Assembly (NCBI GenBank): GCA_000697665.1 | Contig: KL197718.1 | Location: 999,099 to 1,063,098 of the forward strand | Direction: 5' to 3' | From: Jaapia argillacea MUCL 33604 | Lineage: Eukaryota; Basidiomycota; Agaricomycetes; Jaapiales; Jaapiaceae | DNA: 64,000 nucleotides | Part shown: piece by piece, positions 1 through 64,000 of the stretch | Numbering within the stretch: the first letter of the stretch is position 1 | Layout of the letters: every line of letters starts with the position of its first letter | The notes under the pieces: model-generated | The model's database searches: none | What the model saw: the letters and a program-made list of their open reading frames with translations, nothing else | What the model was told of the DNA's origin: nothing | Made by a program: the position numbers and the translations under genes

Positions 1-2040
1 CTCAGAAGACAACAGTGGAGCGGCTAAAAAAAATAGAACTGATTACGCTCTGATTGTCAGGCTCCGTGAAGGAGGAGACAGGTTCAACGAGCTGGCCAAC
101 AAAAGCACCATCGGTGTTGAATCAGAGTTCTGCATGGGTGATTAGTTTGTGATTCAGGAGACTAAAAGTGGATTTCTTACTGGGGAGGTTGTTACAATTG
201 AAGATCTTGGCATGCCATTCAAATTCTGCAGTCAAGAAGTTGCCAATCTTGAGTAGCAGCAACCTGTGTCACAAGTCGCGCTCATTGCATTGCTCAGCAG
301 ATGGAGAGGGGTCACCGAATGTGTGCATCTGGAGGATAGCGAGGTGGGTGTTTGAGGCAGAGAGACGGCCCTACGCAGTGTAAGATGTCAGACTAGATCA
401 CAAGCAGCCATAAAGCAAAACAAAACCATCCTTACCTCAAAGGCAATCTTAGATAAGCCGCAGCCAAGGTAAGTCCCATATGGAAGTGAAACGTCCAAGC
501 CAGCCTTCTCCATCTCCCGGTGTCGTCTCATGTCAGCCTGCCAGTCCCTGGCGACTAAGATAACTTCTGCTTCATCATCTTTGGAGATGGTTGGGATCCC
601 TTTGCTGTTGACCTCATAAGAAATTTGCTTGAATGAGAACTGATCATAGATAACTTGGGGACTTGGAGGATCATCTTCAGGATCATCCTCAATGGGAGTG
701 GTCTTCAGTTTGCGCATTGCACTGATGTAGCGCATTGCAGGTGGTGAAAATGTTGATGCAGCTGGAAGTCTTTGATGAGCTTTGCAAATGGCCAAGATAG
801 GATGAACAGACCTGCTCAGCGCTTGCACTTTGAGGGCAATTGACAGGGGTAATCATCCTCCTCATCTTCTGACTTCTGAATTACTGTAATAAGTAGAACA
901 AAGGGGGGGGTCTTTGTATTGAACATACAGGAGGGATCTCATATACATAAAGACAGAGGCTCAATTTATTCCCTTGTGAATCCTGGGACAATAGGCATTG
1001 ATGGTCATGGCAGGCTTTGTGAAACTGCAGTAGACCCATCATCAAATTGTCATTTCGGATATGGTGCAATTTGTTGGTGGATTTCACGATCTGAAATTGG
1101 ATCTTCTCTCTGCAAGAAGGGACCATGTTACCCATAGTTTCCGTCATCATGTGCAGTCCACTTACTGTTCAAATATCAACCTAGGATACTGATCTTTACA
1201 TGCAGAGTTCTTATAAAGTTTGCCAGCGTCTGTGAGGAGTGAGTCTAAAACAGAATCAAGCCCATCATTGATACCAAAAATGTTGGAGATGGATGCAAGG
1301 GGCAACTAGCAATGGACTTTAAGTAATGGACAAGATACCAACAGTTCACACACCTTGTGTGGTCCTTTCTTACTGCCTCCAATGGGCAACGGATACAGCC
1401 AAGGTGTTGCAGTGACACTCATCAACTCGTTGGCTTGCAACATCTTCATCATGTTTATCTTCTGCTTCATGGCTGTTGCTTTGCTAGCGTTTGTGTTTTG
1501 AGTCCAAGGTCACAGGCAAAACTGGGATGCTGACTGCTCGTGGTGGAGGCAACGTTCATTGACTTGTGAAAGGAGCGGATGGTCATTGCCACTAGCTGAT
1601 TTGAACATTAGTCTAAACATTTGATGGCGTTGTGATCATGTACTGGTGTCAACATCTTGGCGTGCTGATGGGGCTGAAGAACATTACCAGAGATACATCT
1701 GTGGTGCGTTGAGAGCAATAGATGTACACATACCTGTCCCAATTCGATGCTGGCAGGCAGGACAAACCACAGACAGAACACCAATGCAACCACATAGAGT
1801 ACATTGGAGAAGTTTCTAGAGATCATTCAACTGGTGAGGATCATGATCAAAGCTTCACCGTGCATGTTCTTACTTACATCTATCAGTGAGATGTCACCTG
1901 GCAACATACCCTCCTTCTTCTTGCACTTGCTACACAAAGGTTTTGAAGGATCACCATAGGGAAATGTTTGACCACAAATGCCTTGGCACTCCAATAGCCC
2001 ATCATTCATCTCCACTGAACCGCTGTTTGAGAACATGGTT
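1..2040 (-). CDS. alpha-type protein kinase-like gene, 3' end beyond left edge
   Basis: Minus-strand exons resemble Agaricomycete alpha-kinase proteins. The exon at 828-438 ends with YGTYLGCGLSKIAFE, the shape of the first strand and glycine-rich turn of an alpha-kinase domain, followed by a plausible GTAAGG donor. Continuation near 372-130 contains NERDL and, after a likely intron, KIGNFLTAEFEWHAK, like the helix that follows in this family. Upstream, 2036-1827 encodes CQGICGQTFPYGDPSKPLC plus SKCKKKEG, the paired-Cys finger that often opens these proteins. The exons between (about 1150-880 and 1826-1608) are unclear. The catalytic C-lobe would lie left of base 1. CpG is scarce here, so the gene may be decayed. 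I infer family membership; the exon chain and intactness are uncertain. Confidence 0.5.
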
Positions 2041-2343
2041 GAGGAGAAGGGTAACCATCAATGTGAGGACACACTGACCATCTTATACGATTCACAAACC
2101 AACCTGTGCCAAATTCACAGAAAACCATTGAATGTGAAGGAAAAGAAAGGAAGCATCAGTCACCTAACTGGATGGCTGAAACAGCAGCGAAGCAGATGGG
2201 AAAGCTCAAATTTAGCAACATGAAATTAATGGAGGGAACGGTGATGAACCACACACTGACAAATGACTTGATCCTTGGGCGGGAGGCTGAAGCTAGACAT
2301 GACCATCAGACAACTTAGTTTTCAGCAAATAAAGACAGTATAA

Positions 2344-3700
2344 TCATTCTGGATACATGATAGGGAGCATTTCCAAAAAGACTTCCCAAACATTTTGGAA
2401 TGTGAGCATGCCAAATGACAGTGAGTCAAAAACAGCTGTTGTGCATGTCGCATATTTCACACTGACAAACTGGATCAAATCCTCTCCCCCAAGTTCATCC
2501 ATTAGTTGGCAAATGAGATTGCGGTTGACAGGTTGGAGGCATTGCTGACCACTGAATTGGTCATATAGACTATATGCAACATTTGGAGAAACACCAGATG
2601 GAAGTAACTTGTTCTTGTCATACCGAATCTTGTGGTTGTTAAATCGTTCCATCTGCTTGTCAAGCTCTTTCTGAATAAGAGTAGACCACAGCCATTGAAC
2701 CAGTTCACTATGGACAGAGGATCAGGCTCGTAACCAACACAAACAAAAAAACCACTTACTATTCACAGGGATTACTTGGATTGTAAATATCCTTCCCCAC
2801 ATTCCAGAAAAGTTTTACATCTTCCCCAAACTCAATCCGAAGGCAAAGCCACCCTCATTTGATGGTGATATTATTGATACTACAGAGAAAGCGGTGGGCA
2901 GGCAGCTCTGTAAGGGGAAGATCAGAAGCAAATGCTTCCCTAGACTATGATTGAGCAACGAGGACACTCATGGATCTGAATGTGGGTGAACCATAATGCA
3001 CCACCGAAGCTGTATACCATTGTTGTTTCCAAGCCGCAACCAGTTGTCATTTGGATGGGAACACCTACGACTGTTCAGAGAGTGGAACACAGAAACGGCA
3101 AGATAACAAAACATACCACTGAGCTTCAACATGAGAGAAAGGTAGATATATGCAATTGATAGCTTCAGCCAGTTGTTTGGCACAACCCATGCCCCAAGCC
3201 ACTTTCCGACTGACCAAATCTCAGACACCCCAGATCAGAAAGCCAATACAGTTGAGTTTGTTGTGGCCATCACCACTCCATTCATGGTTCGGTCTGAGGA
3301 CAACTAAAGGGACTCAATGAACTTTCTTTGCGTTTGGATCACGCAGTGCAAACCCATCTGGGTCGAGGAGCTGCATTTCTTCCATGATGCTATCCCTAAG
3401 ATGTGTGAGCCCACAATCAGAGAGAAGAAAAGCAAAGAATAACTACCTTGTCAGGTGGATTCCCATGTCGAAGGCAATCCATTCCTTAATCAGTTGAGGG
3501 CTGTGGGTACAAGATGGATTATTGGACATTTGATCAATAACCAGCTGGCAATGTTGAGACTCATGTAGCATCCTCATCTGAACACCACTTCCAAAAAGGC
3601 CAAGTTGTTTCAGCTGGCGTGATATTGAAGATTCACTGATGTCCTGGGTTGTTGTCACACAACACATAGAAGATATTTGATTCACATACCTCATTGTAAT
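2344..3700 (-). pseudogene. integrase-core (rve-like) gene, fossil
   Basis: The minus strand carries pieces in the usual order of the Agaricomycete integrase-core family. A helix-turn-helix-like segment (SSISRQLKQLGLFG, near 3620) comes first, then DPDGFALRDPNAKK and HEWSGDGHNKL (about 3360-3260), KWLGAWVVPNN (near 3190), and a C-terminal piece with NNHKIRYDKNKLLPSGVSPN (2652-2344). The HEWSGDGH stretch holds the first acidic residue expected of the DDE fold. The copy is broken by several lesions and looks old; CpG is almost absent. A small MITE lies just upstream. Whether the ancestor was a transposon gene or a domesticated one cannot be told from this sequence. Confidence 0.65.
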
Positions 3701-3758
3701 GCCATGGACTGTGAGTAAGAGGCTCCTAAGGAGAGTTCATGAAGTAATCCCTTGTCAA

Positions 3759-3938
3759 TAGGGAGTTTGCACAAGAGCAAAATTTACTCTACAAATTTGT
3801 ACGTTTGCACATACCAAATATAGCGCTATAATGCCAAAAATGGCAGTTTTGGCAGGGGAAATGTTATGCTTCAGCGTGTGAAATATTACACTTTGTAGCA
3901 CGAAATTTGCCAAAAATGGCTCTTGTGTAAACTCCCTA
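3759..3938. mobile_element. 176-bp MITE with 18-bp inverted ends
   Basis: The sequence begins GGGAGTTTGCACAAGAGC at 3761 and ends with its reverse complement (one mismatch) at 3936. A TA dinucleotide lies at each side (3759-3760 and 3937-3938), consistent with a TA target duplication of the Tc1/mariner type. No coding capacity is visible. The interior is AT-rich. Confidence 0.65.
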
Positions 3939-3979
3939 ATGATATTCCTTGAGAAAATCGGTGACATGAGGGTCATCAC

Positions 3980-5060
3980 GAGGAGCTACATAACGAAGTA
4001 TTAGAGAATGGAAACAAGAGAGCTAAAGAATGTACGACAATCTTTGTATTGGTTTTTGCCACTTGGATTACGGTTGAACTCAGACATTGTGGCAGGTTAA
4101 GATGCCATACCACTACTACTAGAGAGGATTCCACAGAACGGTGCACTATTTGTGACACATCATGGTTGGATTTCACCCAAATATTAGACCAAATAAATGC
4201 AAATACTAGTCGTAATGCTCCAGGTTGCATATATCTCTTGGCATTTGAATTGGTGATGTACATTGTACAAGTGAGAGGCAGCAGAATCAGCTTTGTCATA
4301 CAGTAACACAGGGAGCTGTGGACAGGGAGCACTCACATTGTACAAGGGATGGAGTTGACTTAGGTGTGAGTTTGGCGATCTACAGAGCTGAGAGCCAATA
4401 AGTAAACATTAAATTACAACAACAGAAGTCATGGAACTGGGAACACGAGCACAAAATTAGACCTGACCATGCTCATCAACTGTACTGAGCAAATGATGGA
4501 CATTGCCATCCATTGGATCATGACACTCAGTGCTTTTTGTGTATGTTACTCTTGATTTCCCCTCTTTGTTTCTTTGTTATGAGAGGGAACAAGAATGTTG
4601 GGGATAGGCCTATGCCCAATACCACTCACAATAAGGTCTATGCCCTAGTCTTCTAAAGTGTTCTAGTTATTCTGAGGTATATTGGGACAAGTGCATGCAC
4701 TAGCCCTGACCAGATGGTCAATTTACCGCTTATCTAAATTGGATATTCTTTGAGGTGTTGTGCTTTAGCTTTGAACTGAATTGTGATACTTTCAAAAGCC
4801 TCTGTATCCTCATGTGTGAACTGATGATGATGAGAGAACCTCCATATCAGGGAATGCAGCATACAAGCATATAGAAGTAACCAGGACAAAGAGAAGGTTG
4901 GCACAAGAGAATATACCAGTTGGATGCATTACTAGATGAAGGCGATTCAACAGTGCAGGCAGCTCTGTATGTGACATTGATTCTTGCCACTTTGCCACAC
5001 CTCCACAGCGCTGCCCATTCTCAAGTGAACATACCCAGATGCGTGCTCCCAAGTCAGTAC
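3980..5060. other. stretch with no gene recognised
   Basis: Only short open frames occur on either strand and none resembles a known protein. The stretch is AT-rich and CpG-poor, like the rest of the first 9 kb. It would hold the 5' part of the integrase-core gene if that gene was ever complete, but I cannot see it. Confidence 0.4.
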
Positions 5061-5655
5061 AGGGCTTTGTGGTGGATGATCAATGAGAGTGATCATCCAA
5101 TACTGATTTTCGCACTTATTCACTGAGATTGTGGAGCATGATGGTAGTCACTAAGGCAGCATAAGATAGAAGAAAAAGAGGTGCCAATGACAGAATCGCA
5201 GAAACGAAACTGGCCTTCCTGAAGACAAGGACAAGGGGAAGCAAAGTCAGTCTAGGAACCATTCCCAAGGATCTAAGGGGGCAAGGGCACCACTGGCAGG
5301 ATTCCCTCAAGATCATCATTGCTAGGGGTGGGTATACCACTCTGTGGCGGAGGAGCATTCTACATGAGGGTGATCATCCAACACCCATTTTTGAACCCAC
5401 TCACTGAGATCGTAGAAGTTCGATACTTGTCGCGAAGACACATTTGATGATATGTATAAGGAAAACAGGTGCTGACAATAAGCAGAAAACAACAAATGGG
5501 GATCGGGGAAACGAAAACCAAGCTAAAAATGCAGCTTCCCAGCGATTACAGATGAAAGGACATGAGAACACGACTGGTAAAAATATGAAGGCTGCATGTA
5601 TGGTTCATCACTGAGCCTCTATCACCACGCTGCTCCCCTCTCCTCTCCTCAAAAA
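5061..5655 (+). repeat. two tandem copies of an unclassified dispersed repeat
   Basis: A first copy starts near 5061 (TTTGTGGTGGATGATC) and runs to about 5320 (ACCACTGGCAGG); a second runs 5331-5655. Both carry a palindromic head in which GATGATC and GATCATCC flank a short variable core, then ATTTGATGATATGTATAAGG-like sequence, then an A-rich tail. Relatives lie at 9346-9775 and, inverted, at 15165-15675. No TIRs, polymerase III boxes or coding frame are convincing. Compared with the 9-kb copy this pair has lost most CpG sites to TpG or CpA. Confidence 0.7.
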
Positions 5656-5960
5656 AGAGATGCACTCAACTCCTGCCTCCAGCCCTCATCTCTACACCAG
5701 TTAATAACTCAGAGATGTGACAAAATGTGACAAAGCCAGCCACAACCCCTCCAAAACAAAGATTAGATCTCTCGGCACAAGGGTATTGTCAAAACATAGA
5801 GACAGAGATGACTCACATGACGCCCGCTAACATCCCAACTTGGCTGGGTTCATTAATGATTACTGGTAGATCCATGAGGTAGTGACCATGCCAAGTGCTG
5901 GGAGTAGCACTGGAGTTTATATGATATAAGGAAGATTCAGCTAGGGCAATGTCAACCAGG
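5331..5960 (+). repeat. segmental duplicate of 9346-10080
   Basis: Beyond the repeat's A-rich tail, the two loci stay collinear (CTCAACTCCTGCCTCCAGCC, then a GGCTGGGTTCATCA-like stretch, then GGAGTAGCRCTGGAGTTT) until about 5960 here and 10080 there. The block is therefore larger than the dispersed repeat alone. The 9-kb copy carries an extra stretch of about 60 bases near 9585-9645. No gene is evident inside. Confidence 0.75.
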
Positions 5961-6284
5961 TTCTGCTGTATGGAGGCTGGTGCAACAATGAGGGTCGTTG
6001 GAACTGTCAATCTTCTACCACATAAATAGTGGGCTGAGATTGATTTCTGGGTCGACAGCTGGGGTGAATTAAAGGAGCCAGATACATTTGAGGGATTGAG
6101 AGGTTTTGACTATGGTGGTGGGAGGGGGAGAGTGGTGGTTGTAACATTGAAGTTGGATACAGAGCATGTTTGTGACTATGAGCATGACATGTGTGATGCT
6201 ATGTGAAGTTGAGCGATGTGCAGGTTGTTGTCTGTCAAGTAATCCCATCACTGTCACTCCAACCCAAGTTGTCCAGCTTTCAAA

Positions 6285-6294
6285 ATGGCTTCCC
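6285..6294 (+). other. upstream duplicate of the first exon of F-box copy A
   Basis: ATGGCTTCCC followed by GTGAGT repeats the arrangement of the 10-nt first exon at 6462-6471. The downstream sequence (GGTCACTCAG, then AATAAGTTCCAT) is also repeated with a period of about 177 bp. Copies B (21945-21936) and C (27052-27043) have the same upstream ATG-plus-donor. It may be an alternative first exon or simply a tandem duplication. Confidence 0.45.
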
Positions 6295-6461
6295 GTGAGT
6301 CACCAATGTTATAGTTCATACCAAGCATAAGGTCACTCAGAAACGACCAATAAGTTCCATACATGGATGAATATGCAAGGCATCTCAGCAACTACATTGA
6401 CGTCATTTCCCATCAAGAGATAATCCCAGTACTCTCGCTCCCCTACCTCCCTAAAGTCAAG

Positions 6462-8096
6462 ATGGGTACCTGTGGGTTTCTATGTGTCATTCCAATGAAA
6501 CGGTCACTCAGATATAGCCCATAAGTTCCATCCATGAAGAACAGTAACATGGATCTAAAACCCTTCCTTGAGGCTTTGCACTCAAACTTGACATCATTCC
6601 CTGGCATCAATCTTTCAAGCAAAATACTCCAAGCAGAAAATGACATCAATGCCTTTAATGCTCGCATGGAAGAGCTCCAGGCAGAAATGGACCACATTTC
6701 TCAGCAGTTGGAGTTAGCTCATCAGCAGATGGATGTCTTCACATCGTTCTCTTCCCCCATTCACCAACTTCCTCCAGAAATCCTGGCCAAAATCTTTCTA
6801 ATGGCCAGGGCTCCCATCACACATCTCGATCCCATTTAGGATCCATTCATACAAGTCTGCAGGTACTGGAGGCGGGTTGGGTTCAGTCCTGAAATTTGGT
6901 CTGAGATAGAGGTGAAAGATGTTGATAGACCAAAAGAGAACAGAGTGGTTGAAGCTAGACTGGAGAGTGTGCTCTCTAGATCTGGCAACAACATCCCTTT
7001 GAAAATCACTGCGAGAGCCGTAGCTCACTATAATACACCTGGAGCAAAATTTTTCAGCACACACTGTCCACATGTTCACTGATTTCGAAATGTTTCCCTC
7101 TGCAATCAAGGTTGTGACTCCACAGATCTGATCACTCTCTTGCAGAACATGGCAAGTGGCAGCCCTCTTCTTGAGACCCTCTCGATTCACCAATCAAACA
7201 TACAGAGAGGACTCCCCATGACGTCATTACATGATATCAAGATTTTCACAGTGCTGAGATTGAAATCTCTTTCTCTCTGTGGATACTGGTACCCCTCCCA
7301 CCTATGCTTTCCTTGGCATCAGTTGACTCACCTCTGGCTTGGTGACATGATCCCTGCAGACTCTCCAGGTGCATATGCCTTCCAGACATGTTTTGAAGTC
7401 ATAAGACAATGCGTTGAGCTTACCCATTGTTGGATTGTCTGTCCGTATCAGCAACACATGGCTTCAGTAGAATACACCCCAATCGTACTGCCAAAACTCT
7501 ACTTCCTCTCTGTAACCATGACTTCTGATGACATTCTTTTCTTTAGAAGGCTGGAAGCTCTGAATCTCAAGAAGCTTGCATTCGTTGCCTGTGGCTTGGA
7601 CTTGATACAGGCTCTGGGGAATTGGATCAGCTCATCATCACGCACATTCAACAAGTTGACAGCAGACCTCCAGAAGGAGTGGATCGAAATCCTTCCCTGC
7701 TTCTCCACTATCACTGACATTCGTCTCACAATAACCATTCCCATACCTCCAGAAGACAGGAAACTTCTAGAGGCTCTCTGCCCCAACTCTGACAGCTCTG
7801 ATGCAAGTCCATTGGCACATCTGCAGACATTGACCATCTTTATCAAGTGTAGTTGCATAACTGGCAACACCGTGTCTGAGCTGGATGACATGATATGTTT
7901 AGTATCTTTGCATTGCACCCCGTCATACATGGAGCACGAGGCATCAGCTTCATCCACCAACCCTGCTGCCTGTCTCTGCAGTGTTCACATCACAACACCC
8001 AAACTTAACCCAGGAGGGATTCAGCAATATATCCACGATGGGCTTGCAGTATGTGTTGCTTTGGGTCTTGATCTCCATATTGAACCAGACTCATAA
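6462..8096 (+). pseudogene. F-box/LRR-like protein, copy A (broken)
   Basis: By comparison with copies B and C, a 10-nt first exon (6462-6471) is joined across a 54-bp intron to an exon starting at 6526. The product would have an N-terminal coiled coil (AENDINAFNARMEELQAEM) and then an F-box (LPPEILAKIF), the Skp1-binding motif of SCF ubiquitin ligases. A long leucine-rich region would follow, containing LTHCWIVCPYQQ and FLSVTMTSDDILFF and ending DLHIEPDS. At least two in-frame stops break it: TAG after the F-box start (6837-6839) where copy B has GAG, and TGA at about 7079-7081 where the relatives have CGA. CpG is strongly depleted compared with copies B and C. It is a pseudogene of the host's own family. 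Confidence 0.8.
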
Positions 8097-8666
8097 GCCA
8101 AATGTCCCATTTGCCAAAGCAGCTTTGATCTCTGGTGATATGATATCTGGTTATCAGGCAGCTTGTAAGTCGTTCGGATCTCAGGAGTCTATATTGTTAC
8201 TTGTCAGACTGGATCCAACCCACGGAGACTGAACCAGAGTGTACTTTTATTGATGTGACTATGACACCCACATGAGTGTGTTTGAAGTGCCCCAAATCCA
8301 CCAAGCAGTATTATCGAAACCATATAATAAGCACCTCAATCACTTCAAAGCAACAGATCACATATCCATTTCAATGATGCGGTCCATACAGCACAACTCT
8401 GATAAGAATCCCAATTGGCATTAGACTTCTTGCAGTGCACTAGCTCCCTTCTCAGTGGCATGACCTCGTTGGATGCCTGACTTCACAACTCCTCGCCCCT
8501 GACAGAGTGTCAGCATATGACTTGGGCCTTGCATGCTGACAAGAGATTAATTTGTCCCTTGTGTCTTGCAGAGAGGACTCAGGTGCCTGGAGGTTTTAGC
8601 TCGTTGTGGCTATGCCACACCTGTTGCCTTGACAAGTCTAACCATTTCAAGAGCTACACGTGTGTT
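8097..8666. other. intergenic DNA shared with the F-box/protease units
   Basis: No gene is seen. The stretch matches, in opposite orientation, the spacer between F-box and protease at 19080-19680 and 24640-25255, for example GGAGGTTTTAGCTCGT near 8589. After the foldback insertion, homology resumes at 9280-9320 (CCAGCGCGTTG, GGGGCGATGCATTTACCG) and then stops before the protease start codon. Copy A therefore belongs to an inverted, truncated third unit that lacks the protease. Confidence 0.65.
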
Positions 8667-9268
8667 CACACTCCAGATGGGTGAGGATAACCCCCCCTGA
8701 CATATTGTTGGTGAAGCCATCATAATTTGACGAAAATATACCTGTCTGTGGCGCGGGAATGTAGCCAACTGCATAGTTTAGTTATACCATTCAGTATTCC
8801 TGAGCGCCTTAGTCACGTGGCAGAATTCAAACTATATCCTCAAAATATGCCACCTGCCTGTGTCAAGAAAACATATTATAAAAATAATCCTAAGGATATA
8901 CCCCAAGGACAAAGCCATGTGGTAATTTTTGAATAACTCAGTAGCATCGCAAGTAGCAGGACGACTGGCAAGGAGAGGGGAGATAATTAGCATGCCAACT
9001 TATTCAAAAATTACCGCATGGTTTTGTCCTTGGGTCATATTATAAAAATGACCTGAAGGATATGTTTTCTTGACATAGACAAGCAGCATATTTCGAGGAT
9101 ATAGTTTAAATTCTGCCACGTGACTAAGGTGCTGGAATACTGAACAGTATAACTAAACTATGCAGTTGGCTACATTGCTGTGCCACAGAGAGGTATATTT
9201 TCGTCAAATTACGATGGCTTTGCCAACAATACGTCAAGGGGGGTTATCCTCACCCGTCTGCAGTGTCA
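8667..9268. mobile_element. 602-bp foldback (long inverted repeat) element
   Basis: Two arms of about 270 bp (8667-8937 and 8999-9268) are imperfect reverse complements around a loop of about 61 bp. The left arm starts CACACTCCAGATGGGTGAGG and the right arm ends CCTCACCCGTCTGCAGTGTC. GTGTT flanks it on both sides (8662-8666, 9269-9273), a likely 5-bp target duplication. It sits inside a spacer that is uninterrupted in the two related units, which shows it is an insertion. No transposase is encoded, so the superfamily is undetermined. Confidence 0.75.
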
Positions 9269-9345
9269 GTGTTCCCATGCTCCAGCGCGTTGACGCATCT
9301 TGGGGCGATGCATTTACCGTCCAACGATCTAAGGAATCCCTCAAG

Positions 9346-10080
9346 GTCGCCACTCCTAAGGGTGGGTACACTACTCTGTGGCGGAGGAGCGTTCCAGACG
9401 AGAGCGATCATCCAACACTCACTTTTGAACCTACTCACCAAGATCGTAGAAGCTTGATCCTAGTCGTGAAGGACACATTCGATGATATGTATAAGGAACA
9501 CAGGCGCTGACGACAAGCGGAGAGAAAAATGAACGGGGATCATGGAAACGAAAGCCAAGTTGAAAACGCAGCTTCCCAGGACTAGGACGACGGGAATCAC
9601 GGTCAATCGGGGATCCATCCCACAAAATCCGAGGTTGAATTGATTCGATGCATCCCCACATGAATACAGATGAAACGACGTGAGAACGCGACTCGTAAAA
9701 AATCCCTGAAGGTTGCCTGTATGGTTTAGGCCTCCATCGCCACGCTCCCCTCACCCCCCTTAAAAAAAGATTTATACTCAACTCCTGCCTCCAGCCCTCG
9801 TCTCCACGATAATTAATAACTCAGATACGCGACAAAGCCGGCCACAACCCCTCCGAAAGAAAAATTAGATCTCCCAGCACAAGGGCGATGCCAAAGCATA
9901 AAGACGGAGACAACTCGCAGGACGTACGCTGACATCCCAACTCCGAGGCTGGGTTCATCAGTGATTGCCGGTTAGATCCACGACTTAGTGACCGTTCTAG
10001 GTGCTAGGAGTAGCGCTGGAGTTTGTACGATGACAGAAAGGGTAGAAGATCCAGCTGGGGCGATGTCGGTCATTGTGCTG
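9346..10080 (+). repeat. dispersed repeat copy within a duplicated block, CpG-rich version
   Basis: The head (TGTGGCGGAGGAGC, then GATCATCCAACACTCAC) and the body through ATTCGATGATATGTATAAGG to the tail near 9775 match the repeats at 5 kb and 15 kb. The flank to about 10080 matches only the 5-kb block. CpG sites are intact here where the 5-kb copy has TpG or CpA. No gene is evident; open frames on both strands look fortuitous. Confidence 0.7.
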
Positions 10081-10109
10081 AGATGCGACACTGGGGTGCT
10101 GAGGCGTTC

Positions 10110-10623
10110 AAGGAATGGCACCTATCACGTTTTTCCGAATATGGTGGAATCGAGATCGACTCCATAGATGCATAAGTCCCGCAGAGTGAATTTCCGCAGA
10201 GACTCGAAGAACGCATCCACCAAAGCCTCCTCATCACCCTCTTTGTTGCCATCGACATATCGGCGGGGCGTGCTTGGGAAGTGGCCAAGCATGGGTGCCA
10301 ATTGTTTCACGTTCAAAGCGACTTGGGGAGATCCTGTAATGAATCCAAGTCGGAGCAGTTAGTCTTGTACACCACCACGAATGTAGATAGGTCGGGGATA
10401 TTCTTGTTGGGTATCGTACGAGATCGAAAACCCCATCTGTCGGAACAATACGGGCCGTGCGATGCTGCTAACGAGGTTGCGGCGTGTTCTTTGGTCAAGG
10501 ACACTTCCAATGAGTATCGCGTTCCAAACTTCTGAAGGAACGATGTGAGAAAGACCTGCTGTGGAAGCGTAGAACATACTCGAGATAACTGTGGGCCAAA
10601 TACCGTTGTCATATAAATGCAAG
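10110..10623 (-). pseudogene. truncated F-box protein paralogue
   Basis: Minus-strand pieces parallel the neighbouring gene at 12160-10666. An F-box-like segment, VPSEVWNAILIGSVLDQRTR (near 10535-10475), leads to RPVLFRQMGFS. A separate frame (10316-10125) gives EALVDAFFESLRKFTLRDL, matching ALVEAFFTSLAAFKGLRGL of the neighbour. The pieces lie in different frames, and the gene stops at the junction with the repeat block at about 10110. It is probably a tandem duplicate truncated by rearrangement. Confidence 0.6.
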
Positions 10624-10665
10624 TTTCAAAACCACAGGAGTATGACTGAGACGGATCATTAGCGA

Positions 10666-12160
10666 CTACGAGTAATCCGAGTCGAGAGCAAGGGAATCAG
10701 AGTCATCATCCTCTCCAGCAACGGAAAACTTGGCGTCAACTTTCTTGAGACCCGGACATCTCTTCCGCAATTCCTTGGTGAGAGCTGAATGATAGTTCTC
10801 GACAGGATCCCTGAAATCCACTCTCATTCTGATCCTCGCAAGGGACCGAGGGAGGGACGCGACCAAACTTTCGACCAATATCTAGAAAAGAATGCGACTC
10901 AGGGAAAAGACGCGGGAAGATGTACCCCAGGGGACGCACCTCGTAAGAATGTTCCCTGTCAAGATCGGGTGAGTCGGGATAATGCCACACCCACATATCA
11001 AGGTGCTTCAATGATTGGAATCGTCGACCGATGCAGGCTAGCGTATGGACTAGGGGAGGGTGCGCGTGGAATGACAATGATTCCAAAGATAAGGGGTGTT
11101 GCAACTGCTCGAGCCGTGCTGTCAATTCAGAGGAAGGGATCGTCTGCATGATGGACAGTTCGCGAAGTGAGCTGGACGTGAAAGGCGAGAGCGACTCGAG
11201 CGTCCCATGGTAGACCTCGAGGTGAGGTAACAGGGAAGGGGCAAGGGGTGAAATGTTCCCAGTATTCCTCCGCCCTCGAGGACCTTGTGCGAAGTCACTC
11301 GGCGGGAATTCGAGAAGTCGGACATTTGGGAAGCAGCCGATAATCTCGGTGAGCAATGGTGAGGTAGCGACGTGGGACGGAAGGTCGAGATGCACCAACG
11401 CAGGAAACTTGAGATTAACGGGGGTAGGGAGAGTGGTGATGGATGACTGAGGATGATTGACCTCTATAACAGCAGAGCAAAGGCGAGATGGTTCTGTGAA
11501 ATACATGAAATCTCGAAACGATGGTGCGTCTTCTAATTCGTCAAGGATCAGGGTCGGGTGGGTGAACATCCCGTGCTGCCAAGAGTGGGTGATATGCTTG
11601 ATGGCGAGTTTTGGCAGATGCCGGGCAGCAACGATGGGACATTGGCGAAGAGTGAGGGAATCGAGAGATGATACCAATCGGACCCCCTCTAGCCGAGGGC
11701 GATCGAGGACAATCCCTTGGATTACTAAACCACGTAGGCCCTTGAACGCCGCTAGTGACGTGAAGAACGCTTCCACCAGAGCTTGCCCGAAATCCTTCAC
11801 ACCAATGACGGAGAACTTCCCTCGCTGAACAATCAACGACAGCGATTGTACCTTGCAAGCGAAGCGACTTCCTGCTATCCACTCAATCCGCCGCACCGGA
11901 TTCCGTGGCCCATCGCCGACGTCGACGGGCGGAATCCTCGGTCGATGGGTGCCAGGGGAGGAATCAAGTGAAACTGATCGAAATAACAAAGGTTGAGCAA
12001 TGACGCGGAAAAGTTGGCAAGTCAGGGAGATGTTGCGAAGAGTGCTTTGTTTCAAGATAAGATCAAAAATCCTATTCCAGAGTTCTGCAGGAATAGTGCT
12101 GGTACAAATGGTCGAGTCCATCGGTGTAATCAGAATATCGGGAGGGTACGAGGAGGACAA
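10666..12160 (-). CDS. F-box protein
   Basis: Two exons (12160-10940 and 10881-10666) joined across a 58-bp GTGCGT...CTAG intron encode 478 residues. The F-box lies at about residues 22-50 (STIPAELWNRIFDLILKQST), followed by RNISLTCQLFRVIAQPLLFR, as in basidiomycete F-box proteins. The rest is leucine-rich (for example LVHLDLPSHVATSPLLTEII), suggesting irregular LRRs that recognise a target for SCF ubiquitination. The C-terminus is acidic (GEDDDSDSLALDSD). Without the intron the frame would end in an unrelated tail, which supports the splice. The start at 12160 could instead be the Met at 12121. It is divergent from the PP4 gene with only 168 bp between. The target is unknown. Confidence 0.8.
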
Positions 12161-12328
12161 GGGAACAAGTCACAGGACTATGAAGTGTGACATGGGCGTG
12201 ACCAGTATCAGCAAACTTCCGAGTTCCGACCAACCCAACACCTTCCAATGTTACCCAGTTTCGGACCAGCCAAAACCGCTGATAACCTCGCAGGAACGTG
12301 AACATTCTCACCTTGGACCTTTCCTGCT
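12161..12328. promoter_or_regulatory. short bidirectional promoter region
   Basis: Only 168 bp separate the start codons of the minus-strand F-box gene and the plus-strand PP4 gene, so their 5' UTRs and core promoters must share this space. No TATA box or other element stands out. Confidence 0.45.
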
Positions 12329-13650
12329 ATGCCGAGTGACCTGGATAGGCGAGTTTCATCGCCTCTAGTTTTTTCCCGTAACTTTCCTAACATTCCCATC
12401 ACCAGACAGATCGAACAGCTTGGTCGGTGTGAACCCATATCGGAAGAGCAAGTGAAAGCTTTATGTTTGAAAGCTAGAGAAATCCTTATAGAGGAGGGAA
12501 ATGTACATGTTATCGACTCACCTGTTACGGTGAGTTTCGACTACATTCCGCACTTGATAGGTCCAACTGATGGCCTTGGTATCACCTTTGGGATTTGGAG
12601 ATATGCGGAGACATACACGGACAATTCTTTGATTTGATCGAGCTTTTCAAAGTGGGAGGACAGTGTCCCGAGACGAATTACCTCTTCATGGGTGCGTGTC
12701 CCATCATATCTCATCACCAACTTGACCTCGAACTGCTGTTACGTTTACAGGAGACTTTGTCGACCGCGGTTTCTACAGCGTCGAAACCTTCCTCCTCCTC
12801 CTCGCCCTCAAAGTCCGATACCCCGAACGCATCACTCTCATCCGTGGTAACCACGAATCTCGACAAATCACTCAAGTATACGGATTCTACGACGAGTGTC
12901 AGAGAAAGTATGGGAGCAGTAACGTATGGAGATGGTGTTGTGAAGTGTTTGATTATTTGGCGTTGGGAGCTATTGTGGACGGGAGGGTGTTTTGCGTACA
13001 TGGGGGTTTGAGTCCCAATTTACAGGCGATTGATCAGGTATGTGGGTTTTCGCTGTGCAATGGGTGTGCAATGGGTACTTACTAGCTTGAAGATACGCGC
13101 TATTGACAGGAAACAAGAGGTCCCACACGATGGACCAATGTGCGACCTGCTCTGGTCGGATCCTGATGGTAAGATCATCAAACCAAACGCCGTATCCCAT
13201 CAACTGAGGGCCAAACAGATATCCAAGGATGGGGTCTTTCCCCACGAGGAGCAGGCTTCCTCTTCGGCGCTGATATCACCAAAGGTTTCGCTCACAACAA
13301 CGCAATCGACTTGATCGCACGAGCACATCAACTCGCAATGGAAGGATATAAATTGATGTTTGATAAAACTATTGTGACAGTATGGAGCGCTCCAAACTAT
13401 TGTTATCGGTGAGTTCTTGTTATCCATTCCCTTGAACCGCGTTGCTGATATGGTTTATTTAGGTGCGGTAATGTGGCATCTATCCTCGAGCTGGATGAGC
13501 ATCTTGGCCAAGAATACAAAGTCTTCCAGGCGGCGCCATCCGTAAGTCGTTCACCCTTTTTCTTCGGCCCGTGCCTGCCTAACTCTTACTCCCCGATAGG
13601 ACGTACGCTCCATACCGACAAAACGGCCACCGGCGGACTATTTCTTATGA
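12329..13650 (+). CDS. serine/threonine protein phosphatase PP4 (Pph3-type) catalytic subunit
   Basis: Eight exons (12329-12348, 12406-12529, 12601-12691, 12751-13037, 13093-13168, 13219-13408, 13463-13541, 13600-13650) give a 305-residue protein, close to the usual 307. It opens MPSDLDRQIEQL. The metal-binding motifs GDIHG, GDFVDRG and RGNHES are all present, as are the later histidine motifs CVHGGLSP and [16 protein letters not shown] and the C-terminus ADYFL mark the PP2A/PP4/PP6 group; [12 protein letters not shown] is nearest to PP4. PP4 dephosphorylates targets such as phosphorylated H2A in DNA-damage recovery and works with regulatory subunits. The first intron appears to start with GC (AG|GCGAGT). 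PP2A or PP6 remain possible by eye, but PP4 fits best. Confidence 0.9.
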
Positions 13651-14843
13651 GCATCACTTGCTGCTCCGCATCCGTGGCCGTGTATATATATTGCTGTGAT
13701 TGCTTTGGTGTATTTCTTGCTTGGTAGAGTTGTATTCGCACATGTCCTGCCCATGGCTACGAAATTCCCGCTACTTTAGTAGTGGGTCTTGTAGTGAGGT
13801 ACAGTTTGCAGAGCCCCCGCCATTTTTCGGCTGCTTATCAATCTGTGACTTTCTGTGACCTCACTCATCGTGCCCATTACGTTCATCGTCTCCAACGCTT
13901 TCTCTTAGACTTCATCCCACTGTCTGCGACCCATCTGTGACGGTCTCCACTGGCCAGTCGAATACCCGAGCAAGTCTTGTCAATCTTTGTTTGCTCTGTC
14001 CCTCGCACCCATGATTTTTTTTAGCAGTACCAGCCGGGATATCGAATGGGCACACCCTTCTGATGTCGATATTACCATGACCCCTGCCTCGTCTTTCTTT
14101 ATCTTCATATCGAACGAGTGTCTTTCGCACTCCTGGCATCCCTCACACCTCGGTAACAACTGACAAAAAATTAATCCTTGATGATCATGTCTCAATTGCC
14201 CTTAGCCAATCGACGCCAAACTGATACGATCCACGAGCAACTAAACCCCAGCAAAGCCTGCCATGGGCTATCATCTGCGAGCGAAATCTGGCTGTGCTTC
14301 TTTCACCTCACTTTTCATGATCACCATCTTCGTATTCTGTCATGCCCAGTGCTCCATTTTTCGGAGCCTTGTCTACCGCACAATCGCACCTGTGTACGAG
14401 CTTGGTACGAGCATGGATACTTTGCTGTGACCATGTACTTCTCAATATATTCCTATGTTGTCGAAGAGTAGCGGGCTCTGCCGCTCATGCGGCCTTTCGC
14501 GTTATCCTTGGTTGGCTGTAGCAAGGCGGCTATATTGTGTCACGAATGTCACAGTCACAACCACAGTCACAACGCAGTTCCGACCTGTCCTTGTAGAACC
14601 TTATAGACGTAGTTGCGTACCTTTCCGTCGACCCCGCAACCGCCAAGTTCCCTTCTTGTCTTGTCTGACAATAAACTCTAAGCCTCTTGAGCACCCCCAC
14701 CTGACTCTTGCGGTTATTCTCAGCCCAGGACTTACATCGCGCCGCTCGCCAGTCTCTGCACAGCAGAACGGACTCTTCCCCTCCTCGTTGGATCAACTCA
14801 GTTATTGACCCAGCAATCAATCAATCTGATCCCAGTACTTCCA
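13651..14843. other. stretch with no gene recognised
   Basis: This holds the PP4 3' UTR and about 1 kb in which open frames are short and match nothing I know. I looked for tRNA-like boxes and found none that pair properly. Confidence 0.4.
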
Positions 14844-15075
14844 TGATAGAACATCGAGAACTCGAAAAGCCATCGGCTCCCTCGTCAGCCTACGTACAAC
14901 AGAACTCGGACGACATCGCCCTAGTCGATTCTCACACCCCGGAACCCTATAAGCGCCCACAATGGTCCTGCAGCATTGACCTCCCAGCGCTTAGCACGAT
15001 CTTACCTGGTGGATCTACCCAGCATTCATCGATAAACTCAGCCGAGTTGAGATGTCGGCGTACGTCCTCTTTTCC
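14844..15075 (+). CDS. unrecognised short open frame, possible first exon
   Basis: An ATG at 14844 opens a frame reading MIEHRELEKPSAPSSAYVQQ and then DDIALVDSHTPEPYKRPQWS, with protein-like composition. It is followed by a GTACGT donor-like site near 15060. No continuing exon is clear, because the dispersed repeat begins at about 15165. It may be the 5' end of a gene split by that insertion. No function can be given. Confidence 0.25.
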
Positions 15076-15164
15076 GCACTGAATACCTTGATTCTGCGTG
15101 TCTTTTCCTTTTCTGGGAGTTCTGGGCTCTCTGTAGGGTTCTATATTGTGATTTACGACTGATT

Positions 15165-15675
15165 ACCTCTTTTTTTGGTGGGGAGGCGTGGTGGTAGATG
15201 GTTCAGTGGCGAGGCCACCTTGAGAGATCCCTGCCAGTGGTGTACTCGCGTCCTTTCATATGTATCTGTGTGGTACGCACCGAATCAACTTGGTTGGGTA
15301 TTCCGGATCCTGGACCCGACTGTCGTTCCCGTCGGCCTAGTCTTCGGCAAGTTGGCTTCATTCCGGTATCCGATTCGCTCCTGCTTTCTCATACTTATCA
15401 TCAAAATAGGACCTCGTACCAAACTTCCACAATCTGGGCGAGTAGGTGCAAAGGTCGGTGCCGGATGATCGTTCTCGTCGAGAATGATCTTCCGCCACAG
15501 ACCCCTGCACCCATCTCCAGCGTTCACTCGCCTCGTTCCGAGCAAACAGCCTCCACCATCTTGCTGAGTAGGTGCAAAAATCGGTGTCGGATGATTACTC
15601 TCATCGAAAATGATCATCCGCCACAGAGTCCTGCACCCTTCCCAACAATACTCCACGTTCACTCGTCTTGTTCTG
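15165..15675 (-). repeat. dispersed repeat, one full and one partial copy, inverted
   Basis: Read on the minus strand, a partial head copy (15675-15560) precedes a fuller copy (15530-15165). They share TCTGTGGCGGAAGATCATTC-like heads, GATGATAAGTATGAGAAA bodies, ACCACTGGCAGGGAT and the A-rich end (CCCACCAAAAAAAGAG) with the copies at 5 kb and 9 kb. The two heads are about 115 bp apart and similar in sequence, so tandem growth at the head end is a habit of this family. The long open frames here are by-products of the repeat. Confidence 0.7.
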
Positions 15676-16369
15676 CAGGTTATGACCCACAGCGAATCAT
15701 TGTTATGGCGAACTTGGGAGAGCAAGCAAGGGGCATGGGAGTTGGGTATTATCCTCCCCAGGAGAGGGCTTGTTATACTGCCTGTGAATCCCGCTTTGGC
15801 AGAGAGCTGTACATGCTGCGCTGCAGATCAAGAACGGGCCAGTTGCCAAAGCACTCCAAGGTGGTTGTGGCGAAGAACGATCTGTCCAAGTCACCCACGG
15901 GCGCTTACCGTTTCCGTCAGTCAAAGCCAAGTGACGGAGCTGTGCTGGGACTTCCTTGATAGGAGGTAAGTGGATTCTCGTTCTCGTATTGTCTTCCTTT
16001 GGTTTTCCCGCTTCACGCGTTTGGTCTGGCGCCGGTGCACTGCTTTTCACACTGGCGGTGACTCGGGAATCCGGATATGGGTATGCTTCCATGAAAGTTC
16101 GGATTGCTGTGGTGGAGGGAGTGTACGTAGGTTTGTTTGTTGTATATGGGATTGTGTGGCGAAGTGGTGGATGGGAGCCGTTGCGGGCTTCGTAATGTTG
16201 ACGGATCACTGTGCCATTTCACTTTTCGCGCGGAGGCAATGTTCAGAAATGATTATCACTAGTATTATCCCATTATCCCTCCTTGTAGAAATGGGTCCGA
16301 CTAACATGTTCGCCTCTGCCTTCTCTTGGACATGGATCTGCGGTTCGGTACCTTATGTCAAGGTGGCTG
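15676..16369. other. stretch with no gene recognised
   Basis: Open frames occur on both strands, but none has recognisable motifs. A weakly hydrophobic plus-strand frame (15956-16195) could be a membrane segment, without further support. Confidence 0.3.
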
Positions 16370-16802
16370 TCAGTTCCATCTCCTCTCCCCCGAAGTCGTG
16401 GAATTCATATCCACATTTCGTTGGATCTAAAGGAGCAACTCTGAAGAACGTCCAGTGTTTCCTGAAACTACACGTTTCTACACCATCGTGATCGACTCGC
16501 GGGGATGGATGCTAACATTTGGTGAAAGAGTGCCTTTGAAATATCGCCATTGTGCTCCATGACTGAAGGGCAAAATTACGCCCCCCAACTTCCCACTTTG
16601 GGATCACAGGTGCGTCTCTCAACCAAGCAGGTACATTCAAGCTGAGGATGTTGCTGGGTCCTGCTAGTTTTACGTGTCCAATGCAATCCATTGAAATCCC
16701 CGAGCCTGAAGCATCGTCTCCACTCATGGAAGGAAAGTAAAACATCTCAAAACCCGTAAAAATAATACGTATATTGAACGCCCGGTCTGGATTAGTGCCC
16801 AC
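16370..16802 (-). pseudogene. fragment of an unknown gene X, copy 1
   Basis: The minus-strand frame from 16802 contains IIFTGFEMFYFPSMSGDDAS, then GHVKLAGPSNILSLNV. Further down, KHWTFFRVAPLDPTKCGYEF (about 16465-16406) also looks like protein. The first part aligns with a short frame downstream of the second protease (22345-22190: IIFEIFYSTCMEEDDALDS). Gene X is therefore a third member of the duplicated unit. I do not recognise it; both copies look incomplete. Confidence 0.35.
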
Positions 16803-16838
16803 CCTCGTCCCGATATGTCTCTGAATAACCAGAACCCT

Positions 16839-19039
16839 TCAGTAAAGCACCTCGTTGTGAGTGGTATTGGGCACAGGTTTATACCCAACGTTCTTGCTCC
16901 CTCTCATAACGAAGAAACAAAGAAGGGCAATCGGCGCTATGATAGCGCCTAGGAGGCCAATGATGATGTATGAATTCCTCAATAGGTCTGAGTTGAGGGC
17001 CGATGATGGGGAAGATGGTGACGACGGGGATGACGGGAAAACGGCGGCGGCGGCGGCGTTGACCGTCGAATCTAGTTTGTTAGGAAGATGGATTCGTGGT
17101 TAAAAGGGGACGGAGTGCGGGTAAAGGGTGGAAATGGCATTACCGGGTGTAGCGACATTTGTGTTTCCGTGCTGGGCGATGTAAGCGTTGATGCGAGCTT
17201 GATTCAACTGGTCGAATTCCGCCGATGCTTTGGCCGAGTCCGTAGTCTACGCGGACAAATTAAGATCAAGTTTGACACCAAGTCCCCCCTAAAACTGGGA
17301 AACGTACCGACAAAAGCTTTATGAAAGGATCGGTGTCGCCTGGAGTGGCCCATTTTCCAAAGTCGTACATTGCGTAGACATTACGAAGGAAGGAATCACC
17401 AAGGGTGACCTCTACAAGCGAGGCCGCCTTTTGAGTACAGATCATCAGATCGAGTGAGAAATCCTGCACCAGATAAGGAGCCAGATGCTTGATCTTGTCC
17501 ACCGAAAGCACCAAGACATATTGTTTCGTTTGAACCATCGACTATGTCGACTATGTACGTGGCGTCCAGTGGGTGGATCGCGAATGTTTGACCGCCAAAA
17601 ATAAAGCTGACCTCGATCTTGCTTTCGCAGGGCACTTGCCAACCCATCCAGCTGAGCTGGGCACCATCGACGTTGCTGTAAATGGCGTTGGCGTAATAGG
17701 TTGGGACTTGTGCTGAGAGCCGGTGAAAAATGAATTTATCCGAGTGCATTTTAATGTGTTGGGCGAAACCCACTCACACAGAGAATTCCCGGTATCCAAT
17801 AGGGCAATAGTTTGACCAGATCCAACCGTCGGGTTCACACTAACGAGGCGGCGCAAGGTTGCCCATTCAACGAACATTGATGGATGAATCAAGGAAGGAC
17901 TTACAATATCGAATGGCCGTTGTATGTCGTGCCGTTGACGACAATCCCATCCATCGCTATGGTCCACTCCGGCGAGGTGTCGGAAATCTGAGCGACCTTC
18001 AACATAGGCGATTGATTGATAGCATCTAACCCTGGTCCTATTTCGCCTATGCACGGAATCTGAGTTAATAATCATCCCATCGCTAGCGAAAGATGGAAGG
18101 TACCGATGGTGAAGACCCCTCCGGCTGTGACTCCCAGATCAGAATCCCTGGACAGTTGGACAGTGATGAAATTGGGTTCTTTGGGGTATATCGTGAATAC
18201 CTGTGATGCGCAAAAATTACTTCAGAATTTGAGGGCGGTGAATGTCCTTGTGATGAACTGACATTGTCGAGGAAAGAGGCTGGGTTATAAGTGGAGTTTA
18301 CTACTCCCCATGACTCTAATTCTCCTAATGTCGTTGCAACAGTCGAAAGGCCAGGACTAGTAAGTATACCAAAGTTTAGTGACGAGGAAATTTTTCGTGA
18401 AAAAAGATCAGTCCACTCACGGTCCTAAGCCGAGGAGGCCTTTATCGCCAGAGGTTACAGCACTGCTTCCAGGAGCTGAAACTAATAGACAATGTGCAAT
18501 TCGAAAGAGGCGACACTCGGAGAAGATAGTCAGTCACGCACTGAATGTCTGATTATCCACTGTGTAATCCCCAAACTGAACGGAACCAGCAAGGATTGGG
18601 CCTTGGGCAGACGAACCATCCCTGACGTTCGAAAATTCATTAAGCATCCTCTTGGTACGCGAGAGAGTCAGCGAGGATTACTTACACGTATCCTATGAAC
18701 CCCGTGATTCCAGTATTCGCAAATCCGGACAGGTCAACTCCCGTTGTATCCAACCAAAGGTCCGAGCTCCCAGTATCAAGCTGAACCTAGATTTCTCCCA
18801 ACATACAAGTCAGTTCCGAACATCCGACAAAATCATAATCTTGGGAATCCCACCTCATAAGGTTGGCCATTGACATAGATGGTACCGACGTAAATGTCAT
18901 TACTATCTCTGCCATTAACGTTTATGAAGTTGAAAGACGTCGAATGAGATGGGTCCCTGCGAAAGGGAAGGCGGTAGCTATTGGAAAGGGTTGCCAGGAG
19001 CGAGAGCAGGCTCAGAGATGTAAAGCATAGCAATCGCAT
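16839..19039 (-). CDS. A1-family aspartic protease, C-terminally membrane-anchored, copy 1
   Basis: A signal peptide (LLCFTSLSLLSLLATLSNS) opens the protein at 19039. After YVGTIYVNGQPYE and an intron comes the first catalytic motif, DTGSSDLW (Asp codon 18777-18775), then GLLGLGPPGLSTVATTL. The second catalytic Asp is in ALLDTGNSL (codon 17796-17794). PLDATYIVDIVDG and SFLRNVYAMYDFGKWATPGD are typical of basidiomycete secreted proteases of this group. A transmembrane segment near the end (NSYIIIGLLGAI, then CFFVMRGSK) suggests a yapsin-like anchored enzyme. About nine short introns interrupt it. Compared with copy 2, a small deletion near the 3' end changes frame and stops the protein after NEVLY at 16839, shortening the cytosolic tail only. 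The catalytic core looks intact. Confidence 0.8.
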
Positions 19040-19680
19040 CGCCGGCTGTGGTGGTTGTTGTGCGAGGAGTGGAAACGCAAGCTGGGGTTTTCAGGCAAAA
19101 ACCTCAAGACACAACCCTCGGTAAATGCGTTGCCCCGAGATGGGCCAACGCGCTGGATATTGTAGATTGCTGAATACACGTGTAGCCCTTGGAACGGTTA
19201 GACTCATCAAGGCACCAGATATGACACAGCCACGACGAGCTAAAACCTCCAGGTTCCTGACCGTTCCTGAACCCACTCTGCAAGACACAAGGGACAAATT
19301 TGATCTCTTCTCACTATAGCTCGAGTCATACGCTGATAATCTGCCAGGGGCGAGGAGTGGTTGTGAAGTCAGTCAACCAACGAGGTCTTGCCGCCGAACA
19401 TGGAACTGGTGCTCTGCGCAAGAAGTCTTCGGACGTCGATTTGGGATTCTAATCAAAGTCGTGCTCTATTTATTGCATCATTGCAATTGATATATGATCT
19501 TTTGTTTGGAAAACATGATCCAGCGGTGTACACTCCTGTTTTCTAGTTAAGTCTCCGTGGGTTGATTCAAGTCTGACAGGTAAGGTAGATTCCAGTGATC
19601 CAAACGACTTACAAGATGTCCGATAACCAAATACTATGTCACCAGAGATCAAGGCCGCTTTGGCGAATGAGAGGTTTGGT
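19040..19680. other. spacer between protease 1 and F-box copy B
   Basis: Upstream region of protease 1 and 3' flank of F-box B. It is alignable with 24624-25256 and, inverted, with 8097-8666 and 9280-9320. Open frames are not conserved between the copies, so I read it as non-coding. Confidence 0.5.
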
Positions 19681-21770
19681 TTACGAGTCTGGTCCAATGT
19701 GGAGATCAAGGCCCGAAGCAACACATACTGCAAGCCCATCGCGGATATATTCCCGAATCCCTCCTGGGTTAAGTTTGGGTGTTATGACACGAACGCTGCG
19801 GAGACAGGCAGCGGGGTTGGTGGATGAAACTGACGCCTCGTGTTCTGTGTATGACGGGGCGCAACGCGAAAATACTAAACGTATCACGTCATCCAGCTCA
19901 GACGCGGGGTCGTCAGCCATGCGACTACACTTGATAAAGGTTGTCAATGTCTGCAGACGTGCCAATGGACTTCCATCGAGGCTGTCTGAGTTGAGGTGGA
20001 GAGCCCCCAGAAGTTTCCTTTCTTCTGGAGGTATAGGAATGATTATTGTGAGACGAATGTCGGTGATGATGGACAAGCAAGGAAGAATCTCGATCCACTC
20101 CTTCTGGAGGTCCGCCGTCTTTGAGTGTGACCCTATGCCGCTAATGTGGTAGAGTACAGGAGCAAGCACGAATAGCAGAGTAGTAGATGATAATATGATG
20201 CGAAGCGATGTGGGTGAAAGCGCTTGCGCTTTCCGGTCCCACTGTGTGGACACTGGACTCTGCACCTAGAGAGAAGACGAGGTGAGCTGCGAGGGTGGGT
20301 GGGGAGTCTCGCAGTCGAACCCGGATCAACTTGGGGATACAGTACACAGTGAGCTCACAGCTGTGAGACAATTTGCTGTAGCTGCGAGGTGATGGAGCTG
20401 GCGACAAGGGAGAGGAGGGTGGGGGAAAAGAAAGCGGCAGAGCCGGATTGGTATGCTGCAGGCAGGCGTCGTCGCGGTACGAAGACAAGAGAGCCGTGCC
20501 GCGCCTGCCGCTCGCTCAAAGACTAAGTTCTACCCCTTCCCTCGTGCCTCAGTACGTATTAGAACTGCAATCAACGTGTTGAGCGTGCATGATGATGAGC
20601 TCATCCAATTCCCCAGAGCTGGTATCGAGTCCAAGCCACAGACAACGAATGCGAGCTCCTTGAGACTCGGAGCTTCCAGGCTTCCGAAGAAAAGGATGTC
20701 ATCGGAAGTCGTGGTTACGGAGAGGAAGTAGAGTTTTGGCAGTACGATCGGGGCGCATTCGGCTGAAGCCACATGTTGTCGCGGATATGGACAGATGATC
20801 CAACAATGCGTCAGCTCAACGCATTGCCTCAAGACTTCAAAACATGTCTGGAAGGCATATACACCGGGATTATCCTAGGGGGTCGCATCGCCGAGCCGGA
20901 GGTGTGTTAACTGACGCCAAGGAAAGGGTAGGTCGGAGGGGTGCCAGTATTGATTGAGAGAAAGAGATCTCAATCTCGGCGCTATGAAAATCTCGATATC
21001 ACGTAACGATGGCATGGGGAGCCCCCTCTGTATGTTGGTTTGGCGAATCGAGAGGGTCACAAGAAGAGGGCCACCACTTGCCATACTCTGCAAGAGAGTA
21101 ATCAGGTCCGAGGAGTCACGACCCCGATTGCAGAGGTAGACATTTCGAAGTCGGTGAACGTGCGGACAGAGCGTGCTGAAAAAGGTTCCTCTGGGCGTAT
21201 TATAGTGAGCTACGGCTCTCGCAGTGATTTTCAAAGGGGTGTTATTGCCAGATCTGGAGAGTACACTCTCCAGTCTAGCTTCGACCACCCTGTTCTCTTT
21301 TGATCTATCAACACCTTCGCCTCTATATCAGACCAAGTTTCAGGACTGAACCCAATTTGCCTCCAGTACACGCAGACGTGCATGAATGGATCCTCAATGG
21401 GATCGAGATGTGTGATGGGAGCCCTGGCCATTATAAAAATTTTGGCAAGGATTTCTGGAGGAAGTCGGCGAATGGGGGAAGAGAACGACGCGAAGACTTC
21501 CCTATGCCGACGTGCTAATTCCAACTGCTGAGAAACGTGGTCCATTCCTTGCTGGAGCTCTTCCATGCGAGCGTTAAAGGCATTGATGTCGTTTTCTGCT
21601 CGGAGTATTTTGCTGGAAAGATCTACGCCAGGGAATGATGTCGAGTTTGAGCGCAAAGCCTCAAGGAAGGGCTTTAGATCCACGTTACTGTTCTTGGTGG
21701 ATGCAACTCATTGGTTACATCTGAGTGACTGTTTCATTGGTATAACGTGTAGTAACTCACGGGTACCCAT
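19681..21770 (-). pseudogene. F-box/LRR-like protein, copy B (interrupted)
   Basis: A 10-nt exon (21770-21761, ATGGGTACCC) and a 54-bp intron lead to an exon starting at 21706. From there MGT...NSNVDLKPFLEAL runs through a coiled coil to the F-box (LPPEILAKIFIMARAP) and the leucine-rich part. The frame meets TAG after LTHLRLGDATP (about 20875). Further on it is split by roughly 450 bp of foreign sequence (20121-20571), after which DLQKEWIEILPCL resumes and runs to HIGPDS at 19681. CpG density is normal; by hand count, the 300 bp around the F-box have about 16 CpG against 3 in copy A. It is probably non-functional, although a truncated F-box protein could still be made. Confidence 0.75.
20121..20571. 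mobile_element. about 450-bp insertion in F-box copy B, unclassified
   Basis: Copies A and C are continuous across this point (TCCTTCTGGA...GCCGTCAAC), whereas copy B has about 450 bp between CCGTC and AACGTGTTGAG. The insert has no clear inverted ends and no obvious target duplication. It contains GGGTTCGACTGCGAG on the minus strand, which resembles a polymerase III B box, but no matching A box or tRNA fold. Its class is unknown. Confidence 0.5.
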
Positions 21771-22189
21771 CTTGACTTCTGGAAGGTGGGGGATCGATAG
21801 TACTGGGATTATCTCTCGACGGGAAACGGTCTCAATGTAGCCATTGAGACGCTTTGCGCAACTGTCCGTGGATGAAACTTGCTGGTTACTTCTCAGCGAT
21901 TTACGCTCGGGAAAACTATAATATCGGTGACTCACGGGTAGCCATTTTGAAATCTAGACAACTTGGGTTCGAAAGACAACAGCCTTGGAAGGGTTCAATA
22001 GGAAGCTCCTCGCAGATTATGTTGATAAGTTATACTTGCCTCGATGACTTGGACAACTTAGCGTGGTGCTTGAAACTGGAGATGGCGGCTTGAGACAAGG
22101 CTTCAGCGCATCATCACCATCGCCACATGCACCACCATCGTCGTCAGTTCACACACGAGGTTATTGAGCCCCTTGAAAGCATGATTTTA

Positions 22190-22345
22190 AGTATTGCGAT
22201 CGGGTTTAAGCGAGAACACAGTCCCGTCCAGTAACTTCAAGTCGTACTGACACATTTCCGAGTTGATGAAAACAACCGAATCCAAAGCATCGTCTTCCTC
22301 CATACAAGTACTGTAGAATATCTCGAAGATTATCTCATTTAGATA
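22190..22345 (-). pseudogene. fragment of unknown gene X, copy 2
   Basis: A short minus-strand frame reads YLNEIIFEIFYSTCMEEDDA, then VVFINSEMCQYDLKLLDGTV and FSLKPDRNT before a stop. It lies just 3' of protease 2, as the similar fragment at 16802-16512 lies 3' of protease 1. The frame is protein-like, but no start or family is evident. Confidence 0.3.
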
Positions 22346-22372
22346 AGTTGTACACCGGCCATCTAGTCAGGA

Positions 22373-24623
22373 TTAGTGCGCGCCCTCGTCCCGATAGCTC
22401 TCGGAATAACCAGAACCCTTGAGAAGAGTAGGGACAAAGACCTCGTTGTGAGCGGTATTGGGCACAGGCTTATACCCAATGTCCTTGCTCCCTCTCACAA
22501 TGAAGAAACAAAAAAGGGAAATCAACACTAGCACAGTGCCTAGGAGACCGATGATGATGTATGAATTCCTCATTAGGTCTGAGTTGAGGTTTGATGAAGG
22601 AGAGGATGCAGACAATGCGGAAGCGGCGACGGCAGCGTTGATCCTCATATCTGGTTTGTTAGGAAGATGAATTCATGGTTAATAGGGGATGGAGTGCGGA
22701 GAAAGGGGCGGGGGCGGTATTACCAGGTGTAGCGGCATTTGAGATTCCACTCTGGGCAATGGAAGCATTGATGCGAGCTTGGTTCAGCTGGTCGAATTGC
22801 GCAGATGCTGTGGCCGCGTCAGTAATCTACGCAGGCGTATCATGATCAATATCAAGTCTCCCCAAGAAACTGGGAAACGTACCGACAAGAGCTTTATGAA
22901 AGGATTGGTGTCCCCTGGAGTAGCCCAATTTCCAAAGTCGTACATGGCGTAGACATTACGAAGGAATACATCACCAAGGGCGACGTCTACAAACGAGGCC
23001 GTCTAAGTACAGATCCATCAGATCGAGTTTGTAAGAAATCCCTTACCGAGGAACGACGTAGATGATGCATCTTCTGCACGGAAAGCCCCAAGGCATACAG
23101 TCTCGTTGGTATCATCGACGACAGCGTTGACAATGTATGTGGCATCCAGTGGGTTGATCGGGAAAGTTTGACCGCCAAAGATAAAGCTAATCTCGATCTT
23201 GCTTTCACAGGGTACTTGCCAACCATTCGGGGTGAATTCGGCGCCATCAACGTTGCTGTAAATGGCGTCGGCGAAATATGTAGGGACTGATGCTAATACC
23301 GAGTGAAAATGAAGCAAATTCAGGGACGTCCATTTCGATGTCTTGGATCAAGCCGACTCACCCAAAGGATTCCCGGTATCTAGTACGGCGACAGTTTGGC
23401 CAGGCTGAATGCTCGGGTCTGTGCTAACGAGGCGGCGCAAGGTTGTCCATCGTGGAACATTGAGGGATGAATCAAGGAAGGACTTACAATATCGAGTGGC
23501 CATTGTATGTCGTTCCGTTGACGACGATCCCATCCATCGCTATGGTCCACAACGGCGAGGTATCGGAAAGCTGAACGACCTTCAACACAGGCGATTGATT
23601 GATGGCGTCTAACCCCGGTCCTATTTCGCCTATGCACGAAACATGAGCTAAGAATCATTACATCGCTAGCGAAGGATGGACGGTACCGATGGTGAATACC
23701 CCTCCGGCTGTGGCACCTATATCAGGATCCCTGGACAGTTCGAAAGTGATGAAGTTGGGTTCATTGGGGTAGGTCATGAATATCTGCAATGCCCAAACAC
23801 TAGTTCAGAATTTGAGGGTCAGGACGGTGAACGTCCTTGTGATGAACTGACATTGTCAAGGAAAGAGGCTGGGTTATAAGTAGAGTTTAATAAACCTAAT
23901 GATTCTAACTCTGCCAGCGTTGTTGCAGTAGTGGAAAGGCCAGGACTGGTAAGTGTACCAAAGTTTAGCTACGAAGAATTTTCGTGGAAAAGGATCCGTC
24001 CACCCACGGTCCTAGGCCAAGGAGACCTTTATCGCCAGAGTGTAAAGCATTGCTTCCAGGAGCTGAAACTAATAGAAGACGTGAACTTTGAAAGAGGGGA
24101 CACTCGAAAATATAACAAGTCACGCACTGAACGTCTGGTTCTCCACCGTGTAATCTCCAAATTGAACGGAACCTACAAGGATTGGGCCTCGGGCGAACGA
24201 ACCATCCCTGACGTTCGAAATCTCGTTAAACAGCCTCTTCGTGCGCAAGAGCGTTGGCGAATTACTTACACGTATCCTATGAACCCTGTCACACCAGTAT
24301 CCGCAAACCCGGATAGGTCAACTCCCGTTGTATCCAACCAAAGGTCCGAGCTCCCAGTATCAAGTTGAACCTAGATTCCCCCCAACATACAAGTCAGTTC
24401 CGAACATCCGACAAAATCGTAATCTTGGGAATCCCACCTCATAAGGTTGGCTATTGACATAGATGGTACCGACGTACATGTCATCACCATCCCTGCCATT
24501 AACGTTTGTGAAGTTGAAAGACGTCGAATGGGGTGGGGCCCTGCGAAAGGGAAGGCGGTAGCTATTGGAATGGGTTGCCAGGAGCGAGATCAGGCTCAGG
24601 AATGTAAAGCATGGCGATCGCAT
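22373..24623 (-). CDS. A1-family aspartic protease, C-terminally membrane-anchored, copy 2
   Basis: This is the full-length tandem paralogue of the gene at 16839-19039. The signal peptide (CFTFLSLISLLATHSNS) starts at 24623. A 5' intron separates YVGTIYVNSQPYE from VQLDTGSSDLWLDTTGVDLS (first Asp codon 24361-24359). The second Asp is in AVLDTGNPL (codon 23380-23378). VPTYFADAIYSNVDGAEF, SFIFGGQTFPINPLDATY and FLRNVYAMYDFG-type motifs follow. The end carries SYIIIGLLGTVLVLISLFCF as a membrane anchor and a basic/polar tail to GSGYSESYRDEGAH. The tail is about 17 residues longer than in copy 1. Such enzymes act at the plasma membrane or cell wall. All visible exons read through, so I take it as functional. 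Confidence 0.85.
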
Positions 24624-25256
24624 CGCTAGTTGTGCTAGTTGTCGCTCGAGGAGTGGGGACGCAAGCTGGGGTTTTTAGGAAAACACAACCCTCGGTAAAT
24701 GTGTCGCCCCGAGACGCGCCAACGCGCTGGATACAAGTTGTAAAACATTGAACACACGTGTAGCTCTTGAAGCTTGAAACGGTTAGACTGATCAAGGCAC
24801 CAGATATGACACAGCCACGACGAGCTAAAACCTCCAGGTTCCTGACCGTTCCTGAACCCTCTCCTGCAAGACAAAAGAGAGAAATTTGATCTCCCCTCAC
24901 TATGGCTCGAGTCATAAGCTGACACTCTGCCGGGGGCGAGAAGTGGTCGTGAAGTCAGTCATTCAACGAGGTCATGCCTCCGAGCAGAGAGCCGGTGCTC
25001 TGCGTCGGACGTCGATTTGAGATTCTTATCTTAGTCGCACTGTGTTTATTGCATCATTGAAATTGATATATGATCTCTTGTTTTGAAACGATGATCCAGG
25101 TGTACACTCCTGGTTTCCAGTTAAGTCTCCGTGGGTTGGTTCAAGTCCGACAGGAACAAGGTAGATTCCGGAGATCCGAACGACTTACAAGCTGTCTGAT
25201 AACCAAATATCATGTCACCAGAGATCAAAGCTGCTTTGGTGAATGAGAGGTTTGGC
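24624..25256. other. spacer between protease 2 and F-box copy C
   Basis: Alignable with 19040-19680. A minus-strand frame of about 117 codons covers part of it, but the frame is not kept in the other copy, so it is probably promoter and UTR. Confidence 0.45.
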
Positions 25257-26884
25257 TTACGAGTCTGGTTCAATATGGAGATCAAGGCCCGAAGCAACAC
25301 ATACTGCAAGCCCGTCGCGGTTATATTCCCGAATCCCTCCTGGGTTAAGTTTGGGTGTTATGACACGAACACTGCGGAGACAGGTAGCGGGGTTGGTGGA
25401 TGAAACTGAAACCTCATGCTCCGCGTATGACGGGGCACACCGCGAAGATACCAAACGTATCACGTCATCCAGCTAGGACGCGGCGTCGCCAGTCATGCGC
25501 CTACACTTGATAAAGATTGTCAATATCTGCAGACGTGCCATTGGACTTGCATCGAGGCTGCCGGAGTTGGGGCGGAGAGCCGCCAGAAGTTTCCTGTTTC
25601 CCGAAGGTATAGGAATGGTTATTGTGAGACGAATGTCGGTGATAGTGGACAAGCAAGGAAGAATCTCGATCCACTCCTTCTGGATATCTGCCGTCAACAC
25701 GTTGAGTCTATATGATGATGAGTTGATCCAATTCCCGAGAGCTTGTATCGAGTCCAAGCCACGGGCAACGAATGCGAGCTCTTTGAGACTCGGAGCTTTC
25801 AGCCTTCCGAAGAAAAGGATGTCGTCTGAAGTCATGGTTACGGAGAGGAAGTAGAGTTTTGGCAGTACAATTGGGGCGTATTCTACTGAAGCCAGATGTG
25901 GTTGCGGATACGGACAGGTGATCCAACAATGCGTAAGCTCAACACATTGTCTCAGGACATCAAAACATGTCTGGAAGGCGTATGCACCCGGAAGGCCCTC
26001 GGAGACCGCGTCGCCGAGCCAGAGGCGCGTCAACTGACGCCATGGGAAGGGCAGTTGCGAGGGGTGCCAGAATCGATAGAGGGAAAGAGATGTTAGTCTC
26101 GGCGCTATGAAAATCTTGATATCACGTAAACGCGTCCTGGGAAGTTCCCTCGGTGGGTGGGATTGGCGAATCGAGAGGATCTCGAGAAGAGGGCTACCAC
26201 CCGCCATGCTCTGTAAGAGAGCAATCAGGTCCGTGGAGTCATGACCCCAGTTGCAGAGTTGAACGTTTCGAAGCAGATGAACGTGTGGACAGAATGTTCT
26301 GAAAAACTTTGCTCAGGGGGTATTCCAGTGGGCTACGCCGGTCGCAGTGACTTTCAAAGGGGTGTTGCTGCCAGATCGAGAAAGTGCACTCTTAAGTCTA
26401 GCTTCGAGCAGTTTGTTATCGTTTGATTTATCAACATCTTGCACCTCTATATCAGACCAAAGTTCGGGACTAAACCCAGCCTGCCTCCAGTACCGCAGAC
26501 TTGCATGAACGGATCATCGAGAGGTGTGATGGGTGCCCTGGCCATTATGAAAATTTTAACAAGGAGTTCTGGAGGAAGTCGGCGAATGGGGGAAGAGAAC
26601 GACGCGAAAATGTCCTTCTGCCGGCGAGCTGACTCTAACTGCTGAGAAACTTGGTTTATTTCCGCCTGGAGCTCTTCCATACGAGTGTTAAAGGCATTGA
26701 TGTCGTTTTCTGCTCCGAGTATTTTGCTGGAAAGATCTACGCCAGGGAATGATGTCGAATTTGAGCGCAATGCCTCAAGGAAGGGCTTTAGATCGACGTC
26801 ACTGTTCTTCATGGGTGGAACTTATTAGCTACATCTGAGCGACCGTTTCATTGGAATAACACGTAGAGACTCACGGGTACCCAT
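25257..26884 (-). pseudogene. F-box/LRR-like protein, copy C (broken)
   Basis: First exon 26884-26875, 54-bp intron, second exon from 26820 (FPP, then MKNSDVDLKPFLEALRS). The F-box is LPPELLVKIFIMARAP. The frame shifts by one missing base at PFMQVC (about 26494), where copies A and B continue with YWR. Later TGA replaces the GGA codon of copy A (about 26317), and TAG lies near 25474. The leucine-rich half from MAGGSPLLEILSIRQS to the TAG is open and well preserved. At least three lesions make it a pseudogene. CpG density is normal, so this decay differs from that of copy A. Confidence 0.75.
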
Positions 26885-27052
26885 CTTGACTTCAGGAAGA
26901 TCGGGGTTCGGCATTAGTTCTCGACGGGAAACAGCCTCGATGTAGTCTTTGAGATGATTTGCGTGATTGTCTCTGGATGAAACTTATTGGTCGTTTCTGA
27001 GTGACCTTATGCTCGGTATAAACTATAACATCGATGACTCACGGGTAGCCAT

Positions 27053-27395
27053 TTTGAAACCTAGACAACCTGGGTTAAAGCGACACGGGATTACTAGACG
27101 GACGACAGTCTTGAAGGAGTAATATTTGATTGATGATAGGTAACTTCTTGGTGGTGATGATGGGTTCGATATGGAGCTGCTTGCGGATAATGTTCAAAAG
27201 TTATACTTGCCTCAATGACTTGGATAGCGTCGTACTTACTGCTACTTAGTGTCAGCGCAAGTGAACTTAGTGAAGATAGCTGATCAGCACGTTGGAAGTG
27301 TGACCGAAGAATGCATGAACTGTCACGCGTGACATTGGACAAACATTCACCGCCAGACTCTCCTCACCTTTCCATCCTCAACGTTCTCAACTCGT
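27053..27395. promoter_or_regulatory. divergent region between F-box copy C and the CxxC gene
   Basis: Holds the 5' flank of both genes. Part of it (27090-27250) matches 21950-22085 upstream of copy B, so the tandem unit extends this far. Both copies keep GAGGCAAGTATAACTT on the minus strand, which looks like a GC-type splice donor of an upstream exon (KYDAIQVIE at 27213 upward). Confidence 0.4.
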
Positions 27396-29113
27396 ATGAA
27401 AACCTCCGCCCTCATCAACCCCAACCCCAACCCCAAAGATGCACCCTCCCCAATCCACAGCACGTCCACCACAAGCGCCACCGTCTTCACCGCCGCTCCC
27501 CACCCATGTTCACGATGCAAAGTCTCCACTTCTTCACCCTACGCCATGTGCGATCCTTGTAGAATAAAGAACAGGGCAGAACAGCAGAAGTATAAAGATA
27601 GGAAGAAGGAGTTTAACCACGTCAAGAACGCTACTGTCACTACCGCTACCGCCCCGTCATCCTCGTCCAAATCACTCCCACTTTCCTCGCTGAATCCACT
27701 GCCTCTTACCTCCTCGAACCCCGTGCCTCTCAACCCTGCCATCCACCCCTGCTCGAAATGCAAGACACCCACCTCCACCGATTTCAAGTTGTGTGACGCG
27801 TGTAGGAAGAAAGGAAGAGAAGATTCGAGGAGGTTTCATGAGAGGAGACGGTTAAGGTTGGCTGCGGGGTTGGATAGGGTGGGAGATGATATTGGTGTTA
27901 AGAGGAAAGCGGGGGAGGAACTTGATAATAAGAAACGGAAGCTCGCTAGGAGCACTACTGACTCAAACATCGTGCGTCCTTCCCCTTTATCACTAAGAAC
28001 CTCCTTTTAACAATCACGTACACTTGATCATAGACATCCCCACGTACCACCCCCTCATTCACTGCCCTTACAAACTTCACTTCACCCGTCGACTCCGACT
28101 CATCAGAAGACGAACCACCCACGCCCCCAACACGTTCTAACGAACCACAGGAATACCAATTCGCCACCGAACTTTACACAGCATTAAACGCTCTACACAA
28201 ATCATATCTTAAATCATATCTTCATTACCTCAAGACTCTCTCCTCTCTCCCGAATGGGGCCTCCAACTCAAACCCGACGCCACCACCAACACCACTAAAC
28301 TTCACTGGCTCATTCTCAATAATCAAAGACCCTTCAATAGACGACGAAGCTAGAGTGGAGATGACGAGTAAGGAGTTGAGGAAGAGGGGGTTAGGTCATG
28401 TGTACGTTCCTTCCCTCGTTTTTGCTTGGTTCTCTTCTCTTTTTTTGGATGTGCGCGGGGGCAGGAGCGTGTGTCGTGGTTGATTGGATGCACGTGATCC
28501 TGGTTGACTGTATGCGCGTAGTCCTTCGACGAAACGCGCTTAGTTGCTCAACTATGCGGGGATTTCGTCAACTATATGCGCATATCGCGCACCTTCTTTT
28601 CCCCCCATCCATCTCCATCTCCTCCCTTCCTTCCTATCCCATACACAATACCTAACCAAACCCAACAGACCCCTCCCCTCCCACTTCCGCTCCCAACCCC
28701 AACTCACAAAGGGTTACACCAGGATGTTCGCTTGTAGATGTCTCGTTCCTGCTGAACAGGTCCACATGGACCCGGGAGTCGAGGAGAAATTGAAGTCGAC
28801 GACGGATATCGATGGAGAGCCGACGAAAGGCGATCTCCCAAAGCCGACGAAAGGAAACCCTCCACAGCCGACGAAAGGCGACCCTCCACAACCGACGAAC
28901 CATACCCCTCCGCCGCTCACCACCAACCTAACAAATCGGATATGTGGAGGGACGGTTAGCATCCGCGCCGAGGTTGATACTTCACACTCTTTGAATTCGG
29001 GAGTTCCGCATTGCGACGATTCGGAAGAGGGAGTGGTGAGAAGTGGGGTATTGATCGAAGGGCAGAAGGTTGTTGTTGAGATTCGACATCCCCAGCTCAA
29101 GATGTCAATGTAG
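27396..29113 (+). CDS. fungal CxxC/GQKV-family protein, founder copy
   Basis: Three exons (27396-27971, 28034-28401, 28669-29113) give 462 residues in consistent phase. Two paired-Cys motifs occur near residues 30-50 and 109-130 (PCSRCKVSTSSPYAMCDPCR and PCSKCKTPTSTDFKLCDACR), likely zinc-binding. A basic stretch (KRKAGEELDNKKRKLAR) could be a nuclear localisation signal. Exon 2 holds EYQFATELYTALNALHKSYL, then FTGSFSIIKDPSIDDEARVE and SKELRKRG. Exon 3 holds FACRC, short PTKG-D/N-PPQ repeats, CGGTVSIRAEVDTSHSLNS and GQKVVVEIRHPQ. The genes at 52814-53938 and 54528-55912 share this order and the position of the introns, so this is a family. I do not recognise it; a nuclear role is a guess from the basic stretch. 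Confidence 0.7.
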
Positions 29114-30103
29114 TTGTGACGAAAGCATTGTGTGGGTGGTTGGGGGTGGATGGGTGGATGGATTGTTTGCGTCGATGGAAGGATATGTGAAAGAGATGAC
29201 TGAACATACTGGGTTGGTTACTCTACGAAACGGATTGTGGAGGAGCGATCGAGTCTAGGGTGGAGGGACGGTCACATCTAGAGTGGAGCTTGATACCTCG
29301 CCCTCGTTCGTCTCATACCTATTCATACCTCGAGTTTGGGAACTTCATACCCATGGGGGAGGGGCTTAGGGTTATCTTGGGGGCAGAAGGTTGTCATTTG
29401 GGTTCGACAATCCGTTGGTGGGGAGGTGTATTGAGGGGGGGGGGGCATATTGGAGAGGAAGTTGATGGGATGGGTTTTTTGTCGTTTGTGCCGACGAAAG
29501 GACAACTCTATAAAGCCGACGAAAGACACGCTCAGGACCGGATTCGTCACTAACTGGGTATCGTCCTACCCCTCCAAACTGTGGAGAAGCAAATCGCCTC
29601 TAGAGCTGAGCTTGTTACCTCCCATTCGTTTGAAATTCACATCTTCCAATGTCTGAGACTTTCACATGTTTCGAGGTCGCGAGCTTCATACCCTTCTGGA
29701 AAGTATGTCGGGAGAAGGTGGTGTTCTCTTGGGCAGAAGGTTATTGTTAGGGTTCGGTGTCCGTTGGTGGGGAGGTGTTGGGGGATATTGGAGAGGAGTG
29801 GACGGAAGCGTTTGAGAGGGGGGTTGGGGGTGGTTTGTACCCGCGGTGATGGCCTCTGGAGCTGACGGACGATACCTCAAGACCGGATTCATCGCCGCTC
29901 CTTGCTGGACGAGGAGTGATGATCGTTCTAGCTGAACTTGATGCTTCGCACTCTTTGCGTTCGAAGGCTTTGTGCACGAGTTTGGGAGCCTTCATGTTGT
30001 CAGGAGAAGGGAAAGAACGTAATTGGGTTCTCATTGTTGGGTAGAAGGATGTTGAAGTTTGATGGAGATGGAATTGGGACGAGGATTGGAGGTGGTTGAT
30101 ACC
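29114..30103 (+). repeat. decayed array of last-exon copies of the CxxC gene, part 1
   Basis: Fragments of the exon encoding CGGTVSIRAEVDTSHSLNS...GQKVVVEIRHP recur in order. The landmarks are a GTGGAGGGACGG- or GTGGAGAAGC-like start (about 29236, 29260, 29580, 29905), GAGCTTGATAC-like text, and GGCAGAAGGTTGT followed by GGTTCG (about 29385, 29730). Units are roughly 250-350 bp and none keeps a frame. G-rich runs (about 29436) and GGAGGTGGTT are frequent between units. Confidence 0.7.
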
Positions 30104-30758
30104 TAGTGTTGATGGCAACCCCTTTGGGGGGCTGCCAGTTGCCGGCAAGCCGGCAACTGCCACTTTTGCCATTTGGCAAGGGGGTGGCAGGAAAAAACCT
30201 TGAATCAAATGGAATAAAAATAATGGTGGTTCAAATGCCTAAAGCTACAGCATCCTTTGAGTCCGATCCTGTTAGGAAACCCTCATATTGGCTAGAAAGT
30301 TTGGGAATGAAACCGACAACCATTGGTACATTGCCTTTGTGTACGGGTGCCTTGGAAGAAATCCTTGATTTACCTCTCATCAGCCACTCACTGACCTTGG
30401 ACAGTTTACACTGCTTGATTTCTCTGTCAGATGTTAAAATACTCGAATGAAACGGAGCAACCAGTTCAATTGCAAATGATGGGTTGGCCAAGAGATATTC
30501 TCACAGTTAGGGATTTTCTGAGTGTGGGAATCTTGCCAAGGGTGAAACAGAGTGGATTGGTGTGGTCAAAGGCCTATCATCCCAGAATCTGCCAGGATTT
30601 GTGGAGGATGGAGCATCTAACCCCCAATTTGTCCCCTCAGATGTCGTTGCCTATGGTACCCTGCCACCCCCCTGCCAGCGCCCCCCTCCCTTGCCAGCCG
30701 GCATGCCAGCTGCCGGCAGCTGGCACGGCAGGGTGGCATGGCACTGCCAACAACACTA
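30104..30758. mobile_element. 655-bp non-autonomous hAT-type element
   Basis: Ends are TAGTGTTGATGGCA and, inverted, TAGTGTTGTTGGCA. The flanks TTGATACC (30096-30103) and TTGATACT (30759-30766) form an 8-bp target duplication with one difference, as hAT elements make. The subterminal DNA is packed with TGCCAGCTGCC/GGCAGCTGGCA-type inverted motifs. The interior (30190-30650) has a minus-strand frame (SKVSEWLMRGKSRIS) of unknown origin but no transposase. The first eight bases of the end match those of the 5.4-kb hAT at 37818. Confidence 0.8.
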
Positions 30759-31700
30759 TTGATACTCCTCTGGATCCCACGAACGTCAAACGACACTTTA
30801 GGACTGGACTCGTTGCCACTTCTGCACCCTCCGAATTCGAGTGCTACATACCCTGCGAGGTAGGTCGAGAGAAGGGGCAGCATGGGGTGGTACGCTCACT
30901 ATAGAGCGGAAGGTTCATGTTGTTGAGATTTGAGGTCATTTGAAGAACATAAAGTTGGTAGTGAGGTGTTGGGAGGTGTAGTCGGGCCTGGGGAGTTGGG
31001 GGTGATAGGAATGATTGAGGGAGGATTGGAGGTGGTTCATACCCATGGGGTGATAACCCTCCCGAGCCGACGAACGGCGTACCCTCGGGACCGGACTCAT
31101 CACCACTGCTCATCGACTTGCTGAAAGGAATATGGTGAGGAACGATCACTCTCCACCTGAGCATGGTATTTCCCATTCTTTGAATCCAAGTGCTCCATAC
31201 ACTGAGAAGTACGTCGGGAGAAGGGGTAGTCTGAGGTGGGGCGCTCGTTGTGGGGTAGGAGGTTGCTGTTGGGGCTCGATAACCTTAGATCGAGATATAG
31301 TTGGTGGGGAGGGGCTGACAGCAGCCCAAGAGGCCCAGGAGGGATTACGGAGGAGTTCGAGAGGAGAGGAGAGGAGAGGTCGTTTGCGCTGATAAAAGGA
31401 TGCCCTATAGGCCCAATGAAGGACACTGTCAGGACCAAACTCATCGTTACTGGTTATCGATGGTCACTTACCAAACCGATACTCCCCACCTCCACATTCC
31501 ACAACCTCAGACACGTCACATTCTACACGTTTGGAAGTTCAGGAAGGCAGGGGAGCACCGGAGGCGGTGTTTTCATTGTCAGGCTGAAGGTTGTTAGGGT
31601 CCAATTTTCTTTGATAGAAATGTATTCGGTCAGGAGGAGCTTGCCAGAGATGGGTTGGAGGTGTTGGGAGGTGGTTTGGACTGTTCCTGGTTGATTCCAT
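30759..31700 (+). repeat. decayed last-exon array, part 2
   Basis: The array resumes after the hAT insertion. ACCGGACTCATCACCACTGC (31087) and GTGAGGAACGATCACTCTCC (31133) match the consensus, and GGTAGGAGGTTGCTG (31253) corresponds to the GQKV codons. GGAGGTGGTTCATACCCATG (about 31029) recurs in other arrays. No intact coding frame remains. Confidence 0.65.
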
Positions 31701-32042
31701 GCTGCTTAGGCAGAAATGCTACCTGCTGCGATCTCCTCAACGATGTACATCCGTGTATGGGCGATATAATGTGGCTTCGCAAGGTCATATGGGCCACCAA
31801 GAGGAGGCAAGAGGCGATGCATATCACAACGTGACTGTGACACACTCCACCATCTTCGTCGCTGCACTCACCATCGTGAGCGATCCAGGTACGATCATAA
31901 GTCACATTCCATCGCAGTGATCATTTGCATCCCTGAGGCCCTCAGTCTCATCTTCATGTCCCCACCATAGCTATTGTTCACCCTTTTCGCCCACAAAACA
32001 GCAAATACTCCTGCTTGCGGCGTTCTGTCGATTCAGCTGATA
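31701..32042 (+). promoter_or_regulatory. conserved 5' flank of the plus-strand F-box genes
   Basis: About 300 bp upstream of the F-box start are shared with 35260-35469, 43730-44030 and 48250-48586 (for example CGCAGTGATCA-like text, GCGATCCAGGTACGAT, TCTGTCGATTCAG). It is either a retained promoter or part of the duplicated unit. No TATA box stands out. Confidence 0.5.
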
Positions 32043-33662
32043 ATGCCTTCTCGTGAGCCACAAATTCGTACTCTATGATTCTCAGATGTTCACTCAAATC
32101 GTGCTAACAGACATCTTCCCTCGTGAAGAGTCTTTGGCTTTGCTCCGCGAAGTTTCTCGTTCGAATACATTGTCTATCATCCGGGACATGGATCTAACCC
32201 AGGAGCAGCTCCGCACAGAAGAAGATATCATTACTCTTGAGGCTCAGATAGGCGAGCTCCGGGAGAGACTACAAACCCTCAATCAAGAATTAGCTGGAGC
32301 GTGCATGCGGAAGGGACTGGCCAGTTCATTTGCAGCTTCTCCCATTCGCAAGCTTCCTCCCGAGGTCCTTGGTAGGATCTTTACAGCAGCCAGGGTTGAT
32401 ACAATTACGCGCCGTACCGATGTGCTCGATCCATTTCTCCAAGTTTGCAGGCATTGGAGCCAGGTGGCCTTGAATCCAGCCATTTGGTCCACCATCCGTG
32501 TGGAATACTATAGCAGAGGTGAAGATCCTGCTGAGCTGGTCCCAGCTTTAGGTCACCTCCTTCAGCGATCGGGGAGGACGTGAACATATTCAGCCTCTTT
32601 TGTCCACACGTTCATCGACTTCGAGGTGTTGACCTTCGGAATATGCGACATTTGGATGGTATGGCCACCCTCCTCTACGATATGGCAAATGGTAGTCCGA
32701 TACTCGAGTCTCTCGCGGTGAGCGAGTGGGATGATGATTTAGACCTGTCGGAATCATTTCAGGATATTCAGTCCTTTATAGCCCCATGCCTTCAATCCCT
32801 ATCGCTGTGTTGAGCATGGTATCCCAGCTGGTTGCATTTCCCTTGGTCTCAGTTGACGCACCTCCGATTTGGAGGCAAAAGGGCCACAGATTACTTGGTG
32901 ATCCATTGCTTTGATGTCCTCCGACAGTGTGTCCAGCTCACTCACTGTTGGATTCACTGCGGGCACGTCCACGATCCACTTTTTTCGTCTGTATTTGCAG
33001 CCCCACGTGCTGACTGCCATCCACCATCTGTAAACCAAAATCCCATCATTCTCCCCAAGCTTCATTTCCTCTTGGTAACCTCCACACCCAACGAACATCT
33101 CCTCTTCCAAAAGCTCCGTGCTCCATGTCTCACAGAGCTGAAATATATTCCTCGTGGTGGACCTGAGACAATGAGAGGTTTCAAAGGCTGGATCATGTCG
33201 ACTTCGTTCCGTCTCAGAAAGCTTATTGTGGACCTTTGGAAGGGATGGATGGAGTTCCTGGATTTGCTTCCCACAGTTATCCACCTTCATATGAATATGG
33301 ATATTGATGTACGTCCTGAAGATCGAGCAGTTCTCAAAGCCCTCCAGCTATCCCAAGGTGGCCCTCATGGCTGTTACATGCCTTGGATAGAAACCCTTTC
33401 ATTTGTATTTCACAGCGTCTTCTGTGAAGTCGTGTCTCTTCAGGAGAAAGTGGATGTGGTGATTTCCCTCATCATTTCCTGATGTTCTCCGCTATTGACT
33501 GAACAGTCAACCTCTTCCACTCCAACAGATGTAATCTCGCCTTTGCGTTATACACACCTGAGCATACCCGATTCTTCAGGACTTCAGGAGTACATTGGAA
33601 CTCGTCTTGCTGATTGCCTGGCTGGGGACCTCAGAGTCCACACAGAGATCGTGAGTGCCTGA
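32043..33662 (+). pseudogene. F-box protein, tandem family, 32-kb copy (broken)
   Basis: The 10-nt exon ATGCCTTCTC (32043-32052), a 58-bp intron ending GTGCTAACAG, and an exon from 32111 give MPSHIFPREESLALLREVSR. A coiled coil (EEDIITLEAQIGELRERLQT) and F-box (IRKLPPEVLGRIFTAARVD) follow. After LGHLLQRS about 60 bp present in the 44-kb copy are missing and the frame is lost at 32583. TGA replaces CGA at about 32813 and again at 33479-33481. The tail (LQEYIGTRLADCLAGDLRVH) is recognisable to 33660. It is a pseudogene of the family intact at 44 and 48 kb. Confidence 0.8.
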
Positions 33663-33839
33663 ATGGACTTCAGACTGTTCAACATATGCTTTTCTTGGTT
33701 GTTGCTCTCTACTCATCCCCATCTATCGCCGTGGATATGTCTTCCATCCGCCGTCATGCCTCGCCCACAACATTTCTCTGTGCTTTTACTTACTAGGACG
33801 GAAATGCAGTACTATATAGTTTCACGATGCATTTTTTTT

Positions 33840-34080
33840 CGAGCGCCCGTGGTAGCAGTCCAAACGGACCCCCCAACCCCGAAGATGAAGGATATTGATA
33901 AAAAAGAAACGAACGTTGCTCGGAGCACTCCCGTTTCAAACGTCGTATGTCTTTTCCCTTCAATGTCTACCTTCCTTAATGTTCCTCGTTTTCGAGTGTA
34001 TAGGCATCCACATGTAATGCTCTCTCACTCCCATCCCAAACTTCACTTCACCCATCGACTCTTCGAGCGCTGAGCGAGGT
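33840..34080 (+). pseudogene. remnant of a CxxC-family gene (exon 1 end to exon 2 start)
   Basis: GATAAAAAAGAAACGAACGT, then GCTCGGAGCACTCCCGTTTC and CCAAACTTCACTTCACCC, match 27925-28090 of the founder gene across its first intron. It lies directly 3' of the F-box pseudogene, as another remnant lies 3' of the 44-kb F-box gene. Only about 200 bp survive here before the array starts. Confidence 0.6.
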
Positions 34081-35260
34081 TCGCACCCCGAAATGTTGGG
34101 AAAGGGGTGAGCACAGGTGGGAGGGTTTCGGTTTTGGGCAGAAGGTTGATGTTGAGGTTTGACATCCTTTGGGTGGGATATAGTGGGCGAATGAGTTGGA
34201 GGGTGTAAGGTGGATGAGTGGTCTGTGCCGAAGAACCGTACCACGCTCGTTACCAATCCACATCGACCCACTAAACCGGATTGTGGAGAAACGATTGCAT
34301 CAAGAGCCGAGCTTGATACATTGCGCTGTTTGGATTCGAGTGCTATGGATGTCGGGGGGAAGGGGCAGACTGAGGTGTTGTCTATTGGGTGGGAGGTTTG
34401 ACATAGTTCGGTGGGTTGACATCCTGTAATGGAGACGGAGTTGGGAGGAGTTTGGGAGGAGGATTGGAGGTGGTTCATACCACAGGTGATATCCCTCTGA
34501 ATTCGATGAATGACACCTCAGGACCATATTCATTGACGCTCGCTATCAACTTTCTGGAATGAGGAGCGAAAGTGCTACATCCGAATTCAAGTGCTCCATG
34601 CGTTGAGAAGTAGGTCGGGAGAAGGGATAGCCTGATATAGGGTGATCATTATTGCAGCTGAGGTTTGAGAAGCTTTGGGATGAGTTTGGGAGAAGCAATT
34701 GGCAGCGGTTCGTACAGGCGTGATAACCCTTGAGGACCAACGAACGATCTACCCTCAGGCTCGGACTTATCACCACTCGCTACTGAGTTACCGAAACGAA
34801 GAGCGATTATCGTCCCCAGCTGAACTTGATACTTCGAAGGTTGGAGGGCTTGCTGAAATGAATCTGGTGAGGAACGACATGCCGAGCTTGAGATGCCTTG
34901 GACTAGTTGATTCCGAGCGCTCCGTACCATGAGAAGTACGTCAGTAGAAAGGGCAGCCTGAGGTAGGGCGCTCATTATAGGACAAGAGGTTACTGCTGGG
35001 GTTCAATAACCTTTGGTAGAGGTGTAGTTGGCTGGGAGTGGTTGACGGGAATTTGAGAACCCCAGAAGGGATTGGGGAGAAGTTCAAGTGGGGGGTTTTG
35101 GTCATTTGTGTGGATGAAAGGACACCCTCCGAAAGACACCCTCAGTACCAGACTTGTCACCACTGGCCTTCGACTTACCAAACCGAATACATGGAGGAAC
35201 GGTCACTCTTTGGCCGAGTTTGAATACTCTCCACCTCCGCATACCTCAATCTCAGGCACG
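34081..35260 (+). repeat. decayed last-exon array, part 3
   Basis: Landmarks of the founder exon recur at about 34275 (GATTGTGGAGAAACG), 34555, 34800, 34865 and 35190 (ATGGAGGAACGGTCACTC), with CGAGCTTGATACATTGCG-like text after several of them and GGAGGTGGTTCATACC in between. Spacing is 250-350 bp. No frame is kept. Confidence 0.65.
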
Positions 35261-35469
35261 TCACACCCTACACACTTGGCAATACAGAGGGAGGTCACAA
35301 TCGCCAGTGATCCAGGTACAATTACAAGTCACTTTCCATCGCACTATTCAGTTACATTCCCAGCGCCCTCCGTTTCATCTTCGTGTCTCCACTGTGGCTA
35401 CTGCTCGCCCTTTACGCCCACAAAACAACAAACATTCCCTCCTTCGGCGCTCTGTCGATTTAGTTGATA

Positions 35470-37132
35470 ATGCCTTCTCGTGAGCCACCAATGCACATTT
35501 CACGAGCCTCGGATGTTTGCCTAAATCGTGCTAACAGACCATCTCCCTCACAAAGCGACTTTGGCATTGCTCTGCGAAGCTTCTCATTCGAATGTCATCC
35601 AGAACATAGATCCTCTCCAGGAGTGGCTTCGCACAGAAGAAGATATCATTACTCTTGAGGCTCAGATATGCGAGCTCCAGGAGAGACTACGAACACTCAA
35701 TCGAGACTTAGCTGGAGCGCGTATGCAGAAAGTGCTGGCCAATTCGCTCGCAGCATCTCCCATCCGCAAGCTCCCTCCTGAGGTCCTTGCTAGGATCTTT
35801 ACAGCGGCCTGGGTGGATACGATCAAACGCCATACCGACGTGCTCGATCCATTTCTCCAAGTCTGCTGGCATTGGAGACAGGTGGCTTTGAATCCAGCCA
35901 TTTGGTCCTCCATTCACATGGAATACTATGTCATTGACAAGGACCCTACCATGCTGGTGTCAGCCTTAGGTCACCTCCTCCAGCGATCTAATGATACCCG
36001 TTTGGTCGTCACCGTGGAGATCCCAATCCATTGGCATACATTCCGGAACGTCACCGTCTTCAGCGTCTTTTGCCCACATGTTCACCAGCTTGGAAGCGCT
36101 CTCCTTCGAAATATGCGACATTCAGATGATATGGCTGTCCTCCTCTGCTCTATGGCGAGTGGGAGTCCGAGACTGGAATCTCTCGCGCTGAGCCAGTGGG
36201 AGCATCAAGTAGACATGGTGGAATCACTTCAGGATATTCAATCCTTCGTAGCTCCACACCTTCGAACCCTTTCGCTGTATCAGGGATGGCATCCCAGCTG
36301 GCTGCCTTTCCCGTGGTCCCAGTTGACGCACCTCCAATTTGGAGACAACAGGGCCACATTTTACTCGGTGGACAGCTGCTTCAATGTGCTCCGGCAGTGT
36401 GTCCAGCTCACTCACTGTTGGATTTACTGCCGTTCCGTGAACATTCCATTGGTCGCCTTTGGGATAGCAGCCCCATATACAGACCCTCACCCGCCCTTCA
36501 TAAACAAAAATCCCATCATTCTCCCCAAGCTTCATTTCCTCTCGGTAACCCTCACACATGACGATCATCTGTTCTTTGAACGGCTTCATGCTCCATGTCT
36601 CATGGAACTGAAATACATTCCTATTGGTGGACCCGAGATGATGATGGGTTTCAAAAGCTGGATGATGTCGTCCTCGTGCCTTCTCAAAAAGCTTACCGTG
36701 GACCTCTGGAGGGAATGGATGGTGTTCCTGGATTTACTTCCTACTGTTGCTCACCTTCATTTCAACATGGATCTTACTGTACATCCTGAAGATCGAGCAG
36801 TCCTCGAAGCTCTCCACCTATCCCAAGGTGGCCCTAATGGATGTTACATGCCTCAGATTCAAACTCTTTCATTTGTCTTTCACAATACCCCATACCCAGG
36901 CCTGTCCCTTGAGGATAAAGTGGATGCGGCAATTTCCCTCATCATTTCCTGATGTTCTCTGCTGTTGACAGAACAGCCAACCTCTTCCACTTTAACGGCT
37001 TTGATCTTGCCTCTGCATTATGCCTATCTGAGCGTACCCAAATCTGCAAGACTTCAGGAGTACATCGAAGCTCGTCTCGCAGATTGCCTCACTGCGGGCC
37101 TCAAAGTGCATATAGAGATCGTGGATGCGTGA
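35470..37132 (+). pseudogene. F-box protein, 35-kb copy, one late nonsense codon
   Basis: Exon 1 (35470-35479) and exon 2 from 35538 give MPSHHLPHKATLALLCEASH. The coiled coil is at about residues 30-65, the F-box (IRKLPPEVLARIFTAAW) at about 75, then FLQVCWHWRQVALNPAIWSS and a long leucine-rich region with LTHCWIYCRSVN and LPKLHFLSVTLTHDDHLFF. The frame is open for 474 residues to TGA at 36950-36952, where the 44- and 48-kb copies have CGA. The same frame continues for about 60 codons (LQEYIEARLADCLTAGLKVH) to a stop at 37130. It may therefore encode a slightly shortened, possibly working protein. The same TGA occurs in the 32-kb copy. Confidence 0.75.
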
Positions 37133-37299
37133 ATGGACTTCAGACAGTCCTGCAGGTGCTTTTCTTGGTATTTCTTTCTACTCTCAACCATGTTAGATAT
37201 GGCTTTCACGCTCTGTTGTGCCTCGCTCATGAGGTTTCTCCCTTTTACTTACTAGGAATGAAATGTAGTTTTATGTAGTTTTACGATGCTAGGGCCTGT

Positions 37300-37809
37300 G
37301 GCAATAGTTTCAAACCGACCAGAGAAAGGCAACTGAGGAGGGCTTGAGGTGGTTCAAAAGGATACCCTATAGAGCTGAGGAATGACACATCCCTCGCCAG
37401 AACCATAATCGTCGTTGCTGCTTACTGATTTGACAATCGAATTTGTGGAGGAATGTTCAGCCTGGTGGTGAGGAGTGATCACTCTTTGGCTGAGCTTGAT
37501 ACGTGAGGCTGTCTGGATGTGAGCGCTTTATACCCTGAGAAGTATATCTGGAGAAGGGGTAGCATGAGGTAGGGCGCTCATTTAGGGCAGGGGGATGTTG
37601 TTGGGGTACGATATCCTAAGAGAAACTCAGGACTGGACCCGTCGCTGGGTATTGTCCTAACTTACCAAATTACAGAGAATTAATCGCGTCCAGTGCTTGA
37701 TACCTTGCATTCGTTTGAATTCGCATCGTGCATCTCAGACTTTCACCTATTTCGAGGTTGGGAGCTTCACTGGCCCGTGGAAACTATGTGGGGAAGGCCC
37801 AAGCGTTGG
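37300..37809 (+). repeat. decayed last-exon array, part 4 (left of the hAT)
   Basis: Units at about 37440, 37468 (GAGGAGTGATCACTCTTTGG) and 37680 carry the founder-exon landmarks. The array is cut at 37817 by the hAT insertion and continues at 43212. Confidence 0.65.
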
Positions 37810-37817
37810 GATTCGAC

Positions 37818-40800
37818 TAGTGTTGTGCATGGCCTGGCTTGGCCCGAAAGCCCTGGCTTTGGCTTGGCCTGAGAGAGCTTGGGCTTGTTGGAACTACAAG
37901 CCAGGCCCTAGACTAGGGCTCAGGCCTGGCTTGGGCTTGGCTCAGCTCAGGCCAGGGCTCAATGAGGAAAAAATCGACAAAAATATATAGAATAATGTCG
38001 AGCATGTATACAATAGTTAGGCCCCCCCAAAATCATCATCAAGCTCCTCTTCTGCATCACTATCCAAATCAAGGTGAATAAAATCAAACTTATCAGGAGA
38101 ACCTTGGATATCTCCACCTGCATCCTCCACCTCCTGCTCTTCCTGTTGCACGGACTCCTCTTCAGTAGTGGATGATGGCCCTATATCGTAGAAGAAAAGA
38201 TTGTTACGGAACGCGCATTTCAAAGCTTGAAGGGCTTCGACAATGTCCCCTTTAAGATGGTTACGACGCTTCGTGATTGTAATGCCAGCACTTGAGAATG
38301 CTCACTCGCTAGAGACGGATGTTGCCATGATGGCGAGATAGTCCCGGGCAAGAGATGCCCATGTCGGAAACCAATGGGCGTTGAGCTGTCGAAAGGGTGA
38401 GAAGGTGGTAAAGCAAGTGTTAAGAGATGAAAATAACATACCCCCCACCACTTGACAGTCGACATACTGTCTGGAATGTCCTTGTCAAGGTTGAGATACT
38501 TGTTATACTCTCTCTCCCAAGCTTCTTCCGTGTTCGTTGTTGTGCGCATACAGGCTGTTGTCAACGGGGTACCGATGTCGTCGTCATCACTATCTGATAA
38601 ATCCGCAAGTGCTGCTGAGTAACGGCGTTTGTTTGCTTTCTTGACCGTGGCGGCAACATTTAGGCCAACTCGTTCGGTGTTGACCTCTTGATATCGCTTT
38701 TTGAACTAACGAAGAATCAGTATTTGGTGTCAACGAGAGCAACAAAGACTTACAACATCCTTTGCGAGTCGTTGGACTTGCCTGCATAACGTTGGCGTCC
38801 AGTCATTCTCGAAGTGAGCCATGTGTTTCGAGGGCTCAAGTACTGTGAATGTAACAAATGTTAGGAGATCAATGTGAAGAAAGACAACAGACATACAAAT
38901 TGAGAATATGTATGAATCGTTATCACCGGTCTTGTCGTAGTATTCAGTGATCTTATCGAGGCCAGCTTGAATCCCTGCCGAAAATAGAGAGTTGGGCCCA
39001 AGGGAGGTTTGGAGCTTTGTCCACGATACATGGAGTTCTTCAAGGGCAGGTAGACCAAGATGGAGAGTGGGATAAGCTTCCAACAAGAACCGTTGTTGAG
39101 CTCTGTCAGCAATCTAACAGATGAGTCAATAAATCATAAGGAATACGTTGAGATGATAAATACAACCACTTACTGCAAGTACACGCTGGAACACTTTGAT
39201 CCTCTTCCATTCATCTGGAGAAGGTATGAGCTCATATAGCTTCCTTGACTTGTCTTTATCCTTCTCAACTCACAAAATTTCCATCAAGAAATTCTCAACA
39301 ATCTACGAATTGATGTCAGTGGTGAACAAATCACAAAAAGCAATATGGACATTACCTTTCGCAGACTGTATGCACAGTTCAACATCATGTAAGTCGACGA
39401 CCAGCGAACTTTCATGTCGACGACAAGGGTCTTGATGTCTTTACTGGCAGTTCCTGCTGACAGTTGGATATCACGGAATCTCTCCTTCCGCTGACTCAAA
39501 GAACGCTCCTGGATGATACGCCGACGTGAATATGACTTGTCAATCGAAGGAAGAAATCGAGAACTCACTTTGACTGAGATTGCCCAAATCAGACCAACCT
39601 CATCACGAACTTTGGCCAATGTATCAGGAATGTGGGCATCCGGTTTGTGGGGATCATAGTGAGGTGACTTGCTCTGAGTAGCGATGATGGCTTGTGTTGC
39701 GAGGTTGACAATGTGTGTGAGGCATCTATATCATCAACATTGTAAGTGTCCGAACATTCTTGAATAACTACACATCTCACCCGATCCGGTGTTTACTCCC
39801 GTCATAATCGACTTTCTGGCTGTTCTTGACATGTTTGGAAAACTCTTGCATCATTGTCGTGTTTGGGCTGGCGTTGTCTGATGTTACCACGAAGATCTGC
39901 AAAGCAGCATCAACCCTAACCCTTCTGAGACAATGGAAGTCGCTTACCTTGTGCGCGATCCCAATCCGATCCACAACTTTGTAGAGGGCTTGGCCAAGCC
40001 GCTTACCGTTGTGCGAACGGTTCATCTGCACAAAGCCAATAATTGCACCTTCGAGAACCCATTCGTTTGGTGATTTCTCCTTGATCCAGTGCGCCGTGAC
40101 TGCAAAGTAACCATCAACATTACTTGCTTGCCAGGCATCACATGTGAGCGAAATCAACCCTCGAACGGAAGGGCCCTAAATGTTGACATTCAGTAAGTGT
40201 TCCTTTACTCAAAAGGATACACGAGAACTTACATTGAGTTTTTCCTTCATCTTAATGAGATAGTCATAGAATAGGTCTAGTATTTCTCGTCGTGTCGCCT
40301 TGCGATTTGGTATTTTGACCCCGTTCTTGGCACGTGAAGCAATGTCAATCATCTTTGCGAAAGATGGGTGTTCGAGAGCACTAATGGGCTAAACAGGGGC
40401 TTAACTCATGGCCAGGATCCTTTGAGAGGCTCACTGACCTGGTCCGTCTCAACGAGCCACTGGATCGCAGCTGACTTGAAAGAGTCGTTGGAGTATGGGA
40501 TGATACGTTCCTGGGGGTCCTTGGTGCAGAGATGACCATCGAGAGTCCCTTGAGTTTTGCCTAAATCAGCCTTTGCCTTCCGAGCTTCAACATCTTCCCT
40601 TAGCATCGAGGTGAAGTTGTTTTTAGTACACCAAGACAGGTAATCAGCCTGGGTGGAGGTTGATGTCAAGAAAGGTACAGTGACAGAATGTGAACCTCCA
40701 TACCCAATGCCTTGAGGCGAGATGGCACCGAGAGGTTGAGACATCACTAACAATTGTATATCCACTGGCGAATCTATCCCTATGAGTAGCAGATATGTTA

Positions 40801-43211
40801 ATATTATGAGGTACGGAGGATAAAAATAATGACTGACTTGCACTTCTTACAATCGTGGACTTACTGTGGCTTACCACTGTTATCTCGGGTGTATGGCAAG
40901 CCAAAGAAATGTCGAACATCCGCAGTGGCGCTCGATTTTCCTTTGACTTCAGGTGGTGTGGCGATATGACTGAGGTCCTTGAGTATACCATCAGTATCTT
41001 CTTCATCAACGTCAGGTGCAACTGTGCCGGCTTCAGTAGAAGAACCTAACACTGGGCATATTCGATCAGATGAAAACTACACTTCGTCGATGATGAACTC
41101 ACGTTTCGTTTCTCGCTTTTTCTTGTGGAGCCCTGAGTCATCTATCAGTGTCACATCATCATACCCATCATTGTCTTCATCAGATACTATTGTCGTGGCT
41201 TTTGGATGGGACTTCAAAGCTGCGAACATTGGAACATCAGTCCGCGAGACATGAGACATCAAGCAACGGAAACGAAAAGCTTACCGCCACCCGCTGTCTT
41301 TCATCTCTTCTGTGGTTGTCCTTCCCCGTTGGATTCAACGCTGATGGGCATTTGAGATGATCCCGAGGCTAATATTGGCAGAGTCAGTGACGGACTTGTT
41401 GAAAGAAGAGATCGCATACCCTTTCCTCGCGGATCTTCCTCATCACCACTTGATTCAAAACCATCTGATACGTTGGCTGGTACTCCGCGAATCTTGTGGC
41501 GTTCAAGGTTATCTGTACTTGTTAGTTTATGGCTTGGCTCTGACACCCGTGTCGAGCGACGAGGTTCCTTTGTTGGCGCAGTGGCCTCTGGGGCAGGTTC
41601 ATCTACAGCAAACATTAATTACTTACAGGTAGCAGGGATCTGAGGTCAAACTTACTTGTACCACCTCACACTAAAATCCTTAGGAACAGATGGGACATCG
41701 GCCCCAAGCCTAGGCTACCAATCGTCTCGTGTAGATGGACGTTTCGTGGATGCTGTCTGGAGGTTGCAAGTACATGTGTAAGAAGATGTATGGACGGAAT
41801 TAGGTGTCGTTGGTGGAGGGTGGCGAGAATCTCGGCCGTGGTGGTTTCGGTGGTAACAACTATCAAATTACATTAGGCAAGGAGATATTGAAGGAGGAGA
41901 TTGTGAGGGACATACGAATTGGAGTGGATCCCGATTTCACTCTCAGGGGATGACCAATCGGCACTGACAAATTGTGGCAATCAGCACCCATGATAAACAA
42001 GGTGAACGGTTGAACGTCGTCGGTATCGATCCAATCTAAGATGTGAGATGTGGGAGCAGTGTCAGATATATCTTCCTGGGTGGGGTACCAGGCATTGTAG
42101 ACGGAAAAACTGAGGGCAGAGTTGTGACACTGTATCAAATGTGTGAGCCCAAAAGCTCAAAAAGAAACTGGTGACTTACCGAGTAAAACCAGAGACAGAG
42201 TGGAATAACAATAGACACAGGAAAGTGTTAGCGAGAGCGCTGATGTGAACAAGGAGGATTGAATCGTGGCTGGCGAGAATACCTGGGAGGGCTTGACGAA
42301 TGACCACGACACAAGAATTCTGGAGAGGAGGACTGCAAGCAGAAGCACTGCGAGTAGATAGAGAATGAAAAACCAGGTGGCAGTTCAGTTGGCCAGCGAG
42401 TGGGAGGTGCTTGGTTGGAGCACCAGGCATACATGACGGCGCCATTCTGCTCAAATCAGGTCAGCGCTGGGATATGTTGGAAGTCAACAAAATGTGCTTA
42501 CTGGGAGTCATCCTACCTGGTCGAATGCAGGAGCTCCTCTGAAGTGGAAGCAGGATATCAGTAAATGGGTGATTTTGAGGATGCGGCATCCTGTATGTAC
42601 TTAAATGGAGGTGCTCACCATTTGTCCCTCCCCTTCGAATATAATCGCTTGTCGGCAGGATCATGCGCATGTGGTGGTTGTCACGTTTGCAGGCTCATTG
42701 CAGGCACCAGAGACTCACAAGATAGTCAGCTTCTCACTAAAGGAGACACGGCAGGACAGCAGGTCTTCGACACAGCCTAATTTGACAGTATTGCTGCATA
42801 TTGTCCAGGACCGTGGCTAGAGAGAAAGATTAGGGGCAAAATAATGTAATTTATGGATCATGTTGCCAGGGACAGTTCTAAGCGCAAACACAGATGATCC
42901 ACCGACTGCAAACGATAGCGAACGATGAGTGACGACCCGCAGTGATAACGTCGTTCGCGGATGTTGAAAACAAGAAATTTGACTTTTGACTCGATCGGTA
43001 GTCACCGTAACTGTACAGCCGAGGACCAGGTCCTTGGGATGCTTAATTTGGACTTTGGAGCTCTGGCTGCAAGGGCCGGCCTCGGGCTTCCCATATCCCA
43101 AGCCGGGCCCTAACCCAAGGCTTTCAGCTGGCTTGGCTGGGGCTTGGCTCAGGCTTTTGAGGGCTGGCTTGGCCGGGCTCAGGCTCAGAAGCCCAGCCGT
43201 GCACAACACTA
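37818..43211 (-). mobile_element. 5,394-bp hAT DNA transposon
   Basis: The element starts TAGTGTTGTGCATGGC and ends with the inverse of TAGTGTTGTGCACGGC. GATTCGAC stands directly outside both ends (37810-37817, 43212-43219), a perfect 8-bp hAT target duplication. Both subterminal regions are rich in GGCTTGGCT/AGCCAAGCC-like repeats. The minus strand carries a transposase gene at about 41616-38017; roughly 1.4 kb upstream of it (41650-43000) holds no protein I recognise. The target was a unit of the CxxC last-exon array, the GGTTCGACATCC segment. Confidence 0.93.
38017..41616 (-). CDS. hAT-family transposase, multi-exon, one stop in the C-terminal domain
   Basis: N-terminal acidic exons (KEPRRSTRVSEPSHKL near 41560; SATADVRHFFGLPYTRDN near 40900) precede LREDVEARKAKADLGKTQG and the PYSNDSFKSAAIQWLVETD exon (40530-40440). 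The RNase H-like core shows MISLTCDAWQASNVDGYFAV (first Asp, about 40157) and FVVTSDNASPNTTM (second Asp, about 39890), then DMKVRWSSTYMMLNCAYSLR. The dimerisation region has STVKWWG and, after an intron, PTWASLARDYLAIMATSVSS. There the usual SSER motif reads SSE-stop, TGA at 38304-38302, consistent with CGA to TGA. AFSSAGITITKRRNHLKGDI continues beyond it to an acidic tail ending DDDFGGA. The copy is otherwise well preserved and probably recent. Confidence 0.8.
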
Positions 43212-43780
43212 GATTCGACATCCCTTGATGAGATGGATTTGAATGGGAAGAGGACTTGTGTTTGAGGAGTTGTCTGAGGTGGTAGTAGGAACTTGGAAGC
43301 GTTTTTGTGAGGGGTTTGGAGGCACTTGGTTCGCGCTCGTACTAGGAGAGTGATAACCCTAGGAGCCGATGAACGATGTACCCTCAGGAACTGACTCATC
43401 ACCACTGAATATTGACTTTTGAAACAGAATATGAGGAGGAACGATCACACTTCGGCCAAATTTGAGTACTCTCCACCACCAGACTGGAGGCCTACTGGCA
43501 GTGCCAGCATACATACCTCAACCTTGGACACACCAGACCTATGCACCTGGAAATTCAGGATGGGAGGGGAGCAACCAGAGTCAGTGTTTTCATCGTTGGG
43601 CTAAAGGTTGTTAATGCCTGGAATTCTTCAGTGGCAATGTATTTTGGTCAGGGGGAGCCGAGCCTCCTGGAGATGGGTTGGAGGTGTCAGAGGTGTTGGG
43701 AGGCGGTTTACGTTGTTCTTTCCTGGAGATTTCCTTCTGAGACCTCCTCAATGATGTACTGTGTATAGACGATATATTGT
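43212..43780 (+). repeat. decayed last-exon array, part 5 (right of the hAT)
   Basis: ATCCCTTGATGAGATGGATT (43220) continues the target sequence. Landmarks follow at about 43370 (GATGAACGATGTACCCTCAG) and 43430 (ATGAGGAGGAACGATCACAC). The 3' part merges into the F-box upstream flank. Confidence 0.65.
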
Positions 43781-44030
43781 GGCCTTGGAAGGTGAAGTGA
43801 ACGTCTTGGGCTCTTCAATTTATGGGCCAGCGATGTATGTCACAAAGTGACCGTGACTCAATCTCCACCGCATCTTCGTTGGTTGCACTCAGCGCCGCAA
43901 GCGATCCAGGTAAGATCATAAGCCACCTTCCATCGCAGTGCTTATTTACATCTCTGAGGCCCTCAGTCTCGTCTGTTTCGCTCGCAAAACAGCAGGTGCT
44001 CCCGCTTGCATTCTGTTGATTCAGTTGACA

Positions 44031-45718
44031 ATGCCTTCTCGTGAGACACGAATCCGTACTCTACGATTATTCAGATGTTTACTCAAATCGTGCTAACAGA
44101 CATCTTCCCTCGTGAAGAGTCTTTGGCTTTGCTCTGCGAAGCTTCTCGTTCGAATACATCATCTATCATCTGGGACATGGATCTAGCCCACGAGCGGCTC
44201 CGCGCTGAAGAAGATATCATTACTCTTGAGGCTCAGATATGCAAGCTCTGGGAGAGACTACGAACCCTCAATCAACAATTAGCTGGAGCACGCATGCGGA
44301 AGGGACTGGCCAATTCATTTACAGCTTCTCCCATTCGCAAGCTCCCTCCCGAGGTCCTTGCTAGGATCTTTACAGCGGCCCAGGCAGATAAGATTATGCG
44401 TCGTGCCGATGTGCTCGATCCATTTCTTCAAGTCTGCTGGCATTGGAGACAGGTGGCTTTGAATCCGGTCATCTGGTCCACCATCTGTGTGGAATACAAT
44501 AGCAGTGGTGAGGACCCCGCCGAGCTGGTCCCAGCCTTAGGTCACCTCCTCCAGCGATCCAGCAATACCCGTTTGGACATCGCCGTCGCAGTGGAGATCC
44601 CACTCCATTGGCATACATTTGGGGACGTGAATGTCTTCAGCGTCTTTTCTCCACACGTTCATCGACTTGGAAATGTACTCCTTCGGAATATGCGACATTG
44701 TGATGATATGGCCGTCCTCCTCTGCGATATGGCAAATGGCAGTCCAAGACTTGAGACTCTCACGTTGTGCCAGTGGGATCATGAAGGAGACCTGGCAGAA
44801 TTGTTCCAGGATATTCAGTCCTTCGTAGCCCCACGCCTTCGATCCCTATCACTGCATCGAGGATGGAATCCACGCTGGTTGCCTTTCCCTTGGTCCCAGT
44901 TGACGCACCTCCGATTCGGAGACAATAACAGGGCCACGTATTACTCGGTGGTCCACTGCTTTGATGTACTCCGACAGTGTGTCCAGCTCACTCACTGTTG
45001 GATTCACTGTCGGACTGTGCGTGATCCACCTGTCACCTTTGGATTAGCAGCTCCACGTCCTGACCGCCGTCCGCCATCCATAAACCAAAATCGCATCATT
45101 CTACCCAAACTTTATTTCCTCTCGGTAACCTTGACACCCGATGATCACCTCTTCTTCCAAAGGCTCCATGCACCACGTCTTGCGGAGCCGAAATATATTC
45201 CTCATGGTGGACCCCAGACAATGAGAGGTTTCCAAAGCTGGGTCATGTCGACTTCGTGCCCTCCCACGAAGCTTATCGTGGACCTCCGGAAGGAGTGGAT
45301 GGAGTTCCTGGAATTGTTTCCCACAGTTGTCCACCTTCATTTCAACATGGATCTTGTTTTATATCCTGAAGATCGAGCAGTTCTTGAAGCTCTCCGGCTA
45401 TCCCGAGGTCGTCCTAATAGCTTTTACATGCCTCGGATGCAAACCCTTTCATTCGTATTTCGCTACAGTGACGGCTCGCATGACTTCGCATCTCTCGAGA
45501 CGAATGTGGATGCGGCGATTTCCCTCATCGTTTCCCGATGTTCTCCATTGTTGACTGAACAACCAACCTCTTCCCCTTCGACAGATGTAATCTCGCCTTT
45601 GCGTTATGCCCACCTGAGCATACCTAGTTGTGCAGGACTTCAGGAGTACATCGAAGCTCGTCTTGCAGATTGCCTGACTGCAGGCCTCAGAGTGCATATA
45701 GAAATCGTGCGTGCGTGA
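44031..45718 (+). CDS. F-box protein, tandem family, 44-kb copy (intact)
   Basis: Exon 1 is ten bases (44031-44040), followed by a 59-bp intron (GTGAGA...GCTAACAG) and exon 2, 44100-45718, giving 542 residues. An in-frame Met at 44075 would avoid the intron but would sit inside the sequence conserved as an intron in the relatives. The protein has MPSHIFPREESLALLCEASR, a coiled coil (residues 30-70), the F-box at about 80-125 (IRKLPPEVLARIFTAAQADK, then QVCWHWRQVALNPVIWS), and about 400 residues of irregular leucine-rich sequence ending RVHIEIVRA. F-box proteins carry substrates to SCF ubiquitin ligase through Skp1; the C-terminal part should bind the target, which is unknown. No lesion is seen. 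Confidence 0.85.
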
Positions 45719-45879
45719 ATGGACTTTGGACTGTCGCCTAGGTGCTTTTCTTGGGTATTGCTCTCTACTTCATCCCGTGGATATTTATTCCATCCTCCAT
45801 CGTGTCTCGCGCAAAAAGTTTCTCTGCTTTCACTTACTAGGAAGAAAATGTAGTACTATGTAGTTATACGATGTAGCGT

Positions 45880-47130
45880 GCTCAGAGCACCCGTGGCAGT
45901 AGTTTCAATCAACTTCCAAACCCTGAAGATGGTAGGACAGAAAGGCGATCGAGGATATCCATAAAAAAGTAACGAAAGCCGCCCGGAGCACTCCCGTTTC
46001 CAACATAGTATGTCTTTTCCCTTCAATCGCTACCCTCTTTGACGCTCCTCGTTTTGAAACATATGGGGATCCCCATGTAACACCCCCTCACTCACTTCCA
46101 TTCCAAACTTCACGTCACCCGTCGACTCTGACTCATCCTCAGACGAACCCCCAGCCCAAAACCACCCCCCAAGCCACAGGGATATCGATTCGCCACTGAC
46201 CTCCACGCGATACTCAACGATCGACACAACATATCTCAAATCTTACCTTCGTTACCCCAAGGATATCTTGAATACAGTCTCCAATCCAATCCAATCCAAC
46301 CCTCCCCAACCCAAAGTCGACGCCGCCGCCATCACCACCGCCAAACTTCGCAAGTTCATTTTCAATAATCAAGGACACTTCGATCAATGACAAGACTAGA
46401 GTTCGCAAGGTCAGACATGACTAGACCCCTCTCACACCTAAACATCTTTGTCCTTCTCCATTGCCCACGAGACGAGTGGTCCACTTGTGGTGGACCTCTC
46501 TTAAGCGTTTATGCTCCAAGATTGCGAGAATACGTTTTGTCTCACTCTTTGCTAACTTTCCTCGTCACCTACTATTCCCATTGTCTCTATCCTTCATGCT
46601 CTCCGTCCTTCTTTCTCGTAATTTCTGAACCCGCGTTTTGGATGCGTGGTTGAGGAGTATTTTGGGAGGTTGTATGGTGCAACTTGGGGGCGTGGTTTGG
46701 TCGGGCTATATGCGCAGACCTTGGTCGACTGTATGCGCGTTTCTCGACTGACTGCTGGCACGTGTCTTGGTTGGCTGTCCTCTACCTCTTTCCTTCCTCT
46801 CATCTCCTCCCTTCCCTACCCGATAGACAATACTAACCCAAACCACAGGACCCTCCCACTCTCGCATCAACTCAACACCAACCCATGAACGGGTATACGC
46901 AGACTTTCGGGTGTAAGTGCCTCGTCCAGGTGATGAGGTGAGGGTGGAGATGGAGGGGATTTGCGAGATGTTTAGGAGAAGCTGGGGAAGTCGACCATGG
47001 ATATCCCTGTAGAGACGACCAAAGGCCACCCTCCAGAACTGACGGGGGACAACTCGACAGACCCGAAGAAACCTGCCCACGGGATGTGTGCAGGGACGAT
47101 CACTATTCGCTCTGAGGTTGATTGTTAACA
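45880..47130 (+). pseudogene. decayed CxxC-family gene (exon 2, long intron, exon 3)
   Basis: Collinear with 27925-28990 of the founder. It has AAAGTAACGAAAGCCGCCCG, the CGTCGACTCTGACTCATCC region, GATATCGATTCGCCACTGAC (EYQ segment), TTCATTTTCAATAATCAAGG (SFSIIKD segment), the long intron with TATGCGCGTTTCTCGACTGA, and an exon-3 start (GGGTATACGCAGACTTTCGG) leading to ACGATCACTATTCGCTCTGA. Many frame disruptions are present and the 5' finger exon is missing. It lies 3' of the 44-kb F-box gene, in the same order as at 33.8 kb. Confidence 0.75.
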
Positions 47131-48210
47131 CTCTTTGAATTCGAGCGCTGAGCGAGGTCCTTATTGAGTTTCGACATCCTTTGGTTGGGATGTGGCGGGC
47201 AGAGGAGTTGGAGGGTGTAAGGTGAACGGGTGCCGACGAAACACGCCGCGCTCATCACCACTCCACATCGACCTACCACACCGGATTGTGGAGAAACAAT
47301 CGCGTCTAGAGTCGAACTTCATTCTTTGCGCTGTTTGCATACGCCCGGAGAAGGGGCAGATCGAGGTGTTGTCATTATTGGGTGGGAGGTGTTGGGAGGT
47401 TTATTTCGACGAAAGGTTATCCTAAGGATCCGACCTGGCGAGAGATGGTCCCACAGAGCCGATGGAAGACTTCCTTAGGGAGCCGACGAAACGTACCGGG
47501 TTTATCACCACTCGGTACGCCTTACGAAACCGGATTGTGAAGAAGCATCGCGTCTAGAGCCCTTTGAAACCTCGCATTCGCCAGAAGGTCATTGTTGGGG
47601 TCCGATATCCTTTGATGTAGACTGAGTTGGGCGGGAGGAGCGGTTGGGTATGAGTGGTTGGGGGGTGTTTGGGGTTTTTTGTGAGGAAGCGTTGGGCACC
47701 ACTTGAGAGGAGGGCTAGAGGTGACTCATGCCCCCGGGTTATAACCCCCTGGAGCCCACGAACGACGCACCCTTAGACTGGACTCGTCACCACTGGACAT
47801 CAACTTGCCGGAACGAATATTTGGAGGAGCCGTCACTCTCTGGCGGAGCTCGACACTTCGCACTGTTTGAATTTGAGGGCTTTGCATCCCACGAACGCGG
47901 GAGCGTTCGTACCCACCGAACTTGGGGCTTCGCGCCCTTCAAATTGAGGGGAGGGGGAGGTGGGGCTTTGGTTTTGGTTTTGGGGCATGAGGTTATTTTT
48001 GAGGTTCGACATCGTTTGGTTGGGATGAAGTTGAGGCGGAGGAGTTGGGAGATGGTGTTGGAGAGGAGGGCTTGGGGAGGTTTATGCCGAAGACAGCCCC
48101 CTCAGGACCAGACTCGTCGTTGCCGAGATTGACTTGACAAACCGAACATGTGGAGGAACGAAATGTATTCGGTTCAGAGAAACCAGGGGACGTAATTGGT
48201 TGGGTTGGAG
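47131..48210 (+). repeat. decayed last-exon array, part 6
   Basis: Landmarks at about 47285 (GATTGTGGAGAAACAATCGC), 47535, 47820 (GGAGGAGCCGTCACTCTCTG) and 48150 (CATGTGGAGGAACGAAATG), with GCATGAGGTTATTTTTGAGG at about 47985 for the GQKVVVE codons. Several units keep phrases of GACGAA(A/C)G(G/C), from the PTKGDPPQ repeats. Confidence 0.65.
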
Positions 48211-48586
48211 GTGTTGGGAGTCGGTTTGTGCTGTTCTCTTCTGATTGATTTCGTGCTGCTTTGGTGGCAATTTTGTCTGCTGCGACCTCCTCGATGATGT
48301 ACACCTACGAATTTTCACAAGTTTGGGAAGCTGAACGTCGCTCACCCAACTCAGCAGTTATCAATGGTGCATGTCACAACGTGACGGTGATACGGGGCTG
48401 CACGATCTTTCCCCCTGCACTCACAATCGCAAGCGATCTAGGTACGATTACAAGTCACTTTCCGTCGCAGTATTTGTTTACATCCCAGGCTCCTCCGTTT
48501 TGTCTTATTCGCGTCCCCACTGTAGCTGACCCTTTCCGCTCACAAAACCACCATCTTCCACTTTCGTTCTGTCGATTCAGTTCATA

Positions 48587-50258
48587 ATGCCTTCTCGTGA
48601 GCCACCAATGCACATTCTATGATTCTCAGATATTCAGACAAATCCTGCTAACAGATGTTTTCCCTCACGAAGAGACTTTGGCGTTGCTCCGCGAAGCTTC
48701 TCGTTTGAATGCATCGTCCATGATCCAGAACATGGATCTTCTCCAGGAGCAGCTCGGCGCCGAAGAAGATATCGTTACTCTTGAGGCTCATATACGCGAG
48801 CTTCAGGAGAGACTACAAACCCTCAATCGAGACTTAGCTGGAGCGCGCATGCGGAAAGTGCTGGCCAATTCGCTCGCAGCATCTCCCATCCGCAAACTCC
48901 CTCCTGAGGTCCTTGCTAGGATCTTTACGGCAGCCAGGGCTCATACGATCAAGCGCCGTACCGACGTGCTCGATCCATTTCTCCAAGTCTGCTGGCATTG
49001 GAGACAGGTGGCTTTGAATCCAGCCATTTGGTCCTCCATTAATGTGGAATACTATATCGTTGACGAGGACCCTGCCATGCTGGTGTCAGCCTTAGGTCAC
49101 CTCCTCCAGCGATCTAATGATACCCGTTTGGTCGTCACCGTGGAGATCCCACTCCATTGGCATACATCCCAGAACGCCACCGTCTTCAGCGTCTTTTGTC
49201 CACATGTTCATCAGCTTGGAAGTGCTCTCCTTCGAAATATGCGACATTCGGATGATATGGCCGTCCTCCTCCGCTCTATGGCGAGTGGGAGTCCGAGACT
49301 GGAATCTCTCGCGTTGAGCCAGTGGGAGCATCAAGTAGACATGGCGGAATCGTTGCAGGATATTCAATCCTTCGTAGCTCCACGCCTTCGAACCCTTTCA
49401 CTGTATCAGGGATGGCATCCCAGCTGGCTGCCTTTCCCGTGGTCCCAGTTGACGCACCTCCGATTCGGAGACGACAGGGCCACATTTTACTCGGTGGACA
49501 ACTGCTTTGATTCGCTCCGGCAGTGTGTCCAGCTCACTCACTGTTGGATATACTGCCGATCCGTGAATATTCCATTGGTTGTCTTTGGAATAGACCCATC
49601 TACTGAACCTCATCCACCCTCCATGAGCAAAAATCCCATCATTCTCCCCAAGCTTCATTTCCTCTCAGTAGTCTTCACACACGACGATCACCTCTTCTTC
49701 GAAAGGCTTCATGCACCGTGTCTCACGGAGCTGAAATATATTCCTCTCGGTGGACCTGAGACGATGATAGGTTTCAAAAGCTGGCTCATGTCGTCTTCGT
49801 GCCCTCTCAAAGAACTTATCGTGGACCTCCAGAGGGAATGGATGGAGTTCCTGGATTTACTTCCTACAGTTGTACACCTTCATTTCAACACAGATCTTAC
49901 TGTACATCCTGAAGATCGAGCAGTCCTCGAAGCCCTCCACCTATCCCAAGGTGGCCCTAATGGCTATTTCATGCCTCGGATACAAACCCTTTCGTTTGTA
50001 TTCCGCGACATGTCTCATGAAGTCCTGTCTCTTGAGGAGAAAGTGGATGCGGCGATTTCCCTCATCATTTCCCGATGTTCTCCGCTCTTGACTGAACAGC
50101 CACCCACTTCCACTTCGCAAGATGTGATCTCGCCACTGCGCCATGCGCATCTTAGTATACCTGATTCCCCGGGACTTCAGGAGTACATCGAAGCACGTCT
50201 CGCAGATTGCCTGGCTGCAGGCCTCAGAGTGCATATAGAGGTCGTGCCGACATGTTGA
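48587..50258 (+). CDS. F-box protein, tandem family, 48-kb copy (intact)
   Basis: Exon 1 48587-48596, 58-bp intron ending CTGCTAACAG, exon 2 48655-50258; 537 residues. It begins MPSHVFPHEETLALLREASR and has a coiled coil (EEDIVTLEAHIRELQERLQT), the F-box (IRKLPPEVLARIFTAARAHT) and QVCWHWRQVALNPAIWSSIN. The leucine-rich remainder has LTHCWIYCRSVNIPLVVFG and ends RVHIEVVPTC. It is closest to the 35-kb copy (shared SALGHLLQRSNDTRLVVTVE) rather than to the adjacent 44-kb copy. This suggests that block duplication, or exchange between units, has shaped the family. No lesion is seen. Confidence 0.85.
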
Positions 50259-51039
50259 TTGGACCGTTCCACAGGTGCTTTTATCGGAATTACTCTCTAC
50301 TCCGCGTCGCAGTTGCCCTCGTCGACATGCCTTCCGTCCTCCGTCATGCCTGGCGCACGATGTTTCTATCTAGTTTGTATGACTAGGAAGTACACGTCAT
50401 GTGTAACTTAACGATCCATCGTGCTTCTGGCAGTTGTCTGAATATCTGAAGATTTGAATTCTGTTTGAGTCGAATATTAATGAGTCGATCTTGAGTGCGT
50501 CTAAGTCTGTTGGCAGTGCCGTGGATTGGCATCGCACTGGCTTGCTTGCATACATACGTCATACTTTCAACAAACTCCCTCTTCCGAACCTTACCCTTCA
50601 AATCGTCCCTACTCAAGGATTGATCAATGAAATAATATTCCTGAACCCTCGACGCTCTCGCCGCCCGGCAATCTTGCCACTTGATTCATCGAAGCAGTGA
50701 AACTTGGGAGTGCTGTGTCGCTGGTGACGATCATGATGTACATGTCACGACTGCTTCCTTGCTTCCTGTCGTCCACCATCGTATCTGCTACCCATCAAGG
50801 TAGGATCACGGGGATTATGTTCGAGTGGATCTCCCTGATCTCACTTTCATCACACAGACCTATCTAGCGCACGCGATCTATCGACCAGGCTGGAGCCATC
50901 GACTTGACGTCTTGTTGACGTCCCTTCACTCTCACTCGGCTTCGAGCGGGCCAACAACTTTGTGCTCATACGACGTCTTCCCGTGAGTGTCCACAACTCT
51001 GTACTCATCAGGACTCACCAGACGGCTCTTGCAGAGATT
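50259..51039. other. intergenic, no gene recognised
   Basis: Contains the 3' flank of the 48-kb gene and the 5' flank of the 51-kb gene. No CxxC remnant or last-exon array is present here, unlike the four preceding units. ACGTCTTCCCGTGAGTG at about 50973 corresponds to the conserved first exon plus donor, but without its ATG. Confidence 0.4.
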
Positions 51040-52683
51040 ATGCCTCCCTCAGAATCCCTGACTCTTCTCCGAGAAGCCTCTCGTTCAAATTCTGCAACCA
51101 TCCTCCAGGAGATAGATCTCGCGGAAGAGCAGCATCGGGCTGACAAAGATATTAGCGCCCTTGAAGATCAGATAAAAGAGCTCCAGCAGCGATTGCTTAC
51201 GTCCACTGGAGAGTTAGAGGAGGCTAAGATGCGGAAGGCGCTCGCCAATTCACTATCAGCTTCTCCCATCCGAAAGCTCCCTCCCGAAATTCTTTCCAGG
51301 ATTTTTCAGATGGCGAGGAAAGTCAGGATCAAGAATCCTGTTGACGTTTTGGACTCTTTCCTTGAGGTATCCTGGCATTGGAGGCGGGTGGCATTGAATC
51401 CAACCATATGGTCCAACGTCGGTGTGCAGTACTACCAACACAGCGGTGACAATTCCCACGGCGAGGGCCCATTCACTCTAGTTTCAGCTTTACGCATCAT
51501 CCTCACTCGTTCGAATGATACTCGGTTATCTGTCTCCGCCGATATCCTACCTCATCACCCGACGGTGTCCTGCCTGGACGCGAACGTTTTCAGTGTCTTC
51601 TGCTCCCACGTCCTTCGGCTGGGAGATGTCCGCATTCTAAACAGAAGACACTGGGATGATCTAGTGGTGCTTCTCCGCGTAATGGCAGGTGGTAGTCAGA
51701 GACTTGAGACACTTTCACTCAGTCAATGGGAAGAAATGCCCACGCCGGAATCATTGAGCGACATTACGACATTCATAGCACCCCAGCTTCAGTCCGTTGC
51801 TCTCCATATGGCGTGGCATCCCGACTGGTTAGCTTTACCGTGGTCACAGTTGACGCATCTCCGACTTGGAGACCGAGACGTGGTGCCGGCATGTTACTCC
51901 CTGGCCAGTTGCTTTCCCGTACTAAGGCAGTGTACCGAGCTCACACACTGCTGGGTTCACTGCGTCGACCCCTCCCCTCCATCTCCCCAAGACGACTCGC
52001 CATTCATTCCCCAAACACCCATCTTGCTACCCAAACTTCGTTTCCTATCCGTAACTATGACTCCTGGTCATCACCTCTTCTTTGAAAGACTCGAGGCCCC
52101 GCACCTCACGGAGCTTGCCTATACTCAAGCTCATAGTAGCACCGAGTCAATGGTCACCTTCAAAAATTGGATCATTTCATCCTCGTCTATTCTCGATCGG
52201 CTTATCGTGGACGTGCAGAGGGAATGGATACGTGTCCTCGATTGTATTTCCACGGTAACCGACCTTCATCTCGACATCTCTGTCCCGCTACTTCCTGAAG
52301 ACAGAAAAGTCCTCGAGGCTCTTCACTTATCTCAGGATAGCCACAGCACCCGTTACATGTCTCGTCTCCAGAATCTCACCTTCGCATTCTTTGACCCACG
52401 CCAAAATACCCCAGCTGTTCGGGGGGAAGTGGATGCAGCTATCTCTCTGGTCATTTCCCGATGCTCCAGAGCATCCTCAACTTCATCAACCGATCTTCCC
52501 TCTCTTCTACACCACTGTTGTTTCAGAATCCCTAGCACAGACTTCCAAGACCTGAGGCAACAAATTGAAGCTGGCCTCGCAGACTGCGTGGCCGAGGGTC
52601 TTGACCTTCATGTCGAAATCCAGCCATCGGTAAGTCTTTCCCGTCCCACTTCGGCACAGACACTGAATACGCTGCTCCAATAG
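51040..52683 (+). CDS. F-box protein, tandem family, divergent 51-kb copy
   Basis: Start chosen at the Met of MPPSESLTLLREASRSN (51040); the frame is open upstream to a Met at 50962, but that part matches the intron of the relatives. About 547 residues. Coiled coil (ADKDISALEDQIKELQQRLL) at about residues 30-65, F-box IRKLPPEILSRIFQMARKV at about 78, then FLEVSWHWRRVALNPTIWSN and a leucine-rich region with LTHCWVHCVDPS and LPKLRFLSVTMTPGHHLFF. The IISSSSILDRLIVDVQREWI segment links it to copies A-C at 6-27 kb as well as to the 32-48 kb set, so it may resemble the ancestor. The frame is intact; the substrate is unknown. Confidence 0.85.
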   Translation: MPPSESLTLLREASRSNSATILQEIDLAEEQHRADKDISALEDQIKELQQRLLTSTGELEEAKMRKALANSLSASPIRKLPPEILSRIFQMARKVRIKNPVDVLDSFLEVSWHWRRVALNPTIWSNVGVQYYQHSGDNSHGEGPFTLVSALRIILTRSNDTRLSVSADILPHHPTVSCLDANVFSVFCSHVLRLGDVRILNRRHWDDLVVLLRVMAGGSQRLETLSLSQWEEMPTPESLSDITTFIAPQLQSVALHMAWHPDWLALPWSQLTHLRLGDRDVVPACYSLASCFPVLRQCTELTHCWVHCVDPSPPSPQDDSPFIPQTPILLPKLRFLSVTMTPGHHLFFERLEAPHLTELAYTQAHSSTESMVTFKNWIISSSSILDRLIVDVQREWIRVLDCISTVTDLHLDISVPLLPEDRKVLEALHLSQDSHSTRYMSRLQNLTFAFFDPRQNTPAVRGEVDAAISLVISRCSRASSTSSTDLPSLLHHCCFRIPSTDFQDLRQQIEAGLADCVAEGLDLHVEIQPSVSLSRPTSAQTLNTLLQ

Positions 52684-52813
52684 AAAAGTGAATTTATGTT
52701 TTATAAAGTGAATGGGTCGACGAAGAGGGAATTGTAAGTAAATCAAGGATGTGTCTGTCTCGTGAGGATCATCTCAACTCAATATCATACCATGCAAAGC
52801 ACCGGCCCCTTGG

Positions 52814-53938
52814 TCACGATTTCGTTGTATGACTAACCCTCACGACCACCTTCTGCCCCCAGATGTTCAGCGGATGACTGGAGTCGTGCTGAGAAGAGAT
52901 CGAGATTGTCCCGCCACAACGTCCTTTCCCCGATACAGATCCCGGAGTGTTGTGCCCTGGGGAAGTCTTGGCGCATCTGAACGTCTTCTCGTAGTATCCT
53001 GGTCTCGATTCAGGATTCTGAGAGTTCGAACTGCAAGGAAGGAACTAATCAGTGGTGATACTGAGGGTACTGGAGTCCGACGCACTCAACGGGAATGACC
53101 TTCAGCTCTTTTGACACCAACTCTACTCGCATCTTGTTGCCGATCTTGGGGTCACGCACGATAGAGTAAGTACCCTGAAAGTCAAGTGAGAGATCCGCCT
53201 CGGCTTCGCTTTCGCTTTCGTCGGCATACGTTCCGTCCGTTGAACAAGAATGGAGGAACAAGAATTTCGAAATCGTTTGGACCATCTTTTCGGGGGTTTG
53301 GTATTCCAGAGGTGCTGTCGAATCTGTTGTGGGTAATTGATAGGATGTATCCTAGTGGCGTAGCAGACGAGATCAAAAATATCAGTCTTGTGCCATGGAT
53401 TGACTCGGAGATATTAACAAAAGACACGCACATTAACACGAGAAGAGGGCTCCTCTTCGCCGATCTTCTCTCTGATCCTCGCTATCTTCCTGACCAAACC
53501 ACCCTCTACCTCGGTCTCCGCTTTCCATTTCTTAGTCGTTCGGACCCCTCCATCTTTATCTGACTTCTCTGTGGCCTTCGCCTCCTTTTCCTTGTTCATC
53601 GTCCACCTATCCAAGATATTGGGCTTCCTCTTTGGCGTCAAGTCCTTCTCCGAATCCTTCTTTATACATGTATCGCAGCGAGGTTGGTAGCCACCCTTGA
53701 TGGCAACTGCAGGCTTTCCTTCTCGTCTAATATCGAAGACTTCGGCACATCCACCGCACCTTTTGAGGATTGGAGTACGAATAGGCTTCTCCTTCGAGGT
53801 CTTGGTAGACGCAACGGGAGTAGACTTCAGGGCGGATGCGACTGAGAGGCGGGGACGCGATGGTCCGGCGGAAGTCGTGGTCTGTTTAGTGTTAGCAGAA
53901 GCCAGATAGTCACTCAGTAAACGAAATTTAGGAGCCAT
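52814..53938 (-). CDS. CxxC/GQKV-family protein, tandem member 1
   Basis: Exons 53938-53440, 53323-53071 and 53030-52814 join in phase to 322 residues. Residues 1-60 are Ser/Thr-rich and basic (PRLSVASALKSTPVASTKTS). The paired-Cys motif runs CGGCAEVFDIRREG to PRCDTCIKKD. A lysine-rich stretch (KRKPNILDRWTMNKEKEAKA) follows. Exon 2 carries LEYQTPEKMVQTISKFLFLH, an acidic ESESEAEAD run, FQGTYSIVRDPKIGNKMRVE and SKELKVIPVE. Exon 3 carries PGYYEKTFRC, RCGGTISISSQHDSSHPL and GQKVVVRVSH. The order equals that of the 27-kb gene. The last intron is only 40 bp but is placed as in the neighbour gene. Unrecognised family; possibly nuclear and zinc-binding. Confidence 0.7.
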
Positions 53939-54527
53939 AGGGAGGAGCGGTGGCTGGGAGGAAAATGTGGTGTTTGACGTGGACAGTGAAAACAGAAAGA
54001 AACTGCGACGCTATGGAAGATCGCAAACGCCACTCATGAATTACAATTATCTTTATCCTGGACATCGCTACGAGACATGCCTGTTCTCCATAACTACGAG
54101 ATTTCGGATTTACCACAAGCCTATGTACGCCCTAAGCGGTGGCAAGGGTCCAATATTCACAAACAAAAAATCGGAGCGAAAGCCCAGCAAAAGACTGCAT
54201 TCCCAATCCTCAGTCATCCCACTCGACCGTTATCCCATCCAAATCACTGATCATAGATCCATGTATCACGGTAAACCTTCTTACCTTCCATCCAGGCGAA
54301 GAATCAGAAGATGAGCGAAATTGTCGTGAGCGTCACGTTCACGTGCATTGTGACACCGACGCGGCGGGCGTGGACGAGGATCATCTGCCAATCGTTTTCT
54401 CTAGGATATCTACAAGCAAACTCCCTTTTGGAAAGCTCAGAACAGTAATTTCACCGTGAAACTAGATAATAGACTCACCACGAGTTTGAGTTAAACCCCG
54501 ATCGGCATTAACTTGTGAAACATTTCA
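53939..54527. other. intergenic between the two CxxC tandem members
   Basis: 5' flank of the 53-kb gene and 3' flank of the 55-kb gene. Plus-strand open frames here resemble nothing and are not conserved. Confidence 0.4.
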
Positions 54528-55912
54528 CTACGTGGCAGGATGCGAGATCCTTACAACAACCGTCTGTCCCCAGAACCCGAGTGGATGACTAGAATCATGT
54601 TGAGAAGAGATCGAGATTATCGCGTCACACTCTATACCCTTCGGGCTCCCAGATTTCGAACCCGACGCACGGTCTGCCAGGGGAGCATTGGAGCATTTGA
54701 AAGTCTTCTCAAAATATCCTGGCTTGGAGGCAGGGTTGAGAGATTTCGATCTGCAAGAGCAAGAACTTGAAATTCAGCTGCGGCTGGGGGAAGAACAACA
54801 GTAATCTGACGGACGCGATTGGAATGACCTTCAAGTCATTTGAAACCATCCAGACCCGCTCCTTGTTTCCCACTTTGGGCTCACTCACGATCGAGTAGGT
54901 CCCGGAAAAGCCGACTCGAGTAGTTTTACTAGCAAGATGTCGTTGTCCATCCGCAAGACAAGAATGCTCGAGGAGATAGTTCGAGGCATCTCGTAACAGT
55001 ATTTCGGACGTTTGATACTCGATAGGCGTTATGAAGTTTGAAATCGTTGGAGGGTGGGACGTCGACTAATAGTGTAAATAAGTACGTTGGTTGGGAGGAT
55101 ATGCCTGAGGAAGTGGTGCATACGTGCGATGAGGTCCCCTTGGGCGAAATATTTGCCCTCAGCTTGGCGATCTTCTTCGTCAACTCGCTCTCCGTCTCGC
55201 TGTCTGCCTTCCGTTTCTTGCTGATCCCCAGGTCAATGCTCGTTGCCTTCGCCATCTCGGCATTCTTACTCTGCCCCCTCTTCTTCCTATCACTCTCCTC
55301 TTTCGTTTTCTGCGTCTCTCTCGCCTTTTGGGCTTCCTTTGCCCTTTTGGCCTCCTTCGCCTTTGCTTTGGCCTTCTCCGCCTCCTTCATCTTCTCCCTC
55401 TTCTCCTTCTCCCGTTTCTCCTTCTCCAGCTTCTCTTTCTCCTCGCGAAACATTGCTATTTCAGTCGCATAGTCCAAGCCCTTGGGGATAAAGAGCATAT
55501 CACATGTATTAGACCCAATATCCCACACCGTATAGCACTCCATCTCCTCTCCATCATCATACTCATCCTCTACATCTTCGTCGAACACAATTTCGATACA
55601 TTCCTCACAGATCGGCTCGTTGAGATATGCATCCTGGTCCATTTCCAACCATCTCTTAGATTTGGGTATGGTGAGAAGGTTGAAGGGGTCGCCACAGCGG
55701 GCGCAGTATTGGAGAACTGGAGTGCGACGAGATTTCGTACTCGTAGAAGGTTTGGTGACGGCAGCCAGTCGGGTCCCAGCGACGCGGTCGGTAGCTCTTC
55801 CGGTCTGTGCAGTAGACGCGACGGGCATACGACCACGCGAAGGTTTTGAAACGGAGGATTTACCAGAATCGCCATTGGTGACAGTGTTCGAGGAGCGGGA
55901 ATTCAAAGCCAT
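54528..55912 (-). CDS. CxxC/GQKV-family protein, tandem member 2
   Basis: Exons 55912-55134 region to 55124, 55065-54800 and 54750-54528 give 425 residues in phase. The start is MALNSRSSNTV; an upstream in-frame Met lies at 55945. The paired-Cys motif runs CARCGDPFNLLTIPKSKRW to CEECIEIVFD, with acidic residues after it. A long charged helix (EKEKREKEKREKMKEAEKAK) of about 80 residues predicts a coiled coil or single alpha-helix and is larger than in the neighbours. Exon 2 has IEYQTSEILLRDASNYLLEH, FSGTYSIVSEPKVGNKERVW and NDLKVIPIA; exon 3 has PGYFEKTFKC, ISISSQHDSSHPLGFWGQTV and VVRISHPAT. The CGGT of the sister genes reads CDAI here. It is a tandem paralogue of the 53-kb gene; function unknown. 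Confidence 0.7.
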
Positions 55913-56074
55913 GGTAGGAGGATGCGTGTACTTGAACAAGTTCAACCTGAAATGCCACTTCTTCCGACACGTGGTGTTGATTGCCCATTATTCTGATCCC
56001 TCGCATGAGTCGCATCCGCCGGAATGACTATTGTCGAATGTCCAAGATACGCTACTATACTTACAATAACTCCC

Positions 56075-57986
56075 CTAATCCATTAAAGTATTCAATAGAG
56101 CAATGAAGACGACTGAAGCGCCAATAGCCAAAACGCTCCCTCCAATCCACGCACTCCTCACCCCATCCAAATCACTGACAGTATTCTGGATCACAGCATA
56201 TGCCTTCGCCCCGAGACTCAACGCAGAACTATTACAATAGCATCGGTCGAAAAAGTTGCTGAACTGCAGGGTGGAGATGAGGAGAATCCAGATTGAGTTG
56301 AGGGTGGCTAGAATTTTGGCAATGCGACGTAGGATCATCGAGGTTGGGGCGGAAAGGTATGAGAGGATGGGTGAGAAGGCGGATCGGGGATGAACGGAGG
56401 TGTGGGAGTCGAAGTTGGTGTGATAGGCAATAGCACTTGAGATGAGCATCAGAATCCACACGATGGTGGAAACTATACCATAGAGCAGATATGCTCCAGA
56501 TCGACATCCCAAACCCTAAGCAAATATCAGAACGGAAAGAACGAGAAAAGTATGCGCAAAGAACCTACGACGGTTGGTGTCAGATAGACGACTAAGATAG
56601 CAGCGCCTGTAGTACCCCACTGTAATCCAAGTGCAAACAGGCCAGCGAGGAGTATCCGTTCGGAAATCCCGGCCCTGCTGGCATGCGTGTCGCTCATTGG
56701 AGGCCAACCACAATACTGAGTCACCTGATTCTCACTTCCTATCCTATTATCCGGATGGACTGCCTCCTCACCAACACCATGGGACTTCCACTTTACCTTC
56801 GGGTCAACTGAACGATGAGCTTTGGCTCTGGTCGACGCGGCCGAGAATGCTTGGGCTACATCCTCAACCGCATCGCACCACGAAAAGACTCTCGCATAAT
56901 AATAAACGGTCGCACTCAAACTCGCATCTTTGGAATCGGCGTTCCCCCTTCGCATAGAGGACTGGTCATCGGCGTCGTCCCCAGCAGCGATAGCCCTCTG
57001 CTCAGAGATACGACCAGCTTCCACGACACCGTTAGGTGTTCCAACGAAGGCCAAAACATTGATTTGAGTGAATAGTCTTTGAATGTGATCTTGATCACAT
57101 ATTGGTGAGAGCTGAAGCCATCCGACGACGATAGGGACGGTCCATAACCAGAGGAAGCCTACACTCTGTCCAAACAAGCTCGGGCGGAAATCAGAATGAC
57201 TCTGGTTCATGATATTGCTGAAGGCGTCGATCAAGGTCAGAGCGAATGTGACTACGACCCACGCCACAGACACTGCTGCAGCAATAGTCCACGTATTGCT
57301 GGTGCTATCGGCCAGTGCACCTGTAAGTTCCCGCCACCATTCATCGTTCTGAGGGAGAACGACGAGGGAAGGGAGGAGGGCGGAACGGCTTGAGATGGAA
57401 AAAGAGGATTGTTGAAGAGCGGTGAGGACGGCGAGAGCCGCTTTAGCGTTCGGGTATGTGATACCCTGAAATCGGCGCGCCACCCAGCGAGTGTTGAGAA
57501 CCGTTAGGGCTAGGGTGTAGCCAGCTAGCGTCGGTGATCCAACAGCGAGGAAAACGGAGACGAGGTTACCGAGCCTCTGGCCTGTGCCGAAAGGTAATTG
57601 GCTCACGATAGCCAGATACGGCAGCAACCATGCTCCGAATTGGGGAGAGAATGTGGACCAGCTGAAAGGTTCGGGGCCGGACCCACAGGCTCGAACACAG
57701 AGATCGTGGGTGATTCCAGATGCATTCGCGACGGGAACGGCGTTGCCGTGACTATCAGTTCCTCCAATCGTCCCCCAAGTGCCAGCCTGGACCTCTTCGA
57801 AGCAGGTGAGAAAGCTGGTGGAGGCGATGGCGGGCTGAATGCAGAGGATACTGAAAATCCAACACGCGAACACTAGAAGAGTGTTATCTTCAGATGAAAG
57901 AGATTCGTGGAAATGGATCGCGAGTACTCACTTCTCTGTATAATTGTCGGGGCGGTGCGCTTGCGGGGGTTTCGTGTAGTAAGCAT
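56075..57986 (-). CDS. polytopic membrane protein, fungal-specific, function unknown
   Basis: Three exons (57986-57932, 57872-56569, 56515-56075) give 599 residues. A basic start (MLTTRNPRKRTAPTIIQR) precedes a hydrophobic segment (CWIFSILCIQPAIASTS) that may be a signal anchor. Several membrane spans follow (for example LLPYLAIVSQLPFG, TWTIAAAVSVAWVVVTFALT, FLWLWTVPIVVGWLQ, LAGLFALGLQWGTTGAAILV). VLNTRWVARRFQGITYPNAK and SLVVLPQNDEWWRELTG are stretches I associate with uncharacterised Agaricomycete proteins. The last exon adds at least three spans and ends VVFIALLNTLMD. A polar loop (about residues 300-400) separates the two membrane blocks. No enzymatic motif is visible. Confidence 0.75.
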
Positions 57987-58599
57987 AACGTTGATGAATT
58001 TGTTTCGGTGCGGGAGATGTTTGGGTCGATCAGCGACATTTGCATCTTGGAGTTCTTATAGATGCCATACAGTACAGCTTCTGTCAGCTCGCGCTTTGAT
58101 GCAGCGTCTCCACTGGAAAGGGTCTACCTAGGTTTGTGTCGTAGGAGGTTCATGTGGCGCAACAAAGCAATCTGTGGGCGTCTGATCAGAAATTTAAAGC
58201 CATCGTCAAGTGAGAGTGACGCCGAGCTTTGAAAGCCACCCTGCCTTGGCATAGATGCAGAGCAAGGCGTTCGCATGGCCGAAACACACTGCAGTGCCTG
58301 TGTACGACCAAGCCAAGACCGTAGCGGGGCTTAGGCTGAATCTTGGCCCAAAAGCAGACAAACCGTCTCGAGTTGCACTGATTGGCAGTGGGAGGCCCAG
58401 GGAGGGATAGCTGGCCGTTAACACAGGGGCCACGACCTCGTGGTACTACGTTCCTCCCAGTGTAGAGAACCAGAAGTGGAGGTAATTGAAACAAGCCCGT
58501 AACGGTTACCCGTTGGAGGAGGACAAGACGTGATCCGACGATTTAGGAAATTCAAATGAAACCTAGTTCGCCTTCGGACTGTGCCTGCTTGCAACAACC
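57987..58599. other. intergenic, no gene recognised
   Basis: Shared 5' region of the divergent membrane-protein gene and RRT8-like gene. Open frames on the minus strand are short and lack motifs. Confidence 0.4.
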
Positions 58600-60026
58600 A
58601 TGTCTTCCACTTCATCACGTTCATACGGAATTCCAGGTTCTCTCGTTCCGCACGACCACGACCACCCAATCTCTTCACTAAGCAGAGCCGACGCCCGCCT
58701 ACAGTTCCCGCCCTCATATGTGATTGTTGGCGTTTATAGGCTGTGTACCGACAAAAACCTGTACGTTCCAGCATGGCAGAAATGTAAACACGGGATTGTG
58801 AGAGGTTTGGCGGTCGGTGGGATCTGGGTGAGCGCTCTGTGTATCGGAATCGCTCGAGAGAACAAGAGAGTTGATGCATAATTGGGCAGTCGTTCTTCAC
58901 TTTCGCCATTCAAAGGAAGTTCATTGAGTTGTTCCTCCTCAAGTAAGTTAGATCCTTCGTATCCCTTCACCTATTGACTACTACTCCCAATAGCTCTCCT
59001 AGAGTGACCGGTCTCTCCTCAGAGACCATCTTGGGATACAAGTTGCCTTTCAACTTAGCCACCTGTATGCACGTCATTGCCCCCTCCCCACATTCGCTCA
59101 CCTCTTCATTTCTACTCACCATCAGATGCGACCATAGTGTTTCTCTCCTCGCAAGTAACAGCCATGCTCACTTTCTTCCTCTCCCGCAACATTGGCATCG
59201 CCCGAACGCGGGCCTACGACCAAACCGTCGCCTCTCGTGGCAAAGGGCCCGAATTCTGGGGTCCGTACGTTGAGGAGTGGGATAAACCCCCTGTTATTCA
59301 GAAGAGGAAAGGTTGGGGAAAGGTTGTCGGAACGGTGGAGAGCATTGGAGCTCATTGGGCTGGGAGGTTCATTGTTAAAAGAGGTGAGTGGCAGTGTAGC
59401 AGTGAAGGAAGAGGGGCTGATGACCTGGTTTGCCAAGTGTTACTGTTGCCATTTAGCTTTGTCCCATTTTTGGGTCTCCTGATAACTGCGTACCTCAAGG
59501 CCCTGGGGACGGCCAAGTACCTCCACAAGCCAGTTCGTCATCCCCTTCTTTTGCATTTATGAACTCTCCGTAATATTGACGCTCCCAACTCATTAATTTT
59601 CGACAGTACTTTGAAGCAAAGAAAATGACTCGCGATCAAGTATCCACCTTCATCGAGGAACGAAAATGGGACTACAGAGGTCCGTTGCCTCCCTTCCATC
59701 TTCTCCATCCCGTCTTCCTGAAACCATTCATGAAATCTGGCTCTTTGATTATTCCGGATAGCATTTGGCTTCGCGGCATCCCTCCTCGAAGGTCTACCAA
59801 TCATCGGGCTGGCGTTCACAGTTTCAAATCGTGTAGGAGCTGCGATGTGGGCACACGGTCAGCCCTCCTTTCTTACTCCTCGATAGATATGGGATTAACT
59901 CTGGCAACCTTGGTCCGCTATATAGATTTGGAGAAGCATCAACACGATGTGGCAAATCGCAAACGTTTAGGCCCTGGCTCTGATATTCCCATGCAAGACC
60001 TGTCCCCGCGTGCGAAACACGACTGA
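58600..60026 (+). CDS. RRT8/LDS-like multi-span membrane protein (EI24-like)
   Basis: Eight exons (58600-58827, 58890-58942, 58994-59064, 59138-59383, 59438-59532, 59607-59679, 59762-59857, 59926-60026) give 320 residues in consistent phase. Visible stretches are YVIVGVYRLCTDKNLYVPAW, FFTFAIQRKFIELFLLNSPR, FLSSQVTAMLTFFLSRNIGI, SRGKGPEFWGPYVEEWDKPP, LPFSFVPFLGLLITAYLKAL and ALGTAKYLHKPYFEAKKM. ERKWDYRAFGFAASLLEGLP and FTVSNRVGAAMWAHDLEKHQ close the conserved part. The ALG/KYLH/YF and DLEK patterns recall yeast Rrt8/Lds outer-spore-wall proteins; in basidiomycetes the role is unknown, perhaps in lipid droplets or membranes. No lesion is seen. Confidence 0.75.
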
Positions 60027-60253
60027 ACGGATTTCGATCTGGTTTGATTCTCTGGGTTTGTGGTGTCATAGACGTTACGGACGTTTGTCATGGTGTATGT
60101 ACGACTATACTGGACGTTTTCATTTTGGTATGCAGCTTGAATTGTTGTGTCTGTAGTTCCGAAAAGAGTTTCTGTTCATTCACTGAATCACGACAATTAG
60201 CATCTTCAATCTGCTACATATCATACACATCTCAGCATATTCCATCCAACTGC

Positions 60254-61823
60254 CTAGGGATACCATCGACATCCCTCGTCACTGCAACCATCTCCACAGA
60301 CCTCCTCTTTCTCCTCCTCTCTCTTCACGACCCGAATGATAACCTTACCAACATGCTTTTGTTGCGAGAGATACTCAAACGCTTCGCGAGCTTGTTCGAA
60401 TTCGAATACATGGTCGACGACAGGCTTGATGTTGCGAGCAACGATTAGGCGGTTCATTTCCTCAAATCTGGGAGATATCCGGGCCTTTGGTGTGATCACA
60501 CTAAGAAACACGAGGGAGGTACGCACTGAGCTCGGGATCCAATTTGTATCCCTCGAACCATCACGGCTTTGCTCTGAATCAATTTAGGGACGTTTCCTCC
60601 CCCAGAAGTACCTTCGTTTACCTGTTACGAGGGGATTCAGCGAGTTTCGATCCAGTCGAGTATGGATATGGACGTACACCAGCGATAAACCCTATGACGT
60701 GCACCCACCCGGCGTACCGAACACATTTCATTGATTTTTCGAACGTGCCTTTGCCTCCGACCTGACGGGCCAAGCTCAGCATGATGAATAACTGAAGTTG
60801 ACGTTAAAGAGATGTACCTCGAGAATGTGGTCCACTCCCCTTCCTTTCGTCTGAGAGAACGAAAAAAGAAAGTTCAGAGTGTATACCTGGACGGGCCAAT
60901 TTGAAAGGCGTACGGTAGTCATAACCTCCTGATCCCATTCTGGACATTTCTTATAATTCACCCCCCATCTCGCACCCAACGATTTCGCCAAACTTAACTT
61001 GTCATCCGAGGAAGAAATGACAATGACATTCGCGCCGCAAGCCAGGGCAAATTGCAGAGCAAAGATAGACATTCCACCTGTACCTTGGACGAGAACAATG
61101 TCACCGCCTTTGATGGGGGTTGGACCATGGAGGGCGTTGTAGGCCGTTAGTCCTGCACAGGGTAATGTGGATGCTTCGGTGTGGGTTAGGTGGCATGGGG
61201 CATGGACGAGGCACTGTGGTTTGGTGAGTCGGGAAGAGTAAAAGGAGAGAAAAATGCTAACGTGCACAGGGAACACTTTGTATTCTGTCAATACTCCGTC
61301 GATATACCCACCAAGCCCAGTGGAGATAGTCTCTTCTGTTATGTCGCCAAAAACGTGGTCAACGTTGAGGTTTGAACAAACTCGGTCTCCGACTTTGAAC
61401 TTCTTCACATTGGAGCCGACGGCGATGACTTCGCCTGACATATCGGAGCATGGGACAACATTTTTCTTTTGACTGGTTGAGAGGGTGTCAGAATACGACG
61501 TGGATGGATGGTGGAAAGAAAAGCATACTTGGGCGAGTATCGACCTTGAGCGACAAGGAGATCTCGAAACTGGATGTTATGAACAACGGTGTTTGAGGAG
61601 GTATTTCGAGGTTCATGAATTTTGCACCAACCTGGAGCGATACTGCGTATATCTTAACGAGAACCTCACTGTCACCTGGTGGCTTTATCGAGCCCTCCTG
61701 GACTTGAAGGTTGTGGATACCATCCACCTGAGGGCAATATACATTAGCAAGACGCAAAAGAGGTGAAGAGTTACGCAAAACCTTCGGAAGTCGATATTCT
61801 CTTGTAGTTGTTGGGATTGACAT
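60254..61823 (-). CDS. zinc-type alcohol dehydrogenase-like MDR oxidoreductase
   Basis: The first exon is MSIPTTTREYRLPK (61823-61782); short introns separate VDGIHNLQVQEGSIKPPG, FRDLLVAQGRYSP and NVVPCSDMSGEVIAVGS. VKKFKVGDRV and GGYIDGVLTEYKVFP belong to the GroES-like domain. The NAD(P)-binding Rossmann part shows LVQGTGGMSIFALQFALACG and VIVISSSDDKLSLAKSLGA. After introns, RGVDHILEVGG, KAVMVRGIQIGS and HVFEFEQAREAFEYLSQQKH lead to GKVIIRV; the gene ends in a Cys-rich tail to 60254. The order and length fit the quinone-reductase/zinc-type ADH-like group that often lacks the structural zinc site. The substrate is unknown. The MFS gene upstream has the same orientation, 0.65 kb away. Confidence 0.8.
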
Positions 61824-62468
61824 CGTTCAAGGATGCATGTGAAGGGAAACAGATACCTCAGGGATACGAGCAGCTGATGACTGCTTTTATCCCTTTCACG
61901 GAGTCTGTTCCTATCATTCATGCTGAAAGTAAGTCATGAGTATGCCCATGCCGATCGTCGAGGAAGGGGCCTCAGCTGAGCTCGGCTGAGTCTTAGCTCT
62001 GAACTTCGATGTACAACGGCGGGCAAATTCGACCAAGCAATCTCACCTAACACACACATAAAACATCGAGATCCATCACTGTTCTCCAATTAATTGAACC
62101 CGGAGTACTAGTTGGGTACTGCGTACCCAACGGTCTAGATCGGCGTTGGTGAGACAGCAAAGAAAGTCGAGGGAGGAAACATTTGTACAGCTGGTCAATG
62201 CGCAGTAGCTGAAAGCTGCCAACCTGGCTAGCAGGGCGCTTCGTACTTGGTAGTAGGTTGCATAAGAGTTCGAAAGAGAGATTGGGAAAAATCGAAATGA
62301 TCAGTGTAGTATCGGGTGTCATGTGCCCTTGACATTATTGTATATGGCGAATAACCATCATTTCAGCCTCCATCGACCATACATGAGGATGACATCGATG
62401 AGCCATGATCTTCTGCTTGTCATCGTGGGTCCTTACTAGTACACGCTCGCACCCCTCAGTGGGATGAT
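61824..62468. promoter_or_regulatory. upstream region of the MDR gene with a perfect palindrome
   Basis: No gene is seen. GTTGGGTAC and GTACCCAAC (62111-62119 and 62123-62131) form a perfect 9-bp inverted repeat around TGC. A weaker one (CTCAGC...GCTGAG) lies at about 61972-61991. Either could be a dimeric transcription-factor site for the MDR gene or a hairpin in the MFS 3' UTR. Confidence 0.4.
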
Positions 62469-64000
62469 TCAAACCGGTTCTGAGACCTGTATCTCGACCC
62501 TCGTTGTAACAGTCTCACGAATCCATCCAACCAGGGCGACGGCAGCAACGACCGCATAGCACGCCCCACAATAAATAATCAACCTGTCAAATCTCCCCTC
62601 ATCAATCGCGAACCCCGTCTTCCCACTTCCCATACCGGAAACCATAGGAGAGATATTGGCAAGAGATGTCGAGATTGGGGTGCTCAATACGTTTCCAAGC
62701 CCACGGGAGAGCATGAGAAAACCATACAGAGACATCGATAAGGATGGATCTTCCTCTACAAACCCAACGTACATGAGAACAATTGCATTTTTTTTGAACC
62801 AGCTGACGTGTGGGGCAACTCACTGGATATCCTAACCACAAAATTGGACCATAGCGTACTCCAACCGCCTGCTACTATTCCATAAGCCGCACCGAATAAC
62901 ATCAAACCGGCGACATTCCCGATTGCACCCCAAAACACGAGAGTGCAGACGCAAGACAAGGCTGCGGTGATGAGTGCTATCGGCCACGGTGTAAAATGGT
63001 CCGATAGAGCTCCAACTAACAAAGGCCCCAATGCAGAAGATCCTATTGACGGTTTCAGGATGGGGGAACGTAGGTGGGATTCAGAGGATGACGTTACCGT
63101 TTAAAAGTGACAACGCCAGTGAAGAAGTTGAGCTCCTAAGATGCAGAGCCGACGCAAACGCTGTCGAAGAGTTGAGTAAAAAATCATCGCCGCCACTAGG
63201 TTCAGAGGGACGCACTAGGAACCCATAGCAACGGAACAAAGAATGCAAAACCTTGCATCGTGTTGGCAATGACGAGGCTCCACCACGACCAACTCCGTAT
63301 CCAGACGACAGAAGCTTCATTCCGTCGCAAAGGTCCTCGTACTCTATTCTCAGGTAGACGCGGTTTGATAAAGAACAGAGATAAAACCAGGAGGATGAGG
63401 ATGGCGATAGAGATTATTCGTAGGGTAGAGAATATTCCATAGGCGCTGAGGAGAGGAGGGAGAATGAATGGTAGAACTAGACCTCCTGCGGCCGTGCCTG
63501 GCGAGGTGGAAATTGAATGGGGTTGAGAGAAGGTGAGAAATGGTATGGACCAACCAGCGAATAGGACCCCATTCGCGAGTCCACGACGTCGTACAAACCA
63601 CTCGGACATGTACGAGATACATGGCGGATATATCAATGCTGTGAAAGTAGATGCCATCAGTGAAAGGAAGTCAATCTGAGAAGGATTTCGAACAACCTCC
63701 TCCAATGGCGTACAGAGCACCCTGTAGGAGAACTAGGGCAGTCACCTGTATTCGAGAGAAATGGTTTTAGTCAAGCGGACGCCATGGGAACTCTACGTCC
63801 CACTTTGCGGGTGTAACTGGCACCAAAGAGGCTGATCCAACATAAAAAGGTTCCTGCCCACATAAGAGGACGGCGATGTCTGGGGAAGCGGGTCATATAC
63901 GGATATACAAGGGGTCCTACACAAAGTGAACAAAGTAAGAGTTGGAAACCCTCCTCCTTCAGAAGATATACATATGAGTCCACACCTGAGCAGTAAATGA
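62469..64000 (-). CDS. monocarboxylate-transporter-like MFS protein, 5' end beyond right edge
   Basis: Minus-strand exons give the C-terminal ten or so membrane segments of a major-facilitator transporter. Examples are PYMTRFPRHRRPLMWAGTFL, FTALIYPPCISYMSEWFVRR with RGLANGVLFAGWS (the loop typical of MCT-like MFS proteins), GGLVLPFILPPLLSAYGI, and RIISIAILILLVLSLFFIKP. IANTMQGFAFFVPLLWVP, GPLLVGALSDHFTPWPIALI, LMLFGAAYGIVAGGWSTLWS and YCGACYAVVAAVALVGWIRE follow, to a stop at 62469. Introns lie near 63040-63110, 63200 and 62770-62830. Fungal members import monocarboxylates or small acids, but the cargo cannot be read from the sequence. The N-terminal spans are outside the window. Confidence 0.75.

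What the first reader, a model, noticed from the sequence alone, without database searches (positions are those of the whole stretch)
27396..55912. An apparently undescribed fungal protein family: CxxC pair, EYQ segment, GTYSIV segment, GGT-GQKVVV C-terminus
The genes at 27.4, 52.8 and 54.5 kb look unrelated at first glance but share the same order. They have a paired CxxC motif (two in the 27-kb gene), a basic or charged linker, an intron, EYQ plus a helix, F-x-G-(T/S)-(Y/F)-S-I followed by DP or EP, then RV or RVE, a phase-2 intron, F-(R/K/A)-C, and ISI/VSI...SH(P/S)L...GQKVVV-x-(V/I)-x-H(P). Spliced lengths of 462, 322 and 425 residues are all exact multiples of three. Remnants lie at 33.8 and 45.9 kb. 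I know no named domain with this plan.
Basis: partly seen in the sequence, partly recalled or inferred. Interest (0 to 1): 0.75.

Follow-up and report, generated by a model that had tools for sequence, protein, structure and literature searches.

The report
Unnamed fungal zinc-finger gene family
Three genes in this fungal DNA, plus a fourth elsewhere in the same genome, encode one small protein family with paired-cysteine motifs in front and a shared back half that matches no named domain we could search; it is probably a nuclear zinc-binding protein, but nothing about its function has been tested.

Summary
The observation largely holds. Genes A (27.4-29.1 kb, +), B (53.9-52.8 kb, -) and C (55.9-54.5 kb, -) are homologous in exons 2 and 3, with the same two introns (phase 0, phase 2). 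A fourth full-length gene, D, on another contig has the same introns. Homology of the C-terminal half is far above shuffles. The N-terminal CxxC halves align within A/D and within B/C but not between the pairs. Only eight Cys/His columns are invariant in all four: CxxC...CxxC in front; C, C, H, H in the last exon. No Pfam family reaches its cut-off; NCBIfam and PDB sequences give only weak matches. Own-genome protein searches find only these four genes; DNA comparison adds damaged copies, all in this cluster. pN<pS in both pairs points to conserved coding. Best reading: a small, probably lineage-restricted nuclear protein family, zinc knuckles in front and a beta-rich, possibly zinc-stabilised domain behind, probably acting on DNA, RNA or chromatin (inferred from motif type only). 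Fungal proteomes could not be searched, so 'undescribed' is only partly tested.

The parts
27396..27971 (+). Gene A exon 1: two CxxC-x10-CxxCR motifs each followed by a basic stretch, then a KRKA...KKRK-type basic pair
28034..28401 (+). Gene A exon 2: EYQ, F-x-GSFSIIKDP, RVEMTSKEL; ends in phase 2
28402..28668 (+). Gene A intron 2 (267 bp) with degenerate ~24-bp repeat; the word at 28506-28518 recurs in intron 2 of gene D and in the 46-kb remnant
28669..29113 (+). Gene A exon 3: F-x-C-x-C, insert with 24-bp period, CGGTVSI, D-x-SH, GQKVVV-x-x-x-H, stop
53432..53938 (-). Gene B exon 1: one CxxC-x23-CxxC, lysine-rich linker
   Evidence: one search was one base off at the exon end
53086..53351 (-). 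Gene B exon 2 (EYQ, FQGTYSIVRDP, RVELVSKEL)
52814..53030 (-). Gene B exon 3 (FRC, CGGTISI, DSSH, GQKVVV, H)
55124..55912 (-). Gene C exon 1: one CxxC-x28-CxxC, acidic then long charged E/K-rich stretch
54815..55065 (-). Gene C exon 2
54528..54750 (-). Gene C exon 3; the donor before it is an unusual GTCCGT
45939..47143 (+). Damaged copy of gene A (end of exon 1, exon 2, intron 2, part of exon 3)
33889..34061 (+). Fragment similar to gene A at the exon 1/exon 2 border
29220..31614 (+). Seven segments similar to the 3' part of gene A exon 3, directly downstream of gene A
34027..35292 (+). Six further exon-3-like segments
37418..37733 (+). Three further exon-3-like segments
43402..43613 (+). One further exon-3-like segment
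47071..48161 (+). Six further exon-3-like segments

Best explanation
A small, probably lineage-restricted fungal protein family of four genes in this genome (A, B, C in the window; D on contig C4). Shown: similarity of exons 2-3 far above chance, conserved introns, pN below pS. Inferred: the front part binds zinc through four-cysteine knuckles next to basic residues and enters the nucleus through basic clusters, so that it contacts DNA or RNA; the back part (helix plus about five beta strands, with two invariant Cys and two invariant His) is a separate folded module, perhaps held by its own zinc, that binds a partner. Together it would act as a nuclear regulator or adaptor of transcription or chromatin. 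D, beside a housekeeping-type gene, is the likely settled copy; A, B and C lie in a fast-changing F-box gene cluster where pieces of A have been copied and damaged.
For: Exon 2 of A or D against B or C: 0/500 shuffles in 4 of 4 pairs; exon 3: 0/500 in 3 of 4 pairs and 3/500 in the fourth (A-C). All 8 introns are GT-AG (B intron 1 after a one-base correction); first intron phase 0, second phase 2 in all four genes. Fourth gene found by protein search and read by its own splice sites. pN < pS: A/D 0.40 vs 0.75 over 375 codons, B/C 0.36 vs 0.66 over 317 codons. The only invariant Cys/His columns in the four-way alignment are C,C,C,C in exon 1 and C,C,H,H in exon 3. A basic cluster before intron 1 in all four (sequence). 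AlphaFold2 on single exons: exon 3 three strands, mean pLDDT 61; exon 2 one helix and two strands, mean pLDDT 49.
Against: No tool result shows zinc binding, nuclear location, nucleic-acid binding or expression. Exon 1 of A/D and of B/C is not alignable above shuffles (34 to 218 of 500). The last 50 residues of exon 1, with the basic cluster, are not clearly above composition-matched shuffles between the two pairs (60, 650, 970 and 1975 of 2000), nor between A and D (1104 of 2000). Structure models are low confidence and cover single exons only; a Foldseek search of the exon-3 model gave no match at E <= 0.001 (best E 1.0). Gene C differs at otherwise shared residues and has an unusual donor site. 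dS is 3.9 (A/D) and 1.6 (B/C), so the ratios are only indicative.
Confidence: 0.5

Rival explanations
1. A gene family in an arms race or self-recognition setting: the zinc-finger gene and a neighbouring F-box gene are duplicated together as a unit, and the F-box protein targets or guards against the zinc-finger protein.
For: Both larger A-like remnants (33.9 and 45.9 kb) follow plus-strand F-box genes, and 32576-34062 aligns with 44623-46129 (79%) across the F-box end and the A-like start. Four F-box frames are open and under constraint (dN/dS 0.24-0.41 in 6 of 6 pairs), while the 46-kb A-like copy has 11 of 15 alignment gaps that are not multiples of three.
Against: The 3.1 and 4.0 kb on either side of gene D show no similarity to three window F-box proteins (best E 0.57). 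Intact A, B and C are not paired one-to-one with an F-box gene (my reading of the map). dN/dS below 1 shows no positive selection on average. The F-box genes may simply have carried a passenger.
Confidence: 0.15
2. The proteins derive from a mobile element (for example a transposon accessory protein with cysteine-cluster domains).
For: CxxC motifs, basic linkers and local copies of A; cysteine-cluster domains of fungal KDZ transposons are recalled, not tested.
Against: Own-genome protein searches list only A, B, C, D and chance-level single hits, and two DNA searches with pieces of gene A and of an exon-3 copy list places on this cluster only (2 and 4 places; the tool scores only the best candidates). 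No transposase domain in the Pfam scans. All 24 exon-3-like segments of the window lie on one strand within 20 kb, as expected from tandem duplication.
Confidence: 0.06
3. Some of the models are dead or never-expressed genes; only D and perhaps B are real.
For: Gene C differs at shared residues and has an unusual donor; gene A sits among its own damaged copies and has a repeat-expanded insert in exon 3.
Against: No internal stop in 4 of 4 spliced frames, pN < pS in both pairs, and shared splice phases.
Confidence: 0.2

Closest known systems
Double zinc ribbon and zinc-ribbon Pfam families (DZR PF12773, Zn_ribbon_15 PF17032, DZR_2 PF18912)
   Same: CxxC pairs of zinc-ribbon type; weak matches, mostly over the second motif of A and D (E 0.046 to 0.39)
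   Different: All scores are far below the curated cut-offs (for example 14.3 against 27.3 bits for DZR); most matches cover about 20 residues; nothing like exons 2-3; no match for B or C
Bacterial ribosomal protein S14 type Z (four-cysteine zinc finger)
   Same: C-x2-C...C-x2-C followed by basic residues (recalled); best PDB match of the full-length profile (E 1.5)
   Different: Not significant; no relation in the rest of the protein
Fungal DUF3716 (PF12511; 'fungal' is recalled)
   Same: Weak match to the second CxxC motif of gene D (E 0.59)
   Different: Below cut-off (10.5 against 22 bits) and only one of four members

Membership tests
Zinc-ribbon families of Pfam (DZR, DZR_2, Zn_ribbon_15) | Score above the family's curated cut-off | tested here: not met
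   11.8 to 14.3 bits against cut-offs of 27 to 28.9
Zinc-ribbon families of Pfam (DZR, DZR_2, Zn_ribbon_15) | Two CxxC pairs close enough to bind one zinc | tested here: met
   CxxC positions in A, B, C, D; shuffles reach the count in 0, 14, 42 and 0 of 20000. Zinc binding itself not tested
One shared family of A, B, C and D | Significant similarity of the C-terminal half in matched exons | tested here: met
One shared family of A, B, C and D | Same intron positions and phases | tested here: met
   phase 0 then phase 2 in 4 of 4
One shared family of A, B, C and D | Homologous N-terminal zinc region | tested here: inconclusive
   A/D and B/C each alignable within the pair, not between pairs
Mobile-element protein | Dispersed copies or a transposase domain | tested here: not met
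Nuclear nucleic-acid-binding protein | Zinc binding, nuclear location, nucleic-acid binding | not testable with these tools
   sequence motifs only

The most novel reading that the evidence does not exclude
The back half is a new beta-rich fold with its own C-C-H-H zinc site, joined to a front zinc knuckle in a fungal regulator family that controls itself through a conserved element in its second intron: the 13-base word at 28506-28518 was found four times in the 43.7-Mb genome, three of them in intron 2 of A, of D and of the A-like remnant.
Probability: 0.12. Interest if true: 0.6.

Novelty: new variant of a known kind. Interest (0 to 1): 0.36.

Why it matters
Fungal genomes hold many genes without any named domain. 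A family with a clear alignment, conserved introns, eight invariant Cys/His positions and a probably settled copy beside a housekeeping-type gene can be turned into a profile at once, used to find its reach across mushrooms, and tested for zinc and nucleic-acid binding. If the back half is a new zinc-held fold it would be a new domain; if not, it is one more ordinary lineage-restricted zinc protein.

Tried and rejected
Rejected: a GQKVVV-like pattern hit on contig C32, which on reading is an unrelated frame. Weak protein hits on C47, C23, C44 and C17 (E 0.21, 1.27, 1.87, 2.15) were taken as chance and not read. An internal repeat (exon-2 hairpin = exon-3 hairpin = insert of gene D) looked attractive by eye but is not supported: most of 24 comparisons are within shuffles, the best being 5/2000 and 30/2000 without correction for the number of tests. 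Homology of the basic cluster before intron 1 between A/D and B/C is not clearly above composition (best 60/2000). Fold search of the exon-3 model gave nothing; the exon-2 model (pLDDT 49) was not searched. Scans of IMG/VR and GTDB gave no relative. Five literature searches (20 of 57, 20 of 67, 14 of 14, 10 of 11 and 10 of 11 papers listed) showed no paper recognisable from title or start of abstract as describing this family; only passages of PMC5041008 were read, on clustered F-box and other large families in animals; all other papers were seen as listings only. The KDZ/cysteine-cluster idea is recalled, not tested. The fourth genome site of the intron word, on C51, lies between genes that look unrelated and is taken as chance.
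Full report
What was checked. The window is contig C10:999099-1063098 of a 43.7-Mb genome in 95 contigs. I read the three loci in all frames and spliced them by GT-AG sites that keep the frame. Gene A: 27396-27971, 28034-28401, 28669-29113 (+), 462 residues. Gene B: 53938-53432, 53351-53086, 53030-52814 (-), 329 residues. Gene C: 55912-55124, 55065-54815, 54750-54528 (-), 420 residues. In one search the first exon of B ended one base off and did not read through; the corrected coordinates were confirmed.

A fourth member. A search of the genome with B exons 2-3 returned six places: B and C (two each), A, and one on contig C4 (E 0.006). Reading that place shows a full gene, D: C4:1001878-1001225, 1001160-1000628, 1000253-999950 (-), 496 residues, both introns GT-AG, phases 0 and 2 as in A, B and C. 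D has two CxxC-x10-CxxC motifs like A. It lies beside open frames that read as an NADP-type glutamate dehydrogenase (named from the sequence by eye, no database call). Further protein searches with pieces of D, C, B exon 1 and A found only A, B, C and D, plus single weak hits on other contigs with E 0.21 or more. These searches use a seeded first look and did not list the known damaged copies, so a very distant or damaged fifth member could be missed. Two DNA searches of the genome, with the exon 1-2 border of A and with an exon-3-like segment, listed 2 and 4 places, all in this cluster.

Is it more than chance? Local-alignment scores against shuffles: A/D and B/C reach 0/500 in all three exons. 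Between the pairs, exon 2 reaches 0/500 in 4 of 4 comparisons; exon 3 reaches 0/500 in 3 of 4 and 3/500 for A-C; exon 1 reaches 132, 188, 218 and 34 of 500, that is, not significant. Four control comparisons of exon 2 with exon 3 reach 95 to 323 of 500. So the C-terminal half is one homologous region; the N-terminal zinc-type region is shared in kind and place only. CxxC counts in exon 1 are themselves non-random (0, 14, 42 and 0 of 20000 shuffles for A, B, C, D). Coding constraint: A/D pS 0.75, pN 0.40 over 375 codons; B/C pS 0.66, pN 0.36 over 317 codons; dS 3.9 and 1.6 are saturated or nearly so, so ratios are only indicative.

Anatomy. Front: CxxC-CxxC knuckle motif(s) followed by basic residues. 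Middle: charged, low-complexity linker with a KRKA-like basic cluster before intron 1 in all four genes, whose similarity between the pairs is not clearly better than composition gives (60 to 1975 of 2000). Exon 2: EYQ, a predicted helix, then two strands around F-x-G-(S/T)-(F/Y)-S-I and the following charged stretch (mean pLDDT 49). Exon 3: three strands around F-x-C, G-T-x-S-I and G-Q-x-V-V-V (mean pLDDT 61). In the four-way alignment exactly eight Cys/His columns are invariant: four Cys in exon 1 and Cys, Cys, His, His in exon 3. I take the latter as a possible second metal site; this is inference. D carries about 70 extra residues in exon 2 and A a repeat-expanded insert in exon 3.

Known families. 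In Pfam no match reaches its cut-off; the matches of gene C to TAF4 and Mitofilin (E 1.7e-4 and 0.0012, both below cut-off) fall on its E/K-rich stretch and I take them as composition. NCBIfam gives 15 weak matches, each in one of four members, the best with E 0.0067 to a bacterial protein. PDB sequences: none for B and for the exon-3 profile; for the full-length, exon-2 and zinc profiles the best E-values are 1.5 (S14 type Z), 0.39 (a viral polyprotein) and 2.1. Foldseek of the exon-3 model found nothing at E <= 0.001. IMG/VR and GTDB scans found no relative. No fungal collection is available here, so absence from fungal annotation is not tested. Five literature searches listed no paper recognisable as describing it.

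Surroundings. The window is rich in F-box genes: of 10 frames scanned, 3 score above the Pfam F-box-like cut-off and 2 more below it with E 5e-5 and 0.0033. The plus-strand F-box genes are tandem copies (64 to 86% DNA identity); four of their frames are under constraint (dN/dS 0.24 to 0.41 in 6 of 6 pairs). A-like DNA travels with them: 45.9 kb and 33.9 kb, with 11 of 15 alignment gaps in the 46-kb copy of exon 2 not multiples of three. In addition the 3' part of A's last exon is related to a field of further segments: an iterated nucleotide profile finds 24, including A's own, all on the plus strand between 28.9 and 48.2 kb, and none in the reversed window. They are damaged but not all closed: of 14 that are 120 bases or longer, A's own left out, 7 keep some open plus-strand frame, and by eye one (29553-29767) keeps the TSHS and GQKVIV parts in one frame without the CGG. 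In the 9-kb stretch around D only D's own exon is found, and no similarity to three window F-box proteins (best E 0.57).

A side finding in intron 2. Intron 2 of A (267 bp) and D (374 bp) are long compared with the other six introns (55 to 80 bp) and share sequence (alignment score 66 against 35.6 +- 6.3 for dinucleotide shuffles, 0/300). Their longest common word, 13 bases, is longer than any common word in the matching exons (10 to 12) and was found four times in the genome, and the same word read backwards not at all: intron 2 of A, of D, of the 46-kb remnant, and one place on C51 that looks unrelated. About one chance occurrence is expected in a genome of this size (my estimate). The word was picked after seeing the sequences, and other controls are weaker: sharing of 8-, 9-, 10- and 12-mers is reached in 12, 14, 7 and 2 of 500 shuffles; the window's two near-matches to the word are reached in 5 of 100 shuffles and the two in L010 in 18 of 200; D against the remnant is not significant (56/300). 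It is suggestive only.

Reading. A small family of probably nuclear, probably lineage-restricted zinc proteins. Family membership of A-D: confidence about 0.95. Nuclear nucleic-acid or chromatin role: about 0.5, from motif type only. The most novel reading not excluded is a new zinc-held beta fold with self-control through intron 2.

Noticed in passing
28402-28668 and L010 (C4:1000627-1000254, minus strand): Intron 2 of paralogues A and D shares a 13-base word and wider similarity although synonymous sites are saturated; the word was found four times in the whole genome, three of them in this intron or its damaged copy.
   Followed up: partly
28913-48161: A field of 24 plus-strand segments (one of them gene A's own) similar to the 3' part of gene A's last exon, roughly 300 bp apart in places; 7 of 14 longer ones keep some open frame.
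   Followed up: partly
31494-52683: Tandemly duplicated plus-strand F-box genes (64 to 86% DNA identity); four tested frames stay open and constrained while the A-like DNA beside them is damaged.
   Followed up: partly
6226-8234, 19542-21978, 25120-27107: A second set of related duplicated stretches on both strands (82 to 85% DNA identity), no Pfam match for the two frames scanned.
   Followed up: no
16785-20119 and 22366-25695: A 3.3-kb direct duplication at 84% identity.
   Followed up: no
L010 1931-3188: Open frames reading, by eye, as glutamate dehydrogenase beside gene D; a possible synteny anchor for finding orthologues.
   Followed up: no
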